Shown here one piece after another: positions 1 to 64,000 of a DNA stretch of 64,000 nt; the stretch's first letter is position 1; every line of letters starts with the position of its first letter. Both the position numbers and the translations under genes were made by a program. A model generated the notes under the pieces. That model searched no databases, was not told the origin of the DNA, and was given only the letters and a program-made list of their open reading frames with translations. The stretch is from the NCBI GenBank assembly GCA_030524055.1, contig JAUNHH010000001.1:296156-360155 (forward strand). Reading direction: 5' to 3'. This DNA comes from Actinomycetaceae bacterium (GTDB taxonomy: Bacteria; Actinomycetota; Actinomycetes; Actinomycetales; Actinomycetaceae).

Positions 1-1119
1 GCCAGCAGGGTTTTTGGCCAGCATCATGCGAGTTTTGCGGCCGTTAATATCGTGGATCGAATAGCGACCAGCCACTTCGGACACTTCGCCGACGGCTTGG
101 ACGGCGCGTTCAACAGGAATCCCTAGGGAGACAGCGGCTGCTACTGCTTGGGCGGCATTACCGAGGTTGACTCGGCCGGGCAAAGCAAGTGCGAGAGGAA
201 TACGTAAGCCGTCCGGACCACACAGAGTCGCACGCGAGGCAACTTTTGTCGAGGCCGAGGCACCTACTGTCTCAGCGCCAATCGCATCAGTTTCACTTGA
301 GGAACTCACCGGGGGAGTCAGGTCAATATCTTCCAGCCACCACTGGGCTTCTGGGCGCCGGTAGGTTGGCTCATCTGATGTGGATTCTGGGGTTTTGGCC
401 CCGCCCTCGTCAAGAATATTGTCTGGGTGGACTTCCCACCCCTTGTCGCTCCATGTGACGCGGCCGCCGCGCGGGAAGGCAACAGAATCCTGGTTCCAGG
501 CGGCACCCACCGACACCCACACGACATTCGGAGCATCCCACGCTGCCGAGGCAATCAGCGGATCATCGCAATTCGCCACTACCGTGGCATGCGGATTTTC
601 CTGGACAGCCTGACGTAGGCGCTGTTCAACTGCGCCGATCTCGCCTACACGATCCAGCTGGTCGCGCGAGAGATTCAGGAGGACAAAGGCCGCAGGACGC
701 ACGTCAGCGGCAACAATCGGCACATGCATTTCATCAACTTCAAGGGCCGCGAAAGGCGCCGTTGGCGAGGACATAAATGCCGTGAGGATTCCTGAGGGCA
801 TATTGTCGCCACGAATATTCGACGCCACTTCCCCGGAAGTCGAGAGGGCAGCACGCACCATCCGATTGGTTGTGGACTTGCCATTAGTACCGGACACGAT
901 GACGCTGCGAGTTGAGCGCGATACATCAGCAAGCACGGCGGGGCTGAGGAAAAGGGCGACTTCACCACCAATCATTCCACCGGATCCTCGGCCAAGAGAG
1001 CGGGATACGGACGCTGCCGCTTTACCCGCTGAGACGGCCAGCTTGGAACGTAAGGGAATGTGAGTGCGCAGGGAAATCGGCCCTGGGCGGTCTTCCTGCG
1101 GAGAGGAGCTCGAAGTCAT
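1..1119 (-). CDS. murT: MurT, lipid II isoglutaminyl synthase Mur-ligase-like subunit (3' end outside window)
   Basis: This is read directly from the minus strand as 373 codons starting at the ATG at 1119; the C-terminus lies beyond base 1. The N-terminus has the MurT-type GRGSGG segment followed by the Mur-ligase P-loop SGTNGKSTT near residue 70. The conserved NLSRDQLDR and NCDDPL segments follow. MurT works with GatD to amidate the second residue of the lipid II stem peptide, and gatD is expected just outside the window. Known MurT proteins carry a four-cysteine zinc ribbon after the NxDDP segment. Here that position reads FPRGG and then DEGGAK...YRRPEAQWW, with no CxxC pair, and one copy of the dispersed 13-mer (398-410) sits inside it. 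Family assignment is firm. The consequence of the missing cysteines is inferred. Confidence 0.88.
   Translation of the reverse strand, partial: MTSSSSPQEDRPGPISLRTHIPLRSKLAVSAGKAAASVSRSLGRGSGGMIGGEVALFLSPAVLADVSRSTRSVIVSGTNGKSTTNRMVRAALSTSGEVASNIRGDNMPSGILTAFMSSPTAPFAALEVDEMHVPIVAADVRPAAFVLLNLSRDQLDRVGEIGAVEQRLRQAVQENPHATVVANCDDPLIASAAWDAPNVVWVSVGAAWNQDSVAFPRGGRVTWSDKGWEVHPDNILDEGGAKTPESTSDEPTYRRPEAQWWLEDIDLTPPVSSSSETDAIGAETVGASASTKVASRATLCGPDGLRIPLALALPGRVNLGNAAQAVAAAVSLGIPVERAVQAVGEVSEVAGRYSIHDINGRKTRMMLAKNPAG
398..410 (-). repeat. Dispersed 13-mer ACGAGGGCGGGGC, copy inside murT
   Basis: Exact copy, on the murT coding strand and read as DEGGA. It lies in the region where MurT proteins usually have the second half of a zinc ribbon. 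Confidence 0.9.
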
Positions 1120-1196
1120 GGGTACAGGGTAGTCTTTCCCGGCGCGCGGGTCTGTCTCGAATGATCTGCTGGACATGCGGGGTGGGGCACATCTGG

Positions 1197-1209
1197 GCCC
1201 CGCCCTCGT
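1197..1209 (-). repeat. Dispersed 13-mer, copy upstream of murT
   Basis: Exact copy in the spacer between the SUKH-like gene and the murT start. Confidence 0.9.
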
Positions 1210-1240
1210 GAATGCGAATGGGAATGACTGCCACGATGCA

Positions 1241-1768
1241 CTACTGATAGGGCCATATTTTCCGAAGGTGTGGGGCGATGGCAGCAATGTCGGACCAGTC
1301 ATATCCGGATTCGAGCCATTCGTCGCTCATTTCTTGGCGGCCGAGAATAGCGCCCACCTGTATGAAAGCCAGGAAATCAATACGCAGGTTAAGCAGGTCT
1401 TGCGGGAGGAACTCTCCTTTGTCGTGATCCCACCAATACACGCCTCCAGTGGGCGTGTGAATCAGATACTCATCCCCCTGACCGCTATGGGCAATGATCC
1501 AGAAATCTGAGAAGGAATTATCCTGGTTATAGGCGGTGACCTCCTCGAATCCCAGTAGAACAATATCCCCGCCGAGTTCCCTGCCGTAAAAACCGGAGAT
1601 GTATTCCAGATAGGCCGGATCTGCGCAACGGATGCTCCCCATTTTCTTTATTGGAAATGGGCGCGGGGCGAAATAATCATTAAGGTCCACAGAAGCCTTC
1701 ATCATATTCGCACTGTATCTGATGAGATTCAGCAGATCGGAAGACCTCCTACGCATCCACCATGCCAC
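1241..1768 (-). CDS. SUKH (SMI1/KNR4)-family immunity-like protein
   Basis: A protein of up to 175 aa with the SUKH-type pattern: a DYFAPRPFPI start to the fold, then GGDIVLLGFEEV, an FWIIAHSGQGDEYLIH strand pair and GGVYWWDHDKGEF. SUKH proteins are mostly immunity partners of secreted polymorphic toxins; some have other regulatory roles. No toxin gene is visible next to it, so it is an orphan in this window. The start is uncertain. The longest frame begins at GTG 1768 and an ATG lies at 1756. An AGGAGG on the minus strand at 1745-1750 falls inside this frame, so translation may begin later, before the DYFAP segment. The family call is by pattern only. Confidence 0.65.
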   Translation of the reverse strand: MAWWMRRRSSDLLNLIRYSANMMKASVDLNDYFAPRPFPIKKMGSIRCADPAYLEYISGFYGRELGGDIVLLGFEEVTAYNQDNSFSDFWIIAHSGQGDEYLIHTPTGGVYWWDHDKGEFLPQDLLNLRIDFLAFIQVGAILGRQEMSDEWLESGYDWSDIAAIAPHLRKIWPYQ

Positions 1769-1879
1769 AACAAGACCTTCCCGGTGCAGGCAGGATCATT
1801 CGACTGTCTGCCTCTATATAACCCCACATAACGCCAGGTCAAAGGCCTAAAAGTGCGTTACCCATAATGACACTACCTC

Positions 1880-1912
1880 CTCATTATGAGTAACAGCATT
1901 ACTCATAATGAG
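1880..1912. promoter_or_regulatory. 14-bp perfect inverted repeat, candidate operator
   Basis: CTCATTATGAGTAA is followed after five bases (CAGCA) by TTACTCATAATGAG. A related word, ACCCATAATGA, stands just upstream, which suggests repeated binding sites for a dimeric regulator. No T-run follows, so a terminator is less likely. Confidence 0.5.
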
Positions 1913-2069
1913 ATTTTCTATCAAGGCGGACTTTAGCCTTGCAAGCCTTAGGATTCGAGAGATCCACTCTAGCTTCACAGAAAAATCAATACACACCAAA
2001 CCTCCCTACTGATCGTCAGCTATATTTTCGCAGACCGCTATCAAGTTCCGCCTGAAAAATGTCACATTG

Positions 2070-2095
2070 GACAGAAATAAGGCCTTATTTCTGTC
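2070..2095. promoter_or_regulatory. 26-bp perfect palindrome overlapping the ATPase promoter
   Basis: GACAGAAATAAGG is joined directly to its reverse complement with no spacer. It ends nine bases before a -10-like TACAAT (2105-2110), so it covers the expected -35 region of the ATPase gene. This is a good position for a repressor site. Confidence 0.5.
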
Positions 2096-2104
2096 ATTTT
2101 CGAC

Positions 2105-2138
2105 TACAATCAGGCGTTAGTTGAGCACTGTCAGGAGG
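2105..2138 (+). promoter_or_regulatory. -10 element and ribosome binding site of the DUF4143-type ATPase gene
   Basis: TACAAT at 2105-2110 fits a -10 hexamer. AGGAGG at 2133-2138 lies five bases before the ATG at 2144. No clear -35 is visible, because the palindrome occupies that place. Confidence 0.5.
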
Positions 2139-2143
2139 GCCCG

Positions 2144-3445
2144 ATGGATAGGCATGCAATGAGTCGCCTCATTGATTGGAAGAGGAACCCCCGCCGTAAA
2201 CCCTTAATCCTCAACGGGGCACGGCAGGTTGGCAAGACATGGCTCCTCCGGGAGTTTGGGGCACAGCATTTCGAGAATGTCGCCTATATTTCACTGGACA
2301 ATAGTGCTGTTGCTCGAGCCATTTTCGATACCGACCCAAACCCACACCGCATTATTCGCGAAATATCTATACTCACGGGCAGGTCGATTAAAGCAGAGAG
2401 CACACTGATTATTTTTGACGAAATCCAAGCTGCACCTCGAGCTATTACCGCCCTCAAGTACTTTTGTGAGGAGGCGCCCGAATATGCGATATGCGCCGCC
2501 GGTTCGCTTCTAGGGATTTCTATTCACGAAGGATCGGGATACCCCGTAGGAAAAGTCAATACGATTAACCTCTACCCTCTTTCCTTCCGAGAATATCTCG
2601 ATGCCAACGATAACCGCGCGCTTCGAGAGCTTCTTGACTCGCAAGAGACGGAGAGTATTAATACCTTCGGACCGAAAGCCATTTCCCTCCTCCGCGAGTA
2701 TTACGTAGTTGGCGGCATGCCTTCAGCAGTGAGCGCTTTCATTGAGGGCGCTTCGCTCCAAGAAACAAGAGAAATACAACTACAGCTCCTCCAGGATTAT
2801 ACTCGCGATTTCAGCAAACATGCTCCCGGCCGCGTTTTCCCCCGAATGATTGAACTCTGGGACTCCATTCCTTCGCATCTCTCGCAGGAAAATAAGAAGC
2901 TGATTTTCGGTCGAGTACGCCATGGCGCGCGCTCTAAAAACTACGAAGAGTCCTTAATCTGGCTGACTCAAGCAGGGTTCATTCATCAAGTTCCCCGCGT
3001 TACTAAAGCCGCTCTACCCCTTTCTGCCTATAACGACCATCGCGCCTTCAAAGCATTCCTACTAGACGTCGGACTCCTTGGCGCGTTAGCAGATCTGCCC
3101 CCTGAGTCGCTTCTTGACGGAAATAGGCTATTTAGCGAGTTTAAGGGCGCACTTACCGAGCAATATGTCTGTCAGCAACTTATATCGGACTGCTCAGTTG
3201 ATCCCTATTATTGGTCGGCAGATAATTCTTCAGGCGAAATTGACTTCCTCACTCAAAAAGATGGCAAAATCTACGCGATCGAGGTAAAAGCGGAGGAAAA
3301 CCTCCGGGCAAAAAGCCTGCGCTTCTTTAAAGAGAAGAATCCCGAGGTCCATGCGCTCCGTTTTTCTCTTTCTGGGTATCGAGATCAGGAGTGGATGCGC
3401 AATATTCCCCTCTACGCGCTAGGGAATCGCAACTTGTGGAGCTAA
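2144..3445 (+). CDS. AAA-family ATPase with C-terminal DUF4143 domain
   Basis: 433 aa. The N-terminal ATPase has the Walker A motif GARQVGKTW near residue 25 and the Walker B LIIFDEIQ near residue 90. The C-terminal half is of DUF4143 type and ends with a nuclease-like EIDFLTQKDGKIYAIEVKA segment, matching the D-xn-ExK core of restriction-endonuclease folds. Such proteins are common single genes on bacterial and archaeal chromosomes. Their role is not settled; defence or DNA processing has been suggested. The start is well set by AGGAGG five bases upstream. It stands alone downstream of a palindromic control region, in a block that looks accessory. Confidence 0.85.
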   Translation: MDRHAMSRLIDWKRNPRRKPLILNGARQVGKTWLLREFGAQHFENVAYISLDNSAVARAIFDTDPNPHRIIREISILTGRSIKAESTLIIFDEIQAAPRAITALKYFCEEAPEYAICAAGSLLGISIHEGSGYPVGKVNTINLYPLSFREYLDANDNRALRELLDSQETESINTFGPKAISLLREYYVVGGMPSAVSAFIEGASLQETREIQLQLLQDYTRDFSKHAPGRVFPRMIELWDSIPSHLSQENKKLIFGRVRHGARSKNYEESLIWLTQAGFIHQVPRVTKAALPLSAYNDHRAFKAFLLDVGLLGALADLPPESLLDGNRLFSEFKGALTEQYVCQQLISDCSVDPYYWSADNSSGEIDFLTQKDGKIYAIEVKAEENLRAKSLRFFKEKNPEVHALRFSLSGYRDQEWMRNIPLYALGNRNLWS

Positions 3446-3548
3446 AGCCTTTTAGTGGGTGCGGTTTGTTGGGTGTTGGGGGTGGGTGGGTTGGAGGTTT
3501 TTGGGGTTGATCTGCTCTGAAGGTCTTCCCCTTCGACCTTTCGGGGTT

Positions 3549-3554
3549 TATAGT
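3549..3554 (+). promoter_or_regulatory. -10 element placed for a leaderless transcript
   Basis: TATAGT ends six bases before the ATG at 3561, and no Shine-Dalgarno sequence precedes that ATG. Actinobacteria often start transcription at the A of the start codon. The -35 is not clear. Confidence 0.4.
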
Positions 3555-3560
3555 GACCTC

Positions 3561-4361
3561 ATGACTCACAGTGACGAGAGCCACAAGCAGCCAAGAGAGA
3601 AGGACCTGTCCTTCCTCGACGCAGCAGAATCGTTCTACCCACACTTCACATTACGCCACTACCTCCTCGTAGCTGGCGTCGTCATCCCTGGCCTTCTGCT
3701 CCTGCCAGCGGTTTATCACTACTTCGCTAATCACGGTCTATTCCCTTTCCTGAACGCACCACAATCACAAGTTCAGGCAGCCCCAGACCAACCCCCCTCG
3801 CTTCCCACACAGCAGCAACCACAGTCGGGACTGGTACAGACACAGACACAATCTGCTGACACCATAATGTCTAACGGCTACCAGGTCGGACCCGACGGGT
3901 TTTTAATCCAACCCAAACACGACATCACACCCCCAGAAGTCCCCGACCTCGCTCACCAAGAGTCCCGCGAAGGAGCAGCCGCCTTCGCCGAGTACTTTAT
4001 CCACACCTACAACTATGCATGGCTTACAGGGGATACAAGCTTGTTACATGCAGCTTCTGCTCCAGAATGCACTAGCTGTCGTGATATGGCTTCGGAAATA
4101 GAGAAGCAGTATGGCGGTCATGGATGGATTGACAGTGAATCCCATGAGGTCACAAAGAACCGCGGGGCCAAGCAACTTGCAGATGAGGATCGCACCTTAC
4201 GCCGTTGGCACACTCTTCTTCATGTCCGCGTCCCAGCACATCGCTCTTATATAGGTTCTGAACTGGGCTCATTTGATGAGAAACAGCTTCAGGCACTAAT
4301 TGCCACTTGTTGGACAGGCCAGGAATGGAAAACCTGCAGCACCCGCGTGGAGCAAAAATGA
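3561..4361 (+). CDS. Membrane-anchored DUF6318-like protein
   Basis: 266 aa, with the start chosen at ATG 3561. After a charged N-terminus comes one membrane segment (YLLVAGVVIPGLLLLPAVYHY), then a Gln/Pro-rich linker. A C-terminal domain with the DUF6318-like pattern follows: AAAFAEYFIHTYNYAWLTGD and then a CTSC pair. The domain probably lies outside the cell. Function is unknown. It is the first of three coupled genes; its stop overlaps the next start (ATGA). The third gene of the set carries a related C-terminal domain. A reading frame continues upstream to 3459, but that part is Trp/Gly-rich and lacks support. Confidence 0.7.
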   Translation: MTHSDESHKQPREKDLSFLDAAESFYPHFTLRHYLLVAGVVIPGLLLLPAVYHYFANHGLFPFLNAPQSQVQAAPDQPPSLPTQQQPQSGLVQTQTQSADTIMSNGYQVGPDGFLIQPKHDITPPEVPDLAHQESREGAAAFAEYFIHTYNYAWLTGDTSLLHAASAPECTSCRDMASEIEKQYGGHGWIDSESHEVTKNRGAKQLADEDRTLRRWHTLLHVRVPAHRSYIGSELGSFDEKQLQALIATCWTGQEWKTCSTRVEQK

Positions 4362-5326
4362 AGTCGCGCACCTTTTCATCAACCATTCTTCTGTCTGTAG
4401 TCTTTCTATCGCTCGCACAGATCGCATTAGCAGACGAGTGCACAAATAGTGACTGCAGCAGTTCTCACTCCGGCTTTGAGCATCGTTCTGACGGCAACAG
4501 TTTTCATATTGAGGTGTGGGAGGAGACGGTTGTTCCTGGTCAGCCGGGTGGGCCCATTGAACCTCCACCTCCGCCCTCGTCACCAGAAAATCCACCACCC
4601 GCAGAAGACATTCCCGCTCCCGCAGAAGTTCCCCAAGCCGAACCCAGTGGTAACGCTGAGTCAATCCAGATTGACCCCAAATCCGCCTTCAACCCCTCCA
4701 TCTTGTCACTGTTCACCGCTGTTGCCCCCGACGGCTGCCAACTATGGATCACCTACGACCCAAGAATGAGCTGCCTCATCCCCATCCGCCCAGACCCAGA
4801 ACCACATGTAGACATGCAACCCTTCAACTGGGACACCTACCCCGGCACCGACACCAAAACCCTCATCTCCAGCGCAAGCACCATGATCACCCTCGACGGA
4901 GCCGGACTAGAAGTCGCCCCCTTCCTCCCACGCGACCAATTCACCAACATCCACACCGTCGTCTACACCACCCGCCACGAAATCACGAAAACCGTGCGCC
5001 TGTACGGCAAAGACATCACCATCACCTTCCGCCCCACCTACTACGTCTACAACTTCAACGACGGCACCCAACCCATCAAAACCACCAGCCCAGGCCACCC
5101 CTGGCCGAATATGGACCTCATCCACTACTACAAACACCCTGTCCCCACCATCACCGAATACGTCACCCTGACCACCACATGGAACGCCACCACACGCAAC
5201 CCCTGGACCGGCAAAACCGAAACCATCAACAAAGCCATCACCACCACCGAAACCTCCCGCCCCTTCAGAATCCGCAAACTACACACCCACCTCACCGACA
5301 CCGCCGAAGAACTCATGGGACACTAA
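4358..5326 (+). CDS. Secreted Pro/Thr-rich protein of unknown function
   Basis: 322 aa starting at ATG 4358, which overlaps the previous stop. A signal peptide (KSRTFSSTILLSVVFLSLAQIALA) is followed by a short Cys/Ser segment, a proline-rich linker with repeated PAE/PP words and a Thr-rich C-terminal domain (for example TEYVTLTTTWNATTRNPWTG). I do not recognise the domain. From about 4740 to the stop, the coding strand becomes strongly C-rich and G-poor, with third positions almost always C. The genes on both sides differ, which suggests a patch from a different genetic background. It lies between two DUF6318-like genes, so the three products may act together at the surface. Confidence 0.65.
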   Translation: MKSRTFSSTILLSVVFLSLAQIALADECTNSDCSSSHSGFEHRSDGNSFHIEVWEETVVPGQPGGPIEPPPPPSSPENPPPAEDIPAPAEVPQAEPSGNAESIQIDPKSAFNPSILSLFTAVAPDGCQLWITYDPRMSCLIPIRPDPEPHVDMQPFNWDTYPGTDTKTLISSASTMITLDGAGLEVAPFLPRDQFTNIHTVVYTTRHEITKTVRLYGKDITITFRPTYYVYNFNDGTQPIKTTSPGHPWPNMDLIHYYKHPVPTITEYVTLTTTWNATTRNPWTGKTETINKAITTTETSRPFRIRKLHTHLTDTAEELMGH

Positions 5327-6313
5327 ATGTGGATCATCGTCAGGACACTCGAAACCATACACACCCTCATCCTCGACTTCTTCCTCGGCCTGCCGGAACA
5401 CAAAGAGCCCACATTCGCCTGCCAGGAGGCTGAGGACCGCTACCGCGCGGACACAGAAAAATATGGCCGGCGTCTAGCGTCACGCGGCGCATGGCTCATT
5501 ATTGCCGCCATACTTCTCCCACCATTTATCTTGACGTGGCTTTATGCGAGCGGCTCCTACAGGGAACCAACGACAACAAGGCTTCCCTCTCCGTCAACGC
5601 AGCAGCAACAGGAAGTGGCGTCTGATGCAACCTCAAGTGGGAACGGTAGTCCTGTTCTGCCGCAAAGTACGGCCCCCTCTCCGGTGCCGCCGCCCACGCA
5701 GGAGGGACCAGCAAACTCATCTCAATCAGATAGCCCGCCGACATTTTTTGCCAATGGTTCTGATACCGCAATGTCAGACCCTCTTGACCCCAATCCGCCA
5801 GAGCTTCAATCAGGAACAAAGATTGACGACGTTCCGCCAGCAAGGAAAACGACAAGCTCTGGCAGCCATTTTGACATTCCACCAGAGCGCCCCAAGACAT
5901 CTACTGACCTAAACCCGGCTGAAGTTGTTGCTCAGACTCAATATTTCCTCAACGCATTAGCATGGGGATGGAATCAAGGGGACACTCAATTAGTTGCTGA
6001 GGTTTCTAGCCAGAGTTGCGAAACCTGCCAGAAAGTCATCAGCGATATTACTCGGGGCAGGCAAGCAGGCCATCAGGTCAATAGAGTTTCCTATCGAATT
6101 GGCGATGATATTGCTGTAGGGAAAGGAAAATCCACAGGGAATAATGGCACCCAAGAATGGCATGTGACTTTTACACTACACACATCTGGCCATTCGATTT
6201 ATCACAGATTCAATTCCTTAGCGGTTCCCCCACAGGAAAGCCCTGTACACATTATTCTGCGCAAGGAAAACAATACATGGAAAGTCGCTGGCTACTATGC
6301 AGCGAAGCAATAA
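5327..6313 (+). CDS. Membrane-anchored DUF6318-like protein, second copy
   Basis: 328 aa, with its ATG directly after the previous stop. The N-terminus is cytoplasmic and carries a membrane segment (GAWLIIAAILLPPFILTWLYAS) near residue 55. A long Ser/Pro/Gln linker follows, then a C-terminal domain with the pattern TQYFLNALAWGWNQGD followed by CETCQK. This matches the first gene of the set (TYNYAWLTGD and CTSCRD). The two were probably made by duplication, with the secreted gene between them. Function is unknown. Confidence 0.7.
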   Translation: MWIIVRTLETIHTLILDFFLGLPEHKEPTFACQEAEDRYRADTEKYGRRLASRGAWLIIAAILLPPFILTWLYASGSYREPTTTRLPSPSTQQQQEVASDATSSGNGSPVLPQSTAPSPVPPPTQEGPANSSQSDSPPTFFANGSDTAMSDPLDPNPPELQSGTKIDDVPPARKTTSSGSHFDIPPERPKTSTDLNPAEVVAQTQYFLNALAWGWNQGDTQLVAEVSSQSCETCQKVISDITRGRQAGHQVNRVSYRIGDDIAVGKGKSTGNNGTQEWHVTFTLHTSGHSIYHRFNSLAVPPQESPVHIILRKENNTWKVAGYYAAKQ

Positions 6314-6319
6314 GCCACC

Positions 6320-6365
6320 GGCACCCGGGGCGCGTCACCTCATTGTGACCACCCCGGGCGCCCTG
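6320..6365. terminator. Imperfect GC-rich hairpin between convergent genes
   Basis: GGCACCCGGGGCGCGTCAC and GTGACCACCCCGGGCGCC can pair with a few interruptions around a CTCATT loop. It sits between the ends of the DUF6318 cluster and pstB. There is no T-run, so termination is inferred from position. Confidence 0.4.
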
Positions 6366-6395
6366 CAGATCTGAGAGGAAGGGGATTATTAGACT

Positions 6396-7175
6396 TCACC
6401 CAAAGCGGCCTGAAATATAATCCGCGGTTTCCTTATTGGAGGGGTTATTAAAGATGGTTTCCGTGGTATCAAACTCCACCAAATGGCCGGGTTTACCCAC
6501 GCCATCGAGATTAAAGAAACCAATTTGCTCGGAAACGCGGGCCGCCTGCTGCATATTGTGGGTGACAATCACAATGGTATAGCGCTCTTTGAGTTTACTC
6601 ATGAGCTCTTCAATAGCCAGCGTAGAAATCGGGTCCAAAGCCGAGCAAGGCTCGTCCATGAGAAGCAACTCAGGTTTCATCGCAATCGCTCGGGCAATAC
6701 ATAAACGCTGTTGCTGCCCACCGGAAAGAGAAGAACCTGGCCGTCCTAAACGGTCCTTTACTTCCTTCCACAGGCTTGCCCCACGCAGCGATTCCTCAAC
6801 AAGGTCATCCGCATCGGATTTCTTCATTTTCCGCGAATTCAAGGTCACTCCAGCAAGAACATTTTCGCGAATAGACATTGTGGGGAATGGATTGGGACGC
6901 TGGAATACCATTCCAACACGGCGGCGCACCAATACGGGGTCAATATCGCGTGCGTAGATATCTTGCCCATCGAGCAAAACTTTACCCTCAACGCGCGCAC
7001 CGGGGATCACCTCGTGAATGCGATTCAGCGACCGCAAGAATGTAGATTTACCACATCCAGAAGGGCCGATTAATGCAGTAATTGAGCGCGCAGGAATCTG
7101 CACATTAACATCTTCAACGGCAAGGAAGTCGCCGTAATAGATATTCTCATTACTAATGTCGAGCAAAGTACGCAT
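6396..7175 (-). CDS. pstB: Phosphate ABC transporter ATP-binding protein PstB
   Basis: 259 aa, the usual length. It has Walker [10 protein letters not shown] (residues 37-45), signature LSGGQQQRL, Walker [14 protein letters not shown] and the H-loop [12 protein letters not shown]. It energises high-affinity phosphate uptake by binding the cytoplasmic faces of PstA and PstC. It is last in the pstS-C-A-B order. A ~100-base gap with a hairpin separates it from pstA, unlike the overlapping joints upstream. No phoU follows it here. Confidence 0.95.
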
Positions 7176-7218
7176 TCGTTCCTCTTATTTCCATCTGATG
7201 AAGTTAGGGGCCGCATTA

Positions 7219-7231
7219 ACGAGGGCGGGGC
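7219..7231 (+). repeat. Dispersed 13-mer, copy between pstA and pstB
   Basis: Exact copy; its last four bases are the start of the hairpin at 7228-7254. Confidence 0.9.
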
Positions 7232-7254
7232 CCGGCTTTTGTCCTACCGGGCCC
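7228..7254 (-). terminator. Hairpin in the pstA-pstB gap
   Basis: GGGCCCGG and CCGGGCCC form an 8-bp perfect stem with an 11-base loop. Without a T-run it could be a weak terminator, an RNA-processing signal or a 3'-stabilising structure that sets the pstB level below the rest of the operon. Confidence 0.4.
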
Positions 7255-7274
7255 AATAACCCCCGCCGCAATCC

Positions 7275-8276
7275 TCACGCACCCTTAGGGGCGAAAATCT
7301 TGGCAATGACGCGGGCAATCACATTGAGCAGCATGACAATCCCAATGAGGACCAGTGCCGCTGCCCAGGCACGCTCTTCATTAATGGTCGGGACGCAATC
7401 AAGAACACCAGGACGGCAGGTAGCCGCACCTTGAGAATATTGACGGTAAACATACACCGGCAAGGTGGTCATACGACCATCCATCACATTGGCATTAAGA
7501 CGCTCAATAAAGCCAACTGTCAACAGCAAAGGTGCCGTTTCACCAATCACGCGGGCAATCGCCAACATAATGGAGGTAGCCAAACCCGGCGCACTCGTCC
7601 GCAAAACAACTTTCAGGATGACACGCCATTTCGGTACACCCAGCGCATAGGCGGCTTCGCGAAGTTCATTGGGCACCAGGCGAATCATTTCTTCGCTGGC
7701 TCGCACCACTGTCGGAATCATAAGGACAGACAGTGCCACCGCACCGACGATTCCTGCGCGGAATCCGCTGCCCACCATAATGGTGAAGAATGCTGCGGCA
7801 AAAAGGCCGGCCACAATCGATGGAATACCGGTCATCACGTCAACAAAGAATGTGGTGGCGCGCGCCAGGCGTCCCTTATTGCCATATTCCGTTAGGTAGA
7901 TGGCGGCAAATAAGCCAATGGGTGCGGAAATCAGTGTGGCCAGCACAGTAATCGATACTGTGCCAACAATGGCGTGGGCAATACCACCCTTTGTCATTCC
8001 GCCAAAGACACCGAGCATATCGGTGGTCAGGAATGTCCAATTCAGGCGTTGATATCCGCGTGATACCAGCGTCCACAGCAAGGACAGCAGGGGCAGGACA
8101 GCCAAAGCAAATGCGCCGGTAACAGCAACCCATGCAATAGCATTTTTAATGGCCCGTACGCGGTCCCAGCCAATATCGACGGAAGATTTCAGCCAGTTGG
8201 TGGTGACCGCAACGGATTCTGCGGCGGCCTGGCCAATCTGCTCACCAGGACGGTAGGTTTCGGTATTCGCACTCAT
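7275..8276 (-). CDS. pstA: Phosphate ABC transporter permease PstA
   Basis: 333 aa. An N-terminal cytoplasmic tail of about 45 residues precedes the first membrane segment (AIAWVAVTGAFALAVLPLLSLLW). The binding-protein-dependent permease core follows, with the EAAYALGVPKWR coupling loop (EAA motif) and the IARVIGETAPLLLTVGF segment typical of PstA. It forms the phosphate channel with PstC. Its ATG shares one base with the pstC stop (TAATG), so the two are translationally coupled. Confidence 0.93.
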   Translation of the reverse strand: MSANTETYRPGEQIGQAAAESVAVTTNWLKSSVDIGWDRVRAIKNAIAWVAVTGAFALAVLPLLSLLWTLVSRGYQRLNWTFLTTDMLGVFGGMTKGGIAHAIVGTVSITVLATLISAPIGLFAAIYLTEYGNKGRLARATTFFVDVMTGIPSIVAGLFAAAFFTIMVGSGFRAGIVGAVALSVLMIPTVVRASEEMIRLVPNELREAAYALGVPKWRVILKVVLRTSAPGLATSIMLAIARVIGETAPLLLTVGFIERLNANVMDGRMTTLPVYVYRQYSQGAATCRPGVLDCVPTINEERAWAAALVLIGIVMLLNVIARVIAKIFAPKGA

Positions 8277-9856
8277 TAATTTGCTCCTGAGAACTCAGCT
8301 CGACGCGACACAATCCACCGCGCTATTGCATTAACAACCAAGGTGATGGCAAATAGTGCCAGGCCCGTGGCAATCAATGCCGAACGGTTAATTCCTGTTG
8401 CTTCTGGGAATTGCAGGGCAATATTGGCGGCAATGGTTGAATGTTGGCCTGCTTCAAAAATCCCGAAGGAGAATGACGACCCCACGGATAAGACCATGAC
8501 CACTGCCATTGTTTCTCCAAGGGCCCGCCCCAGCCCCAACATGGAGGCCGAGACAATTCCTGACCGTCCAATAGGCAGGACCACCATTCGCACCATTTCC
8601 CAACGGGTAGCCCCCATCGCCAGGGCGGCTTCTTCATAGAGGCGCGGAGTTTGCAGGAAGACTTCGCGGCACACTGAAGTAATAATCGGCAAAACCATCA
8701 CCGCTAAAATCACCGCTGATGAGGCAATTACGCGGCCCGTTGGTGATGCTTCCCCAGAAAAGAGCGGGAACCAGCCCATATTTTGATTGAGCCAATCCCA
8801 TACGGGCTTCAGCATGGGGATCAGGAAAATGGCGCCCCATAAACCGTAGACAACGGAGGGAATAGCTGCCAGCAAATCCACTAAATACCCACAAATGGTC
8901 CGTAGTTTCGCTGGCGCATAATGGCTAATGAACAGAGCAATTCCAATGGATAATGGCACTGCCATTCCCATTGCGAGGGCGGCCGCCAGGATTGTTCCAA
9001 AAATCTGCGGCAGAGTAAATGCCCAAATGCTGACTGGGGTATTAGACCCTTGGACAGTAAAACGCGCCGCAGTATCGGACAGTACTGGCCAGGCCTGCGC
9101 AATCAAAAAGACCGCAACGGCAGCAAGTGTGGCAAGGATGATCAGGGCGGCACTGGTGGAGATATGGCGGAAAAGGAAGTTTCCGAAAACGCCAGTCCCC
9201 CCTGACCATTTCTCATCGCGGGTTGCAACAGCACTATCAGCAGGCTCGCTATCGCGGGTCGCAACAGCACTATCAGCAGGCCTGCTATCACTGGTGGCGC
9301 GCGCCTCGACCTCGTTTGTGGCCGCAGGCGCTACGTCACCATCACTGGCATCATCCGCTGTCACGCCAGTCGTGGCGTTGGCAGAGCCAACGCCACTGGC
9401 AATTCGCTCACTGACAGTGACAGCATCATCCATTGCCCCATCGTTGACGAATGTGTGGCCATAACCGTCCCTGGCCTCATCCGCCCCAGCGCTGACAATG
9501 TCTTCCGCCTCCGCATCATCGGCAAGTGCAGGGGTCCTCTCACTTCCTGCGCTCACCTCCGCATCAGTATGCGAACTACCAGCACCAGAGGGCTGCGAAG
9601 AAGCTTCAACGGTGGCACCACCCGTCGCTGAACGCTTATCCGCAGCACTACTGGTGCCACTTATGACCCCCGCATCCTCACGGGCCTGCCCCGCTGCGCG
9701 AGGCCCGCCCGTGAGTGTTTCTTCGCGCGCTGCCACATCTGCCGATTCTGCGGCAGTTGACAGTTCCTCATCGCGCGTCATGGTGTTCATGAGATTCTCC
9801 CTGAAAGTGCCCTCTGGCACTATCGTTGGTGTCGTTTCCGTTACTTGGGATCTCAC
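8276..9856 (-). CDS. pstC: Phosphate ABC transporter permease PstC with a long acidic N-terminal extension
   Basis: 526 aa; usual PstC proteins are about 300-340 aa. The core begins at FLFRHISTSAALIILATL and has the usual permease segments, including the coupling loop EEAALAMGATRWEMVR and LGRALGETMAVVMVLS. Before it lie about 220 residues of low-complexity Ala/Ser/Asp/Glu sequence. This part includes a 12-residue tandem repeat (ADSAVATRDSEP type, DNA around 9212-9285). The start is GTG 9856, whose GTGA overlaps the pstS stop. That coupling supports the extension being translated. A shorter start cannot be excluded. Confidence 0.88.
   Translation of the reverse strand: MRSQVTETTPTIVPEGTFRENLMNTMTRDEELSTAAESADVAAREETLTGGPRAAGQAREDAGVISGTSSAADKRSATGGATVEASSQPSGAGSSHTDAEVSAGSERTPALADDAEAEDIVSAGADEARDGYGHTFVNDGAMDDAVTVSERIASGVGSANATTGVTADDASDGDVAPAATNEVEARATSDSRPADSAVATRDSEPADSAVATRDEKWSGGTGVFGNFLFRHISTSAALIILATLAAVAVFLIAQAWPVLSDTAARFTVQGSNTPVSIWAFTLPQIFGTILAAALAMGMAVPLSIGIALFISHYAPAKLRTICGYLVDLLAAIPSVVYGLWGAIFLIPMLKPVWDWLNQNMGWFPLFSGEASPTGRVIASSAVILAVMVLPIITSVCREVFLQTPRLYEEAALAMGATRWEMVRMVVLPIGRSGIVSASMLGLGRALGETMAVVMVLSVGSSFSFGIFEAGQHSTIAANIALQFPEATGINRSALIATGLALFAITLVVNAIARWIVSRRAEFSGAN
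9212..9285 (-). repeat. pstC: 36-bp tandem duplication inside pstC
   Basis: Two near-identical 36-base units (12 codons, core PADSAVATRD) lie in the disordered N-terminal extension. Confidence 0.75.
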
Positions 9857-10965
9857 TTAATGGCATCCAAAGCGGCCTGCACCTTAGAGCGCATGTCACC
9901 ACTCAGCGGCGCCGATCCTGCATTTTGAGCTGCCGTATTCTGGCCTTCTTCCGAGACCTGGTAGCCAATAAAGGCCTTGACCAGGGCGGCCTGTGCCGGG
10001 TCAGAGTAGGTAGAGCAGACAATCGAGTAGGAAATCATGACCAGCGGGTAGGAGTTATTCGTTTCAGGAATACGATTCACTTCTACCGCAATATCATTGC
10101 TTTCACGGCCGGACATGGGCTCAGCGGTGTCCGCCGCTGCAGCTGCAGTTTCAGGGGACAGGGTGACGAAGGTGCCGTCCTTTGCCTGCAGGGCAACGAT
10201 TCCGAGGTTGCCTGCCTGGGAGGCGTCAGCGTAGCCAATAGTGCCCTTACCAGCGGTTACTGCCTGGATGACGCCAGCGGTTTTGTCAGCAGATTCTCCG
10301 CCTTCAAGGGGCCATGCTTTGCCGGGCTTGGATGTCCAGTCCGCGGGAGCTGCAGAAGCCAGGTATTCAGTGAAGTTTTCGGTGGTGCCGGATTCATCCG
10401 AGCGGTGCACGGGGGTGATTGCCAGGTCAGGCAGGGTCACGCCCGGGTTGGCGGCGACAATCGCTGGGTCATTCCACTTTGTAATCTTGCCGGAGAAGAT
10501 TTTCGCGATGGTGGCGGCATCCAGGTTCAGCGCGGTGACGCCTTCAAGGTTGAAGACCACAGCAACTGGGGAAATGTAGACGGGTAGCGCCCATGCGGGT
10601 CCGCCGCAACGCTGATTCGCCGCAGCGATTTCTTCGTCTTTCAGGGGCGCATCCGAGCCGGCCCAGGCAACCTGGCCGTCGGTGAATTGGGTGATTCCAG
10701 CGCCGGAGCCAACTGCGTCGTAGGAGACGGTGGCATCTGGGTTGGCAGCTTGGAAGCCTGCTTTCCATGCTTCCATTGCGGCTTCTTGGGAGGACGCTCC
10801 CGCACCGGCCAGTGATCCGCTGACTGCTGTCCCGGATGTGGATGCGCCACTTGCGCTGCCAGCAGAAGCAGGTCCTGCGCCGCCGGCGCATGCGGTGAGT
10901 GCCATAAGAAGGACACCTGTGCCCAGCGCAGTTGCAGCGCGAGCTGTGGTGATGGTCAGAGACAT
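9853..10965 (-). CDS. pstS: Phosphate-binding lipoprotein PstS
   Basis: 370 aa from ATG 10965; an upstream in-frame ATG at 10995 would add ten residues including RRR, and neither has a strong ribosome site. A lipoprotein signal ends at LTAC. A Gly/Ser/Ala linker follows, then the phosphate-binding fold with SYDAVGSGAGITQFTDG, WAGSDAPL, HRSDESGTTENF and GTIGYADASQ. It captures phosphate outside the membrane and hands it to PstC/PstA. It is first in pstSCAB, and its stop overlaps the pstC start. The promoter region carries a PHO-box-like repeat. Confidence 0.93.
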   Translation of the reverse strand: MSLTITTARAATALGTGVLLMALTACAGGAGPASAGSASGASTSGTAVSGSLAGAGASSQEAAMEAWKAGFQAANPDATVSYDAVGSGAGITQFTDGQVAWAGSDAPLKDEEIAAANQRCGGPAWALPVYISPVAVVFNLEGVTALNLDAATIAKIFSGKITKWNDPAIVAANPGVTLPDLAITPVHRSDESGTTENFTEYLASAAPADWTSKPGKAWPLEGGESADKTAGVIQAVTAGKGTIGYADASQAGNLGIVALQAKDGTFVTLSPETAAAAADTAEPMSGRESNDIAVEVNRIPETNNSYPLVMISYSIVCSTYSDPAQAALVKAFIGYQVSEEGQNTAAQNAGSAPLSGDMRSKVQAALDAIK

Positions 10966-11071
10966 GCGTGTGATTCCATTCTGCCGCCGTCTCATGGCGG
11001 CTCATTTCCGTTGGCCGGAACCCCGACCGCCGCTCACGCTAATGACTCAAGATGACGCTCCTCTTGCGCCA

Positions 11072-11100
11072 AGGTAAACATGAGGTAAACGAGGAGTGAA
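11072..11100 (-). promoter_or_regulatory. PHO-box-like triple direct repeat upstream of pstS
   Basis: On the minus strand, TTCACTC, TTTACCT and TTTACCT start exactly 11 bases apart (plus-strand 11094-11100, 11083-11089, 11072-11078). Actinobacterial PhoP/RegX3 sites are 11-base direct repeats of GTTCACC type, and two of these units read GTTTACC. The position, about 110 bases before pstS and next to regX3, fits activation by the neighbouring regulator when phosphate is low. Confidence 0.7.
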
Positions 11101-11112
11101 TAGTGGGTGCAT

Positions 11113-11125
11113 GCCCCGCCCTCGT
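11113..11125 (-). repeat. Dispersed 13-mer, left member of an inverted pair upstream of pstS
   Basis: Exact copy. It pairs with 11197-11209; the flanking bases extend the match to GCCCCGCCCTCGTGAA against TTCACGAGGGCGGGGC. Confidence 0.9.
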
Positions 11126-11196
11126 GAATTACAGACAGGAAAGGGAACATAAGGGCAGGTCAAAGCCGACTTCACGGGGGTAGATTCCCCATTTTC

Positions 11197-11209
11197 ACGA
11201 GGGCGGGGC
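11197..11209 (+). repeat. Dispersed 13-mer, right member of the inverted pair upstream of pstS
   Basis: Exact copy, about 65 bases after the regX3 stop in the direction of transcription. Confidence 0.9.
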
Positions 11210-11275
11210 GCACCAAAAAAAGGCGAATTTCCGCCCCTCGACAACCAGCTATTCACCGCCGTTAACTCGCGCACA

Positions 11276-11971
11276 CTACCCTTCTGTGACGAGTTTGTAG
11301 CCAACTCCGCGCACTGTCAGGAGGCGACGCGGCGCGGTGGGGTCAGGTTCAATTTTGGAGCGCAACCGTTTCACGTGGACGTCCAAAGTTTTCGTATCAC
11401 CCATATAACCCACGCCCCACACGCGATCCAGTAATTGGCTGCGAGTCAGGACCCGATCCGGATTACTTGCAAGGAACTCAAGCAATTCGAATTCGCGAAG
11501 TGGTAGCGACACTTCCCGACCATCAACAGTGACTTCGTGTTTGTCGCTCCATAAACGAATGCCGCCTACTTCAAGATAGTCACTATCCTCGGCGGATTCA
11601 GTGACCTGCGAGCGGGTACGACGCAGAACGGCATTAATACGAGCCAGCACTTCCCTAAAGGAGTAGGGCTTAGAAATATAGTCATCCGCCCCTAGTTCCA
11701 AACCGACAATTCGATCAACCACATCATCTTTAGCGGTCACCATAATGACAGGTAAAGAACTGTCTTTACGCAATTCACTACAGACCTGCGTCCCCGGCAT
11801 TCCTGGCAGCATGAGATCAAGAAGCATGAGGTCATAGTTTCCACTGCGCGCCATTTCTAAACCGGTGATTCCATCAGCAGCTTCAGAAACGTCGAATCCT
11901 TCTCGGCGCAGATTAAAGGCAAGCGGCTCACGGAAAGCGTCTTCGTCCTCAACAATAAGGATGGCGCTCAT
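11276..11971 (-). CDS. regX3: OmpR-family response regulator, RegX3/PhoP-like
   Basis: 231 aa. The receiver domain has the acidic pair ED near residue 9, phospho-acceptor D52 (LLDLMLP) and the lysine in ISKPYS. The C-terminal winged-helix DNA-binding domain ends in LLTVRGVGYKLVTEG, as in the family. It lies directly downstream of a SenX3-like kinase gene and upstream of pstSCAB, matching the mycobacterial/actinobacterial phosphate-sensing arrangement. The probable target is the 11-base repeat site at 11072-11100. Confidence 0.88.
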   Translation of the reverse strand: MSAILIVEDEDAFREPLAFNLRREGFDVSEAADGITGLEMARSGNYDLMLLDLMLPGMPGTQVCSELRKDSSLPVIMVTAKDDVVDRIVGLELGADDYISKPYSFREVLARINAVLRRTRSQVTESAEDSDYLEVGGIRLWSDKHEVTVDGREVSLPLREFELLEFLASNPDRVLTRSQLLDRVWGVGYMGDTKTLDVHVKRLRSKIEPDPTAPRRLLTVRGVGYKLVTEG

Positions 11972-12015
11972 ACTCTTTCCTTCCCCACATCATGTGGCGA
12001 CTCATTGGTGTGCCT

Positions 12016-13158
12016 CTACTGCGTTTTTTCGTCTCCATGCGGGAGGGTAATAGTAAACACCGATCCCACCCCTAATGCTGAGGATACGCTAACTGTGCCG
12101 CCATGACCTAGGACGATATGTTTAACAATGGATAAGCCCAGGCCAGTGCCACCCGTATTTCGTGATCGGGCAGGGTCTACTCGGAAGAAACGCTCGAAAA
12201 TACGGTCGAGATATTCTTCGCCAATACCAATGCCACGGTCTTGGACATGGAGAGAAAATTCTTCTGCGTCGCTGTCAACAGAAATCGTGACAGTACGTCC
12301 AGGGGGTGAATAACGAATGGCATTATCGAGAAGATTTGTCACCGCAGTCAGTAAAAGGCCTTCGTCTCCCCACAGGGTATAGCCGGTCTCACTTGGTGCA
12401 CTAATGTCAATCTGCGCTTTTTTCGCTGCGGCAGTACAGCGGTCAACCGCCCCAGAAATCACGTGGTCAATATTGACTTTCGCAGGCGAGGGCAAAATAT
12501 CGGGCGCTTCTAATTTCGAGAGGTCGATAATGTCTTTCACCAGGGCGGCCAGGCGGTCCGATTCTTTCACCAGCTTTGGCGCAAAGTAGCGGATCGCTTC
12601 GGAGTCATCGGCATTTTCGGCAATGGTTTCGGCCAATAAGCGCACAGTTCCCACCGGCGTTTTTAACTCGTGGGAGACATTATCGGTAAAATCGCGGCGG
12701 CTTTGTTCAATGCGGCGCTGGCGGGTCAAATCCTCCATAAGAACCAAGCAACGGTGCCCCGGCAGTGGTGAGATGGTCACGTGGAAATCCAGAACAGGTG
12801 AATCTTCTGTTTGCGACCGAGGCAGGGATAAATCGACTTTTATTGTCGTTCCCCCATTGCGGGTTTGTTCCACCAGTAGAGCCAGACGCGATTGCATCAA
12901 AATCCCGCCAGAAATCAGGCCTTTCGCATAGGCTCCAGCCCCCGCCCGCAACACTGACCCATCGGAGTCAATGACAATGGCAATATCGGGAATTGCGGCA
13001 AGAATCGCGACAGCATCTCGGCTCAACTGTGCTTTATCTGAGGTGACAGTGTTCCCTTTAACGATTTCCCTTTGGGATTCGCGATAGGAAAGGATGGCAG
13101 CCACGATAACGAGCACAGCCAATCCTGCGACAAGGGCAACGGTAATCACCTCAGACAC
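12016..13158 (-). CDS. senX3: Sensor histidine kinase, SenX3-like
   Basis: 380 aa. One N-terminal membrane segment (ITVALVAGLAVLVIVAAIL) is followed by a PAS-like region (AAIPDIAIVIDSDGSVLRAG). Next is the HisKA dimer domain with phospho-acceptor H163 (DNVSHELKTPVG). The HATPase domain has its N box (NLLDNAIRYS), DRGIGIG and GGTGLGLSIVKHI. There is no large outside domain, as in SenX3, which senses phosphate through the Pst transporter and PhoU. phoU itself is not in this window. It is followed after 44 bases by the regX3-like regulator. Confidence 0.87.
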   Translation of the reverse strand: MSEVITVALVAGLAVLVIVAAILSYRESQREIVKGNTVTSDKAQLSRDAVAILAAIPDIAIVIDSDGSVLRAGAGAYAKGLISGGILMQSRLALLVEQTRNGGTTIKVDLSLPRSQTEDSPVLDFHVTISPLPGHRCLVLMEDLTRQRRIEQSRRDFTDNVSHELKTPVGTVRLLAETIAENADDSEAIRYFAPKLVKESDRLAALVKDIIDLSKLEAPDILPSPAKVNIDHVISGAVDRCTAAAKKAQIDISAPSETGYTLWGDEGLLLTAVTNLLDNAIRYSPPGRTVTISVDSDAEEFSLHVQDRGIGIGEEYLDRIFERFFRVDPARSRNTGGTGLGLSIVKHIVLGHGGTVSVSSALGVGSVFTITLPHGDEKTQ

Positions 13159-13200
13159 ATCTGTACCCTACCGTGTGCCCAGTCGCAGTCTTATGTTTCC

Positions 13201-14328
13201 CTATTGTGCGTCACCGTCATGCAGCGTTTCCGCGGGTGGCCGGAGATATTCCATGAGTCGGCGCGCCTGGGAACGCAAAGAGACTAAAGGCAATGCGCCT
13301 GAGGTTTCAGGAACATTCCCGCCCTCGTATTGTTGTGCGGCGGACACTGCCTTGCGCACCTTCGCGCCAATTGCGGAAAGGACGTTCTTCAGCGGTAAAT
13401 ACCATGCGCTTTTTGTTGGCACCCCATAGCCGTCACTATCGGCGGCAACAATGGAGGAAATAAAGGCGGAAACGCCAGCTCCGGATTCACTTAAATCCAT
13501 CATAATGGCGAGCATTCCGACGAAGCGCGCTAAAGTCTGGTCATCAATATCGTCGGTTTCTTCCAGCAGCGTCTGACCGCCATAGACATAGGACAGTTTT
13601 TGAGCCAGACGGAAGGTATGCAAATAGTGGCGGATAATCTCTTCGGGAATATCCTGAATCTGCGCAACACTGCCGCTGAGCTGGTCAGCAACGAATTCTA
13701 ACGAGAGCCCACGACTTTCCACATCAATCGCATCACTTGCTATTTCATCAAGGTACGCGCTTGGAATTCCAGCAAAAATCGGGGTGCTCACAATAGCTTC
13801 ATCCACCTGCGCCTCTTCCACTCCACGAGCAGAAAGTTCGCTACGGAGGAAATGCTCGCGAGAAATTGCGACTTCTCGCATTCGCAGAACTTTAGAGAGG
13901 AAGTCCAGCGCATAGCGTGCATCCTCATCGTCTTGGATGGCCAGGAGGGCTTGGAGTGATGTTGGGCTTGACGAGGGCGAAGTAGTCCCCCCAATAATGT
14001 GATTACTGAGGGTTTGCCCTTGGGCATTAGACCCAAAGACGGGTGTGGGAATTTCTTTGGACTCCACAGTGGCGACCGCAGTGACACTCACACCCCCCGC
14101 CAGACTTTCTTCCATCTGGTCAGCTTCTGGAGTGGTGCCCTCATTGCCTACATAATCTGCGCTGCCTGCGGCATCGACGCCACCGGGCACAGTTTGGCTC
14201 ATAAAGTCGGTGAACACTGTTGGGCGGTTGCGACGCTCGGCCATTTTTTCGAGGAGCTGCATGGCAAGCCCAGCAGCTCCTTCGGGACGCGGATGGGAGT
14301 GGATGGGAAGTCCAATGTGTGTTGGCAT
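13201..14328 (-). CDS. Hypothetical protein, weak resemblance to EcsC-type proteins
   Basis: 375 aa from ATG 14328. The frame stays open to 14586, but the extra part is Arg/Gly-rich and unsupported. The first ~120 residues are Ser/Thr/Glu-rich and probably disordered. The rest is predicted helical, with ALDFLSKVLRMREVAI, then a segment ending LAQKLSYVYGGQTLL, a hydrophobic LARFVGMLAIMMDLSESG stretch and a final helix pair. The YVYG word after a helix and the overall helical pattern recall the EcsC family, but the match is too weak to name it. It lies 42 bases upstream of senX3 on the same strand and may be co-transcribed with it. Confidence 0.55.
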   Translation of the reverse strand: MPTHIGLPIHSHPRPEGAAGLAMQLLEKMAERRNRPTVFTDFMSQTVPGGVDAAGSADYVGNEGTTPEADQMEESLAGGVSVTAVATVESKEIPTPVFGSNAQGQTLSNHIIGGTTSPSSSPTSLQALLAIQDDEDARYALDFLSKVLRMREVAISREHFLRSELSARGVEEAQVDEAIVSTPIFAGIPSAYLDEIASDAIDVESRGLSLEFVADQLSGSVAQIQDIPEEIIRHYLHTFRLAQKLSYVYGGQTLLEETDDIDDQTLARFVGMLAIMMDLSESGAGVSAFISSIVAADSDGYGVPTKSAWYLPLKNVLSAIGAKVRKAVSAAQQYEGGNVPETSGALPLVSLRSQARRLMEYLRPPAETLHDGDAQ

Positions 14329-14709
14329 GTCAGGCTGCTTTCTTTGGGTGGCGCTGCCTGTGCGTGTGCGCCCCGTCCTCGTGACGGGAATTCCTGTGCT
14401 ACCCCGCAGGACCCCAACGGCACGGAGAAACTCGGGACGCTCCACCGTTCCTACGGCTGTTCCTGCGACCAGCACCCGATCTTCACGCACCTGCGGCTCT
14501 CCTGCTCTGGGCCTGCGCCCACCCTTATGGGTCCCGCCCTGCGCGAGACCTACCATTAGGTAAAGAAATAGCAGTTGAGCTGCCACGATAACTAATCCTG
14601 AGCAGTCTCACTTTCAGGATTACTCGCTTAGTACGCCGAACCTAACCTGGCTTCCTCCGCGCGACACTGCGCAAAATTGCCGGTGCTCACCCACCTCGGG
14701 GTAAGAATC
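14329..14709. other. 380-base gap between hspR and the hypothetical gene
   Basis: It holds a one-mismatch copy of the dispersed 13-mer (14370-14382) and an 8-bp hairpin (14594-14621). The frame of the downstream gene is open through 14586, so part of this interval could be coding if an earlier start is used. Confidence 0.5.
14594..14621 (-). terminator. Hairpin downstream of hspR
   Basis: AATCCTGA and TCAGGATT form a perfect 8-bp stem around a 12-base loop, about 90 bases past the hspR stop. There is no strong T-run. It is the likely end of the chaperone operon. Confidence 0.4.
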
Positions 14710-15306
14710 TCACACTGGACGGACAGTTCCTTCAACGACGCGCACGCCGCTGGGTCCGGCTTCTAATACAGCCTGAACTCTGCGTACTGGCCCTGTGGAC
14801 ATCAGTGTCCAGGGATGCCAGAGGGCAAGTTCGGCACCTTTTGGATCGCGCCGCTGCGCTCCTTGGCGAGCATCGAGACGAATCTCGTCAAAAGAGTAGG
14901 GGCGTTGTCCGCGTTTCATGGGCCTGACTTCGCCGTCAGGGGTGGCGGCAAAAATGCGATCTTGGCGTTGACGCATTTCTTCGAGGCGCACATGGAGGGC
15001 GTCACGTTCGTCTTGGAGGCGTTCAATACGCTCTTGCAACTCTAAAATGCGTCGGATGCCTTCGAGATTAATGCCTTCTTCTTGGCTGAGACGCTGAATT
15101 TCGCGTAATTGTGCGACGTGGCGGCGTGTGTAACGCCGCCCTCGTCCTTTGGTGCGTTCTGGAATGACCAGTCCTAAACGGTCGTATTGACGCAGAGTTT
15201 GGGGGTGCATTCCAGCCAATTCAGCGGCAACGGAGATGACGAAGGTGACTCTGGTTTCGCCAGAGTCACCTCGCGGGCTCCCTCCGTTTCCGGATCGGGC
15301 TGCCAT
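14710..15306 (-). CDS. hspR: MerR-family heat-shock repressor HspR
   Basis: 198 aa. The N-terminal MerR-type helix-turn-helix reads VISVAAELAGMHPQTLRQYDRLGL, followed by the wing (GRGRRYTRRHVAQLREI) and the SQEEGINLEGIRRIL helix that are typical of HspR. A Glu/Arg-rich coiled coil comes next. The C-terminal ~90 residues exceed the usual HspR length and are not recognised. HspR binds HAIR sites with DnaK as co-repressor, and it is the last gene of the dnaK operon it controls. The HAIR-like sites lie in front of dnaK at 19132-19221. Confidence 0.9.
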   Translation of the reverse strand: MAARSGNGGSPRGDSGETRVTFVISVAAELAGMHPQTLRQYDRLGLVIPERTKGRGRRYTRRHVAQLREIQRLSQEEGINLEGIRRILELQERIERLQDERDALHVRLEEMRQRQDRIFAATPDGEVRPMKRGQRPYSFDEIRLDARQGAQRRDPKGAELALWHPWTLMSTGPVRRVQAVLEAGPSGVRVVEGTVRPV

Positions 15307-15308
15307 AG

Positions 15309-16397
15309 TTAGGCCTCCGCTTCTTCATTCAGGGCAATGCGTGCATTACTCACTTCAGTATCCCCGAGAAGTTCGGCAAGCGCCTCCACAGCCTGTTTTT
15401 GTTCGCGATTGAGCCGCGTTGGAACATCAACCTGAATTTCGACGAGAAGGTCACCTGTGTGCTCCCGTGTGGAGACGCCTTCTTTATGAATGCGCAGTAC
15501 TTCACCGGAGGTAGTTCCGGCTGGCACTTTCAGGGAGGTTGTGCCCCCGCTAAAAAGAGGCACCTCGATTTTTGCGCCGAGGGCCGCTTCAGCGAAAGTG
15601 ACGGGGACAGTAATACGCAGGTCATCGTCCTGGCGTGTAAACACCGGGTGTGGGGTGACGTGGACGGTAATCACGAGGTCTCCGGCCTCGCCTCCATGAA
15701 GTCCCGGTTTGCCTTTACCTCGCAGGCGGATTTTTTGCCCGTCTTTCACACCAGCAGGAATGCGGGTTTTCAGTGAACGCCCATCCACTGTCATTTTGAC
15801 GGTGGCGCCACTGAGAGAGCGACGGAAATCCAAGGTGGTGGAGGCGCGTAGGTCACGGCCTTTTTCCGGAGAGGGCGCTGCCCCATAAGGGCCATCGCCA
15901 AAAGCGGGGTTAAAGCCAGCACCGAAACCGCCGCCCCCAAAGCCAGGGCCACCTGGACGGCCGCCTGCCCCTGGCCCTGCCCCCGCAAAGCCGCCACCGA
16001 AAAGTCCGGAAAGGAGGTCGTCATAGTCGGCTTGTCCAGCGCCTCCCGGGGTAGAAAAGCGCACGCGGGAGCCGCCTTGTCCGGAGAACATCGAGCCAAA
16101 GAGGTCTTCAAATCCGCCGGCCCCTGCTCCGCCAGACCCGGCAGAAAAACGAGCCCCTCCCCCGGCCATTGTCCGCAGAGCGTCATATTGTTGGCGCTGC
16201 GTAGGGTCAGAAAGAATGGCGTAGGCTTCGCCGATTTCCTTGAATTTCTCCTCGGCTTTGGCATCGCCGGGGTTTTGATCGGGGTGCCACTTGCGGGCAA
16301 GTTTGCGATAGGCCTTTTTAATCGTTGCGTCATCAGCGTCTTTGGCCACGCCTAGGGTCGCGTAGAAGTCTTTTGTCAGCCAGTCCTGTCCACCCAC
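15309..16397 (-). CDS. dnaJ: DnaJ-family co-chaperone lacking the zinc-finger domain (CbpA/type II)
   Basis: 362 aa. The J domain has the HPD triad at residues 38-40 ([10 protein letters not shown]). A Gly/Phe-rich linker of about 110 residues follows, then the C-terminal substrate-binding and dimer domains ([32 protein letters not shown]). The four CxxCxGxG zinc-binding repeats of type I DnaJ are absent; no cysteine pair is seen. It stimulates DnaK's ATPase. It is downstream of grpE across a 146-base gap with a hairpin, and its start precedes hspR by two bases after its stop. Confidence 0.9.
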
Positions 16398-16454
16398 GTC
16401 GTGTCACCTCCTTAATCCGTATGAGTTCCCCTGCTGCCGTAAAACAGCTGGGGT

Positions 16455-16506
16455 GGCGGGGCGTCCGCCCTCGTCAATCGAAAAATGAACGAGGGCGAAG
16501 CCCGCC
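16455..16506 (-). terminator. Hairpin built from two inverted copies of the 13-mer core, grpE-dnaJ gap
   Basis: CGCCCTCGT (16466-16474) pairs with ACGAGGGCG (16489-16497). An outer GGCGGG/CCCGCC pair (16455-16460 and 16501-16506) extends the stem. Both inner arms are the 9-base core of the dispersed motif. It may attenuate transcription or stabilise the dnaK-grpE mRNA. Confidence 0.55.
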
Positions 16507-16543
16507 TCAACAACAGTAGCGTCCGCCATGATCTTGGGCCGTT

Positions 16544-17191
16544 TCACTGGGGATTATCCACCAGGACTTTCACAGCCCGCAGAATTTTCTCTCCGCGCCG
16601 ATAGCCCGGCTGGAGAACCTGCGCCACCACAGGATGATCCACCTCCGCAGAGGTTTGCGCCATGAGCGCTTCATGCAGGGTCGGATCAAAATCGTCGCCG
16701 GCCTGCCCGAAACGCTCTAAGGAAAAGCGCGCCATCAGGGTCTCTTCCAATTTGGTGGCAATAGCGGCAAAAGGACCGTCATTGAGATCCCCTGCTGCCC
16801 GAGCCGCGTAAATATCATCGAGCACAGGCAGTAGTGCTTCAATGACATCACTGTGCCCACCATCGCGATAGGCACTGGCAGCCTCTTTCGAGCGGCGCAC
16901 ATAGCCTTTATATTCCTGATCCAGGTTGTACCAGGAGGCATTGGCGCGGGCCAGTTGGTCCTCAAGCTCAGCAATCCGGGTCAGTGCACCCGCAAGTTCG
17001 GAGTCTTCCACCTGGGCTTCAAAGGCACTCATATCAAGGTCGCTGGCGTCACTGCTTTCGACAGTGGCGTTATCCCCAGCGGCCCCGCCCGAGGTGGGCG
17101 CACCCGCACCTGCAGATGCGCTCACCTCGTCAGCAGACGTGCCCTGGTCACCCGATGCGTCAAAAGCATCTGATTCCTGTGGGGATGTCAC
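16544..17191 (-). CDS. grpE: Nucleotide exchange factor GrpE
   Basis: 215 aa from GTG 17191, whose GTGA overlaps the dnaK stop. An acidic, low-complexity N-terminus of about 55 residues precedes the long coiled coil ([33 protein letters not shown]) and the beta-domain, ending [21 protein letters not shown] as in the family. It releases ADP from DnaK. Confidence 0.93.
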
Positions 17192-19035
17192 TTGTTGTCA
17201 CCCTCATCGACGATTTCCGCGTCAATGACCTCATCCTCGTCAGCCTGTGCGCCTGCACCGGCCCCATCAGTCTGCTCATTTTGCTGATTGGCGTAGACTT
17301 CCTGGCCAATCTTCATGGCAGACTCATTGAGCTTATCCATGGCGGCCTTAATGGCATCGGAGTCGTTATCTTCCAAGGCCTTCTTCAGGGCATCCACATC
17401 AGCTTGGACAGCGGCGCGAGTCTCTTCGGAGACAGTTTCGGCGTTGTCTTTCAGAAGCTTCTCGGTGGCGTAGACAACCTGCTCGGCGGTATTGCGCAGA
17501 TCGGCTTCTTCACGGCGCTTCTTATCTTCAGCGGCGTGCTCTTCGGCTTCACGGACCATACGGTCAATGTCTTCCTTAGGCAGGGCCGAGCCGCCAGTAA
17601 TGGTGACGGATTGTTCCTTACCGGTGCCGCGGTCCTTGGCGGAGACGTGGACAATGCCGTTGGCGTCAATATCGAAGGTCACTTCAATCTGAGGGACGCC
17701 GCGGGGAGCCGGGGCGATACCGGAGAGTTCAAAGGTGCCCAGCAGTTTATTGTCGCGGGCAAACTCACGCTCGCCCTGGTAGACCTGGATCAGCACTGAG
17801 GGCTGGCCATCTTCAGCGGTGGAGAAGATTTCCGAAGCCTTGGTGGGGATCGCAGTATTACGGTCGATCAGCTTGGTCATAATGCCGCCCTTGGTTTCAA
17901 TACCAAGAGATAGTGGCGTGACGTCAATGAGGAGAACGTCCTTACGGTCACCCTGAAGAACGCCGGCCTGCAGGGCTGCACCCACGGCCACAACCTCATC
18001 GGGGTTGACGCCCTTATTGGGTTCGCGTCCGCCCGTCAGATCCTTGACGACCTGGCTGACGGCGGGCATACGGGTGGAACCACCAACGAGAACCACGTGG
18101 TCAATGTCGGCCATCTTAATGCCGGCGTCACGAATGACATCGTGGAAAGGCTTCTTTGTGCGTTCCAGCAGATCCGCCGTCATTTCCTCGAATTTGGCGC
18201 GTGAGAGGGTCTCATCAAGGTGGATGGGGCCATCAGCGGTCAGCGACAGGTACTGGATATTGACATTGGTGCTGGTGGTTGAGGAGAGTTCCTTCTTGGC
18301 CTGCTCAGCGCTTTCCTTGAGGCGCTGCATCGCCACGGGATCCTTAGACAGATCCTGGCTGCTCTTAGACTTCACCTGGGCGATCAGCCAGTCCACAATG
18401 CGCTGATCCCAGTCGTCGCCACCGAGGCGGTTATCACCTGCGGTAGCACGCACCTGAATGGTGGAGAAGCCGTCGTCATCCTTACCGATTTCCAGTAGGG
18501 AGACGTCGAAAGTACCGCCGCCAAGGTCGAAGACGAGGATCAGTTCATCTTCCTTGCCTTTTTCGAGGCCATAGGCCAGGGCTGCTGCGGTGGGCTCGTT
18601 AATAATGCGCAGGACGTTCAGGCCGGCAATCTGCCCGGCATCCTTGGTGGCTTGACGCTGAGCGTCATTGAAGTAAGCGGGCACAGTAATGACGGCGTCG
18701 GTCACAGTGTCGCCCAGGTATTCTTCGGCGTCACGCTTGAGTTTAGTGAGGATACGCGCGGAGATTTCCTGCGGGGTGTAGGCCTTGTCGTCAATGCTTT
18801 GGGTCCAGTCGGTACCAATGTGGCGCTTCACCGAGGAAATGGTGCGCTCAACATTGGTCACGGCCTGACGTTTGGCGATTTCACCAACGAGGACTTCACC
18901 GCTCTTTGAGAAGGCAACAACTGACGGGGTGGTGCGAAGGCCCTCAGCATTAGCGATGATGGTGGGTTCGCCGCCTTCGAGAACGGCGATAGCAGAGTTT
19001 GTCGTGCCAAGGTCAATGCCAACTGCACGTGCCAT
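17188..19035 (-). CDS. dnaK: Chaperone DnaK (Hsp70)
   Basis: 615 aa from ATG 19035, preceded by AGAAAGGAAA; an upstream in-frame start at 19059 would add eight residues. The ATPase domain has the phosphate-binding [29 protein letters not shown] and [14 protein letters not shown]. The substrate domain has [18 protein letters not shown] and [12 protein letters not shown]. The lid ends in an acidic [14 protein letters not shown] tail, as in actinobacterial DnaK. It is the first gene of dnaK-grpE-dnaJ-hspR and is expected to be repressed by HspR. Confidence 0.97.
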
Positions 19036-19131
19036 AGAGGTTTCCTTTCTAGCGACCATTGCCGTGGGGCATGGTCGCGGTGGTCTGTATCCTTTGGCGT
19101 CCTTTCCTCAGTGACGAGGGCGGAGCACCAA

Positions 19132-19152
19132 CTTGAGTCTGATGGACTCAAT
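19132..19152. promoter_or_regulatory. HAIR-like operator 1 upstream of dnaK
   Basis: CTTGAGT, seven bases, ACTCAAT. The HAIR consensus bound by HspR is CTTGAGT-N7-ACTCAAG, so only the last base differs. Confidence 0.85.
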
Positions 19153-19188
19153 GTTAGGGGGGAGGATTCAGGCATGCAAGACGAAGAG

Positions 19189-19221
19189 GCGAAAGTTGAG
19201 TCACACTGACTCAACTTTCGC
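19189..19221. promoter_or_regulatory. HAIR-like operator 2, a 33-bp perfect palindrome
   Basis: GTTGAGT-N7-ACTCAAC (19195-19215) lies inside a longer perfect palindrome with 15-base arms around CAC. It is 57 bases upstream of operator 1 and only 36 bases from the end of the first propeller gene. Confidence 0.8.
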
Positions 19222-19256
19222 CCCTGGGTTCACATAGGCACCCTCAGCGGCAGCCC

Positions 19257-20972
19257 CTACTGTGCTGGCGCCAAAATGAGGAGCTTGGAGTTATCGCGGC
19301 TACGATTTTGGGAAATAATAATCCCGCCCTCGACAATCATCCGCGACCCCTCAATCGAAGTAATCTGCGTGCCATCCTTACGGAAAAGCATGACGGTATC
19401 CCAGTCATTGACCATTGTTTCCAATGCCAAGACTTCACCAGAGCGGGACGCTAACACCTTGAATTCCGGAATCGGACCCAATGCTGTTTCTGTTCCTGAC
19501 ACGAAGATACCGCCAGAGGGGAACGTGCGATTTTCCCTGGCATCCAAAATAGGATCACCCACAGAATTCACTGCCCATACGCGATTAAGTTTCTCGACTT
19601 TATCGACAGGCAAGAGCAGCTCTTCAGGGAAACGCTTTGGCTCAATAATGGTCTTAATATCGAGAATCCGAACCTCTTTGCCGTACAGGTTCCACACAGT
19701 GGGAACAATTTCTGTCAGGCTACCTTCTTGCCCTGTGGGAACCGCACGATTGAGGAGGAATCCATCCCTAAACCAGATGGGGTGGCCGGAATACATATCC
19801 TGCACTTCAGAGATTTTGGCGCCTGTCTTGGCATTAAGAATGGCAATAACTTCAGTCTGGAAACCATTGGTATTTGTCTCCGACACTGGTGGGCCGTCTT
19901 TCGTACGCACAACGCAGCCAATGGCACCATCAAGAAGGCGGCATTCTGTACCTAATTCGATTTCCACACTCCATGCAATCTGGCCTTCTTTAACTGCGGC
20001 CAGAGCATGGCGATCCCCTTCACCATCACCATCGGGAAGATCAACATCCCAGAACGTTTGGTGATCCTGCACCCCAAGGAAGTCATACATCACGGCGTCA
20101 CCTTGAATGACTGCTAAATCTTTGCGGCTGCCATTGAGCAGATCAATAGTAAAGACGGTTTTGCCAGTACGCCCATTAGAGGTGCAATAGGCCAGGCCCT
20201 CTTGAGTCCCCAAACAGGTATGCCCATCTTGCGAACCAATAAAACGCCACCGCTCTTCACCGGTGCGCAAATCCGCACCAATAATCATCGTTTGCGCACC
20301 TTCAACAGGCGGCTTTTGGATAGCGATAATGGACTTGTCATTGGAAACGCCAACAACGCTGCCTTCAGTATCCCAGGCAACAGTTCCCTTGGAATAGTCC
20401 TCATGCAGCCAGGCAGTTGAGGATTCCACGTAGGTTTCCGCAGCAACGCCTTCAACTGCGCTCGCATCAACCTTCAGATCAGCCAGATTGGCACTTGGCT
20501 TAATTTCGGTGCCTTTACCGATATTTTCCGCACCGGACTGATTGCCGCTCGCCAGGGTTTCAGGTTGAGTTCCGCTAGCTGTCCCCGATTGGGGTTGGCC
20601 AGCGAATAATGGGGCGACATGTGGGTAGGCGAGAAAACCTCCACCAACAATAAGTCCACACACCAGCAGGCCAGCGAGAGCGAGAATCGGACCCCGCCCT
20701 CGTTTCTTTTCAATAACCCGAGCGCGACCCTGCGCGCGCGGACGGGTCTGACCCCCCTGAACGGAAGGATAATCTGGGGTTTCTGCTGCAGAATCCTTGC
20801 GCGGAACCCGCCGCGCAAGGGTAATTTCTTCAGGAGAATCGGGCTGTTCTGGTGGCGGCACTGCGCGGCTGCGGGATCCTCGACTGCGATCCATCGATGG
20901 CATGCTACGGCCGGCAGACGAGGGCACAATGTGCTCACGGGGGTCGGCGCCTAAAGGGTTATCCGAGCTCAC
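19257..20972 (-). CDS. Propeller array member 1: membrane-anchored PQQ-like beta-propeller protein
   Basis: 571 aa from GTG 20972, chosen because GGAGG lies five bases upstream; the frame is open four codons further. About 95 basic, disordered cytoplasmic residues precede a membrane segment (GPILALAGLLVCGLIVGGGFLAY). A Ser/Thr linker and a repeat domain outside the cell follow. Shared family marks are STAWLHEDYSKGTVAW, GVSNDKSIIA, the first Cys pair CLGTQEGLAYC and the second pair CRLLDGAIGC. It is the most divergent member and ends LLILAPAQ. Propeller fold is inferred from repeated VxTG..W strands. Function is unknown. It is separated from members 2-14 by rlmC. Confidence 0.75.
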   Translation of the reverse strand: MSSDNPLGADPREHIVPSSAGRSMPSMDRSRGSRSRAVPPPEQPDSPEEITLARRVPRKDSAAETPDYPSVQGGQTRPRAQGRARVIEKKRGRGPILALAGLLVCGLIVGGGFLAYPHVAPLFAGQPQSGTASGTQPETLASGNQSGAENIGKGTEIKPSANLADLKVDASAVEGVAAETYVESSTAWLHEDYSKGTVAWDTEGSVVGVSNDKSIIAIQKPPVEGAQTMIIGADLRTGEERWRFIGSQDGHTCLGTQEGLAYCTSNGRTGKTVFTIDLLNGSRKDLAVIQGDAVMYDFLGVQDHQTFWDVDLPDGDGEGDRHALAAVKEGQIAWSVEIELGTECRLLDGAIGCVVRTKDGPPVSETNTNGFQTEVIAILNAKTGAKISEVQDMYSGHPIWFRDGFLLNRAVPTGQEGSLTEIVPTVWNLYGKEVRILDIKTIIEPKRFPEELLLPVDKVEKLNRVWAVNSVGDPILDARENRTFPSGGIFVSGTETALGPIPEFKVLASRSGEVLALETMVNDWDTVMLFRKDGTQITSIEGSRMIVEGGIIISQNRSRDNSKLLILAPAQ

Positions 20973-21322
20973 GGTAACCTCCACACTGGGGCAAGCAATT
21001 CGGGCGTCCCATGGTATCCCGGCAACTTCACTTCGTGGAACCCGTCAGAGGACAATTCTGGCCACGATAGCCAAAGGGGCACTCAACCCATCCCATATGC
21101 GGACCCATACACGTGGGCTAAAGGACCTAAGTAAATTACTTATTTGCAGGTCAGGCCATAAATGACAACTCGGCTACGTCCACGGGTATACGGGCACACA
21201 GGGCAGGAAGTTCGTCCCTAAAGTGTCCATCCCCACCATTTCGATTCGGTGACGGAGCGAGGCAGTTGAGTGCGGGTGAGGCAGGTTTGCGCCCAGCCCT
21301 TACGAAATGTCACGATGCGCCA
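20973..21322. other. 350-base divergent control region between propeller 1 and rlmC
   Basis: No gene is supported. It holds a small palindrome, AAGTAA-A-TTACTT (21129-21141), that could be an operator. Promoters for both directions are expected here, but I could not fix their hexamers. Confidence 0.4.
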
Positions 21323-22498
21323 ATGCGCTGCCACCATTGGGATGACGGAACCTGCACCTCCTGTTCTTGGCTTCCCCTGCCCTATACAGACCAGGTTGCG
21401 CGCAAAGTTGACCATATCCGCTCACTCCTTGACGAGGGCGCTTCACCGCATTCCATTCGCTGGCTTGACCCGGCCACCTCACCCGATGAGGGTTTTCGTA
21501 CTCACGTGAAATTGGTGGTTGGGGGGACGCCCCGCAGGCCGACATTAGGAGCTTTAGGAGCCGATCGGCGTGGGGTAGACCTGCCGGATTGCCGTATTCA
21601 ACACCCCGCTATTAATCGGGCAACCCCACCGCTCAAACGCCTCATCCGCGCATTGCGTTTGCAGCCCTATTCGATTAACCAGCGGACAGGCGAGCTGAAA
21701 TATATCCATATTTCCGTGGGTTCGGGCCACCAACTCATGATTCGTTTAGTGCTGCGCAGCAGGGATCGCGTGGCGGACATTCGCGAGGCACTGCCGGACT
21801 TTTATGATCTCATTCCGAATCTGACCGTACTGAGCGCGAATATTCATCCTCGCCACGAGGCACGCACGGAAGGCCCGGATGAAATTATTTTGACCCGCGA
21901 GACAACACTGCCCTATCGGGTGGGCAATGTGGATTTAGAGCTGGGTCCGCAGGCCTTTGCTCAGACGAATACGGCAGTGGCGGGGCAGTTATACCGGCAG
22001 GTCACCGCATGGGCACTCTCCCCCATTCACGAGGGCGGGGCGCCGGGGCGTCTCCTGTGGGATCTATATTGCGGTGTCGGTGGTTTTGCTTTACATGCCC
22101 TGGCTGGCGGGATCGATCACGTGGCGGGTGTTGAGGTGTCGCAACAGGCGATTAGTGCGGCGCGTCTGGCTGCCCGGCGGGCCGGATGGAGACGAGATCG
22201 GGCAGATTTCACGAGCGCTGATGCTACTGAATGGGCACGAGAGCGATTGACTGCGGGAAATGTGGCGCTGCCTGATGTCATTGTTGTTAACCCACCCCGG
22301 CGCGGTATTGGCGCCGAGTTAGCTGAAGTGATCGCTCACTCCGCTGTACCACGGGTGGTGTATTCCTCCTGCAATCCTGCCACTTTAGCCAAGGATTTAG
22401 AGGCAATGCCACAGCTAGCAGTTATTGAAGGGCGCCTTTTTGATATGTTCCCCCACACGGCCCATTGCGAAGTTGCTGTGCTTTTAGAACGGAAGTGA
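21323..22498 (+). CDS. rlmC: 23S rRNA (uracil-C5)-methyltransferase, RlmC/RumB-like
   Basis: 391 aa from ATG 21323; a TTG at 21266 is also in frame. Iron-sulfur ligands C3, C11 and C14 (MRCHHWDDGTCTSC) and C90 (DLPDC) match the RlmC/RumA cluster. The methyltransferase domain has the SAM site LLWDLYCGVGGFAL, VVNPPRRG, and the catalytic-cysteine segment VVYSSCNPATLAKDL. It methylates a uracil of 23S rRNA using S-adenosylmethionine. It is the only plus-strand gene within the propeller region. A 13-mer copy inserts HEGGA just before the SAM motif. Confidence 0.9.
   Translation: MRCHHWDDGTCTSCSWLPLPYTDQVARKVDHIRSLLDEGASPHSIRWLDPATSPDEGFRTHVKLVVGGTPRRPTLGALGADRRGVDLPDCRIQHPAINRATPPLKRLIRALRLQPYSINQRTGELKYIHISVGSGHQLMIRLVLRSRDRVADIREALPDFYDLIPNLTVLSANIHPRHEARTEGPDEIILTRETTLPYRVGNVDLELGPQAFAQTNTAVAGQLYRQVTAWALSPIHEGGAPGRLLWDLYCGVGGFALHALAGGIDHVAGVEVSQQAISAARLAARRAGWRRDRADFTSADATEWARERLTAGNVALPDVIVVNPPRRGIGAELAEVIAHSAVPRVVYSSCNPATLAKDLEAMPQLAVIEGRLFDMFPHTAHCEVAVLLERK
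22029..22041 (+). repeat. Dispersed 13-mer, copy inside rlmC
   Basis: Exact copy on the coding strand, read HEGGA immediately before the SAM-binding motif. Confidence 0.9.
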
Positions 22499-22527
22499 AG
22501 CAGCGTTATCAGCGCTCACCTCGGCGC

Positions 22528-23928
22528 CTAGTTTTTCGGGGCAACAATCATGACACGATCATTCCCGCCGCCCCCACCGGCTAAAGCCAGGATTCCGCCT
22601 TCTAGCGCGTATTTATCCCCTTGAACTTCGCCGATTTTCCGACCGTTCTTATCGATAAAAGTAAAGGTTTGTTCCACACCCGCTTTTTTTACCGAGAGGA
22701 ATACATCGCCCTTATCTGAGGCATAAACATTCCGGGTTTCTGTCATCTTACCGAGAATTGCTTTCGTTGAGGGCACAACATAGTTGTGTTCTCCACTGGC
22801 CCCATCCCATTCAAGAACAGCCAGGGCTTTCCCTTCTGGATCGAAAACACCTTTCGGGGGGTTGGGATTATCGCGCACCAAAGCAACAGGATATAAATAG
22901 CCCTCCGCCTGCGAGGGCCACACCCCAGTAAGGGGATTTTCTATTTCCCCGATGTTGCGCCCATGGAGGTCATAGAGATCAGGGTTGCCGCTGACTTTTA
23001 CAGCGACAACGGCGTCTTGGAAATACTGGGCTGAGGTATAGTCCCCACTGATTTGAGACACAGTCTGTCCAGTTTGTGCTGAAATCATGTCTACTTTAAG
23101 GGAACCGTTATCGTCCCGAGTCTCGCAGCCGAGCACCCCATCTAAAAGGGTGCAGCGTGCAGTATTTGGCAGTTCAGCGGACCACACGACCTTCTCATCT
23201 TTAATAGCGAGAAGCATCCTTTTTGAGACGTTGGATGATTCACTGCGATCCATCAGATTACCTTGCCAGAATGTCAAATCCCGCTGAACGCCGACAAATT
23301 CTGTTGACAAACCGTAATAGTCGCTATTCAGGAGTGTTTTTTCTTCCCCAGTTCCTAAATCAATACTAAGGAAACGGGCTTTCCCACTGTCTATCGCGGT
23401 GCAATAGGCAATCCCGTTATGTACTGAAGGGCAGGTCCGACCAATGTCTGTCCTCTTCACACGCCAACGTTCGACACCGGTGGCAACCTCATAGCCAATA
23501 AATTCATTATGTCGCGTATTGCCGCTGGAGGAAATAATGCCAACAACTTTTTTGTCGGCTGATGGGCCAACAAAAATACCCTCCGTTTCCCAGGTATTAA
23601 AACCCTGAGCATATTTTTCTGAGAGCCAAATATCTGTGGCTGGTTCATACGCACCGATCCCAATACCCTTTGTGGCCTCGCCGCGCGCGCCAGGGTTGGG
23701 GTCAACTGATGTGCTCCCTGATTGACCACCTGGTGCAGCATCTCCACCCGCATTAAAAGACAAAACCAGGTGGAGGACAAAGAGAATAAGGGCAATCACA
23801 GCAATAACGCCGAAAACCCCCACAGAAATACTGACAGCTGAAGACCATTCACCCGATGCCGAGGCAGGGGATTTTCTTGGACCTGCAGGGGCGTTGCCCT
23901 GAGCTCCTGGGTAGCGATCGTTACTCAT
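22528..23928 (-). CDS. Propeller array member 2
   Basis: 466 aa from ATG 23928. A short Gly/Pro/Ser tail of about 30 residues precedes the membrane segment (VSISVGVFGVIAVIALILFVLHLVL). The extracellular part has TDIWLSEKYAQGFNTW, the pairs CPSVHNGIAYC and CTLLDGVLGC, and ends RVMIVAPKN. It converges on rlmC, with 29 bases between the stops. Its tail is short and it lacks the long repeats of members 6, 8 and 10-13. Function is unknown. Confidence 0.75.
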   Translation of the reverse strand: MSNDRYPGAQGNAPAGPRKSPASASGEWSSAVSISVGVFGVIAVIALILFVLHLVLSFNAGGDAAPGGQSGSTSVDPNPGARGEATKGIGIGAYEPATDIWLSEKYAQGFNTWETEGIFVGPSADKKVVGIISSSGNTRHNEFIGYEVATGVERWRVKRTDIGRTCPSVHNGIAYCTAIDSGKARFLSIDLGTGEEKTLLNSDYYGLSTEFVGVQRDLTFWQGNLMDRSESSNVSKRMLLAIKDEKVVWSAELPNTARCTLLDGVLGCETRDDNGSLKVDMISAQTGQTVSQISGDYTSAQYFQDAVVAVKVSGNPDLYDLHGRNIGEIENPLTGVWPSQAEGYLYPVALVRDNPNPPKGVFDPEGKALAVLEWDGASGEHNYVVPSTKAILGKMTETRNVYASDKGDVFLSVKKAGVEQTFTFIDKNGRKIGEVQGDKYALEGGILALAGGGGGNDRVMIVAPKN

Positions 23929-24012
23929 ACCCCTCTCCCAATACGGTGGCAGTGGAGCCACTTTAGCGGAAGGAGCCCGCGTAGGGAGCGCTGTGGGTGC
24001 CAGCCGCAGATT

Positions 24013-25419
24013 TTAGCCTTTAGGTGCGTAAACCGTAGTGATTCTTTGCCCCTCCTTCCCGGGCTTACCGCCCTTGACCACTATAATTCCGTGAGAATCG
24101 GTCACTTCCGCTGTAGCAGGGACGGTATATCGCGCAATTTCTGTGGCGTCTTTGGAGTAGAAAAGGAGTTCCTGTTCGTTTTCTGCAGGTTGGTGGCGGA
24201 TGGAAAAAACTGACCCCGAGGCCGAGGCGCGAGTCTCCATATTCAGCGCCACTGGTGGAAGCTCTTTTCCGCTAGGGACATGCGTTAAGGGCAGCATCCG
24301 ATCACTGTCGAATCTGCGCACAATTGCTTTACCCTGCGCATTAACCATGAGCGCTAGGGGATTATTTTGAGCAACCTCAGCCGGGAAAAGAACACTTTCG
24401 GCTTCGCCAGGCCATATGTCATTCCTATAGGTCTCGTAGACCTCTTTTTTCTCTCCTGCCCATGAATAGTGAATGTAGTTGGGGTCAGAAGCGGAGGAAA
24501 TGACAAATCCATTGCTATGCCACCGCACACCGTCAAGGTCAGTAAATTCGGTAGCCTTTTGCCCAGTGTTCGCATTGTAGATATCGAAGCGGAGGGTACG
24601 CGTATTGATATTGGCTATTTGACAACCAATAGCCCCATTAGCAAGAACGCAGGAGACCTGATTGTTATCAGAATCCTCCCCTTGAACAGTAATCTCCCAT
24701 TGGATGTGTCCTCCAGCAATGGCAAGGACTTTTCGGAAGCCGCTCACATCGTCAGTTGTCTTCTTAGTGACCATCCAATAGGTGCGGCCCGCATGGACAC
24801 CTAAAAATTGGTAAGATAGGTCCTTACCTTCGTTGATTGAGGCGATATGCGTGGCATGTCCTGCCGCTAAGTCAATACTGCGCAAAGTCACCATACCTTC
24901 GCGTGACTGAGCCACACAGTAGGCAATGCCATCCCGCACTGTGGAACAGTCACTAAGAGGGTCCTGGTGACGTTTCCAACGCCGCTTCCCAGTAGCCACA
25001 TCGTAACCATGAACAACAACGACCTGATCGCCTGAAACGTGCATCTGATCGAGAGACTGGAAAACGATGACTGATTTGTCCTGAGATACCCCAACGTAAT
25101 GTCCTTCTACGCTCCATGGCGCCACTCCAGCGGCATAGCCCTCGTGGAGCCAAGGATCTGTGGGGGGTTGATATTCCCCCTGCCCTATTCCCTCTTTCGC
25201 CCCGGATTGAACGCCGTCCTGTGTGCGAGTAGTGAGCGGCTTGAGGTCATTATCAGGCGAATTCATCCCATCAGTGTGCTCTTGACGCATTGCCGCCAGT
25301 ATTTGCACACCCAGAGGTATGACAAGGAAAATAACGAGAAGGACGAGACTAAGACGTAAAATAAAAGAAGCCTCTTTTAAGTGGACTCGGTTCTTGCGGG
25401 AAAAATAACCCTTAGACAT
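24013..25419 (-). CDS. Propeller array member 3
   Basis: 468 aa. A short basic N-terminus (MSKGYFSRKNRVHLKE) precedes the membrane segment LRLSLVLLVIFLVIPLGVQIL. Outside are TDPWLHEGYAAGVAPW, YVGVSQDKSVIVF, the Cys pairs CSTVRDGIAYC and CVLANGAIGC, and the C-terminal end TTVYAPKG. It has almost no cytoplasmic tail. Function is unknown. Confidence 0.75.
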   Translation of the reverse strand: MSKGYFSRKNRVHLKEASFILRLSLVLLVIFLVIPLGVQILAAMRQEHTDGMNSPDNDLKPLTTRTQDGVQSGAKEGIGQGEYQPPTDPWLHEGYAAGVAPWSVEGHYVGVSQDKSVIVFQSLDQMHVSGDQVVVVHGYDVATGKRRWKRHQDPLSDCSTVRDGIAYCVAQSREGMVTLRSIDLAAGHATHIASINEGKDLSYQFLGVHAGRTYWMVTKKTTDDVSGFRKVLAIAGGHIQWEITVQGEDSDNNQVSCVLANGAIGCQIANINTRTLRFDIYNANTGQKATEFTDLDGVRWHSNGFVISSASDPNYIHYSWAGEKKEVYETYRNDIWPGEAESVLFPAEVAQNNPLALMVNAQGKAIVRRFDSDRMLPLTHVPSGKELPPVALNMETRASASGSVFSIRHQPAENEQELLFYSKDATEIARYTVPATAEVTDSHGIIVVKGGKPGKEGQRITTVYAPKG

Positions 25420-25513
25420 TATATAGATCCTACCTATTATCTCATTGCAGCGCGCATTATAGGCCGGGATCCTCTGCGCATTATTTCACCGTATGTGTAC
25501 ACTCAATTCAGCA

Positions 25514-26905
25514 CTATTTTCCTTTCGGCGCATAGACAGTAAAATTGTTGGCACCCTTCCGTTGAGAGTAGAGAATACCATCCTGATAAAGAAGAGGCTG
25601 GCTCTCAAAATAGAATATCCGAGAAATTTCTTTCCCCTCTTCACTATAGAGAATCATTGCCTTTGCGGCTTTATCCTCCACCAAATACAGCCGCCCAGAT
25701 TCGCTGGCTACAACCAGTGAATCCGCGGTTTGGCCTCCTACTCCTATACCAGACGAGGCATCAACAAAGCGATGGGGTTCTTGCGGAGTTTCTTTTGGCC
25801 CATACAGGAGGGGTGCTCCCGTGTGACTCGCCGCCTGCACATCTGCATGACCGAGGGTGCTGATAGGAAGAAGAACACCGTCTTCCTTTCCGGGCCAGCG
25901 CGCAGAAATGTCGGGCACATGAGGAGGGGCGCCCATTTCTTCACCAGTCCAGGAGTATTTTTTATACCCGGAAGCGCCCTGCCGCACAACCAGACCGTCA
26001 CGAAAGAGTGCCACCGATTGCGCATCGTCAAATTGGCTCACTTTCTTTCCATTCACAGCAGAGAAAACCTCTAGGGAGACCGCGTTATGACCGCTCTGCG
26101 ACTCACAGACAATCACACCATCAGCTGAGTGACATATGGAATTGTGGACAATCGGAGCTCGCCATTGAAGTGCCCGATTGTCTATGGCAACTAATTCGCG
26201 AATCTCTTCCCCTCCCGGAGCAGAAAAAGAAAGCGCCCACACTGATTGTCCTTTGTGTACGCCAATAAATTCTGGGCTCAGGCCCACATCCTTTTTCACT
26301 TCAGCGAGCTCGTCGCTTTTCCCATTCGCATAATCAATTGTCGCGAGGCTGAAGTAGTCACCAAAGTTATAAACACAGTAGGCAATCCCATGAATTGGCC
26401 GAAAACAGTCTTGAGGAGCATCAGTGCGCCACTGTTCTTCTCCTGTATGAAGATCACGGGCAACCAATTCACCTCCATCGCGTTCTTCCCCTTCTCGGAA
26501 GACCACCACTGATTTGTCAGCAGATGCCCCCATATAGGTCCCTGTCACATTCCACTCTGTGATTCCTTGAGCGTAGCCCTCATGAAGCCAGGGAGAGGGT
26601 CCCTCATAGACACCGCTCATCAGTGTATTTGAAGCTGAAGGATCAACAGGCACAGGGGCACGTCTGGCAGAGCGGCCACTGCTTGAGCCCTCTAGTTGGA
26701 TATACGATTGCTCGTGGTTACCAGCCTGGGAATGATTCGAAACTCTAATGTGCCACGAAATGAGCTGCAACATCCCCACAATCACCACGAGCGTTATGGA
26801 GATGAGTGCGAAAGTCGCCTTTCGTTCAAGGGACAGCCTCGGCGACTCTGCTTCACTACCCACTGCCATCCGCTCATTTGGGTGTTGAGAATTTCCTGAG
26901 CTCAT
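25514..26905 (-). CDS. Propeller array member 4
   Basis: 463 aa from ATG 26905. The tail of about 35 residues is followed by the membrane segment FALISITLVVIVGMLQLISW. The outside domain starts LMSGVYEGPSPWLHEGYAQG and has MGASADKSVVVF, Cys pairs CFRPIHGIAYC and CHSADGVIVC, and ends NFTVYAPKGK. It is closest to member 7 in the MSG.YE.PSPWLH region and in the trailing K, so members 4 and 7 form a subgroup separated by two members of another type. Function is unknown. Confidence 0.75.
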   Translation of the reverse strand: MSSGNSQHPNERMAVGSEAESPRLSLERKATFALISITLVVIVGMLQLISWHIRVSNHSQAGNHEQSYIQLEGSSSGRSARRAPVPVDPSASNTLMSGVYEGPSPWLHEGYAQGITEWNVTGTYMGASADKSVVVFREGEERDGGELVARDLHTGEEQWRTDAPQDCFRPIHGIAYCVYNFGDYFSLATIDYANGKSDELAEVKKDVGLSPEFIGVHKGQSVWALSFSAPGGEEIRELVAIDNRALQWRAPIVHNSICHSADGVIVCESQSGHNAVSLEVFSAVNGKKVSQFDDAQSVALFRDGLVVRQGASGYKKYSWTGEEMGAPPHVPDISARWPGKEDGVLLPISTLGHADVQAASHTGAPLLYGPKETPQEPHRFVDASSGIGVGGQTADSLVVASESGRLYLVEDKAAKAMILYSEEGKEISRIFYFESQPLLYQDGILYSQRKGANNFTVYAPKGK

Positions 26906-27002
26906 ACCTGCCCTTAATACTGTAAATAGATATGCCATTTACTATAGTTCCCTAAGCCGAGTTTTTCGCAGGGAACAAGGGCGCCGCCTGCTCCAGAAAC
27001 AG

Positions 27003-28352
27003 TCACCCCCGAGGGGCGAAAACAGTGACCTTACCTGTAGAAATATCCTTTTCATAGAGGATCCCGTGTTGATAGTACGGGATACTTTCACCATATTTAT
27101 GGGCAAAGAGTTCCTTGCCCAGTTGATCAACAAGAGCGACGCGGCGGCTTTTCTCGTCTTTCATAACATATACCGCGCCCTTTTCATCACTCATAAATTG
27201 CGGGAAATGGATTGAGTGAGCGAGGGTCGCACCTGTACTGGTGTCTCTATATACATACCCCTCTTTGGAGGTTACCTCCAGTAAAATCTGCCCCTCTGGA
27301 TCAGTGACCGATGCACTCCTTAAGATGTCAATCGAAGCCAATGGGTGGAGAAATCGTTCATCCGTCCCTGGATTAACCAGCGTATGGGGAGTGGCCACTT
27401 CACCTATTTCTTTACCCGTCCACGAATATTGTCTACCTTTTTCCTCACTCACAGCAGTATCGGTAATAACATAGCCATCGCGATACCATTCAACACTGAT
27501 CGTGCCGTCATAGTCAGCAACTAAATCTCCAGTTGACGCATTGAAAATATCGATTCGGCCGGTCTGGTCATCACGGTCATATCCGCAGCCAAGTGCACCA
27601 TCTCCAACAACACAGCGCGAATGTGCTGTTAATTTGGTTTGCCACTGGAGTTTCCCGTCTTTAATTGCAAGAAGAGTTTCCGGCAGTGTCTGCCGCCGAG
27701 TATTCTCTGTTGATTGGGTTGCCCAGTAGGTAAATCCCTGCCAGTGTCCGAAAAAGCGAACCCCATTGTTGACCACGGGAATATTTTCCGCCTTTGTGAG
27801 CGCTCCTGTTGCGAGATCGATAAATAAGAATGTGGAGGTGTCCGCAGGGGTTTCATCAATGCAATAGGCGATTCCATTGTGGACATCATGGCAGGTGAAA
27901 TTCGAATCAGTGGGAGCAAGAGTCCATTGCGTGGCGCCAGTTTTCACATTGTAGGCAGTCAGTATTCTCTTTGGGCTTCCGTCCTTAGCAGAAGCAAAGA
28001 CAATCAGTGACTTATCGCGGGATACTCCAATGTAGTCACCTGAGGTTGTCCACGAGGACACTCCAGCTGCATAGCCTGGGTGCAGCCACAGGTCAGTGGG
28101 GAGTTCGTATTTCCCTTCTCCCATCCCGGGGGTTGCCTGAGGATTTGCGGGTTCGCGTTCTACCTCGACAATAGGTGTTGGGGAGTGCGCCTGGATAAGT
28201 TCCTCCCCGATGGAGAGAAGTAGCCTCACAGGCGGCGCAGCAATAGCAGCAATCAGAAGAAGCTTAAAAAGTGGTGACACGGACCCGAAGCGCACACTGG
28301 CAGGCTGGTGGTTATCGCTCTCGGCAAGGGTTGTCCTTCTGTCATAGGGCAC
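27003..28352 (-). CDS. Propeller array member 5
   Basis: 449 aa, the shortest intact transmembrane member. The membrane segment is FKLLLIAAIAAPPVRLLLSIG, about 28 residues in. The outside part has GMGEGKYELPTDLWLHPGYAAG, YIGVSRDKSLIVF, Cys pairs CHDVHNGIAYC and CVVGDGALGC, FNASTGDLVADYDG and the end VTVFAPRG. It belongs to the main subgroup with members 6 and 8-12. Function is unknown. Confidence 0.75.
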   Translation of the reverse strand: MPYDRRTTLAESDNHQPASVRFGSVSPLFKLLLIAAIAAPPVRLLLSIGEELIQAHSPTPIVEVEREPANPQATPGMGEGKYELPTDLWLHPGYAAGVSSWTTSGDYIGVSRDKSLIVFASAKDGSPKRILTAYNVKTGATQWTLAPTDSNFTCHDVHNGIAYCIDETPADTSTFLFIDLATGALTKAENIPVVNNGVRFFGHWQGFTYWATQSTENTRRQTLPETLLAIKDGKLQWQTKLTAHSRCVVGDGALGCGYDRDDQTGRIDIFNASTGDLVADYDGTISVEWYRDGYVITDTAVSEEKGRQYSWTGKEIGEVATPHTLVNPGTDERFLHPLASIDILRSASVTDPEGQILLEVTSKEGYVYRDTSTGATLAHSIHFPQFMSDEKGAVYVMKDEKSRRVALVDQLGKELFAHKYGESIPYYQHGILYEKDISTGKVTVFAPRG

Positions 28353-28417
28353 GCCACAATGTTAATCGGCGGCATTCCTGCTGGCATGTGGAAGGAGGGC
28401 CCGTTCGCAGAAAATTG

Positions 28418-28430
28418 ACGAGGGCGGGGC
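28418..28430 (+). repeat. Dispersed 13-mer, copy between propellers 5 and 6
   Basis: Exact copy in the 96-base spacer, about 20 bases past the member 6 stop. Confidence 0.9.
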
Positions 28431-28448
28431 ACAGTTCAGAAAGGCCGC

Positions 28449-30029
28449 TTATCCTTGCGGGGCGAAAACGGTCACTAGACTGTCCTCCTCGAGACGATAA
28501 TCGCGCACGAGAATACCCCCGTAATAATTGAGCGCATCTATTCCGTTGTCTGCCTCTGAGAAGATTTCTCGGCCATTCTCGTCAAAGAAAGCCAGTGCAC
28601 TGCGATCGCCTCCCCACAGTACATAAACTTCCCCCCATGCATCACCCGCGTAATCCTTACGCTCAGTTGCAACGGCGATAACTTTGGTGGTGGAGAAGTC
28701 GGTATATGTATACACGCCATCACTATTTTCACTAGAGACAAGCAAAGGGGCCCCACTGGGATCCACGAACCCCTGACCACCGCTTTGTCCCACAATGGGC
28801 ATTGGCATAAGAATCCCATCTCGAGTGTCTGGCTGAGCCTGAAATGGCACGTAGGATTCTAGCCTCTTTTCTTTAGCCGCCCAGGTATATTGCTTTGATT
28901 CTGTATTTTCGCCACGCTTATCGGTAATGCTAAATCCGTCTCGATACCATTCCACTGCCAAATCACCAGTAAATTCGGCAATGAACTCACCTGTTGACCC
29001 ATTAAAAATTTCAGCCCGCAGCATGTTATCGCCTTGATAGTATCCACATCCAATAGCACCGTCACCAGCAACACAATCCGCATTTGCCGCAATCTCAATG
29101 TCCCATTGCACCTTTCCATCCTTAATAGCAATGAGAGTTTCTGGTTCCTGTACCCCCTCCCCAGGAACATTGCTGGAATTCGGAACATTCCAGTATGTAT
29201 ACCCCTGCCAATGGGCAATAAACTGGGCACTATCGGCGTCGGTGCTAGCACTATTTACTCGGGTAGTATTCCCCGTAGCAAGATCGATAGAGACAAAGTC
29301 CAGACCTTCCGTTTCTTGGGTGGCGTCAGTACAGTAGGCAATCCCATTCCACATTGCATTGCAGTTGACAGCTTCTGAAATAGCCCACTTTTCTTTCCCT
29401 GTTTTCACGTCATAGCCGGTGATTTTATCCTTATTCTCCCCACGCACATCTTCGCCAAAGACAATGGTGGTTTTATCCCGAGAGACACCGAGAACAGTCC
29501 CCGAGGCGCTCCATGTAGTCACTCCGCCCGCATATCCTGGGTGCAACCATGGATCAGCGGGAACCTCGTATCTCCCCTCCCCTATTCCGTCAGTTGCATC
29601 TGGTTTGACAGGGCCGCGTTCTGGCTCGATATATTCAGGGCCTTTCTGTTCTGACTCAAGATTTTCAGGGTCCGTGCGTCCCAGGTCAGGCAGTTCAGGT
29701 ACGCTCCATTGAATACCGCCGAGGGTACTCAAGCCCTGTACGGCAAAGAAAATAGCCACCACGAACACTGCAATAGCAACGGTAAAGAAGGTAATAATCG
29801 CGGGTGCTTCATTGCGACGAGAACGCGAAGGCACAGAGGTCGCTGCACCTTTACCAGCATCGTTTCCCACAGGTTTGAGCACACTGTCAGCGTTTTCAGC
29901 GCCAGCGACGTCACCCGATGCGGCCCCGCCCTCGTTCATGGGAATTTCAATGGGTGTGGGCGATTCCGATACCCCAGGCAATGGTGGCTGCGAGGTGTCA
30001 TCGGCAGGTGACTTGTGCTGATCGCTCAT
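28449..30029 (-). CDS. Propeller array member 6
   Basis: 526 aa with AGGAGG before its ATG. A disordered tail of about 75 residues includes NEGGAAS, encoded by a 13-mer copy. The membrane segment is TFFTVAIAVFVVAIFFAVQG. Outside are DPWLHPGYAGGVTTW, VLGVSRDKTTIVF, GYDVKTGKEKW, Cys pairs CNAMWNGIAYC and CVAGDGAIGC, WQGYTYW, FNGSTGEFIAEFTGD and the end VTVFAPQG. Function is unknown. Confidence 0.77.
   Translation of the reverse strand: MSDQHKSPADDTSQPPLPGVSESPTPIEIPMNEGGAASGDVAGAENADSVLKPVGNDAGKGAATSVPSRSRRNEAPAIITFFTVAIAVFVVAIFFAVQGLSTLGGIQWSVPELPDLGRTDPENLESEQKGPEYIEPERGPVKPDATDGIGEGRYEVPADPWLHPGYAGGVTTWSASGTVLGVSRDKTTIVFGEDVRGENKDKITGYDVKTGKEKWAISEAVNCNAMWNGIAYCTDATQETEGLDFVSIDLATGNTTRVNSASTDADSAQFIAHWQGYTYWNVPNSSNVPGEGVQEPETLIAIKDGKVQWDIEIAANADCVAGDGAIGCGYYQGDNMLRAEIFNGSTGEFIAEFTGDLAVEWYRDGFSITDKRGENTESKQYTWAAKEKRLESYVPFQAQPDTRDGILMPMPIVGQSGGQGFVDPSGAPLLVSSENSDGVYTYTDFSTTKVIAVATERKDYAGDAWGEVYVLWGGDRSALAFFDENGREIFSEADNGIDALNYYGGILVRDYRLEEDSLVTVFAPQG
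29923..29935 (-). repeat. Dispersed 13-mer, copy inside propeller 6
   Basis: Exact copy on the coding strand, read NEGGA in the cytoplasmic tail. It shares nine further flanking bases (TTCCCATGA before the motif) with the copy at 60708-60720. Confidence 0.9.
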
Positions 30030-30102
30030 GATGGGACTGTCCTCCTGTAGTGCAGGGCAAAGACAATCCTAATCCTTCATACTGCCGAGCTAAGCTACGA
30101 CA

Positions 30103-31554
30103 TTATTTCCCTTTCGGCGCATAGACAGTAATTTCAGCGTGCACACCTTCTCCTTCTGCTATGGAGTAGATAATCCCATCGGGGTAATAGGCGAGAGCAT
30201 TTTCAGTGTACGCACGACGGAAAATTTCTTTCCCATCCTCACCATAGAGAATCGTCGCCTTGACTCTCTCATCCTCAAGCAAATAGAGCGACCCCTTTTC
30301 ATTTGCGACGATATCCAACGACATTCTTTTCTCACCAATAGTAGTTTCCGTAGAAATATCCACTAGATACATTTGCTTTCTGGAAACTTCTTTCTCTTCG
30401 CGGACAAGAGGCTCTCCTGCACTATTAACTGCCCGGACACCCTGAAGCTGATCCACGGAACTTAATGGCGGCAGAACGTTATTCTGCTTCAGCGTCCATA
30501 CATTTAGACGCGCCACTTCGAAGGGTAGGTCGCCTATTTTTTCACCCCTCCAGGAGTATTTATGACTGCCTCCCTCCGGAGTTTGAATAGCTAACCCATC
30601 GCGGAAGAGCTGATATGCTGCTAAACCCTCAAATTGGGACACTTTCCTACCGCTGACGGTAGAGAAAACCTCAAGCGAAGGCCTATTCACATCACCCTTA
30701 GTTTCACAGACAACAACACCATCAGCTGCCCGACATTCTGATCCCTCAACAATAGGCGAGCGCCATTGAATTACTCCCTCTTTTATGGAGATAAGGTCGG
30801 AAATAGAATCCCCATCAAGACCAGGGAAAGTCACAGTCCATAGAGTTTGCCCGCTCTGCGCGGCGACAAATTCTGGGGAGCGAGAATACGGGATATTGAT
30901 TTCACCAAGAGCACTCACCTTTCCGCTTCCAAAATCAATAGCATCTAGGCTAAAACGATCCTCATCATTCTCCTGAGCACAATAAGCAACACCATTAAAG
31001 GAGGGAGAACACTCCTCAGCCGAGTCCCCATAATTCAGACGCCATTTCTCTTTACCCGTCCGAATATCACGGCCAACCACATAGGAAGTTGTCACGCTCC
31101 CGCCAGACTCATCGAAAACTATCACCGATTTATCGGCAGAAACCCCCATATATCTGCCCGTCACTTTCCACTCGCTGACTCCTTGCGCGTACCCGTCGTG
31201 GAGCCAGGGAGAAGGGCTCTCATAGGCGCCGCTCATTAGTTCATCTTTGGCGCTTTCATCAACAGGGAGCGGCGCGTCAGGGCGCGACTGCAGGTACTCC
31301 TCAAGTTCCTCATCCCATGGGGTGTCATGCTCATCATCCCAAGAGCTATCTTCTTCAGTCGCAGTCGAGACTGGGTGCGGGTTCCTCAGCATATACAGTT
31401 GCCCCCGGAAGGCAATCATCATGCACAGAATCACGATACCTACTATTGCAATGATCCCGAGCGAGACTCCCTGCTCGAAACTGTTAGCGGGGAGTTCAGC
31501 ATTGTCCTGAGATGGCGATTGCTTGTCTGTCTGTGGAGTATCTGCCGCGTTCAT
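30103..31554 (-). CDS. Propeller array member 7
   Basis: 483 aa. A short tail precedes the membrane segment VSLGIIAIVGIVILCMMIAF. An acidic linker (about 30 residues, Asp/Glu-rich) is unique to this member. Outside are LMSGAYESPSPWLHDGYAQG, MGVSADKSVIVF, Cys pairs CSPSFNGVAYC and CRAADGVVVC, and the end ITVYAPKGK. It pairs with member 4. Function is unknown. Confidence 0.75.
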   Translation of the reverse strand: MNAADTPQTDKQSPSQDNAELPANSFEQGVSLGIIAIVGIVILCMMIAFRGQLYMLRNPHPVSTATEEDSSWDDEHDTPWDEELEEYLQSRPDAPLPVDESAKDELMSGAYESPSPWLHDGYAQGVSEWKVTGRYMGVSADKSVIVFDESGGSVTTSYVVGRDIRTGKEKWRLNYGDSAEECSPSFNGVAYCAQENDEDRFSLDAIDFGSGKVSALGEINIPYSRSPEFVAAQSGQTLWTVTFPGLDGDSISDLISIKEGVIQWRSPIVEGSECRAADGVVVCETKGDVNRPSLEVFSTVSGRKVSQFEGLAAYQLFRDGLAIQTPEGGSHKYSWRGEKIGDLPFEVARLNVWTLKQNNVLPPLSSVDQLQGVRAVNSAGEPLVREEKEVSRKQMYLVDISTETTIGEKRMSLDIVANEKGSLYLLEDERVKATILYGEDGKEIFRRAYTENALAYYPDGIIYSIAEGEGVHAEITVYAPKGK

Positions 31555-31625
31555 GGCGCCCCTTTGCGAATGGGATGGGTGTGTGGCTCACTGTAGTTCG
31601 CTTGGGGGATTTCCGCAGGACATTG

Positions 31626-31638
31626 ACGAGGGCGGGGC
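31626..31638 (+). repeat. Dispersed 13-mer, copy between propellers 7 and 8
   Basis: Exact copy in the 101-base spacer, about 20 bases past the member 8 stop. This is nearly the same placement as the copy after member 6. Confidence 0.9.
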
Positions 31639-31655
31639 CCTAGTCAAACGTCACC

Positions 31656-33176
31656 TTACCCTTGGGGCGCATAAACGGTCACCGAACTATCCACATTCTG
31701 CCGGATGACAATCCCATGGTCAGCCCTGACCAGATCATCTGCCCCACGATCATCTGAGAAGATTTCTGTCCCATTCTCATCGACAATAAAGAAGGCGTGA
31801 GACTCAAAACCGTCCAGGAAGTAAACCGTGCCTTTTTCCTCGCCGATGAAGACCGAGATAGAATCTTTAGCGCGAATGAATTTCTGAGTAGACAAATCCT
31901 TATAGGCATCGGCACCATTGTCACGACTAAGTTCTACCAAGGACTGGCCGGCAGGATCAACAAAACGCCAGTTCTCTCCCACTTCTTCTACCGAAGATAT
32001 CGGCAGAAGGTTGCCTCGAAAATCTTCCGGATGCGTGAAAGTTATTCCTTTAGAGACCGAGCCCATATCTTTAGCTGCCCATGAATATTGTCGATATGTT
32101 GTTGGCGTAGATCCACGATCGGCAATAATAAAACCATCTCGATAGCCTCTCATTATCACTTCGCCAGTAAACTCAGCAACCAATTCTCCCGTTGTGCCAT
32201 TGATGATTTCTGCTCGACTTTCGACGCCACCAAAGCCATTGCTGCACCCAAGAGCCCCGTCACCGATAGTGCAATTCATATTTGCCATAATCTCGGTCTT
32301 CCACTGCACTTTCTCATCTTTGAGGGAAATAAGAGTATGGGGAGGCAACGGATCTCCTTCAGACACGCGCTCCGTGGAGGGGACATTCCAATAGGTATAG
32401 CCTTGCCAATAGCCAATAAGCAGTGGAGCTCGGCCCTCTATCCCAGTGTTTTCACCCTGTGTCACCTTACCCGTTGCCAGATCAATAACGATAAATGTCA
32501 GCCTCTTGTTACTATCGACATTACTGCAATAGGAAATGCCATTCCATACAGCGTGACATGACATGAAGAAAGAACTTTCTACCTGAGTGCGCCATTTTTC
32601 CGTACCAGTCTTCACATCACGGCCCGTAATGTCACCTGTTTCCTCGTCATAAAAAGCAATGATCGATTTATCACGCGAGACGCCAATATATTCTCCCGTT
32701 GCCTTCCATGTAGACACCCCTGCGGCGTAGCCCGAATGCAGCCACAGGTCAGTGGGAACCTCAAATTTCCCCTCCCCCATCCCCTGCGTCGCATTAGGAT
32801 TTACAGGCCCCCGTTCAGGTTCACGGTATTCATACTTCCGAGAAGGCTCGTCGGAGGGTCCTGACATTGGTGTTGAGGCAGACAGATCAGGAACACTCCA
32901 CTGCACCTCACCCAGAGAACCCACTACTTGAGTCACAAAGAAAATAGCGACCGCAACGGCGGCAACTCCAATAGTGAGGAAAGTGATCAGCAACGGGGTT
33001 TCGTTGCGGGCTACAGCCTGGTCGGACGCGTGTACACGAGGCGGGGAGTAGGAAGCACTCGGCACGGTGGGACTATCAACAGCTTCATCACGTGACATAT
33101 GCGCGGGGGCAGCCTCACCCTCGGAAATTGGTGCGCCCTCAGTGTCGCGCCGATACGGATTGCGCTGCTCACTCAT
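31656..33176 (-). CDS. Propeller array member 8
   Basis: 506 aa, with AGGAGAGGG before the ATG. The tail MSEQRNPYRRDTEGAPISEGE is shared almost letter for letter with member 9, as are the PSASYSPPRVHAS and NETPLLIT words before the membrane segment (TFLTIGVAAVAVAIFFVTQV). Outside are DLWLHSGYAAGVSTW, YIGVSRDKSIIAF, Cys pairs CHAVWNGISYC and CTIGDGALGC, INGTTGELVAEFTGE and the end VTVYAPQG. This copy and member 9 are a recent duplication. Function is unknown. Confidence 0.77.
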   Translation of the reverse strand: MSEQRNPYRRDTEGAPISEGEAAPAHMSRDEAVDSPTVPSASYSPPRVHASDQAVARNETPLLITFLTIGVAAVAVAIFFVTQVVGSLGEVQWSVPDLSASTPMSGPSDEPSRKYEYREPERGPVNPNATQGMGEGKFEVPTDLWLHSGYAAGVSTWKATGEYIGVSRDKSIIAFYDEETGDITGRDVKTGTEKWRTQVESSFFMSCHAVWNGISYCSNVDSNKRLTFIVIDLATGKVTQGENTGIEGRAPLLIGYWQGYTYWNVPSTERVSEGDPLPPHTLISLKDEKVQWKTEIMANMNCTIGDGALGCSNGFGGVESRAEIINGTTGELVAEFTGEVIMRGYRDGFIIADRGSTPTTYRQYSWAAKDMGSVSKGITFTHPEDFRGNLLPISSVEEVGENWRFVDPAGQSLVELSRDNGADAYKDLSTQKFIRAKDSISVFIGEEKGTVYFLDGFESHAFFIVDENGTEIFSDDRGADDLVRADHGIVIRQNVDSSVTVYAPQG

Positions 33177-33259
33177 AGCAGACCACCCTCTCCTATCATG
33201 CCAGACTAGACCACTTTAGCCCCTCAACTCTCAGATAGCAGCAGCTATGAGAGCCAGCC

Positions 33260-34756
33260 CTACCCTTGAGGCGCATAAACGGTCACTGATTCCACTGAAT
33301 GGTGAACAAGAATCCCATGGTGAGCACCTAAGGATTCTTTCTGCCCATATTCTTCGAAGAAGATCTCTTTTCCATTCTCGTCGATGAAACGGAAGGCCCC
33401 CAAGGCACGGTCAATGAGCAAATAAACCGTACCTTTTTCATCACCACTGACTTCTACACGATTATTTTTCGTCGCAATGACCTGATTAGTGGACAGATCC
33501 TTATACACATGACCAGCGGTAGCGTAGGTGGACTCCACCAATGAATCTCCCTGTGGATTGACAAAAACCGGATTTCGCACTCGGTCTCGTGCAGGTGTGA
33601 TTGACACAAGAAGTTCCTGGTCTTGGTAAGGCAGATGAGGAAAGGGTACTGCCGAAGGTTCTTCCTTCCTTTCACCTGTCCACGAGTAATAGCGTGTTTC
33701 TCTCTCTTCGGACCCCCAATCCACGATAGTAAATCCATCTCGATACCAGTCCACACTAGGAACGTCAGCCACCTCAGCGACAAATTCCCCTGTTGACGCG
33801 TTAAACAGTTCCACCTTTTTATGTGACTGATCGTGACAGCCAATTCCCCCATCCCCAACAATGCACTCCGTATCCGGCGCAATATCCACTTCCTATTGCA
33901 GCATCTGATCCTTAATGGCAATTAGACCATCTGGCTGCCATGGCCCCACTTGAGATGAGCGTGAATCGAATTCAAGCGTCCAGTATGAGTAGCCCTGCCA
34001 ATGGCCAATAAAGTGGGAACGAAATCCCTCCTTATCGATATTTCCTGGCTGCGTCAGTTCACCGGTTGCCAGATCAATAGAAGCAAAGATCGCTTTGGTC
34101 GCATCATAGTTACTGCTGCAATAGGCAATACCATTCCACACATCTAAGCAGGATAAATCCGCTGCCCCTTTGAAGGATTTTCGCCATTTCTCTGTACCGG
34201 TCTTCACATCGTAGCCAACAAACTCTGTCCCATTACTGAGTTTGTCGAGGACAATGGTCGATTTGTCCTGCGAAACCCCCACATAGCTGCCAGATGCAGT
34301 CCACTCAGTTACTCCCGCCTTGTAACCTGGATGCAGCCACGCATCGGTGGGCACCTCGTATGTCCCTTCCCCCATTCCCTGCGTTGCATTAGGGTTTGGC
34401 GCGCCCCTTTCAGGTTCTGAGGTGGGAGGTTTTGGCAAACTCCATTCCACCGTACTGAGGTTTCCTAATGCCTGACTCACAAAGAAAAGCACAACTGCAA
34501 TGGCAGCTATTCCAATAGTGAAGACGGTGATCAACAATGGGGTTTCATTACGGACTACAGGCTGGCCGGACGCATGTACACGGGGCGGGGAGTAGGAAGC
34601 ACTCGGCGCGGTGCGGGCGTCGGCGGATTCACCATCTGCAACAACAGCATGTGCTGGCAGCGAGTCTTCACTTACCCTCTGTGACGAGGCAATCTCGCCC
34701 TCGGAAATTGGTGCGCCCTCAGTGTCGCGCCGATACGGATTGCGCTGCTCATTCAT
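33260..34756 (-). pseudogene. Propeller array member 9, interrupted by one in-frame amber codon
   Basis: A 498-codon frame from ATG 34756 is intact except for TAG at codon 288 (33893-33895). The same frame then continues without any shift to VTVYAPQG. The paralogues have tryptophan at this place (member 10 reads QQWEIDIAADTAC; here it is LQ-stop-EVDIAPDTEC). So TGG to TAG is the likely change. Both halves keep the family marks: DAWLHPGYKAGVTEW, CLDVWNGIAYC, CIVGDGGIGC. The truncated product would lose about two fifths of the propeller. The lack of other damage suggests a recent event, or possible suppression, readthrough or sequencing error. Confidence 0.85.
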
Positions 34757-34838
34757 AGCAGACCCCCTCTCCTGTCCTGCCAGACTGAACCACCTTAGCC
34801 CCTCAACTCCCAGGCAGCAGCAGTTATTGGGACCAGCC

Positions 34839-36500
34839 TTACCCTTGGGGCGCATAAACGGTCACCGAACCTCTTGAGTGCTCCTGGATAAGAATCCCAT
34901 GTTCAGCGGCGATAAAGTCGTCCTCCCCATAGGTTCTCGAAAGGACCTCTTTCCCATTCTCATCAACGAAGCGAAAGACCTTCGCTTCACGATCAATAAA
35001 CAGATAAACCGTGCCTTTTACATCGCCATTCAGACCCAAAGAATCACCTTCAGGGGCAACGACGTGTTGAGTAGATGAATCCTGAAATGCCTTGCCCGCA
35101 TCAGTACTGGTGGAGTCAAGTAAAGAATTCCCCTGCGGATCAACAAAATCCGGAATTGCCATTCTGTCTTCAACAACCGAGATTGGCACAAGAAGTTCCT
35201 GGTACGGCAGATTGGGAGGGAATCCTGAGGAAAAGACTCCCTGATCTTGACCTAACCACGAATAACGCTGAATTTTTGTCTTGTCATATCCTGCACCTGC
35301 CACCATAAATCCATCCCGATACCAGTCCACGGCAGGAACGTCAGTTACCTCAGCAACGAATTCCCCTGTTGTTACGTTAAAGAGTCCTACCCGTCCGTGT
35401 GGTTGATGATGGCAGCCAAGAGCTCCATCCCCAACAGTGCACGCTGTATCTGCTGCAATATCAATCTCCCACTGCTGCTTCTGGTCCTTCAAGGCAATAA
35501 GTCTGTCTAGCTCTCGTGGCCGCTCCTGAGAGTGAGTCGCTCGGGACTCAAACGTCCAGTAGGTGTAGCCTTGCCAATAGCCAACAAAGTCGGCGCGATA
35601 CCCCTCCTTATTGACCTTTCCTATTGGCGTTATGTCACCGGTTGCCAAGTCAATAGAAGCAAAGGTCTGTTCTGTAGCAGGCTCACTACTGCTGCAATAT
35701 GCAATGCCATTCCACACATCTTCACAAGACATATGCGCTGCCTCTCCAGTGGAGTTACGCCATTTCTCTGCACCGGTTTTCACGTCATAGCCCACAAGGA
35801 CCCTCTCATTACTGAGATCAGAGAAGACAATGGTCGATTTATCTCGTGAGACCCCAATATATTCGCCAGCGGCACTCCACGTAGACACCCCACTCTTGTA
35901 GCCAGGATGCAGCCACGCATCGGTGGGCACCTCATATGTTCCTCGCCCCATTCCCTGCGTTGCATTGGGGTTTGCCGCTTCCCTTTCGGGTTTACGGTAT
36001 TCATTATCCTGGGCATTATTATTCGGCTTATTAGGCGAATCCCACTCCGCCGCGCCTAGGGTTCCTAAAGCTTGACTCGCAAAGAAAAGTGCGACCGCAA
36101 CAGCAGCAATTCCAATAGCGAAGACGGTGATAGTCGATGGGGTTTCGCTTCGGCGCGACGCTGCAGAGGGCGCACCACTTGCCTCAGATGTTGACACAGC
36201 AGTTGACGAGGGCGGGGATTCCTCTTCTGCCGCGCCATCGACATCGGCGCGGGTAGGTGTCTCACCGCTGCGCGCAGGACTTTCCTCATCCTCAAGCTGA
36301 TTGGGAGCAGCAGCAAGTGACAGTGCGTCAACAACACCTTCTTCTGGCGCGGCCCCGCCCTCGTGAATTGATATTTCCTCACTGACAGGAAGATCCCCGC
36401 TGGGGGCAGACTCGTCGGACCAGGATGAGGCCGGTGTCCACTGGTGCGGTGTCCAGGAACTGTCAATGTTGGGACGATACGGCTTGTACTGATCGCTCAC
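34839..36500 (-). CDS. Propeller array member 10
   Basis: 553 aa from GTG 36500, preceded by AGGAGGG. The tail of about 125 residues begins like member 12 (MSDQ.KPYRP, then SW.P..WTP.SS) and includes HEGGAAP from a 13-mer copy. The membrane segment and propeller (ITVFAIGIAAVAVALFFASQAL, DAWLHPGYKSGVSTW, CEDVWNGIAYC, CTVGDGALGC) resemble member 9. The gene therefore looks like a mosaic of two neighbours. It ends VTVYAPQG. Function is unknown. Confidence 0.77.
   Translation of the reverse strand: MSDQYKPYRPNIDSSWTPHQWTPASSWSDESAPSGDLPVSEEISIHEGGAAPEEGVVDALSLAAAPNQLEDEESPARSGETPTRADVDGAAEEESPPSSTAVSTSEASGAPSAASRRSETPSTITVFAIGIAAVAVALFFASQALGTLGAAEWDSPNKPNNNAQDNEYRKPEREAANPNATQGMGRGTYEVPTDAWLHPGYKSGVSTWSAAGEYIGVSRDKSTIVFSDLSNERVLVGYDVKTGAEKWRNSTGEAAHMSCEDVWNGIAYCSSSEPATEQTFASIDLATGDITPIGKVNKEGYRADFVGYWQGYTYWTFESRATHSQERPRELDRLIALKDQKQQWEIDIAADTACTVGDGALGCHHQPHGRVGLFNVTTGEFVAEVTDVPAVDWYRDGFMVAGAGYDKTKIQRYSWLGQDQGVFSSGFPPNLPYQELLVPISVVEDRMAIPDFVDPQGNSLLDSTSTDAGKAFQDSSTQHVVAPEGDSLGLNGDVKGTVYLFIDREAKVFRFVDENGKEVLSRTYGEDDFIAAEHGILIQEHSRGSVTVYAPQG
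36352..36364 (-). repeat. Dispersed 13-mer, copy inside propeller 10
   Basis: Exact copy on the coding strand, read HEGGA in the cytoplasmic tail. A one-mismatch copy in the opposite orientation lies at 36206-36218 in the same tail. Confidence 0.9.
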
Positions 36501-36577
36501 GGGGGCAGCCCTCCTGTCATGACAGACAGGTCCACCCTAAACTTTCCTCCCAAAACTAGCAGCGGATAGCGAACCCT

Positions 36578-38119
36578 CTACCCTTGAGGAGCGAAAACAG
36601 TGACCTCATCTGAAGAGTTCTTCTGAAGAAGAATTCCATGTTCGACAGTGATTGTTTCTTCGTCCCCATAGGTCCCGGATAAAATCTGTGTCCCGTTTTC
36701 ATCAACGAAAAAGAAGGCTTTTGGCGTGACACCGGTAAGGAGATAGACCTTTCCTTTTTGATCACCTACCGCCTCCATGCGCTCTTCTTTAGTAGCAATG
36801 ACTTTTTTAGTGGACACATCGAAATAGGTGTAATCGCCGTCTACAGGAGAGGTCTTCAGTAAGGACTTTCCTGTGGGATCAACAAACCCTAGTTCCACCC
36901 CGCCACCAACACTTGACATTGGGACTAGATTCCCCTGAGATTCCCTGGGCTCGCCATCAACGCCTGTCGGAGAAATAGTTCCGAGATCTTCACCCGTCCA
37001 CAAATACTGCCGATATTCCGTTTTATGGGCTTCGTCATTCATAATGACATATCCATCGCGATACCAGTTCACATTAATAGCACCCGTGTATTCAGCAACG
37101 AATTCACCAGTCGAAGCATTAATGAGCTCAACTCTATTACTCTCATCTGTTTGGGTCTGCTGACACCCAATAGCGCCATCTCCCACACGGCACCTCGCAT
37201 TTGCAGCCACGTCAATGTGCCACTGCATCTTCCCATCTTTCAGAGCAATAAGAGTGTATGGCGCTCTAGCATCTGCAGAAAAAGCCTCTGTTGAAACAGA
37301 AGTCATCCAGTAGGTATGCCCCTGCCAATACCCCAGAAATTCCGCACTGTCACCTTCTACAGGAGAATTGCCTATTTGGGTCTGTTCACCTGTAGCCAGG
37401 TCAATAGCTGTAAAAACTTGGTGCGTTTCGCTATCAGTAATGGCATCATCACTGCAGTAGGCGATGCCATTCCAGACGTGGAGACATAATATAAAGGAGC
37501 GCACTTCAATCGAGGTGCGCCATTTTTCTGCGCCCGTTTTGACATCGTAGCCAATAATCGCGTCTGCGCTGTGATCCTTGAAGGCGATCACCGCTTTATC
37601 TTTCGAGACGCCAATATAACTTCCAGATGCAGTCCATTGAGAAGCCCCGGCAGCATATCCAGAATGCAACCATGGGTCTGTGGGGACCTCATATTTTCCT
37701 TCACCCATCCCCTTAGTGGCATTGGGATCTGCCGGCCCACGTTCAGGTTGCACATATTCGGGTCCCTCCGCTTCTGGGGCAGGCAACTCAGGCAAACTCC
37801 ACTCAGCCTCAGCAACGGCCGTCAATGCTTGAATAGCGATGAAGGCAATCACCAGCAGCGCGACAATAGCCACAGTAAAAAGGCCAATAATCAACGGGGT
37901 GCTGCTGCGTTGTGCGGTAGTTTCCGACTCGACTCTTGGTGGCGAGTAAGGGGCATTCATTGAATAATGCCCTCCGGACACACTTTCTGCGCCCACTCCA
38001 GGCACGACTGAGGAGGAACCATCAGATCCTGCAGGAGTTAACTGCTCAGGTTCTGATGATGTTGACGCCTCCGATGTATTCAGAGCAGAATGATCTGGCC
38101 CATTTTGGTCATTGCTCAC
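36578..38119 (-). CDS. Propeller array member 11
   Basis: 513 aa from GTG 38119, chosen because AAGGAG stands nine bases upstream and the protein then begins MSNDQ like its paralogues; an ATG at 38140 is also in frame. The Ser-rich tail of about 80 residues has the word APYSPPRVES, related to members 8 and 9. The membrane segment is IIGLFTVAIVALLVIAFIAIQAL. Outside are DPWLHSGYAAGASQW, YIGVSKDKAVIAF, Cys pairs CLHVWNGIAYC and CRVGDGAIGC, and the end VTVFAPQG. Function is unknown. Confidence 0.75.
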   Translation of the reverse strand: MSNDQNGPDHSALNTSEASTSSEPEQLTPAGSDGSSSVVPGVGAESVSGGHYSMNAPYSPPRVESETTAQRSSTPLIIGLFTVAIVALLVIAFIAIQALTAVAEAEWSLPELPAPEAEGPEYVQPERGPADPNATKGMGEGKYEVPTDPWLHSGYAAGASQWTASGSYIGVSKDKAVIAFKDHSADAIIGYDVKTGAEKWRTSIEVRSFILCLHVWNGIAYCSDDAITDSETHQVFTAIDLATGEQTQIGNSPVEGDSAEFLGYWQGHTYWMTSVSTEAFSADARAPYTLIALKDGKMQWHIDVAANARCRVGDGAIGCQQTQTDESNRVELINASTGEFVAEYTGAINVNWYRDGYVIMNDEAHKTEYRQYLWTGEDLGTISPTGVDGEPRESQGNLVPMSSVGGGVELGFVDPTGKSLLKTSPVDGDYTYFDVSTKKVIATKEERMEAVGDQKGKVYLLTGVTPKAFFFVDENGTQILSGTYGDEETITVEHGILLQKNSSDEVTVFAPQG

Positions 38120-38190
38120 GCGAGAGTGCTCCTTCTCCATTAGCAGGCAATGCGGCCCTGCCTGGCTAGAGGTCGAGTGCGAGTGGCGAC

Positions 38191-40545
38191 CTACCCTTTA
38201 GGCGCGTAAACAGTAATTGAATTCGATGGACCCCTCTTAAAAAGAATACCGTGGTCGCTATTAATAGATTCATCCTCCCCATACTTTTCTGACAGGATCT
38301 CTTTCCCATTCTCATCGAGAATAGAGAACTTATCAGGGTCATGGGCACTGAAAATATAGACTGTCCCTTTTTGATCCCCCGTTACCTGCAAGATATTGCT
38401 ATCGGTGGAAAGAGCCTTCTTAGTAGACAGATCGGTATAGGCGAATTCACCACCGTCCAACTCTCTCGACAGCAAAGATTTCCCTGATGGATCAACAAAG
38501 CCCAAGTCACCTGATTCGGTAACACCGTCTATTGGGAGAAGATTACCTGCACGTTCACCCGGCTGAGCCGAAATGCCGAGAGGAGAAATAGTTCCCATAT
38601 CTTCCCCCGCCCATGAATAACGCCGATATTCCGTATTTTCAGACTCACGATCCGAAATAATATACCCGTCGCGATGCCAGTGGGGATGAATATCACCGGC
38701 ATATTCAGCAACGATTTCACCAGTTGAAGCATTAATAAGCTCTGCCCTTGCATTACCATCACTTTGGTACTGGTAACACCCAAGACCACCATCACCAACA
38801 AGACAGCTCGCATTTGCAGCCACTTCAACTTCCCATTGCTTTTTCCCATCTTTCAGGGCAATAAGATTGTGTGTCGGTAACGCGTCTCCAGAAGAGTATG
38901 ACCCTAACGAGGAAACCGTCCAGAAGGTATAGCCCTGCCAATACCCAATAAAGCGCCCACCATCACCTTCCACACCTGTATCGTCTGCCTGAATCATTTC
39001 ACCCTTAGCCAGATCAATGGAAATAAAAACGACAGTCGAGCTATTAGCGTCAACAATAGTGTCGTAACAATACGCAACACCATTCCATGCATTATCACAT
39101 ACGATATATATGCTCTTATCGAGGCTAATACGCCATTTTTCTGCGCCAGTTTTTACGTCGTGGCCGACAATTCTACGATCCTCAGAATCATAGAAGGCAA
39201 TAATCTCTTTATCTTTTGAGACACCAATATATTGACCTGAGGCATTCCATGTTGATACCCCTGCGGCATAGCCTGAATGCAACCACGGGTCAGTGGGCAC
39301 CTCATATTTCCCTTGCCCCATCCCCTCGGTGGCATAGGGATTCACGGAGCCGCGTCCTGGTTGGACATATTCAGTATCATCCGATTCCGAACCAGGTGAC
39401 CCTGGCGCACCCCATTCAGCACCACCAATGGCAGCAATAGCACGAATAACGAAGAAGATCACCACCAGCAGCGCGGCAATACCCACAGTAAAAAGACCAA
39501 TAATCAATGGGGCTTTACTGCGTCGCGCGGTGGCAGGTGACCCAACGCTTGGCGGAGCGTAGGCACCATGGGATGAATAGGGGGCACCTGGGCCAGTATT
39601 CGAGCCAAAGGCGGACCCATATGGAGTAGGTGTAGGCGCTGCCATAGGAGCGCCCGGTGTTGGCCCGCTGCTATAGGGGGCACCACCCCCGGCATTAGTC
39701 GCAAAGGGTGCTGGAGTGGGCGCTGAGGGGGAAGCATGGAAAGGTTGCGGGGTGGGCGCCCCAGCAGTAAAGCCCTGTGGGGGCGCAGCATAAGGGTTGC
39801 TTGGCGCCACTGGACTGCCCACCGGAGGGGTCGGCGTATGTGGAGTCACCTGTTGCGGTGCGGGGGCCGCTGGCACAGTCCATGAGGTGACCTGTTGAAC
39901 GGCAGGTGCATTCTGCGGCTGAGGAGTTGGGGCCGGGACCTCCGGCAGCACCGAGGTTGCAGGAATAACCGGGGTCATTTGCGAGGGCGAAGCAGGGAAA
40001 ACCTCGGTGGGTGCAGCATCTTGCGGTGTAGACGCTGCAGGGATTTCTGTCAGGACTTCCGTGGCAGGAATGGCCTGGGACGCCTGTGCTCCAAGTACTT
40101 GCGTTGCGGGCACTGCATTGGGATTGTCAGCCGCAAGAACCTCTGTTGCAGGCACATTCATACTGGAGGCGGAGGAGGACACTTCAGAGAGAACTTCAGT
40201 TGGCGCTGCTGAGGGAGCCATTCCCGTGTCTGCAGTATCAGGAGCACTGACATCAAGCACCTCGGTAGCAGGAACCCCGCCAGGAACAGGCGCACCCAGC
40301 ACCTCGGTAGCAGGCGCCGCCCCGCCCTCGTAAGACAAAACCTCGGTAGCAGGGACGCCTCCAGAAGCGGGCACACCCAGCACCTCAGTGGCAGGCGCCG
40401 CCCCGCCCTCGTGAGACAAAACTTCCGTGGCCGGCACCCCATCATTGGGGGCAGAATCCTTAGGTCCCGAGGAGGTCGGGGTCCACCGTGTTGGCTTCCA
40501 CGAAGTGTCGAGGTCGGGTCGATACGGCTTATTCTGATCGCTCAC
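38191..40545 (-). CDS. Propeller array member 12, with eleven PATEVL-type repeats
   Basis: 784 aa from GTG 40545, the longest member. The cytoplasmic tail of about 350 residues has two parts. Residues ~35-215 carry eleven PATEVL-type words (seven exact, plus APTEVL, PATQVL, APTEVF and PATSVL), and ~215-345 is Pro/Ala/Gly-rich. An 81-bp tandem duplication in the first part copies two words and an EGGAAP segment encoded by the 13-mer. The membrane segment is IIGLFTVGIAALLVVIFFVI. Outside are DPWLHSGYAAGVSTW, CDNAWNGVAYC, CLVGDGGLGC and the end ITVYAPKG. The repeated T-x-V-L words fit phosphothreonine sites for FHA domains; that is inference. Confidence 0.78.
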   Translation of the reverse strand: MSDQNKPYRPDLDTSWKPTRWTPTSSGPKDSAPNDGVPATEVLSHEGGAAPATEVLGVPASGGVPATEVLSYEGGAAPATEVLGAPVPGGVPATEVLDVSAPDTADTGMAPSAAPTEVLSEVSSSASSMNVPATEVLAADNPNAVPATQVLGAQASQAIPATEVLTEIPAASTPQDAAPTEVFPASPSQMTPVIPATSVLPEVPAPTPQPQNAPAVQQVTSWTVPAAPAPQQVTPHTPTPPVGSPVAPSNPYAAPPQGFTAGAPTPQPFHASPSAPTPAPFATNAGGGAPYSSGPTPGAPMAAPTPTPYGSAFGSNTGPGAPYSSHGAYAPPSVGSPATARRSKAPLIIGLFTVGIAALLVVIFFVIRAIAAIGGAEWGAPGSPGSESDDTEYVQPGRGSVNPYATEGMGQGKYEVPTDPWLHSGYAAGVSTWNASGQYIGVSKDKEIIAFYDSEDRRIVGHDVKTGAEKWRISLDKSIYIVCDNAWNGVAYCYDTIVDANSSTVVFISIDLAKGEMIQADDTGVEGDGGRFIGYWQGYTFWTVSSLGSYSSGDALPTHNLIALKDGKKQWEVEVAANASCLVGDGGLGCYQYQSDGNARAELINASTGEIVAEYAGDIHPHWHRDGYIISDRESENTEYRRYSWAGEDMGTISPLGISAQPGERAGNLLPIDGVTESGDLGFVDPSGKSLLSRELDGGEFAYTDLSTKKALSTDSNILQVTGDQKGTVYIFSAHDPDKFSILDENGKEILSEKYGEDESINSDHGILFKRGPSNSITVYAPKG
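40319..40331 (-). repeat. Dispersed 13-mer, copy inside propeller 12 (second unit)
   Basis: Exact copy read YEGGA, exactly 81 bases from the next copy; the two are part of a tandem duplication of 27 codons. Confidence 0.9.
40400..40412 (-). repeat. Dispersed 13-mer, copy inside propeller 12 (first unit)
   Basis: Exact copy read HEGGA in the PATEVL repeat tail. Confidence 0.9.
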
Positions 40546-40670
40546 GGTGGTGTGCTCCTCCTGTATTGCGGGACAGACTTATCTTAGTCTGCGCCGCCCC
40601 ACCTGGCGCTCTGTAGACAACACTTGTCTGCGCGTACCGTTTAGGCTGCTCTTTTCTCGCCATATATAGA

Positions 40671-40710
40671 TTTAGGGTGCGCCAGAAAATGAATTCTGAC
40701 GCACCCTAAA
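40671..40710 (-). terminator. Strong hairpin after propeller 13
   Basis: Two 16-base arms (TTTAGGGTGCGCCAGA and TCTGACGCACCCTAAA) pair with one mismatch around an 8-base loop, starting eight bases past the member 13 stop. It is followed in the transcription direction by an AT-rich TCTATATAT run. It suggests that members 13 and 12 are separate transcripts. Confidence 0.75.
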
Positions 40711-40718
40711 ATGCAAGC

Positions 40719-42722
40719 TCAGCCTTGAGGAGCGTAGACCGTTGTCGTCTTGCCGTCTGCGGAAGTGGACACAAGAATTCCATGATCGACAATCGCATGC
40801 CCCTCCTTGCCATAGGGGAATTGGGCAATTTCCGATCCATCATCGCGATAGAAAACCAGTTTTCCTTCGTCAAAATAATCCACGGCAATGGTCTTGCCTG
40901 TGCCTGTTCCCATCACCTTTTGGGCAAGGGCGGGGGTACCGATTTCTTTCCCCGTTCCTGAGTGCACAAAAACGCGATTTCCAGCCTCTCCGGTTTTAGT
41001 GAAGGTCGAAGTAAGCACTGGCTTACCCTCGGGACTGACCATTTCGACGATATTTTTCCTGTCCCGGGAAGCGACAGGGGTAAGGGCACCACTACGGACT
41101 TTTGGCCAGGGATCTCCAGTTTGGAAATCAACAGTGGCGACTTGGTCACCTTTCCAGGAATAGTGCGTATTCGTTTTGTCATCGCTATTCAAAATGACAA
41201 CGCCATCGCGGTGCCACTGAGGAATAAGTTTGCCTTCCATATCAAGCATGGCAGACCCATTATTGGCATCAAAAGTCTGAATTCGCGAGGCATCTCCTTC
41301 ACGGGAAGAAGAACATCCGAGAGCTTGGTCTCCAAGGACGCAAAGAGTATTTTTTTCCAGTGGAGCTTCCCACGCGATGGCGCCATCTTTAGCCGCCACA
41401 AGGGTGAGGGCCTCTTCCCCATCCTTCTCCAGAATCCAATAGGTACGTCCTAATTGCGCACCAATCCCATCACGCATTCTTTGATCATCAGACAATTTCA
41501 GTTGGGTAGCAGTTTTTCCGGTGGACAAATCCATGGCGATCAGAGTGTTTTCTTGGTTTTCTCTCTGAGTGCAATAAGCAATCCCTGCTATCGCCTTAGC
41601 GCAAGTGACAAATCCCGAACCAAAGTCATTGCGCCATTGTTCTTTCCCAGATTTCGCATCGAAACCGACAATCCCCCTCCCCGAATCACCGGTCTGCTGG
41701 AAAACAACAATAGCGTTATCTTTTGAGGTACCGATCAACTCGCCGTTGGTTTCCCAGGTGTCAACGCCGGTGCCATAGCCTTCATGGAGCCAAGCAGTTG
41801 CTGGAGGCTCATACCCACCCGTCGGCAGAGCAACGGCACCTCCTCCACTTTGTCCTTTAGGCGTCGCAGAACCGCTCTGATCGTTGTTACCCTTTGCAGC
41901 ATCAGGGTCTTCACCTGCTGATTGTTCCCCAGGATCAGGTGTGCCTGAGGTCCCCTTTGGGCTGGAGGGATCTGCGCCTGCCCCATCCGTACCGCCAGGA
42001 GCTCCGCCCGCGGATTGAAGCATGAAAGTCACCACCAGAGCAATAATCGCAATAATGGCGACCACACCCACACCAAGCCCAAGAAAAATGGGGGCGTTGT
42101 TCTTTTTTGCGGCTGCACCCATTGGGGTCCCTGGCGGGGTATATCCCGCACTACCTCCATAGGGATTAATGCCAGGACCTTGGGGAGAACCTGGATTAAC
42201 TGGGCCAGGGTATGGGCTACCCTGTGGCGCAGGAAGTCCTGGCTGGCCAGGTTGGGGCCCAGCAAAGGGATCGGGAGCTCCATAACTGGCAGCAAATCCA
42301 GAATCGTAGGGTCCATTGCCTGCGCCTGGCACACCGGGAGCCCCAGGCCCGCCCTGCGGCGCATATCCTCCAGGAGTGGCAGCTCCTGGGTAGCCGCCCT
42401 GGAGCGGGGAATAGGGTTCGGGAGCCCCAGCGCTAGGCGGAGCAAAGGGGTCAGTTGTTGGCGCCTGGTGAATGACTTCCGTTGGCCCCTCCTGCGGAAC
42501 GGGACCGCTGGGGGTCTCCCAGGAGGATGATGGCGTCATTGGCGGCGGAGCAAAAGAGTTGTCCTGTCCAGGACCTGATTGGGACCAGGATGCTGGCGGC
42601 TGTGGCATACCGGGTTGATTGCCACTAGGAGTCCATGGTGTTGGCGCCGCGTCGCCATTGCCCTGATGGTCTGGCGGCTCAGGAGCGCCAGTTGGCGGTT
42701 GAGAATTGACATCATCACTCAC
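40719..42722 (-). CDS. Propeller array member 13
   Basis: 667 aa from GTG 42722 (AAGGAG six bases upstream); the frame is open 33 codons further but lacks a ribosome site. The tail of about 210 residues is Pro/Gly/Gln-rich and contains one GPTEVIHQ word like those of member 12. The membrane segment is PIFLGLGVGVVAIIAIIALVVTF. Outside are TAWLHEGYGTGVDTW, IGTSKDNAIVVF, Cys pairs CAKAIAGIAYC and CVLGDQALGC, and the end TTVYAPQG. It stands apart from the main subgroup and has its own terminator. Function is unknown. Confidence 0.77.
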   Translation of the reverse strand: MSDDVNSQPPTGAPEPPDHQGNGDAAPTPWTPSGNQPGMPQPPASWSQSGPGQDNSFAPPPMTPSSSWETPSGPVPQEGPTEVIHQAPTTDPFAPPSAGAPEPYSPLQGGYPGAATPGGYAPQGGPGAPGVPGAGNGPYDSGFAASYGAPDPFAGPQPGQPGLPAPQGSPYPGPVNPGSPQGPGINPYGGSAGYTPPGTPMGAAAKKNNAPIFLGLGVGVVAIIAIIALVVTFMLQSAGGAPGGTDGAGADPSSPKGTSGTPDPGEQSAGEDPDAAKGNNDQSGSATPKGQSGGGAVALPTGGYEPPATAWLHEGYGTGVDTWETNGELIGTSKDNAIVVFQQTGDSGRGIVGFDAKSGKEQWRNDFGSGFVTCAKAIAGIAYCTQRENQENTLIAMDLSTGKTATQLKLSDDQRMRDGIGAQLGRTYWILEKDGEEALTLVAAKDGAIAWEAPLEKNTLCVLGDQALGCSSSREGDASRIQTFDANNGSAMLDMEGKLIPQWHRDGVVILNSDDKTNTHYSWKGDQVATVDFQTGDPWPKVRSGALTPVASRDRKNIVEMVSPEGKPVLTSTFTKTGEAGNRVFVHSGTGKEIGTPALAQKVMGTGTGKTIAVDYFDEGKLVFYRDDGSEIAQFPYGKEGHAIVDHGILVSTSADGKTTTVYAPQG

Positions 42723-42928
42723 GGAGGACTCCTTACTCTGTGTTGGTTCAGATTCAACTCTAATGGCGAAAGGCGCATGGTGCAGAAAATGAGACGGTTC
42801 GTGATGACCTGCGCGAATCACCGTTGAGAAGGCAAATACCGCTGGTTTCGACTCATTCCCGCCACCATTTCCAGCAACGAGGGCGGGGTCACTTTTTCAT
42901 AATGCTGCGTTGAATTTCAGTGCCTCTC

Positions 42929-44233
42929 CTAACGTCCCTTGGGTGGATGAATTGTGACGTCTGACGACGAGCCACTTGGTAGGTGGCCTGATTGGGCATA
43001 AAGAATCCCGGACCCCACTAACCCGGGTAGTTCTTCCACACCTTCTTTTCCTTCAGCATCAATGAAAACAGTCTTATTCGTATTGTCACCGTATTCTCTA
43101 GACTGCCGAATAATCACCGAGCCGGATTCGCTACCGAAAAACGTTTCCACATGCCTATCCACTTTAGGAAAATACACGGGGGTTGACACAGCTGAATCCG
43201 AGGGCGCACCATCAGTTGGGGCTTTACGAACCACCAACGGTTTTCCTTCAGAATCCACTAAAGGCGCATCTGCCTCAGCAATAGCTTTTGTCACGTCATA
43301 GTTATATTTCACTTCAGGCCAATATTCCGGTTGCACTAGTGGGCCTGCGCCTTTTTCTTTCCCTTGGAGAGACCATATTTTGGCGTCACCACCACTATTG
43401 TCCTGCACAGCAATAGCGTCCCGGTATATCGCAACTTCACTGTAGTCTCCCTTTATTTCTGCAGCTCGCTCGCCCGTTGCTGAGTTATAGATATCAATTC
43501 GACCTGTTTGTCCACGATTTTCACTACCATGACAGACAATTGCACCATCTGCTAATTCGCAGGTAGGAGATCGTCCCGCTTCAATCAGCCAGGCCTGCTC
43601 TCCACCCTTGAAAGCAATAATATGGAAGACGCCAGTACCATCATCAAGTCCGTGACTTTTTTGAAGTGAGACCTTCACATAGGTTAGTCCATGCTGGTAC
43701 CCTAGAACACTCTCGAAGTAGTATTTCTCCGTGTCATAAGCGCCTATTTTTGCCGTAGTTCCATTATCCGGATCAATAGAGTACAGCGTATCTTCTTTAT
43801 CACCGAGATCACTAGCAATAACTGGCCCTTGCGCAGGCCTCATCGCCTCTACCAACATCTTTTTCGATTCGTTGCTATTGCGCCATTTTTCGTCACCCGT
43901 ATAAAGATCACGCCCAACCCATTCAGGCCGCCCCTTACCTGAGGCCCTAGGCTCCGCCAGAACAACAGTTGTTCCATCAGGAGAGACACCCAGCACCTCA
44001 CTAGCTGACTGTGTCCAACTTTCCCCAATGCCTTCAGCGTAGCCTTCCTGTAGCCAGGTATTGGCAGGAACCTCGTACACCCCCGGAGTAATAGCCTCCG
44101 CGGCTCCTGGGACAATTGGGGCTGGGGGTGGCGCATTATCGCCATAAAGAATACTGCTACAGGCAGTAAGGACTAATGCGCAGGCACAGAGTAAAGAAAT
44201 AGCGCGAGTGTTATGGCGAGGAGCGGTAGCCAT
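42929..44233 (-). CDS. Propeller array member 14, lipoprotein form
   Basis: 434 aa from ATG 44233, with GAGAGG seven bases upstream. Instead of a tail and membrane helix, it has a lipoprotein signal ending LVLTAC, so it is tethered outside the membrane by lipid. Family marks remain: NTWLQEGYAEGIGESW, GVSPDGTTVVL and CELADGAIVC. The first Cys pair is missing (the place reads EAMRPAQGPVIAS). It ends VTIHPPKGR. It may be the ancestral or most distant member, or a secreted partner of the others. Function is unknown. Confidence 0.75.
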   Translation of the reverse strand: MATAPRHNTRAISLLCACALVLTACSSILYGDNAPPPAPIVPGAAEAITPGVYEVPANTWLQEGYAEGIGESWTQSASEVLGVSPDGTTVVLAEPRASGKGRPEWVGRDLYTGDEKWRNSNESKKMLVEAMRPAQGPVIASDLGDKEDTLYSIDPDNGTTAKIGAYDTEKYYFESVLGYQHGLTYVKVSLQKSHGLDDGTGVFHIIAFKGGEQAWLIEAGRSPTCELADGAIVCHGSENRGQTGRIDIYNSATGERAAEIKGDYSEVAIYRDAIAVQDNSGGDAKIWSLQGKEKGAGPLVQPEYWPEVKYNYDVTKAIAEADAPLVDSEGKPLVVRKAPTDGAPSDSAVSTPVYFPKVDRHVETFFGSESGSVIIRQSREYGDNTNKTVFIDAEGKEGVEELPGLVGSGILYAQSGHLPSGSSSDVTIHPPKGR

Positions 44234-44351
44234 ATAAATGCCTCTCATTAGCGACGTCACCCGATTATTCGTGGGATTAATAGGGGTGAGAGTGTACTCC
44301 CACCTCCACACTACTCTTCCCTCCAGCCCCGCGCTCTTCCACGAGGGTCTA

Positions 44352-44462
44352 TCACCAAGCCCAAGCGAATAGCCCCACGCCAGCACCTGTTAGCATTCCC
44401 AAACCTGCAAGCAGCATGCTCACTGCATATGCCATTCGCGCGTTCCACACTATCGAGCACAT
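44352..44462 (-). CDS. Possible 36-aa single-span membrane peptide
   Basis: From ATG 44462 with GAAAGAGG upstream, the peptide is a short basic start followed by a hydrophobic stretch (AYAVSMLLAGLGMLTGAGVG) and LFAWAW at the end. It would lie just upstream of the lipoprotein gene on the same strand. Only the hydrophobic pattern supports it; it may be chance. Confidence 0.25.
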   Translation of the reverse strand: MCSIVWNARMAYAVSMLLAGLGMLTGAGVGLFAWAW

Positions 44463-44480
44463 GCCTCTTTCACACCGCCT

Positions 44481-44619
44481 GCACCCCAGACGCCTATCCT
44501 TGTCGCGCCAGGCGGACAAACCGCCGCGAAGATGAACTTTGGTGGCCGAATCTGCGTTGTGAACGCGGTTTATCAATCCGAGCAGGCGGACAAAAATTTC
44601 TAACCTGCACAAATAGCCA
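44481..44619 (-). repeat. Distant inverted copy of the 147-bp repeat
   Basis: Its minus strand aligns along its whole length with 49058-49193. Shared words include CTATTTGTGCAGGT (with copy A/B), ATTGATAAACCGCGT, TTCGCGGCGGTTTGTCCG and GGATAGGC. The similarity is imperfect, so it is older than the tandem copies. Confidence 0.7.
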
Positions 44620-44726
44620 CCCCCGCCCTCGTATATTTTCTGGCTCCCCTTCACACGGTGAACTTCCCGCCCGCCCGATACACTTCCACTGATAGTCCAC
44701 AGTGCCCCACTCCCTGAAGGAGATCT

Positions 44727-45170
44727 ATGAGCGTCGAGTTAGTCACCGAATCCTCCCCTGCCCTCGTTGAGGCAATGGAACGCCTCATTCCGCAACTGTC
44801 ACGCAGCGCCAAACCTCTGGACACCGACGCCACTGAACGTTTTGTCTCCCAAGACAGCGTCTACCTTTTTGTGTTCCGCTCTGATGCGGACCCTGCTGGC
44901 CCGATCCTTGGCATGCTGTCGCTAGCCACCTTTGAAATCCCGACTGGCGTGCGCGCATGGGTAGAAGATGTTGTTGTTGACGAAGCTGCTCGCGGACAGG
45001 GAGCCGGCCAGGCCCTCGTCGAAGCTGCCCTGACCCACGCCAAATCCGTGGGTGCCCGCACCGTGGATCTCACGTCGCGCCCTTCGCGGGAAGCTGCCAA
45101 TCGCCTCTACCAGCGTTGTGGTTTCGAGTTGCGGGAAACCAATGTGTACCGCGTTGCCTTAGGCGACTGA
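44727..45170 (+). CDS. GNAT-family N-acetyltransferase
   Basis: 147 aa with AAGGAG six bases before the ATG. The acetyl-CoA site reads VEDVVVDEAARGQGAGQALVEAAL, and the C-terminal part has AANRLYQRCGFELRETNVYRV as in GNAT proteins. The substrate is unknown. It is a single gene ending in a hairpin made from two 13-mer copies. Confidence 0.85.
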   Translation: MSVELVTESSPALVEAMERLIPQLSRSAKPLDTDATERFVSQDSVYLFVFRSDADPAGPILGMLSLATFEIPTGVRAWVEDVVVDEAARGQGAGQALVEAALTHAKSVGARTVDLTSRPSREAANRLYQRCGFELRETNVYRVALGD

Positions 45171-45187
45171 CGCCACCATTTCCATGA

Positions 45188-45200
45188 ACGAGGGCGGGGC
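45188..45200 (+). repeat. Dispersed 13-mer, left arm of the GNAT/AKR terminator
   Basis: Exact copy, 18 bases after the GNAT stop; preceded by CCATGA. Confidence 0.9.
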
Positions 45201-45222
45201 CACTCCCCTATTGAAGGAGCAA

Positions 45223-45235
45223 GCCCCGCCCTCGT
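45223..45235 (-). repeat. Dispersed 13-mer, right arm of the GNAT/AKR terminator
   Basis: Exact copy, 27 bases past the aldo/keto reductase stop. Confidence 0.9.
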
Positions 45236-45261
45236 CCATACCTCACCACTGCCTTCAGGTT

Positions 45262-46107
45262 TTAGAACTCTTCGTGAGTGGCCGGATCGAAGTCACCCAT
45301 TGACCCATCTGGACGAGCCAATCCATCAATACGCGCCACCTGATCGGCGGACAACTCGATGCCGAAGACGTCAAGATTTGTCTTCTGACGCTGTGGATCT
45401 GCCGACTTCGGCAGGGGCACCGCTCCGCGCTGAATATGCCATGCAAGCACAATCTGAGCTGGGGTAACGTCAATTTCCTGCGCAATGGCGCGCACAGCTG
45501 GATTGTCAACGGCAGCTAAACGTCGCCCCAAAGGGGACCATGACTGGGCCACAATCCCCCGCTCTTTATTGGCTGCCAGCTGGTCATTTTGCGGCCAATA
45601 CGGGTGCATTTGAATCTGGTTAATGCTGGGGACAAAATCGAGCTCCGTCTTCAGGGCGTCCAGATGCTCAGGGAGGAAATTCGACACGCCAACTGAGCGA
45701 ATCAGGCCCTGATCGCGCAGTTCCAATAGCGCCGCAACGGCTTCCACATAGCGTCCCTGATTGGGGTTTGGCCAGTGAACCAACACCAGATCCCAATAGT
45801 CCAGGCCAGCTGTCCACAAGGATTCCTGCATTGACCAGATGACATTGTCATGCCCGTGGTGGCGGCCCGGAAGTTTCGTGGTGAGCACTAACTCTTCGCG
45901 GGGAATAGACGAGGCACGCACAGCCTGACCGAGGGCCGCCTCATTTTCATAATTCACTGCCGAGTCAAGCAGCCGGTAACCAGTGTCAATCGCAGCTGCC
46001 ATTTGGCGGGCGCCATCAACGCCGCGCAGGGCATAGGTGCCAAGGCCGAGTCGAGGCAGGTCAAGACCATCATTCAGAGTTATTTTTGGAGCAGGAGAAA
46101 TTGTCAT
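45262..46107 (-). CDS. Aldo/keto reductase
   Basis: 281 aa, normal for the family. The catalytic tetrad is visible: D48 (LLDSA), Y53 (VNYENE), K78 (TTKLPG) and H111 (LVLVHWP). The NADPH-binding end has AWHIQRGAVPLPKS. It reduces carbonyl compounds, as in the 2,5-diketo-D-gluconate reductase group; the true substrate is unknown. It is divergent from the aminopeptidase gene, with only 33 bases between the starts. Confidence 0.92.
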   Translation of the reverse strand: MTISPAPKITLNDGLDLPRLGLGTYALRGVDGARQMAAAIDTGYRLLDSAVNYENEAALGQAVRASSIPREELVLTTKLPGRHHGHDNVIWSMQESLWTAGLDYWDLVLVHWPNPNQGRYVEAVAALLELRDQGLIRSVGVSNFLPEHLDALKTELDFVPSINQIQMHPYWPQNDQLAANKERGIVAQSWSPLGRRLAAVDNPAVRAIAQEIDVTPAQIVLAWHIQRGAVPLPKSADPQRQKTNLDVFGIELSADQVARIDGLARPDGSMGDFDPATHEEF

Positions 46108-46140
46108 ATCCCCACCCTATTCCCGATTTACGATAGAGAC

Positions 46141-47544
46141 ATGTTTTCAGCGCCACATGATCTTTCTGCCCTGACCAATAGCTATCGGCATTTTCTTGAT
46201 GACTGCCCTTCGCCCTACCATGCGGCAGAAAATGTGGCACAAACGCTGGTTGACCACGGTTTCCGGCGGCAGAGCGCGGCCGAGGCGTGGGATGCAAGCC
46301 CAGGCGGGCATGTCATGGTCCGTGACGGGGCAGTGGCTGCCTGGTTTGTGCCGGATTCACTGGGGACGGATACGCCAGGTGCGGGGCCAAAGGCCGGTTT
46401 CCGGATTGTTGGGGCGCATACCGATTCGCCGGGACTGCGCCTCAAGCCCGTTCCTGCCAGCGGCGGACCTGGCGGCTGGGGAATGATTGAGGTTGAAACC
46501 TATGGCGGATTGCTACGGAACTCTTGGCTGGATCGAGAACTTTCGGTGGCCGGGCGGATCATTACCGCTGATGGCGGGGTCCATTTAGTGCGCACCCGAC
46601 CGCTGGCCCGGATTCCACAATTGGCTATTCACCTGGATCGCGATGTCAATAACACAGGGCTGGTACTCGACCCGCAAATCCATATGCACCCAGTGTGGAC
46701 AGTTGGGGCCGGAAGGAGTGGCGCTGCATCCGCGAGCGCTGGCGCTGATGCCGCCGGTGCCACTGAAAGCGGCGCCCCACGGAGCTTTGCAGAAGAACTC
46801 ATGGCGATTATTCGCCAAGATGCCGGCCTGGAGGCGGATGCAGTTATTGTTGGCACTGACCTGATCCTCATTCCCTCGCAGGGAACAGGGCTTTTCGGGG
46901 CGACTGGGGAGTTTATTGCTGCTGGCCGCCAAGACAATCTTTCCTCAGTGTTTGCAGGGCTTCAGGCGCTCATTGACTGTGCAGGCGCACCGCGGGAACA
47001 GGCGAAACTCTCTGACGTCCTTGTCTTTACCTGTTTTGACCATGAAGAAATCGGGTCAGAAACAGCTACCGGTGCGGCTGGCCCGCTTTTAGAGCAGGTT
47101 TTGCGACGCACGGCCTTCGCCCTCGGATGTGACGAGGACGGGGCGGCTCGTATGCTGGCAGCCTCCACCTGTATTAGCGCTGATGCCGCCCACTCGATCC
47201 ATCCGAATTACCCCGAACGCCACGACCCTGTGCAATACCCCGTGATGGCAGCCGGGCCGGTGCTGAAAATTAATGCAAATCAGCGTTATGCCACTGACGG
47301 CGTGGGGCAAGCCGTGTGGGAGCGGGCACTCGCGGCGGCGGAAGTGAGCGGCCAGACTTTTGTCTCGAAAAACTCCGTGCCCTGTGGGTCAACGATTGGG
47401 CCGATTACTGCGACCCGTTTAGGTATTCGCACCGTTGATGTGGGGATTCCACTTTTATCAATGCATTCGGCTCGGGAAATGAGTCATATTGCGGATCTTG
47501 ATGGGTTGTCACGAGCATTGGGGGCGTTCTGGGCTGGAGCGTAG
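46141..47544 (+). CDS. apeB: M18-family aminopeptidase
   Basis: 467 aa from ATG 46141. Metal-binding and catalytic segments are visible: GAHTDSPGLRLKP near residue 90, AAGRQDNLSSVFAGLQAL, CFDHEEIGSETATGA, and near the C-terminus CGSTIGPITATRLGIRTVDVG and MHSAREM. It removes N-terminal residues from peptides in the cytoplasm using two metal ions. An insertion of Ala/Gly-rich residues (SGAASASAGADAAGATESG) between two conserved blocks is probably a surface loop. Confidence 0.92.
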   Translation: MFSAPHDLSALTNSYRHFLDDCPSPYHAAENVAQTLVDHGFRRQSAAEAWDASPGGHVMVRDGAVAAWFVPDSLGTDTPGAGPKAGFRIVGAHTDSPGLRLKPVPASGGPGGWGMIEVETYGGLLRNSWLDRELSVAGRIITADGGVHLVRTRPLARIPQLAIHLDRDVNNTGLVLDPQIHMHPVWTVGAGRSGAASASAGADAAGATESGAPRSFAEELMAIIRQDAGLEADAVIVGTDLILIPSQGTGLFGATGEFIAAGRQDNLSSVFAGLQALIDCAGAPREQAKLSDVLVFTCFDHEEIGSETATGAAGPLLEQVLRRTAFALGCDEDGAARMLAASTCISADAAHSIHPNYPERHDPVQYPVMAAGPVLKINANQRYATDGVGQAVWERALAAAEVSGQTFVSKNSVPCGSTIGPITATRLGIRTVDVGIPLLSMHSAREMSHIADLDGLSRALGAFWAGA

Positions 47545-47556
47545 GCCTGTAATTGC

Positions 47557-47569
47557 GCCCCGCCCTCGT
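47557..47569 (-). repeat. Dispersed 13-mer, copy after the aminopeptidase gene
   Basis: Exact copy, 12 bases past the aminopeptidase stop and 17 bases before the hairpin at 47587. Confidence 0.9.
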
Positions 47570-47586
47570 GCATACCCCCCATGAAA

Positions 47587-47618
47587 GTGCCCCCACTGCA
47601 TAATCGCAGCGGGGGCAC
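47587..47618. terminator. Hairpin between convergent aminopeptidase and ohr genes
   Basis: GTGCCCCCACTGC and GCAGCGGGGGCAC pair over 13 bases with one G-U type mismatch around ATAATC. This is a shared terminator by position. Confidence 0.7.
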
Positions 47619-47636
47619 GTGGTAAGTCAGCCCGTG

Positions 47637-48071
47637 TCAGAGGGACTCGACGGCGGCGACCTCAACCGGGATATTGCCGCGGGTTGCCTTGGAGTAGGGG
47701 CACAATTCGTGGGTGCGCTCCACCAAAGCCTGGGCCTGGTCCAGGGGGACACCGGGGATCGCTACTTCAATGCGTACGGCCAGACCAAAGGATTCTCCTT
47801 CGGGGCCAATGCCCACAGCGGTGGCAACCTCAGCCTGGGACACGTCAACGCCAGCTTCACGTCCGGCCAGGCCAAGCGCGCCTTGGAAGCAAGCGCCGTA
47901 GCCAATTGCAAAAAGCTGTTCGGGGTTGGTGCCTTTCCCGTCGCCACCCATCGCAGTGGGCAGACGGAGGTCAAGATTAAGGTCGGGCTCAGTGGACACG
48001 GCTTTTCCCGCGCGGCCACCGGTAGTGCGGGCGGTAGCGGTGTACACAATGGATTCTGGAGTATTTGCCAT
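47637..48071 (-). CDS. ohr: Organic hydroperoxide resistance protein, Ohr/OsmC family
   Basis: 144 aa from ATG 48071. It starts with VYTATARTTGGRAG, and the two redox cysteines stand in GYGACFQGAL and HELCPYSKATRGNIPV. The Glu of the active site is in NPEQLF. Ohr reduces organic hydroperoxides with a Cys pair. No OhrR regulator gene is adjacent. Confidence 0.92.
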   Translation of the reverse strand: MANTPESIVYTATARTTGGRAGKAVSTEPDLNLDLRLPTAMGGDGKGTNPEQLFAIGYGACFQGALGLAGREAGVDVSQAEVATAVGIGPEGESFGLAVRIEVAIPGVPLDQAQALVERTHELCPYSKATRGNIPVEVAAVESL

Positions 48072-48219
48072 ACCTTCATCCCACCATTGGTCTTTCGATG
48101 GGGCAAGGGCTAGGTGCCGCGATTCGCCACCAGCGCATTTCCACAGGCTACGCAAAGGGGCGAGAGTTGGGGCGGGCCTTGGGATTCACCTCATGAGGAT
48201 TCCCAGGTGACGCACCTGC

Positions 48220-48747
48220 TTATTCGGCAATAAAGTCCGCTTCTGGGCGAGCCGCGAGTGCCCGCGCCACCGCCGACGTAAAACGAGGATTCATATGCGG
48301 CAATTTGTCGCCACGAATAAATGCGGTCTGAGTATTTTCGCCGTCAGCTGGCCAGGGTTCGCCACTGCCCCATTCGAAGAGGAATGTGAGGTCGAGATAT
48401 TCCGCAATATCCCCATTGGCGTAAGTAATTGGGCCAACTGTTTCCACCGAGAGAAGGCGGATTGGGCGGGCGTGTACTCCCGCCTCTTCGAGAATTTCAC
48501 GTTGGGCGGCAATGGCGGGTTCTTCGCCGGGATCGACAATTCCGGTGACGGGAGTCCACTGGGCATTGTCGCTGCGTTGGACAACAAGGATTTCGACGAG
48601 GGCGGGGTCCAGGTCTTTTTCAGGGGGGAGTATGAGCGGCGGAGCGCCTGGGGCGGGCCGCACCACGATTGCGGTGACTCCTGGAATCCATAGGGGTGCA
48701 TGTCCAATGTGTTTGCGGAGCTCAAGGATGAAGTCAGGAGTTGCCAT
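48220..48747 (-). CDS. NUDIX hydrolase
   Basis: 175 aa from ATG 48747; a start 13 codons earlier is also open. The Nudix box reads G-IVDPG-E-EPAIAAQ-REILEE-AG-V, a full match to GX5EX7REUXEEXGU. The protein hydrolyses a nucleoside-diphosphate-linked substrate that is not identifiable. A one-mismatch 13-mer (48596-48608) lies inside it. Confidence 0.9.
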   Translation of the reverse strand: MATPDFILELRKHIGHAPLWIPGVTAIVVRPAPGAPPLILPPEKDLDPALVEILVVQRSDNAQWTPVTGIVDPGEEPAIAAQREILEEAGVHARPIRLLSVETVGPITYANGDIAEYLDLTFLFEWGSGEPWPADGENTQTAFIRGDKLPHMNPRFTSAVARALAARPEADFIAE

Positions 48748-48782
48748 AAAACAAGGGTAGTGCTCTGCTACTGTCCAGGTCG

Positions 48783-49193
48783 GCATTTACAGGCCCGCAG
48801 CCCCCGACTGACAAACCACCGCCACAACGACAATTGCTGCGTGAAAATGCGTCCTCGCGGCGCTTTGTCCGGCTGTGTGACAGGGGTGGGCGCCGGAAGC
48901 CCCAAGCCTGCGCCTATTTGTGCAGGTCGGCAATTCCAGGCCCGCAGCGCCAATTGATAAACCGCGTCCGCGATGACAATTGCCGCGTGAAAACACGTCC
49001 TGGCGGCGCTTTGTCCGGCTGTGTGACAGGGGTGGGCGCGGTAGACCCCAACCCCGCACCTATTTGCCCAGATCAGAAATTTCGGTCCCACAGCCCGAAT
49101 TGATAAACCGCGTCCACAACGACAATTGCTGCTTGAAAACACGTCCTCGCGGTGCTTTGTCAGCGCGCCGCAACATGGATAGGCACCTGAGGC
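48783..49193. repeat. Three tandem copies of a ~147-bp repeat
   Basis: Units start at 48783, 48930 and 49076. Shared words include TGATAAACCGCGTCC, ACAATTGC, CGTGAAAA, CGGCGCTTTGTCCGG and GTGTGACAGGGGTGGGCG. The third unit diverges after GCTTTGTC. A fourth, inverted copy is at 44481-44619. It could be a non-autonomous mobile element or a structured RNA or DNA element. Confidence 0.8.
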
Positions 49194-49232
49194 GCTCTGC
49201 GAAGGCCATTCCCCCATCCGCGGTGTTGACAA

Positions 49233-49266
49233 AGCCGCCCGCTCAGCGTGTGGCTGGCGGGCGGCT
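49233..49266 (-). terminator. Terminator of the surface-protein gene
   Basis: AGCCGCCCGC and GCGGGCGGCT form a perfect 10-bp stem with a 14-base loop, followed in the minus direction by TTTGTC, about 40 bases past the stop. Confidence 0.8.
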
Positions 49267-49307
49267 CTGTGGGGTAATGCTCTGCGAGTCGTTAACTCAC
49301 AATGGCA

Positions 49308-52013
49308 TTAGGAGGCGCGACGGATTGCGGTAATGACTCCTGCACCAACCAGGAGGGTCAGCAGCGAGGTCATCAGCAGCAACTGCGCATTGGTACCAGT
49401 AATCGCGAGGCGACCAGTGCCAACAGGGTTCTCTTTGGCGACCTCAGTCATAGGCACTGCATTATTGGATGTTGCAGTGCTGGACTCAGTTGAAGGAGCC
49501 TGAGAAGAGGAGGAAGAAGAGGAACCCTGATTTCCTCCGGGCACGATGATGGCGCCATTGTTTTGCGACTTGGGGGTCAGCGGCGTCAAAGGAGTAGCCG
49601 TGCCAGCGTTAGAGCCATTGCCAGCAGAACCAGTGCTGCCAGTAGCACCATTGGCGCCAGCATTTCCCTGATTGCCTGAAGGATCCAGGTTCAGGGAGCC
49701 TTTATCGCCAGCCTGGGGAGCATTTCCATTGGTTGAACCACCCTGGTTGTCCTTGTCATCACCTTTTTGCTGGTCATTCTTTTGGCTCTCGTCAGACTGA
49801 CCGGACTTGCCACTAGATTGTGCAGCGTTATCAGTGGACTGGCCAGTGTCACCAGACTGGGCTGACTGTGATGCATCGCCGGACTGCGCGCCATTACCAG
49901 CAGACTGGGCGGGATCGACAGGCTTTGCCGACTGACCAGCATCACCAGACTGACCCAGATTCAGATCAGGCTTATTCGCATCGCCAGGCTTCACAGACTG
50001 AGCGGTATCACCTGATTGCGCGCCATTACCAGCGGACTGGGTGGCATCGCCAGCAGACTGAGCCGGATCCACAGGAGCCGCTGACTGAGCAGCATCACCG
50101 GATTGAGGTGCATTGCCAGCAGACTGACCTGCATCTCCAGATTGAGCGGACTGATCATCATCAGCAGTGGACTGAGCAGCATCGCCAGACTGAGGCAGAT
50201 TCAGTTCGGGCTTATCTGCACCGCCCGCCTGAAGTGACTGAGCAACATCCGCAGATTGGTCGTCATCTCCAGTGGACTGGCCAGCGTCACCTGACTGAGC
50301 CACATCGCCAGACTGCGCAGATTGACCAGCATCACCAGCTGACTGAGCAGTGTCACCTGCAGACTGGGCAGGATCCACGGGCTTCACAGACTGAGTTGCA
50401 TCAGCTGACTGAGCCGTATCGCCTGATTGTGCGCCGTTACCAGCAGACTGGTTGGCATCGCCAGCAGACTGCGCAGGATCAACAGGCGCCGCAGACTGAG
50501 CAACATCACCGGCAGACTGAGCAGCATCGGCCGACTGAGTCACATCGCCAGACTGCGCAGATTGCCCAGCATCGCCAGCAGACTGAGGCTGGTCCACAGG
50601 CTTCGGTGTGTAAACATTCGTCACGGTGACACGAGCAACCCCATTGGCAGGAATCACCGCAGGTGCACCTTCCACAGTGGTGGCCACGGTGTAACCATCA
50701 CGTTCGGCAGCCGCAGCATCCGGGGTCACGGTGCAATTCGCACCAGCAGCCAGACCGTCATGGGTCCCAACAGTGCCGTCACCCTTCATATCAGCCGTGG
50801 TGTCGCCATTGCCGCAGTTGTAGGTCACGGGGAAAGTATCAGCGTTAGCGGTAGGGTGACCTTCAGTCTTGACCACCAGTTCCAGGGCACCCACTTCCTG
50901 AGCGTAGGTGTACTTCATGTTGACGCGCACAGGCGTATCTGGGTTGTCAATAATGAAGTTCTCGGGCACTGGCATGGGATCAACCAGGGTGTATCCAGCG
51001 CGGTGAGAGCCTTCAATCTTCGCGCTCAGTGTGCAGCTGGCCCCAATAGGAAGCGGACCCAGTGGCGAAACAACCGGTGTGCCATCAGAGGAAACACCCA
51101 GCATATCCGCAGACATATTCTCGCCGTTGTGCCAACAGCCCACACTAAAGTCATAGGTACCCACAGGAGCAGGTGATCCATCTGTGGTGGTCGCGCTCGC
51201 GGTTACCTCGAAGGTGCCTTTTTCAACGGGAACGGGGTTAGTCAAGGTGTAGGTATTGGTCACCTGAATATTGACTGCTGACCAGTCATTGACCGTGAAC
51301 TTCATGGCATTACCGGGTGCTGGGGTGCTGTAGTCCGTGTCCCACATGGTTTCCAAGGTGGTGCCTTCCACCTCATGGTTCACTCGGGTCACGGTGCACT
51401 CAGCGCCAGCAGGCAAGCCCAGAATATTCTTGGCCTCGCCCTCGGCAATAGAAAATGTTCCGCCGCCAACGTTCTGCCCCAAGTGGGTGCAACTCCAGTC
51501 ATAGGTGAAAGGACCGGTGGCTTTGGCCATTCCATCACCCTTGGTTGTCGTGGTCACGCGGAAGACACCGGGTTGATAGGTGTAGGCATTCGCAATTTCA
51601 ACCGCAGGGGTACTACCAGCCAGAATCGTGACATCACGGGTAAGAGTGCCATTGACAGCAACTTCTTGATCGAGCGAGTATCCCTCAATTGCTGCCTTAT
51701 CAACAAGGGGGTCAATGGTGCAGGTGGTTCCCACAGGAATATCGCTCACCACATGGGTAGCGTTATCCTCCAAAAGGACGGTTTGGGCTTCTTCGGTGCC
51801 GCACTTGTAGGACACCTCCCACACACGGTCCACGGGGAAGAGGTGATCGTTATCAACATTCACCAGAACGGCCAGCTCAAATCCACCGGTATCTGGGGTG
51901 GCATGGGCAATACTCGCGCCACCAATGAGACCTAGCGGCGAGATTGCGAGGGCACTCGCCGCTAGGGCCCAGGCAACAGGGCGCCTATTTCGGGTGAGGC
52001 TCATGCTATTCAT
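49308..52013 (-). CDS. Cell-wall-anchored surface protein with DUF5979-like domains and QSGD/QSAGD repeats
   Basis: 901 aa, with AAGGAGA before the ATG. A signal peptide ends near A38 (SIAHA). About four domains of ~100 residues follow, each with a Cys pair and a closing IxNxYT strand (for example VTNTYTLTNPVPVEKG), as in DUF5979-type surface domains. Residues ~490-760 are low-complexity repeats of QSGD, QSAGD and PVDPAQSAGD. The C-terminus is a sorting signal, LAITG (869-873), a hydrophobic helix and IRRAS. LAxTG is the motif preferred by class E sortases. It is probably a stalk or adhesin. The sortase is not in this window. Confidence 0.85.
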   Translation of the reverse strand: MNSMSLTRNRRPVAWALAASALAISPLGLIGGASIAHATPDTGGFELAVLVNVDNDHLFPVDRVWEVSYKCGTEEAQTVLLEDNATHVVSDIPVGTTCTIDPLVDKAAIEGYSLDQEVAVNGTLTRDVTILAGSTPAVEIANAYTYQPGVFRVTTTTKGDGMAKATGPFTYDWSCTHLGQNVGGGTFSIAEGEAKNILGLPAGAECTVTRVNHEVEGTTLETMWDTDYSTPAPGNAMKFTVNDWSAVNIQVTNTYTLTNPVPVEKGTFEVTASATTTDGSPAPVGTYDFSVGCWHNGENMSADMLGVSSDGTPVVSPLGPLPIGASCTLSAKIEGSHRAGYTLVDPMPVPENFIIDNPDTPVRVNMKYTYAQEVGALELVVKTEGHPTANADTFPVTYNCGNGDTTADMKGDGTVGTHDGLAAGANCTVTPDAAAAERDGYTVATTVEGAPAVIPANGVARVTVTNVYTPKPVDQPQSAGDAGQSAQSGDVTQSADAAQSAGDVAQSAAPVDPAQSAGDANQSAGNGAQSGDTAQSADATQSVKPVDPAQSAGDTAQSAGDAGQSAQSGDVAQSGDAGQSTGDDDQSADVAQSLQAGGADKPELNLPQSGDAAQSTADDDQSAQSGDAGQSAGNAPQSGDAAQSAAPVDPAQSAGDATQSAGNGAQSGDTAQSVKPGDANKPDLNLGQSGDAGQSAKPVDPAQSAGNGAQSGDASQSAQSGDTGQSTDNAAQSSGKSGQSDESQKNDQQKGDDKDNQGGSTNGNAPQAGDKGSLNLDPSGNQGNAGANGATGSTGSAGNGSNAGTATPLTPLTPKSQNNGAIIVPGGNQGSSSSSSSQAPSTESSTATSNNAVPMTEVAKENPVGTGRLAITGTNAQLLLMTSLLTLLVGAGVITAIRRAS

Positions 52014-52325
52014 GAGTTCTCCTTACACTGTACTGAGGGATGAGTCCGCACCTAATCGGTTATGACCAGCACGAACGCGTCTTTTATCGTCGCATGGTCC
52101 CTCTAGTTCCTCCAAAGCCAACTAGGCATTAGTTATTGGACACTCCTTCCACTGTTTATGCAGATCAGAGCCTCATATTCTCCCTTGTGGCAAGGGGTTG
52201 AGCCCCGCCCTCGTTCAGCGTCCTCTCAGGTCGTGAGGCTCCACACCCAAGATGCTTCACATCGCCCTCTCATGGCACGATGGTGGGGTTGTCTACGCCA
52301 ATAACGCGTAGGGAGAGGTGGACAG
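52014..52325. other. 312-base divergent spacer with one 13-mer copy
   Basis: It lies between the surface-protein start (minus) and the DUF2510 gene (plus). It holds the exact 13-mer at 52202-52214 and the GGAGAGG ribosome site of the plus-strand gene (52311-52317). Promoters are expected for both directions but I could not fix them. Confidence 0.45.
52202..52214 (-). repeat. Dispersed 13-mer, copy in the surface-protein/DUF2510 spacer
   Basis: Exact intergenic copy. Confidence 0.9.
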
Positions 52326-54209
52326 ATGAGCAACCCGATCCCGGGTTGGTACCCGGATCCGGACAATGGCACGCGCCATCGCTATTGGGACGGCGATGCG
52401 TGGACCGAAAATATTCGATACGACTTGGAGTTCGTCAACGCCGATGAGGATGAGATCATCGACGATGACGCTTATGAGGATGCCGATATGGCATTTGAAG
52501 CGGACTCCTACGGGGCAGAAGACTCTTCCTTCTCTTCTTACGAGGGCGGGGCCGTCACCGTTGACGAACCTGCATTCATTTCCCCAGATGTTCCTACCTT
52601 TGACTCTGCTCCGAGCGCAGTTGAGGACGCCTCCCAGGCTCCTGGAGCTGCCGCTCTTCAAGAGGTATGGAAGAGGCCAAAGTGGCTGAAGGGCGCAGCA
52701 GCGGCTGCTGGTGCTGTTACGGGACGGATCTCTGAGGCTCAGGCTCCAGAAGAACCCGAGTTCCCGGAAGCACCGGAAGCACCCGAAGCGCCTGGATTCC
52801 CAACTTTTGGCGTCGAAGACCCACAGGCAACCGCAGTTTTTGATGCTGGCGTCGGGGCGGGCCCAGGCGCGCCCGGTGTGGATGAGACCAACCTGAGCAT
52901 TCCCGCCGTTGAGGCTCCTTCTTTTGGTGGGCGGCCCACCTTCCCCGCTTTTGGGGCACAGGCCGCACCACAAGCGGAGGCTTTCGTCCCTGAAGAGTCC
53001 ACTTTTGAGGCGCCCACTGCTCCCGCACTTCCTCAGCAGACCCAGCCAGTTTGGCCTCAGGAAACCTCAACATCTGCCTGGTCTGCACTTTTGCGTCGGA
53101 CAGAGCCGCAAGATGCCTTATTGCCTGAGGTTGAGGAGCCCTCGTTGGAGGGTGGCCTTTGGGAAGGCGAAGGTGCCGATGAGGTACCTGAAGAGGAATC
53201 CGGCCCATCCTTTGGGCTCTCCCTTCCCACCTCGAAACTTTCTAAGAAGTCACCTCTTCGCCGCGGGCTCGCTGGCGCAACTGGCCTATTTGGTCGGGCC
53301 AGAGATGCGCTTGGGGGCGACGAGGGCGAGGCTCCCACCTTTGAGAGCCCAGAATTTGGTGATGCTGGCGAGGTTCCGTCCTTAGGTGACACCGATCTGG
53401 GGACAGCAAGTCTGGGCACCAGTGACATTACTTCGGACACTTTTGGTGTGTCTGGTTTTGGTGCTGGCCGCGCCAACGCAGACTTTGATGCCGCGGATCT
53501 GGGCGGCAGCGAAGGACTAGATTCCACCGATTTTGGTTCTGTTGAGGCGGAGGCAGCCGGATTCGATACTTCCGGCGTTGATGCCTCTGGCCTTGGCCTG
53601 ACTGAAGTGGAAGCTCCTGAGGGCGAGTTTGAGTTGCCCGAGTTACCAGGCAACCCTCTTAAAGCTGCCAGCGGATTACGTTCGGCTCTGGGCCGCACGC
53701 CGCTTTTTGGTCGTAAACGGGATCAGGAAGACGACGTTGCTCCAGGTGCCACAGCAGGTGGCCCCGGAATTCCTGTCGCTGACAGTGCCGCACCTAGTAC
53801 CGACACAGAATTCCTTGCCGATTCGGCTGCCGCCACCCCATGGATCGGAAGTGACCGGTCACTGGAGGATGACAATAGTGCAGCTGGGATTGCCTCAGAG
53901 GATGGTCAGGAGACTTTCCCATCGTCGCGGCCAGGTCTGACCTACCCAGATGATCGCCATGGCGCACCCGCTGTAGAAACCACTACACCAGCAGCAACAA
54001 AAACGAATCCGTGGCAGGTGGCGGTGCTAGCCACCAGCGCAGCCCTCCTTCTCGTTGTCATTGCGATTATTGGGGTGCTAATTCATAGTGCCACCCTTGG
54101 GCCACGCCTAGAGGATGCGCGCGCAAAACTCAATGAGGCTCAACAATCCGTTGTGGATGCACAGAATGAACTCACGCAAGCCGAACAAGAAAGTGGAGGC
54201 TCACAGTGA
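52326..54209 (+). CDS. DUF2510-domain membrane protein with long acidic linker
   Basis: 627 aa. It opens with a DUF2510 motif (GWYPDPDNGTRHRYWDGDAWTE). About 540 residues of acidic, Phe/Pro/Glu-rich low-complexity sequence follow, with repeats such as PEAPEAP, FGAQA, TSLGTSD and ADFDAADLGG. A membrane segment then comes near residue 565 (VAVLATSAALLLVVIAIIGVLI), with a short coiled coil outside (LEDARAKLNEAQQSVVDAQNELTQAEQE). DUF2510 is a short motif common at ends of actinobacterial membrane proteins. The next gene has the same design of disordered tail, helix and coiled coil. They overlap (GTGA) and probably assemble together. Confidence 0.75.
   Translation: MSNPIPGWYPDPDNGTRHRYWDGDAWTENIRYDLEFVNADEDEIIDDDAYEDADMAFEADSYGAEDSSFSSYEGGAVTVDEPAFISPDVPTFDSAPSAVEDASQAPGAAALQEVWKRPKWLKGAAAAAGAVTGRISEAQAPEEPEFPEAPEAPEAPGFPTFGVEDPQATAVFDAGVGAGPGAPGVDETNLSIPAVEAPSFGGRPTFPAFGAQAAPQAEAFVPEESTFEAPTAPALPQQTQPVWPQETSTSAWSALLRRTEPQDALLPEVEEPSLEGGLWEGEGADEVPEEESGPSFGLSLPTSKLSKKSPLRRGLAGATGLFGRARDALGGDEGEAPTFESPEFGDAGEVPSLGDTDLGTASLGTSDITSDTFGVSGFGAGRANADFDAADLGGSEGLDSTDFGSVEAEAAGFDTSGVDASGLGLTEVEAPEGEFELPELPGNPLKAASGLRSALGRTPLFGRKRDQEDDVAPGATAGGPGIPVADSAAPSTDTEFLADSAAATPWIGSDRSLEDDNSAAGIASEDGQETFPSSRPGLTYPDDRHGAPAVETTTPAATKTNPWQVAVLATSAALLLVVIAIIGVLIHSATLGPRLEDARAKLNEAQQSVVDAQNELTQAEQESGGSQ
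52540..52552 (+). repeat. Dispersed 13-mer, copy inside the DUF2510 gene
   Basis: Exact coding-strand copy read YEGGA. A one-mismatch copy (53320-53332) is in the same gene. Confidence 0.9.
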
Positions 54210-55486
54210 ATAAGTGGATCCCCTTTAACTCCGACAATGGCGACCGTTCTTCCGGGTCCGGTGACGGGGGTTTCGGTAGTCAGGGCCCCTCAGGGTACGA
54301 GGGCGGGGCCGATGATTTTGATGCCACTGCAGGTTCAGACAGTTTTGACCCCAATGCCACAGCACCATTTGACGCTCCAGGTACTCCAGGCGCCTTTGGC
54401 GTCGGCGCGCACGCCGCTGACCAGCCGCTCGGCAGTGAACCGGGCGCTTTTGGCGTAGAAACCGGCGCTTTTGGCGTAGAACCTGAGGGTTTTAATGCCA
54501 CCCCTGGCGGCTTCCCTGCTGCTCTGCCTGGCGATTTTCCTCAGGATTTTGGGGGCGATGACCCTCAGGACTTTGAGGATCCCGATGGCGTATTTGACCC
54601 CAGCGCCACCGCCCTCGTTACCCCTATTGACCCCTCTGAAGACGTCGATACCAACGATCACAACCCCGCCGCGGGCGCACTGGCGGCAGGCGCCGCTGCC
54701 GCTGGGGCAGCACCTGCGCGGGGTAATCGCGTCCTTGCTGCAGCCACCGCATTTTTACCGACGAATACGAATATTCTTCGTGTCCTCACTGCTGTCGGTG
54801 CCGCATTTACTGTGGTTGGGCTGGTTGTCCTTGTCATGTTGCTCAACGGCACAGGCCGTGCTTCGCAGGAAATTGCTGATCTTGAGGCCTCTGCGGAAGC
54901 TGCCCGCACCCAGGCTGCCACCCTTCAAAGTGACGCGGCCACCACCCGCGAGCGCACCCAGGCCTTAACCGAGGCCCGCCAAATTCAGGAAGCTGAAGCC
55001 CAATCCACGGGTACTAATGCTGGCCAAGCCTGGTGCGATGCAGTTAATCGTGATTCACGCACGAAGATAGGTGAGCATCTTTCCCGCTATGACAGCCTGA
55101 ACCAGTGGGGTAAAGACAAGGTAGCCGCGACCTGTAAAGATAAGAAGGATGCGGTGGATGCCTCCAGCGCAGTGCGTGAGCAACTACGTGAAAGCGTCGT
55201 CATTTCTTCCTGCCGGGTCAGTAGCGATGGCCAGATCACCATGAAAGGCACCGTGAATTATGCGGGCCCTGAGGGTGTGGCCGAGGATAGCCCGTTGCGT
55301 AAGGCCCATCTGTGGGTTGATGTGTACGCTCAGTCGGGCGAAGACGACGAAACAGGCAAAGCCATCGTTGAACTTCCTGATACCGAACCGGGGGCCACTC
55401 AGTCCTGGGAAGCCACGTTCCCAGCTGAGTCCGCTGATGGAAAGTGTCGTGTAAGGGAAATCCAGTGGTGGCCGTCGGCGCTCTAA
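54206..55486 (+). CDS. Membrane protein with disordered tail, coiled coil and C-terminal outside domain
   Basis: 426 aa from GTG 54206, which overlaps the previous stop. About 180 disordered residues contain repeats of GAFGVE/GAFGVG type. One membrane segment follows (VLTAVGAAFTVVGLVVLVMLL), then a coiled coil (IADLEASAEAARTQAATLQ...), then an outside domain with AWCDAVNRDSRTKIGEHLSRYDSLNQWGKDKVAATC. A beta-rich end has VVISSCRVSSDGQITMKGTVNY and IQWWPSAL. The domain is not recognised. Four cysteines in the outside domain could form disulfides. It is coupled to the DUF2510 gene. Confidence 0.72.
   Translation: MNKWIPFNSDNGDRSSGSGDGGFGSQGPSGYEGGADDFDATAGSDSFDPNATAPFDAPGTPGAFGVGAHAADQPLGSEPGAFGVETGAFGVEPEGFNATPGGFPAALPGDFPQDFGGDDPQDFEDPDGVFDPSATALVTPIDPSEDVDTNDHNPAAGALAAGAAAAGAAPARGNRVLAAATAFLPTNTNILRVLTAVGAAFTVVGLVVLVMLLNGTGRASQEIADLEASAEAARTQAATLQSDAATTRERTQALTEARQIQEAEAQSTGTNAGQAWCDAVNRDSRTKIGEHLSRYDSLNQWGKDKVAATCKDKKDAVDASSAVREQLRESVVISSCRVSSDGQITMKGTVNYAGPEGVAEDSPLRKAHLWVDVYAQSGEDDETGKAIVELPDTEPGATQSWEATFPAESADGKCRVREIQWWPSAL
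54297..54309 (+). repeat. Dispersed 13-mer, copy inside the second membrane gene
   Basis: Exact coding-strand copy read YEGGA, near the start of the disordered tail. It is at a comparable place to the copy in the preceding gene. Confidence 0.9.
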
Positions 55487-55506
55487 ATCTGCCCTTAATT
55501 GGGGCC

Positions 55507-56601
55507 ATGGGACGGATACAACCGGATAAGAATCTTCGCGATCATATCTGTTCTCGAATGGCAATTCTTGAATCGGATCCAACGTCAATTCTGCACAGGG
55601 TGCCTTTTCATTCGCACCCTGCGCGCTGTATTGATGGGCGCCCATTCACTGTTGAGCAGATTGATCTTCAGGGGGTTGAGTTTCCAGTCCCGTGTGGGGA
55701 ACTTCCACGCGGGGCTGGTGGCACTGCCGCAACCTGGGTGATTGACCTGCTGACGACGACGGCTTTTCGTCCGCATAGTTCCTTCCCGGGTTCGGCGGTG
55801 GAGGCCGATGAATTGCGTGCGCTGACCCCCACGTGGTTGTCGCTGACCTGTGCGGCGTTGCAGCGTCAGGGGATTCCTGTGGGTACGCATGGGGATGATC
55901 GCAGTCATGGTGGTGACTGTGGATGTGGCGCGGTGGACCGGTTGGGGTCGATTTTGGCGCTGATTGGCCAGGCGCACCCAACGCTGTTTTCATTGTTGGA
56001 GCAGTGGGGTTTTGATCCGCGCCACCTCCCAGCGTCCCTGCCGAATCGCTGTGCACGCTATGCCATGACAGTGCCTAGTGGGTCGGGGATTTCAGGCATT
56101 CTCAAAGGTCATGCTTCCGCTGCGGTGCCGTCAATGCAGGGCCGTCACGCCGAGGTGGCGGTGGTCGTCAATTTGATCCCTGGAACGGTGGTCGATACGG
56201 CGGCGGTTGGTCGTTTTCTTGTGGCTAACGAGGACGGGGCCTGGCGAGATGCGGAATCATCACTGATTGCTGATCCACGGCAAAGTCTTCCCGATCCTCG
56301 CAACCCTCAGGTTTTTGCTGTGGACCCCTGGTCCTTTTGGAATGTCGCGGATTTCTTGGTGGCACATGCCGATCCTGAGGCTGGAGCAACAGAAACTGGT
56401 CTTTTAGTGTTGCCCCGCGAGATTACTCGTGAGGCGGTAGCCACCACCCTTATGTTGCTCAATTGCGCGACTTTAATGACTCTATGTGGATCGGGGATGC
56501 CGGTGATGGTCCTACGGCCTGATCCTGTGCCCGCCCACCAGTTGCCAGAGTCAAAGATGGCCCCGCAGCCGACTCCTGTTGATCTGCCTGCCAATGGCTG
56601 A
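55507..56601 (+). CDS. Hypothetical protein with a THGDDRSHGGDCGCGAVDRL metal-site-like motif
   Basis: 364 aa from ATG 55507; the frame is open upstream into the previous gene, and no start has a clear ribosome site. The striking motif at residues 127-146 has two His, several Asp and a CGCGA word. It recalls the metal site of cadmium-type carbonic anhydrase-like proteins, which use His and Cys ligands, but the rest of the protein is not recognised and the match is tentative. Other parts are ordinary globular sequence (AVVVNLIPGTVVDTAAVGRFLVANEDGAW). Its stop overlaps the S4-domain gene. Confidence 0.5.
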   Translation: MGRIQPDKNLRDHICSRMAILESDPTSILHRVPFHSHPARCIDGRPFTVEQIDLQGVEFPVPCGELPRGAGGTAATWVIDLLTTTAFRPHSSFPGSAVEADELRALTPTWLSLTCAALQRQGIPVGTHGDDRSHGGDCGCGAVDRLGSILALIGQAHPTLFSLLEQWGFDPRHLPASLPNRCARYAMTVPSGSGISGILKGHASAAVPSMQGRHAEVAVVVNLIPGTVVDTAAVGRFLVANEDGAWRDAESSLIADPRQSLPDPRNPQVFAVDPWSFWNVADFLVAHADPEAGATETGLLVLPREITREAVATTLMLLNCATLMTLCGSGMPVMVLRPDPVPAHQLPESKMAPQPTPVDLPANG

Positions 56602-57064
56602 CCGCCCCAGCTCCACCGGTGGCAGCGAAGAGCCACAGGATCAGCTTTCTGAGGAGATTCCCCCTCCCCCACCAGGGGCTTTAACTGACGCTGACTGGGT
56701 TCGAGTCGATACCTGGCTATGGGCAACCCGTCAGGTTTCCACCCGATCTCGCGGGACTGCGGCTACTCGCGCAGGCCACGTCAAAGTCAATGGCACCACT
56801 GTCAAAGCCGCACAGAAAGTACGTATTGGGGACGAGGTTCGCCTACGGATTAACGGTTTTGATCGGGTCCTTATTGTCCGTGCGCTCTTGGTCAAACGGG
56901 TGGGGGCGCCGCAGGCCCGCCAATGCTATGACGACCAGTCTGTGCCACGTCCGACCCGGCAGGCTGCTTTTGGGATTCGTGATCGAGGCGCAGGGCGGCC
57001 GTCAAAGAAAGAACGCCGTGAACTTGATCGTTTACGAGGGCGGGATTCGCACCAGCATTACTGA
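56594..57064 (+). CDS. S4-domain RNA-binding protein, Hsp15/RqcP-like
   Basis: 156 aa from ATG 56594, overlapping the previous stop. After a Pro/Glu-rich start comes the S4 domain: VRVDTWLWATRQVSTRSRGTAATRAGHVKVNGTTVKAAQKVRIGDEVRL. A basic tail ends in GRPSKKERRELDRLRGRD, as in Hsp15-like proteins that bind stalled 50S subunits with peptidyl-tRNA. An 11/13 match to the 13-mer (57034-57046) forms its C-terminus. The final bases overlap the stop of the convergent permease gene. Confidence 0.88.
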   Translation: MADRPSSTGGSEEPQDQLSEEIPPPPPGALTDADWVRVDTWLWATRQVSTRSRGTAATRAGHVKVNGTTVKAAQKVRIGDEVRLRINGFDRVLIVRALLVKRVGAPQARQCYDDQSVPRPTRQAAFGIRDRGAGRPSKKERRELDRLRGRDSHQHY

Positions 57065-60045
57065 TAATTGCGACGCGGAGTCATCAGTAGTGCGACGCAG
57101 GCAGTAATAATTGGGACGAAAATAAGCAGCCCAATAATGGCGGGCCAGGGAACAATAAAACTTAAGTCCATTCCCATTCGTCCGCCTTTATCTAAAGCGC
57201 GCACAACAGCCCATCCGCAAATAAGTCCTCCGAATAGTCCCAGTGGGAGACAATGTAGGGTGAGAACTGTTCCTTGGGCGATTCCTAGGCGGTAGCGGAT
57301 ATATCCTGGCGACCCAATCTGGTCCATTACCTCGAAGTCTTGGCGGGTTTCTAACGACACCACTGTGAGCGCCAAAATGACGGTGGCAAAAACAATAACA
57401 AGTGTGCCGCCGACAAGCATATAGGGCTGAACTAAGGTCACTAATGGCGGAATAATGGGAATAATATCTATTCCGGAGGCTCGCGGCCCCTGACCTGCGC
57501 TAAAGAAGGACAGGCTATCGCCGCCTTCTTGGGGAGTGATGACAGTACCCAATGAGGAATAGGGCAAGGTAAGGCGCTGCGCTGCTTGAGGCGAGAGAAT
57601 CACAATAGTGAGTGGGCCTGGGCTGGCAGGAAATGACGCATAGTTGCGAATGTCGGTGAGTTCATGTGCGCGTGAAGCGGGAATCAGTCCTCCCGTTGTT
57701 GGCGAAATTTTCCCTAACGAGGGCGGGGCCACCTCACGTTGTCCTGGGAAAGCATCGCCTACAGCTCGTCCCATTGGCGCACCTTCCCCACCGAGGGGGG
57801 TTGCTGTTGACACCACCGAGATTTTTGCCTGTCCTCGCTCATCAATAGTGTCTGCGCCGGGGACAAGAACGCCTCCTTTACGCAAGGTCGAGACCGCACG
57901 GAGAAGCCCATTTCCCTGAACAATGCCAGAGTTTTGCAGCCAGGTGCCATCATCAACAATATAGAGCGCGTGAATTTCAGCTAATGCGCGGTCAGCATAG
58001 GCGCGTCGGGCGTCATTTTCTTCGCTGGCGCTGACAACAAAGGGGCGCCACGCGTGGTTGGAGGATTCCAGCGCCATATCCCATGTCACCCCATATATGG
58101 GAGTGGATTTTCCACGCCCCAATTGGGAGTGAACAATACTGCCCCCCTCATCAAAGAGAGCATTCAGGCGCTCGGGTTCTTGGAGAAGATTATCTGCTGT
58201 GACAAAGGCCGATCCGAGGGGTCCTACATGCGCGCGCGCATTCCACATCGACCCGTCAACTGAAGCAACAGAGACTAAGGCGGCCACAGCTGCCACAAGA
58301 AGAGAAGTCAGTGACGCCAATGCAGGGAAAGAACGGTGCCCATGGCGCACAGCGTCACGCATTGCCAGGCGCCAATCAATACTTCCCGCTCCACGCAAAT
58401 GACTCCACCCTGTCATCACCCATGGCAATGAGCCAATTAATGCCAGAAGAAAAATGGCACCAAGAATCACAGTGACAACAATAGAGCCCGAGTCGGCTGC
58501 AAGCGCTAAGAAAGGTAATGATAATGCGGCAGCAGCAGGATAGGTTTCGTTACGACGCACAAGAGATGAGCGTTGACGAAGGCGCCGAGAAATCACTAAT
58601 CGAATATCTGTTTGCGCAGCAATTCGAGCCGGCCAAAATGCCGCGGCAATTCCCACCACTAAAGGCACAATGGTGGCGATCAGCGGTAGACGCCAATCCA
58701 CAGCCTCGCCACCAATCCCGAGAATCAATGCAGCCACAAAGGAAATGATGGCAGTTAATAATCCAGCAAGAACTGCGGAGGCTACGCCAATACCAATACC
58801 GAAAGAGAGAACCACTCGACGAACATCACGGCAATTCGCACCAATCGTTGAGAGCGTGCCGAAAGTGCGAATATGAGTGCGAATAAAAGCCATGTAGACG
58901 GGCGACACCACTAAAATTGTTTCGGTGATGACCAGCAGAGCGAGGACCCCCAGCAGCAGAGTAGCTTCGGCGGTATTTGACGAACTCTTGCCAGCAAAAG
59001 AAAACATATTCGCCGGGTCAATACCCGAAAATGGGCCTAAAAGAGCAGATTCTACCGAGGAGGATTCTGCAGAAATAGACGAAGAATGTAATGAGGCTAA
59101 AGCAATATCTCTGGATATCACCAGATAACCCTGCGCATTGAGAGATTCGAGATCATTCCAGTCTAAAGAAGCGCCACCCGAGACATACCATGAGACTTGC
59201 GAAGTATCCACATCTAAGGTGTAGACAGTAAATGTTCCTGGACCAACTACTACGGTCTGCTGGCCTGATATTTCCCCAATGACCCGCACTTTACGCGTCA
59301 TATTTTTATCGTCATTCCCAGAAGCAACCGCAATATCGACAGTATCGCCACTGACTATATTGAGGCTCTCTAAAAGATCGCTACTGAAAAGCGCCTCAAA
59401 GGGTGCTGGAGAAGGAGCTCCATTGACCTTTTTATAGCCTGCTATTTCCGGGTTGGCCGTTTGCCGCAAGTCAATTTCGACTTTTTCTCTCTCAGCGCCC
59501 GCCGCGCCCTCTTCGCCATTTCCCCCTGATGCGCCGCTATGTGTGCCAAAGGGAGCACTTGGTAGCAGGTCAGCGCTTCCACTATCCCGCTCACTCCCGT
59601 CCTGACCAGCAGCGACGGGGACAGAGACGCTGGCGTGAGTAAAAGTTGCCACCGGCTGAGCAGTAATATCTGCACGTATTTGCGGGCCACTCAGATGGGC
59701 GTCGGATGATTGACCCCAGTCAACTTCGCTGCCAATTCCTCCACCTGCAGCCCCGCCCTCGTCCATGGATAAGAGCCCACCAAAGGCATCCTGAGTAATG
59801 GGGCCAGGAGAAATCGGGGTGATAATGGCGCGAGGGCTGCCACTATTAGCCAACCAGGACACCACCGCATAGTGCCCTGAATGCAGCATGGACCATACGG
59901 TCAACGCCACAATTGCAATTACTGTAGGAGCGCAGGTCAATAAGACTGTGGGCAGTGTCCACATATGGCGACGTTGGGCAGTACGGGCCGCGATACGCAG
60001 AGCAATACGCCACTTTGCTGCCCAACGGCGAAGCCGACCAATCAC
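57058..60045 (-). CDS. FtsX-type ABC transporter permease
   Basis: 995 aa. An N-terminal membrane helix (LPTVLLTCAPTVIAIVALTVW) is followed by a large outside domain of about 300 residues. A group of helices with the FtsX-type core comes near residues 370-480 (VYMAFIRTHIRTFGTLSTIGANCRDVRRVV), then a second helical group and outside domain. A last FtsX core closes the protein (LTVVSLETRQDFEVMDQIGSPGYIRYRLG). It is a MacB/LolC-type exporter or surface-mechanics permease of the BceB/macrolide group. It overlaps the ATPase gene by four bases. Confidence 0.85.
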   Translation of the reverse strand: MIGRLRRWAAKWRIALRIAARTAQRRHMWTLPTVLLTCAPTVIAIVALTVWSMLHSGHYAVVSWLANSGSPRAIITPISPGPITQDAFGGLLSMDEGGAAGGGIGSEVDWGQSSDAHLSGPQIRADITAQPVATFTHASVSVPVAAGQDGSERDSGSADLLPSAPFGTHSGASGGNGEEGAAGAEREKVEIDLRQTANPEIAGYKKVNGAPSPAPFEALFSSDLLESLNIVSGDTVDIAVASGNDDKNMTRKVRVIGEISGQQTVVVGPGTFTVYTLDVDTSQVSWYVSGGASLDWNDLESLNAQGYLVISRDIALASLHSSSISAESSSVESALLGPFSGIDPANMFSFAGKSSSNTAEATLLLGVLALLVITETILVVSPVYMAFIRTHIRTFGTLSTIGANCRDVRRVVLSFGIGIGVASAVLAGLLTAIISFVAALILGIGGEAVDWRLPLIATIVPLVVGIAAAFWPARIAAQTDIRLVISRRLRQRSSLVRRNETYPAAAALSLPFLALAADSGSIVVTVILGAIFLLALIGSLPWVMTGWSHLRGAGSIDWRLAMRDAVRHGHRSFPALASLTSLLVAAVAALVSVASVDGSMWNARAHVGPLGSAFVTADNLLQEPERLNALFDEGGSIVHSQLGRGKSTPIYGVTWDMALESSNHAWRPFVVSASEENDARRAYADRALAEIHALYIVDDGTWLQNSGIVQGNGLLRAVSTLRKGGVLVPGADTIDERGQAKISVVSTATPLGGEGAPMGRAVGDAFPGQREVAPPSLGKISPTTGGLIPASRAHELTDIRNYASFPASPGPLTIVILSPQAAQRLTLPYSSLGTVITPQEGGDSLSFFSAGQGPRASGIDIIPIIPPLVTLVQPYMLVGGTLVIVFATVILALTVVSLETRQDFEVMDQIGSPGYIRYRLGIAQGTVLTLHCLPLGLFGGLICGWAVVRALDKGGRMGMDLSFIVPWPAIIGLLIFVPIITACVALLMTPRRNYQ
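57717..57729 (+). repeat. Dispersed 13-mer, copy inside the permease gene (antisense)
   Basis: Exact copy, on the strand opposite to the coding strand, so it is not read as EGGA. This argues that the DNA word, not the peptide, is what is conserved. Confidence 0.9.
59750..59762 (-). repeat. Dispersed 13-mer, copy inside the permease gene (sense)
   Basis: Exact coding-strand copy read DEGGA (residues 95-99), just inside the first outside loop. Confidence 0.9.
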
Positions 60046-60767
60046 AATGTGCCCCGAAGAAGATCCTCAATACGATCCTCGCGTGTGCGATCTGCTATCG
60101 CGCCGCTGCGCAAGAAAATCGTGCGATCAGCCCACGCCGCATAACGAGCCTCGTGGGTAATAAAAAGAACAGCCACACCATTATCCGCTGCACGGCGCAG
60201 CACCGCCATCACCGCATCTCCCCCAGCAACATCAAGGGCGCTTGTGGGTTCATCAGCTAAAACAACGGCTCGACGTCCAACTAAAGCCCGGGCAATCGTC
60301 ACCCTTTGGACTTCACCAGAAGACAATTCATCAGGAAAACGATCTGCGAGGGACTCCAACTCAAGTTCCTCTAAGGCTCTCATCGCAGCCTTCCGCGCCT
60401 TCCTGTAGGAACCACCCCCCAGTTCCACAGGTAAAGCCACATTTTCAACGGCAGATAAGCCCAGGATCAGCTCGGAATTCTGGTGAACATACCCCACCAC
60501 AGATCGGCGGATTTCTGCGCGCTGCCCCAGAGTCATCCGGGTAATATCGTCACCGCGAATATATACATGCCCATGGGTCGGGATTTCCAGACCGGCCGCA
60601 ATCGACATAAGCGTCGATTTACCACTTCCTGATGGACCCATAATGGCCACCAATTCGCCTGCGGACACAGAAAGGTCAATCCCATTGAGGGTTCGCACCG
60701 CATTTGCGCCCCGCCCTCGTTCATGGGAAACGCCGATGATATCGACGGTCTCCGCAACGGGAATCAT
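60042..60767 (-). CDS. ABC transporter ATP-binding protein, LolD/MacB type
   Basis: 241 aa. Walker A GPSGSGKST, signature ELSSGEVQRV and Walker B AVVLADEPTSALD are all present, with the H-loop VLFITHEARYAAWADR. It drives the FtsX-type permease encoded directly downstream, with overlapping ATGA joints on both sides. The 13-mer at 60708-60720 falls in its start region and is read as HERGRGA, in a different frame from the EGGA cases. Confidence 0.93.
   Translation of the reverse strand: MIPVAETVDIIGVSHERGRGANAVRTLNGIDLSVSAGELVAIMGPSGSGKSTLMSIAAGLEIPTHGHVYIRGDDITRMTLGQRAEIRRSVVGYVHQNSELILGLSAVENVALPVELGGGSYRKARKAAMRALEELELESLADRFPDELSSGEVQRVTIARALVGRRAVVLADEPTSALDVAGGDAVMAVLRRAADNGVAVLFITHEARYAAWADRTIFLRSGAIADRTREDRIEDLLRGTL
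60708..60720 (-). repeat. Dispersed 13-mer, copy inside the ABC ATPase gene
   Basis: Exact coding-strand copy in another frame. Its flank (TTCCCATGA before the motif) is the same as at 29923-29935. Confidence 0.9.
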
Positions 60768-61360
60768 TCGGCCGCAACAAGCTCACGTTCAATAGCGGGC
60801 ACGGCGCGGCGACCCTTCGCCCGAGCAAATGCAGCGCGGCGGGCAGCCTCCGAAATCGCGCCAGCCTCCACGTAATCCAGCCAATTCAGCTCAGCTTCAA
60901 GATCAAAAGTACGACGCTCAAGAATCAGTTTCCAGGCGATTTCCGAGTCATCGGCAGCAGCCTTCAGACGCACAATATCGCGCAAAACTTGCACGGTAGC
61001 GCGACGTTGATCCTGAATAAGTTGACTGACATCCACAGTTGGATCAGCAGCAGCCACGGCTAATTTCATCACCAACTCATCGCGTTCAGGACGTTCGCGA
61101 CGCACTGGAGAACTCCACCATTGCTTGAGGATCTGACGGCCAGAATCGGTCAATTCGAAGATCTCAGAGTCCCGGCCCTGATGGGTTTCCGGGTGGGAAA
61201 TCACGTGTCCATCACGTTCAAGCCGCTGCATTGTCTGGTAGACCTGCCCAATATTGAGCGGCCACGCACCACAGGTCTGTTCCTCAAACATCTGACGAAG
61301 ACGGTAGACGCCTGAGGGTTGTTGTGAAACAAGTGCAAGCAAAGCATTGCGAACGGACAT
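60764..61360 (-). CDS. PadR-family transcriptional regulator
   Basis: 198 aa from ATG 61360, with AAGGAG six bases upstream; the frame is open to 61504. The PadR winged helix is clear: RNALLALVSQQPSGVYRLRQMFEE, then NIGQVYQTMQRLERDGHVISH and FELTDSGRQILKQWW. The helical C-terminal dimer domain is DELVMKLAVAA...LILERRTFDLEAELNWLDYVE. It is the first gene of the operon, overlapping the ATPase start, so it probably regulates the exporter and itself. Confidence 0.9.
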   Translation of the reverse strand: MSVRNALLALVSQQPSGVYRLRQMFEEQTCGAWPLNIGQVYQTMQRLERDGHVISHPETHQGRDSEIFELTDSGRQILKQWWSSPVRRERPERDELVMKLAVAAADPTVDVSQLIQDQRRATVQVLRDIVRLKAAADDSEIAWKLILERRTFDLEAELNWLDYVEAGAISEAARRAAFARAKGRRAVPAIERELVAAE

Positions 61361-61652
61361 GGGGAACTCCTTGCCCTCTTCAATCGATGACGGGACTGCC
61401 ACTCCAACTGAGCGGATATCCCAGATCATAGGGGACTTAAAGCCTCTCTGATCCACATATAATGCGAAGGTTTTTATGTATCGCTCCCCAGAAAGCGATC
61501 TCAATGAGGGCGATTTGTGAAGCGCGCATCATGTAATTTCTCATGTTTCCGCGTCGATCGACAGTCGAAAATGCTTGGGAATACTAGACTATGACGAGTC
61601 TGTGATTCACACAGCGCCGCATCGCGGGCACACCGACACGAAAGAGTTTCGC

Positions 61653-63404
61653 GTGCTTCTATTACTTTGTTGGCAATATCTACGCACGCGTCTTCGTGAC
61701 GTGGCGTTAATCCTGTTTCTCCAGGTAGCAGCCGCATTGGCTGGCCTGAACTTACCTGACATTAATGCCAGAATCATCGACGAGGGCGTGGCTACTGGCT
61801 CTACTGGCGTGATCTGGTCACTTGGTGGATTAATGCTGGCCATCGCTCTGGTCCAAGGGGTATGCACTGCGCTGGCTGTATGGTTTGGCGCGAAAGTCTC
61901 CATGGGCTTGGGAGCTTGGCTGCGCCACAGGGTTTTTACTCACGCGCAGCGTCTATCCATTCAGGATGTCCACCATTATGGAGCGCCCTCACTCATTACG
62001 CGATCCACTAATGACGTGCAGCATATTCAGATGGTTGTGCTGATGTCCTTTTCGATTATGGTCACCGCACCCATTATGGGGATCGGCGGCGTTATTCAAG
62101 CGGTCCGGCAGAACCTAGAGTTATCGGGAGTTTTGGCTGTTCTTATCCCACTCCTCATTGCAATTTTCGGGATTCTCTCGTTTAAGCTCTACCCGATTTT
62201 CGGCCAGCTTCAAGTGCGCACTGATGAAATTAATACTGTCCTACGTGAGGAACTCACGGGCATTCGCGTAATCCGCGCATTTGCTCGAATCCCCTTTATT
62301 AGCGACCGCTATCGCACTGCTAATGACAATCTCCGCGATGTGTCGATGATTTTAGGCGCGATTTTTGCGGTCCTCTTTCCCTTAGTGGGTTTGGTCGTTA
62401 ATGCGGCGAATGTGGCAGTAGTGTGGTTTGGCGCCGGATTAGTTGATTCCGGCCAGGCCAATATTGGCGCTCTTTTCGCCTTCCTCAACTATGTGGGCAT
62501 GATTTTTATGGCCGTGATGCTCTCTTCCATGGTCTTTATGATGGTGCCCCGTGCCTCAGTGTGCGCCCAGCGTATTCACGAAATTCTCGACCACCAGCCC
62601 ACGGTTTTCTCCCCCGAAACAGGGAAGAAGGCGGACAGCCCAGAGTTATCCTCCCAGTGGTCCTTCGCCCTCGACAATGCCTCGATGCAATACCCGGGGG
62701 CAGAAAGTGCAGTGCTGGAAAATATTGACCTACCGCTGCCAGCGGGAACGACGACCGCCATTATTGGCGCCACAGGGGCAGGGAAAACGACTCTGGTCAA
62801 TCTTCTCCCCCGCCTGATGGACCCCACTGGAGGGCACGTCCTGGCAAATGGCATTCCCGTTGATCAGATTGATCTGGGGGATTTGCGCGGACGTATCGCC
62901 GTGGTGCCACAGCGCGCCCACCTCTTTTCCGGGACGATCGCTAGTGCAGTGTCCTGCAGCAATGATCTGGATGAGGCTGGACGTGAACGTGTCCGCTGGG
63001 CTTTAGCAGGAGCCCAAGCCCTCGAGTTTGTTGATCGTCTTGAAGACGGGATCGACTCCCCAGTAGAACCTGGGGGGAAGAATTTCTCTGGCGGCCAGCG
63101 CCAGCGCCTATGTATTGCGCGGGCCCTGTACCGCCAGGCCGATCTGTATATTTTCGACGACTCTTTCTCTGCATTGGATCAGGCCACCGATGCGGCTCTG
63201 CGCCGGGGCCTACCCGAATATGTTGGGAATGCTGCGGTGGTGGTGGTCGCCCAACGGGTGGCGTCAATTCGCACAGCAGATGTCATTATCGTCCTCGATC
63301 ATGGGCAGATTGTGGGACGAGGGCGGCATGAGGATCTACTCCAAACCTGCCCAACATATAAAGAGATTGTGGACTCTCAGGCAAGTAGCGAGGAGGCAGC
63401 ATGA
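61653..63404 (+). CDS. ABC transporter half-exporter (permease-ATPase), first of a pair
   Basis: 583 aa from GTG 61653, chosen because the family normally begins a few residues before the LLLCWQYLRTRLRD segment; the frame is open to TTG 61575. The six-helix membrane domain includes NARIIDEGVATGSTG. The ATPase has Walker A GATGAGKTT, signature FSGGQRQRL and Walker B LYIFDDSFSALD. In that Walker B the usual catalytic Glu is Asp, as in one partner of heterodimeric exporters. The stop overlaps the next start (ATGA). It is divergent from the PadR operon. Confidence 0.9.
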   Translation: MLLLLCWQYLRTRLRDVALILFLQVAAALAGLNLPDINARIIDEGVATGSTGVIWSLGGLMLAIALVQGVCTALAVWFGAKVSMGLGAWLRHRVFTHAQRLSIQDVHHYGAPSLITRSTNDVQHIQMVVLMSFSIMVTAPIMGIGGVIQAVRQNLELSGVLAVLIPLLIAIFGILSFKLYPIFGQLQVRTDEINTVLREELTGIRVIRAFARIPFISDRYRTANDNLRDVSMILGAIFAVLFPLVGLVVNAANVAVVWFGAGLVDSGQANIGALFAFLNYVGMIFMAVMLSSMVFMMVPRASVCAQRIHEILDHQPTVFSPETGKKADSPELSSQWSFALDNASMQYPGAESAVLENIDLPLPAGTTTAIIGATGAGKTTLVNLLPRLMDPTGGHVLANGIPVDQIDLGDLRGRIAVVPQRAHLFSGTIASAVSCSNDLDEAGRERVRWALAGAQALEFVDRLEDGIDSPVEPGGKNFSGGQRQRLCIARALYRQADLYIFDDSFSALDQATDAALRRGLPEYVGNAAVVVVAQRVASIRTADVIIVLDHGQIVGRGRHEDLLQTCPTYKEIVDSQASSEEAA

Positions 63405-64000
63405 GTCATCGTGGAGCAGGTGTTGCCCCTGGCCAGAAGTCCGCGGATTTCCGGGGTTCATTGAAGCGTTTACTTGCCGAATTGCGGCCTGAACGTGTGG
63501 GCTTAATTGCCACGATTGTGGCCACTGCAATTGCTGTGGTGCTCAATGTGATGGCGCCCTGGGTGCTGGGCATGGGGACCGACCTCGTTTTTTCTGGGGT
63601 TCTTTCCCGCATGCTAGGGCAGGCTGGGTCGCCAGAAGAAGCTGCTGCTGCCTTGCGCGCCCAAGGTAGTGAAGAGTTAGCAGCCATGGTGGAAACCGCG
63701 CGAGTGGTACCAGGGGCAGGGATTGATTTTGAGGCTCTGGCGCGGATTCTTCTTATCGCCTGTGCGCTCTACGCCCTATCTGCGGCAGCGGGCTGGGTCA
63801 TGGGGATGATTTTGCGGGTTGTTGTCCAGCGTTTTGGTTGGCGACTGCGAGACCAAGTCCAGGACAAAATCGAACGCCTGCCGCTGTCGTATATTGATAA
63901 AGGATCTCGCGGCGATTTAATTTCTCGCGTCTCGAATGACGTCGATAATGTCACCCAGGTCATGAATCAGACGCTCTCGCAGTTCTTCAATGCGATCTTC
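63401..64000 (+). CDS. ABC transporter half-exporter, second of a pair (3' end outside window)
   Basis: The first 200 codons, from ATG 63401. A short Gly-rich start precedes the membrane domain: LLAELRPERVGLIATIVATAIAVVLNVMAPWVLG. A Glu/Ala insert of about 40 residues follows, then the conserved DKIERLPLSYIDKGSRGDLISRVSNDVDNVTQVMNQTLSQ of exporter half-transporters. It is expected to form a heterodimer with the preceding protein and to carry the canonical ATPase site. Confidence 0.9.
   Translation, partial: MSHRGAGVAPGQKSADFRGSLKRLLAELRPERVGLIATIVATAIAVVLNVMAPWVLGMGTDLVFSGVLSRMLGQAGSPEEAAAALRAQGSEELAAMVETARVVPGAGIDFEALARILLIACALYALSAAAGWVMGMILRVVVQRFGWRLRDQVQDKIERLPLSYIDKGSRGDLISRVSNDVDNVTQVMNQTLSQFFNAIF

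Follow-up and report, generated by a model that had tools for sequence, protein, structure and literature searches.

The 64 kb of Actinomycetaceae DNA analysed here (the window, taken at its full length) contain one 13-base word, ACGAGGGCGGGGC, in 21 exact copies, nine on the plus strand and twelve on the minus strand, and the question they raise is what such a word is for. A sequence-only reading had counted the same 21 copies and eleven more with one mismatch, judged them far beyond chance, and likened the word to the DNA uptake sequences of Neisseria and Pasteurellaceae, with a Chi-like, chromosome-organising or protein-binding role as other options. We recovered every copy at the same coordinate and on the same strand; the eleven one-mismatch copies are all present and are the only ones in the window, and 100 dinucleotide shuffles of the window yielded no exact copy. 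The copies lie in genes and spacers alike, as had been claimed: by our own gene calls, 10 of the 21 are intergenic and 11 are within genes, on both strands. The copies are as follows.

398..410, minus strand, exact copy, in a gene
1197..1209, minus strand, exact copy, intergenic by our own gene starts
7219..7231, plus strand, exact copy, intergenic
11113..11125, minus strand, exact copy, intergenic, inverted pair with 11197
11197..11209, plus strand, exact copy, intergenic, inverted pair with 11113
14370..14382, minus strand, one-mismatch copy ACGAGGACGGGGC (A at position 7)
19114..19126, plus strand, one-mismatch copy
20691..20703, minus strand, one-mismatch copy
22029..22041, plus strand, exact copy, in a gene
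28418..28430, plus strand, exact copy, intergenic
29923..29935, minus strand, exact copy, in a gene
31626..31638, plus strand, exact copy, intergenic
36206..36218, plus strand, one-mismatch copy
36352..36364, minus strand, exact copy, in a gene
40319..40331, minus strand, exact copy, in a gene, direct pair with 40400
40400..40412, minus strand, exact copy, in a gene, direct pair with 40319
42877..42889, plus strand, one-mismatch copy
44620..44632, minus strand, one-mismatch copy
45188..45200, plus strand, exact copy, left arm of an inverted pair in the spacer of two convergent genes
45223..45235, minus strand, exact copy, right arm of the 45188 pair, which folds at -36.9 kcal/mol (z -7.2)
47132..47144, plus strand, one-mismatch copy ACGAGGACGGGGC (A at position 7)
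47557..47569, minus strand, exact copy, intergenic
48596..48608, plus strand, one-mismatch copy
52202..52214, minus strand, exact copy, intergenic
52540..52552, plus strand, exact copy, in a gene
53320..53332, plus strand, one-mismatch copy
54297..54309, plus strand, exact copy, in a gene
56228..56240, plus strand, one-mismatch copy ACGAGGACGGGGC (A at position 7)
57717..57729, plus strand, exact copy, in a gene and antisense to it
59750..59762, minus strand, exact copy, in a gene
60708..60720, minus strand, exact copy, in a gene
61780..61792, plus strand, one-mismatch copy

The window gave no Rfam match above the gathering score and no tRNA. A row of large genes, all in the same direction, occupies its minus strand from 22528 to 42821; of six scanned against Pfam, two match PQQ_2 (one over the cut-off) and four match nothing.

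The word is genome-wide and strand-neutral

The draft genome from which the window comes (G000; 3.03 Mb, 47 contigs) contains 727 copies, split 363 to 364 between the forward and reverse strands, at a density of around 240 per Mb, while the reversed word, counted as a control, is absent. The word is thus a general motif rather than one limited to the window, and a local duplication as the source of the copies is excluded.

Chi and FtsK-type polar signals show strand bias. We examined this property in three contigs (965 kb), judging it by GC skew and coding strand. Contig C32 (415 kb) has a negative GC skew in all eight 50 kb bins and 69% of its coding on the minus strand, with 64 plus and 61 minus copies. 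Contig C46 has 23 plus and 24 minus copies with 77% of coding on the plus strand, and contig C3 has 30 and 22 with 62% on the plus strand. Replication-strand bias of the 13-mer is absent in these contigs, the strands being even or nearly so. Such balance despite biased coding speaks against Chi-like and FtsK-type polar signals, and the Chi-like role suggested earlier is disfavoured. More broadly, the word could be the binding site of a chromosomal protein, whether a nucleoid, segregation, replication or recombination factor (Chi-like hot spots included), selected genome-wide; the density of copies would suit such a site, and the evidence on gene ends and on relatives given below bears on it further.

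Three long motif-free stretches, inspected as possible foreign DNA, proved to be two dense core operons and one paralogue array. In contig C46, 40 kb of core genes (118380-158730), which include comEA-comEC, lack the exact 13-mer yet hold 18 copies of ACGAGGGCG and about 30 of ACGAGGnCG. In contig C32, positions 214287-227467 (loci L169 and L170) comprise eleven consecutive genes, apparently of a few alternating paralogue types and perhaps an accessory or immunity-gene array; the 16 kb around them hold one ACGAGGGCG.

A rigid core with softer edges

We followed the abundance of the word as mismatches were allowed, over 1.157 Mb of the same genome. Sites with 0, 1 and 2 mismatches numbered 272, 296 and 259, compared with 0, 2 and 64 for the reversed control; at three mismatches the word and its control were alike (593 and 577). 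One-mismatch sites were most frequent at position 13 (95), followed by positions 7 (78), 11 (45) and 1 (38), with fewer at positions 12 (14) and 10 (10) and between 0 and 4 at each of positions 2-6, 8 and 9. Since mismatches spare the last group, the word has a rigid core, CGAGGnCG, in which the seventh base is free. Upstream of the 159 intergenic copies in this sample, A occupies position -4 in 77%, T position -3 in 72% and T position -2 in 51%, which bears out the AT-rich upstream flank noted in the window and gives a full form in this genome of ATTn-ACGAGGGCGGGGC. Outside the 13-mer and this short flank, letter preferences within 40 bases on either side are weak (104 copies).

Over-represented short words may also arise as restriction-modification or methylation signatures, and a methyltransferase link exists for one of them, the frequent cyanobacterial GCGATCGC-type palindrome, in the account given in PMC1939737. 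The present word is non-palindromic, however, extends over 13 bases plus an AT flank, and prefers an inverted arrangement in its close pairs, and we consider a methylation signature very improbable.

Copies concentrate between genes and pair at convergent gene ends

Genes were called with our own hexamer model over 1.197 Mb of the genome, of which 88% was coding. Although intergenic sequence makes up 12% of this DNA, it holds 165 of the 284 copies, with 114 within genes and 5 across a gene end. Intergenic copies (1.157 Mb) are densest where genes converge, at 3.27 per kb, compared with 1.04 per kb in spacers of tandem genes and 0.60 per kb in those of divergent genes. Of 26 pairs of adjacent copies separated by under 150 bases, 24 are inverted (p 1e-5). 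All four inverted pairs that were folded as RNA reached -37 to -42 kcal/mol and greatly outperformed their shuffles (z -6.6 to -8.5), in agreement with the paired hairpins proposed from the window.

Where genes converge, the hairpins probably give the word an additional use, as transcription terminators. A stronger version would make the word no more than a half-site of intrinsic terminator hairpins, or a dispersed REP-like palindrome, for which the orientation of close pairs, their folding and the peak in density between convergent genes all argue. This version is nevertheless improbable: at most 48 of the 284 copies belong to close inverted pairs, the 114 copies within genes lie on both strands relative to the gene, and a hairpin requires complementarity but no fixed word, which leaves the rigidity of the core and the AT flank unexplained. 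Inverted pairs and enrichment at convergent ends are likewise not expected of sites for a chromosomal protein.

The in-gene copies use all six frames, extending the earlier observation of more than one, and 58 of 108 share a single same-strand frame that reads E-G-G-A. Among the available loci, 23 of the 114 could be aligned to a relative. Identity at the motif residues was 0.45, compared with 0.60 for the alignment, and a gap fell within the motif codons in 9 of the 23, compared with 6.3% of random sites; 14 of the 23 stand in ungapped alignment. In-gene copies thus tend toward variable parts of proteins, and some may stem from small insertions; the excess of gaps fits variable linkers and would equally fit insertion. 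Insertion is what a small mobile element or remnant repeat, spread by copying, would produce, and the high copy number and the nine coincident gaps would suit it. Against it stand the ungapped majority, the weak preferences past the 13-mer and its AT flank, mismatches restricted to particular positions, unlike the neutral decay of insertions, and relatives that bear dialects with the same core. Spread of this kind seems to us a slight possibility at most.

Dialects of the word within one genus

Among 34 other genomes of the genus, the exact word occurs 162 times in G013, 104 in G015, 80 in G014, 71 in G017, 69 in G007, 31 in G189 and 21 in G009, and 0 to 13 times in the remainder; the reversed word, as control, occurs 0 to 4 times. 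Genomes from the family's other genera have 0 to 11 copies of the exact word. The free seventh base predicted variants in relatives. In nine genomes (G010, G011, G012, G019, G022, G023, G180, G181 and G183) we found 178 to 323 copies of ACGAGGnCGGGGC and 0 to 4 of the G form (35 congeners counted). Among the sites listed, the seventh base in G010 is mostly C with few T, and a longer pattern gives mostly C in G011, G012, G019, G023 and G181, while other sampled congeners carry A-type or CCGAGG-type words. Counting in close relatives, which the sequence-only reading had proposed alongside the whole-genome count, gives the exact word in some congeners and variants with a common core in others.

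As GAC GAG GGC/GAC codons are common, codon usage was considered as the cause of these words. We shuffled synonymous codons within genes and resampled intergenic letters, using 20 to 180 kb samples of the relatives and our own gene caller. ACGAGGGCGG was observed 545 times against 17.6 expected in the window's genome, 33 against 8.1 in G013, 17 against 2.8 in G015, 25 against 6.5 in G007 and 14 against 2.9 in G014. Other genomes favoured other forms: ACGAGGCCGG in G011 (32 against 6.8) and G023 (7 against 1.0), ACGAGGACGA in G005 (41 against 3.3), CCGAGGCGG and TTGCCGAGG in G190 (16 against 3.1 and 14 against 2.3), and CCGAGGCCGT in G016 (6 against 0.5) and G184 (3 against 0.1). G013 is mixed, its A, C and T forms being raised too (20 against 7.9, 17 against 5.1 and 17 against 4.7). 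The excess in the samples was modest in G003 and G002 and weak in G001, and the G188 sample showed nothing clear; it was also smaller in GC-rich genomes (for ACGAGGGCG, 72 against 26 in G013 and 70 against 23 in G007). With words well above this null in most sampled genomes, and more than half of the copies in the window's genome (165 of 284) outside genes, codon usage was rejected as the cause.

TTGMCGAGGNCG (TTG[A/C]CGAGGnCG) has 39 to 381 copies in 32 of the 35 congeners, clearly more than the reversed control with 0 to 13, and lies near the control in G006 (16 against 10), G021 (16 against 8) and G188 (5 against 3). Across 213 genomes of the family, ATTGACGAGGNCG has 0 to 8 copies in most of those outside the genus and 9 to 48 in 15 of 178; the highest counts, in G151 (48), G163 (25) and G154 (23), mark possible further carriers. 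Across 396 genomes of the order, TTGMCGAGGNCGGGG stays at 4 or fewer outside the genus, near chance, compared with 256 in the window's genome. A further comparison covered 31 named loci, none longer than 21 kb: ACGAGGCCG occurred in S. odontolytica 9 times against 1.8 and in HPA0247 11 times against 2.1, with no excess in the four tested loci from other families (Corynebacterium, Raineyella, Micrococcus terreus and Arthrobacter).

On a TadA tree of 15 genomes the dialects changed 7 times, compared with 9.1 when shuffled (as low in 5 of 200 shuffles), and of the four dialect groups with more than one row, C alone (two rows) forms one clade. This distribution weakly supports inheritance of the dialects. 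A DNA-binding protein that co-evolved with its site would also suit a genome-wide word with evolving dialects; taken with the balanced strands and the paired gene ends, a chromosomal protein site, perhaps for a non-polar binder, is in our estimate unlikely, although the strongest of the alternatives to an uptake sequence.

Competence and tad pilus genes

Competence genes, to which the comparison with uptake sequences had pointed, are present in the window's genome. We identified comEC by PF03772 and TadB/C by PF00482, and named comEA, the tad genes and their neighbours by reading the proteins. A comEA-comEC pair lies with a holA-like gene and rpsT at L138 8585-12458. One tad pilus cluster, at L207 5094-10233, encodes TadG, TadE, Flp, a fused TadB/C, TadA and TadZ, and another, at L218 7096-11678, encodes TadA, TadB, TadC, Flp, two TadE-like proteins and a TadG-like protein.

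Across the genus, comEC was found in 33 of 35 genomes, the misses being G021 (70% complete) and G189 (88% complete). Of 14 genomes from other families that are without the word, 13 have comEC too, and its presence therefore does not discriminate. In 14 sampled relatives, tad cluster 2 has Flp, TadB/C, TadA and TadG in all 14, TadE in 10 and TadZ in 12. Tad cluster 1 is apparently missing from G016, G018, G184, G186 and G188 and is ambiguous in G021, which has a single weak PF00482 match. ACGAGGNCGGGGC is more abundant in the 29 genomes with tad cluster 1 than in the 5 without it (p 0.0018, G021 left out, kinship ignored). Tad cluster 1 was rejected as the determinant of the word: G016, G018, G184 and G186 keep 111-122 copies of TTGMCGAGGNCG without it (G188 does not), so the cluster is not strictly needed to keep the word. 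The type IV pilin signature PF07963 was matched in none of the 35 congeners, the model being short and its absence weak evidence, and inspection by eye of the open frames of tad cluster 1 (10 loci, of which 8 gave any) gave no clear receptor candidate.

A probable DNA uptake sequence

Biased uptake together with recombination would be expected to leave such a trace: a word spread over the whole genome and both strands alike, most crowded where sequence is under least constraint, paired at the ends of genes, fading gradually as mismatches are added, and divided among species into dialects with one core. On these sequence grounds the word is probably a DNA uptake sequence of this actinomycete. 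The likeness drawn by the sequence-only reading is thus supported by genome-wide copies, strand balance, intergenic enrichment, inverted pairs, a rigid core, dialects and competence genes, which together point to this putative function.

The proposed mechanism would begin with binding of the word on free DNA by a protein at the cell surface, for which a tad pilus minor pilin or ComEA is the likeliest candidate. Tagged DNA would be pulled in, and its strand would pass through ComEC and recombine with the homologue. Each such event would favour intact copies over mutated ones, and the word would accumulate and stay uniform as a result. A change in the receptor would shift the preferred letters and create a new dialect, partly isolating lineages.

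The word, with its dialects, is best read as an uptake sequence convergent with those of Neisseriaceae and Pasteurellaceae. In the Pasteurellaceae, an AT-rich flank sits beside the core of the uptake sequence, and copies are placed in weakly conserved parts of proteins; both traits recur here. The AT-rich part lies 5' of the core in our word, which contains neither the AAGTGCGGT nor the ACAAGCGGT core and is unrelated in sequence, and the host is Gram-positive, with uptake putative. Over-representation that decays with mismatch is shared too, as it is reported in PMC1939737 for the uptake sequences of H. influenzae and N. gonorrhoeae.

The Neisseriaceae DUS, as PMC3630211 describes it, resembles our word in its abundance on both strands, its enrichment between genes, its inverted pairs where genes end, its short rigid core with softer edges, and its species dialects. 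Competence there is pilus-based; here it is predicted from competence and pilus genes. The sequences are unrelated: our word has no CTG on either strand and hence no CTG-containing DUS core. The copy number falls short of the thousands reported in certain DUS genomes, and the pili are of the tad type rather than type IVa, with the (short) PF07963 pilin model matching 0 of 35 congeners. This host is a Gram-positive actinomycete in which uptake is putative.

A parallel for the machinery is Micrococcus luteus, where both tad clusters are required for transformation (PMC4322843) and comEA/EC homologues are present (PMC4322843; PMC6370729). The window's genome resembles it in having a pair of tad clusters as well as comEA-comEC. 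In contrast to the system proposed here, the terms 'uptake sequence' and 'sequence-specific' are absent from the main text of PMC4322843.

Uptake sequences have been placed in the Pasteurellaceae and Neisseriaceae, two Gram-negative families for which such self-DNA tags are described in PMC5031613 and PMC7811141; this would be the third case. In open-licence papers we found no uptake sequence described for Actinomyces, Schaalia, Actinobacteria, Actinomycetota or Gram-positives. It is fairly likely, if somewhat less so than the uptake function itself, that this genus of Actinomycetaceae holds the first Gram-positive uptake sequence system, of a third independent origin, using a tad-type and not a type IVa pilus, with gene flow between species shaped by four or more dialects. 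If so, uptake specificity would need neither an outer membrane nor type IVa pili, this being a third convergent case and in a monoderm phylum, and the question of the receptor would become testable in a tad pilus. A matching word on donor DNA might also make a poorly tractable genus transformable, and the dialects would be a marker of gene flow between species.

Some samples contain further repeated words. In 160 kb of G011 a second over-represented word, GGAATTGCA, occurs 19 times where 0.2 are expected, and in 20 kb of G023 GAATTGCA occurs 7 times where 0.5 are expected. The 100 kb sampled from G016 (L215, L261-L264) contain some 48 occurrences of a set of overlapping words, which probably mark a CRISPR array.
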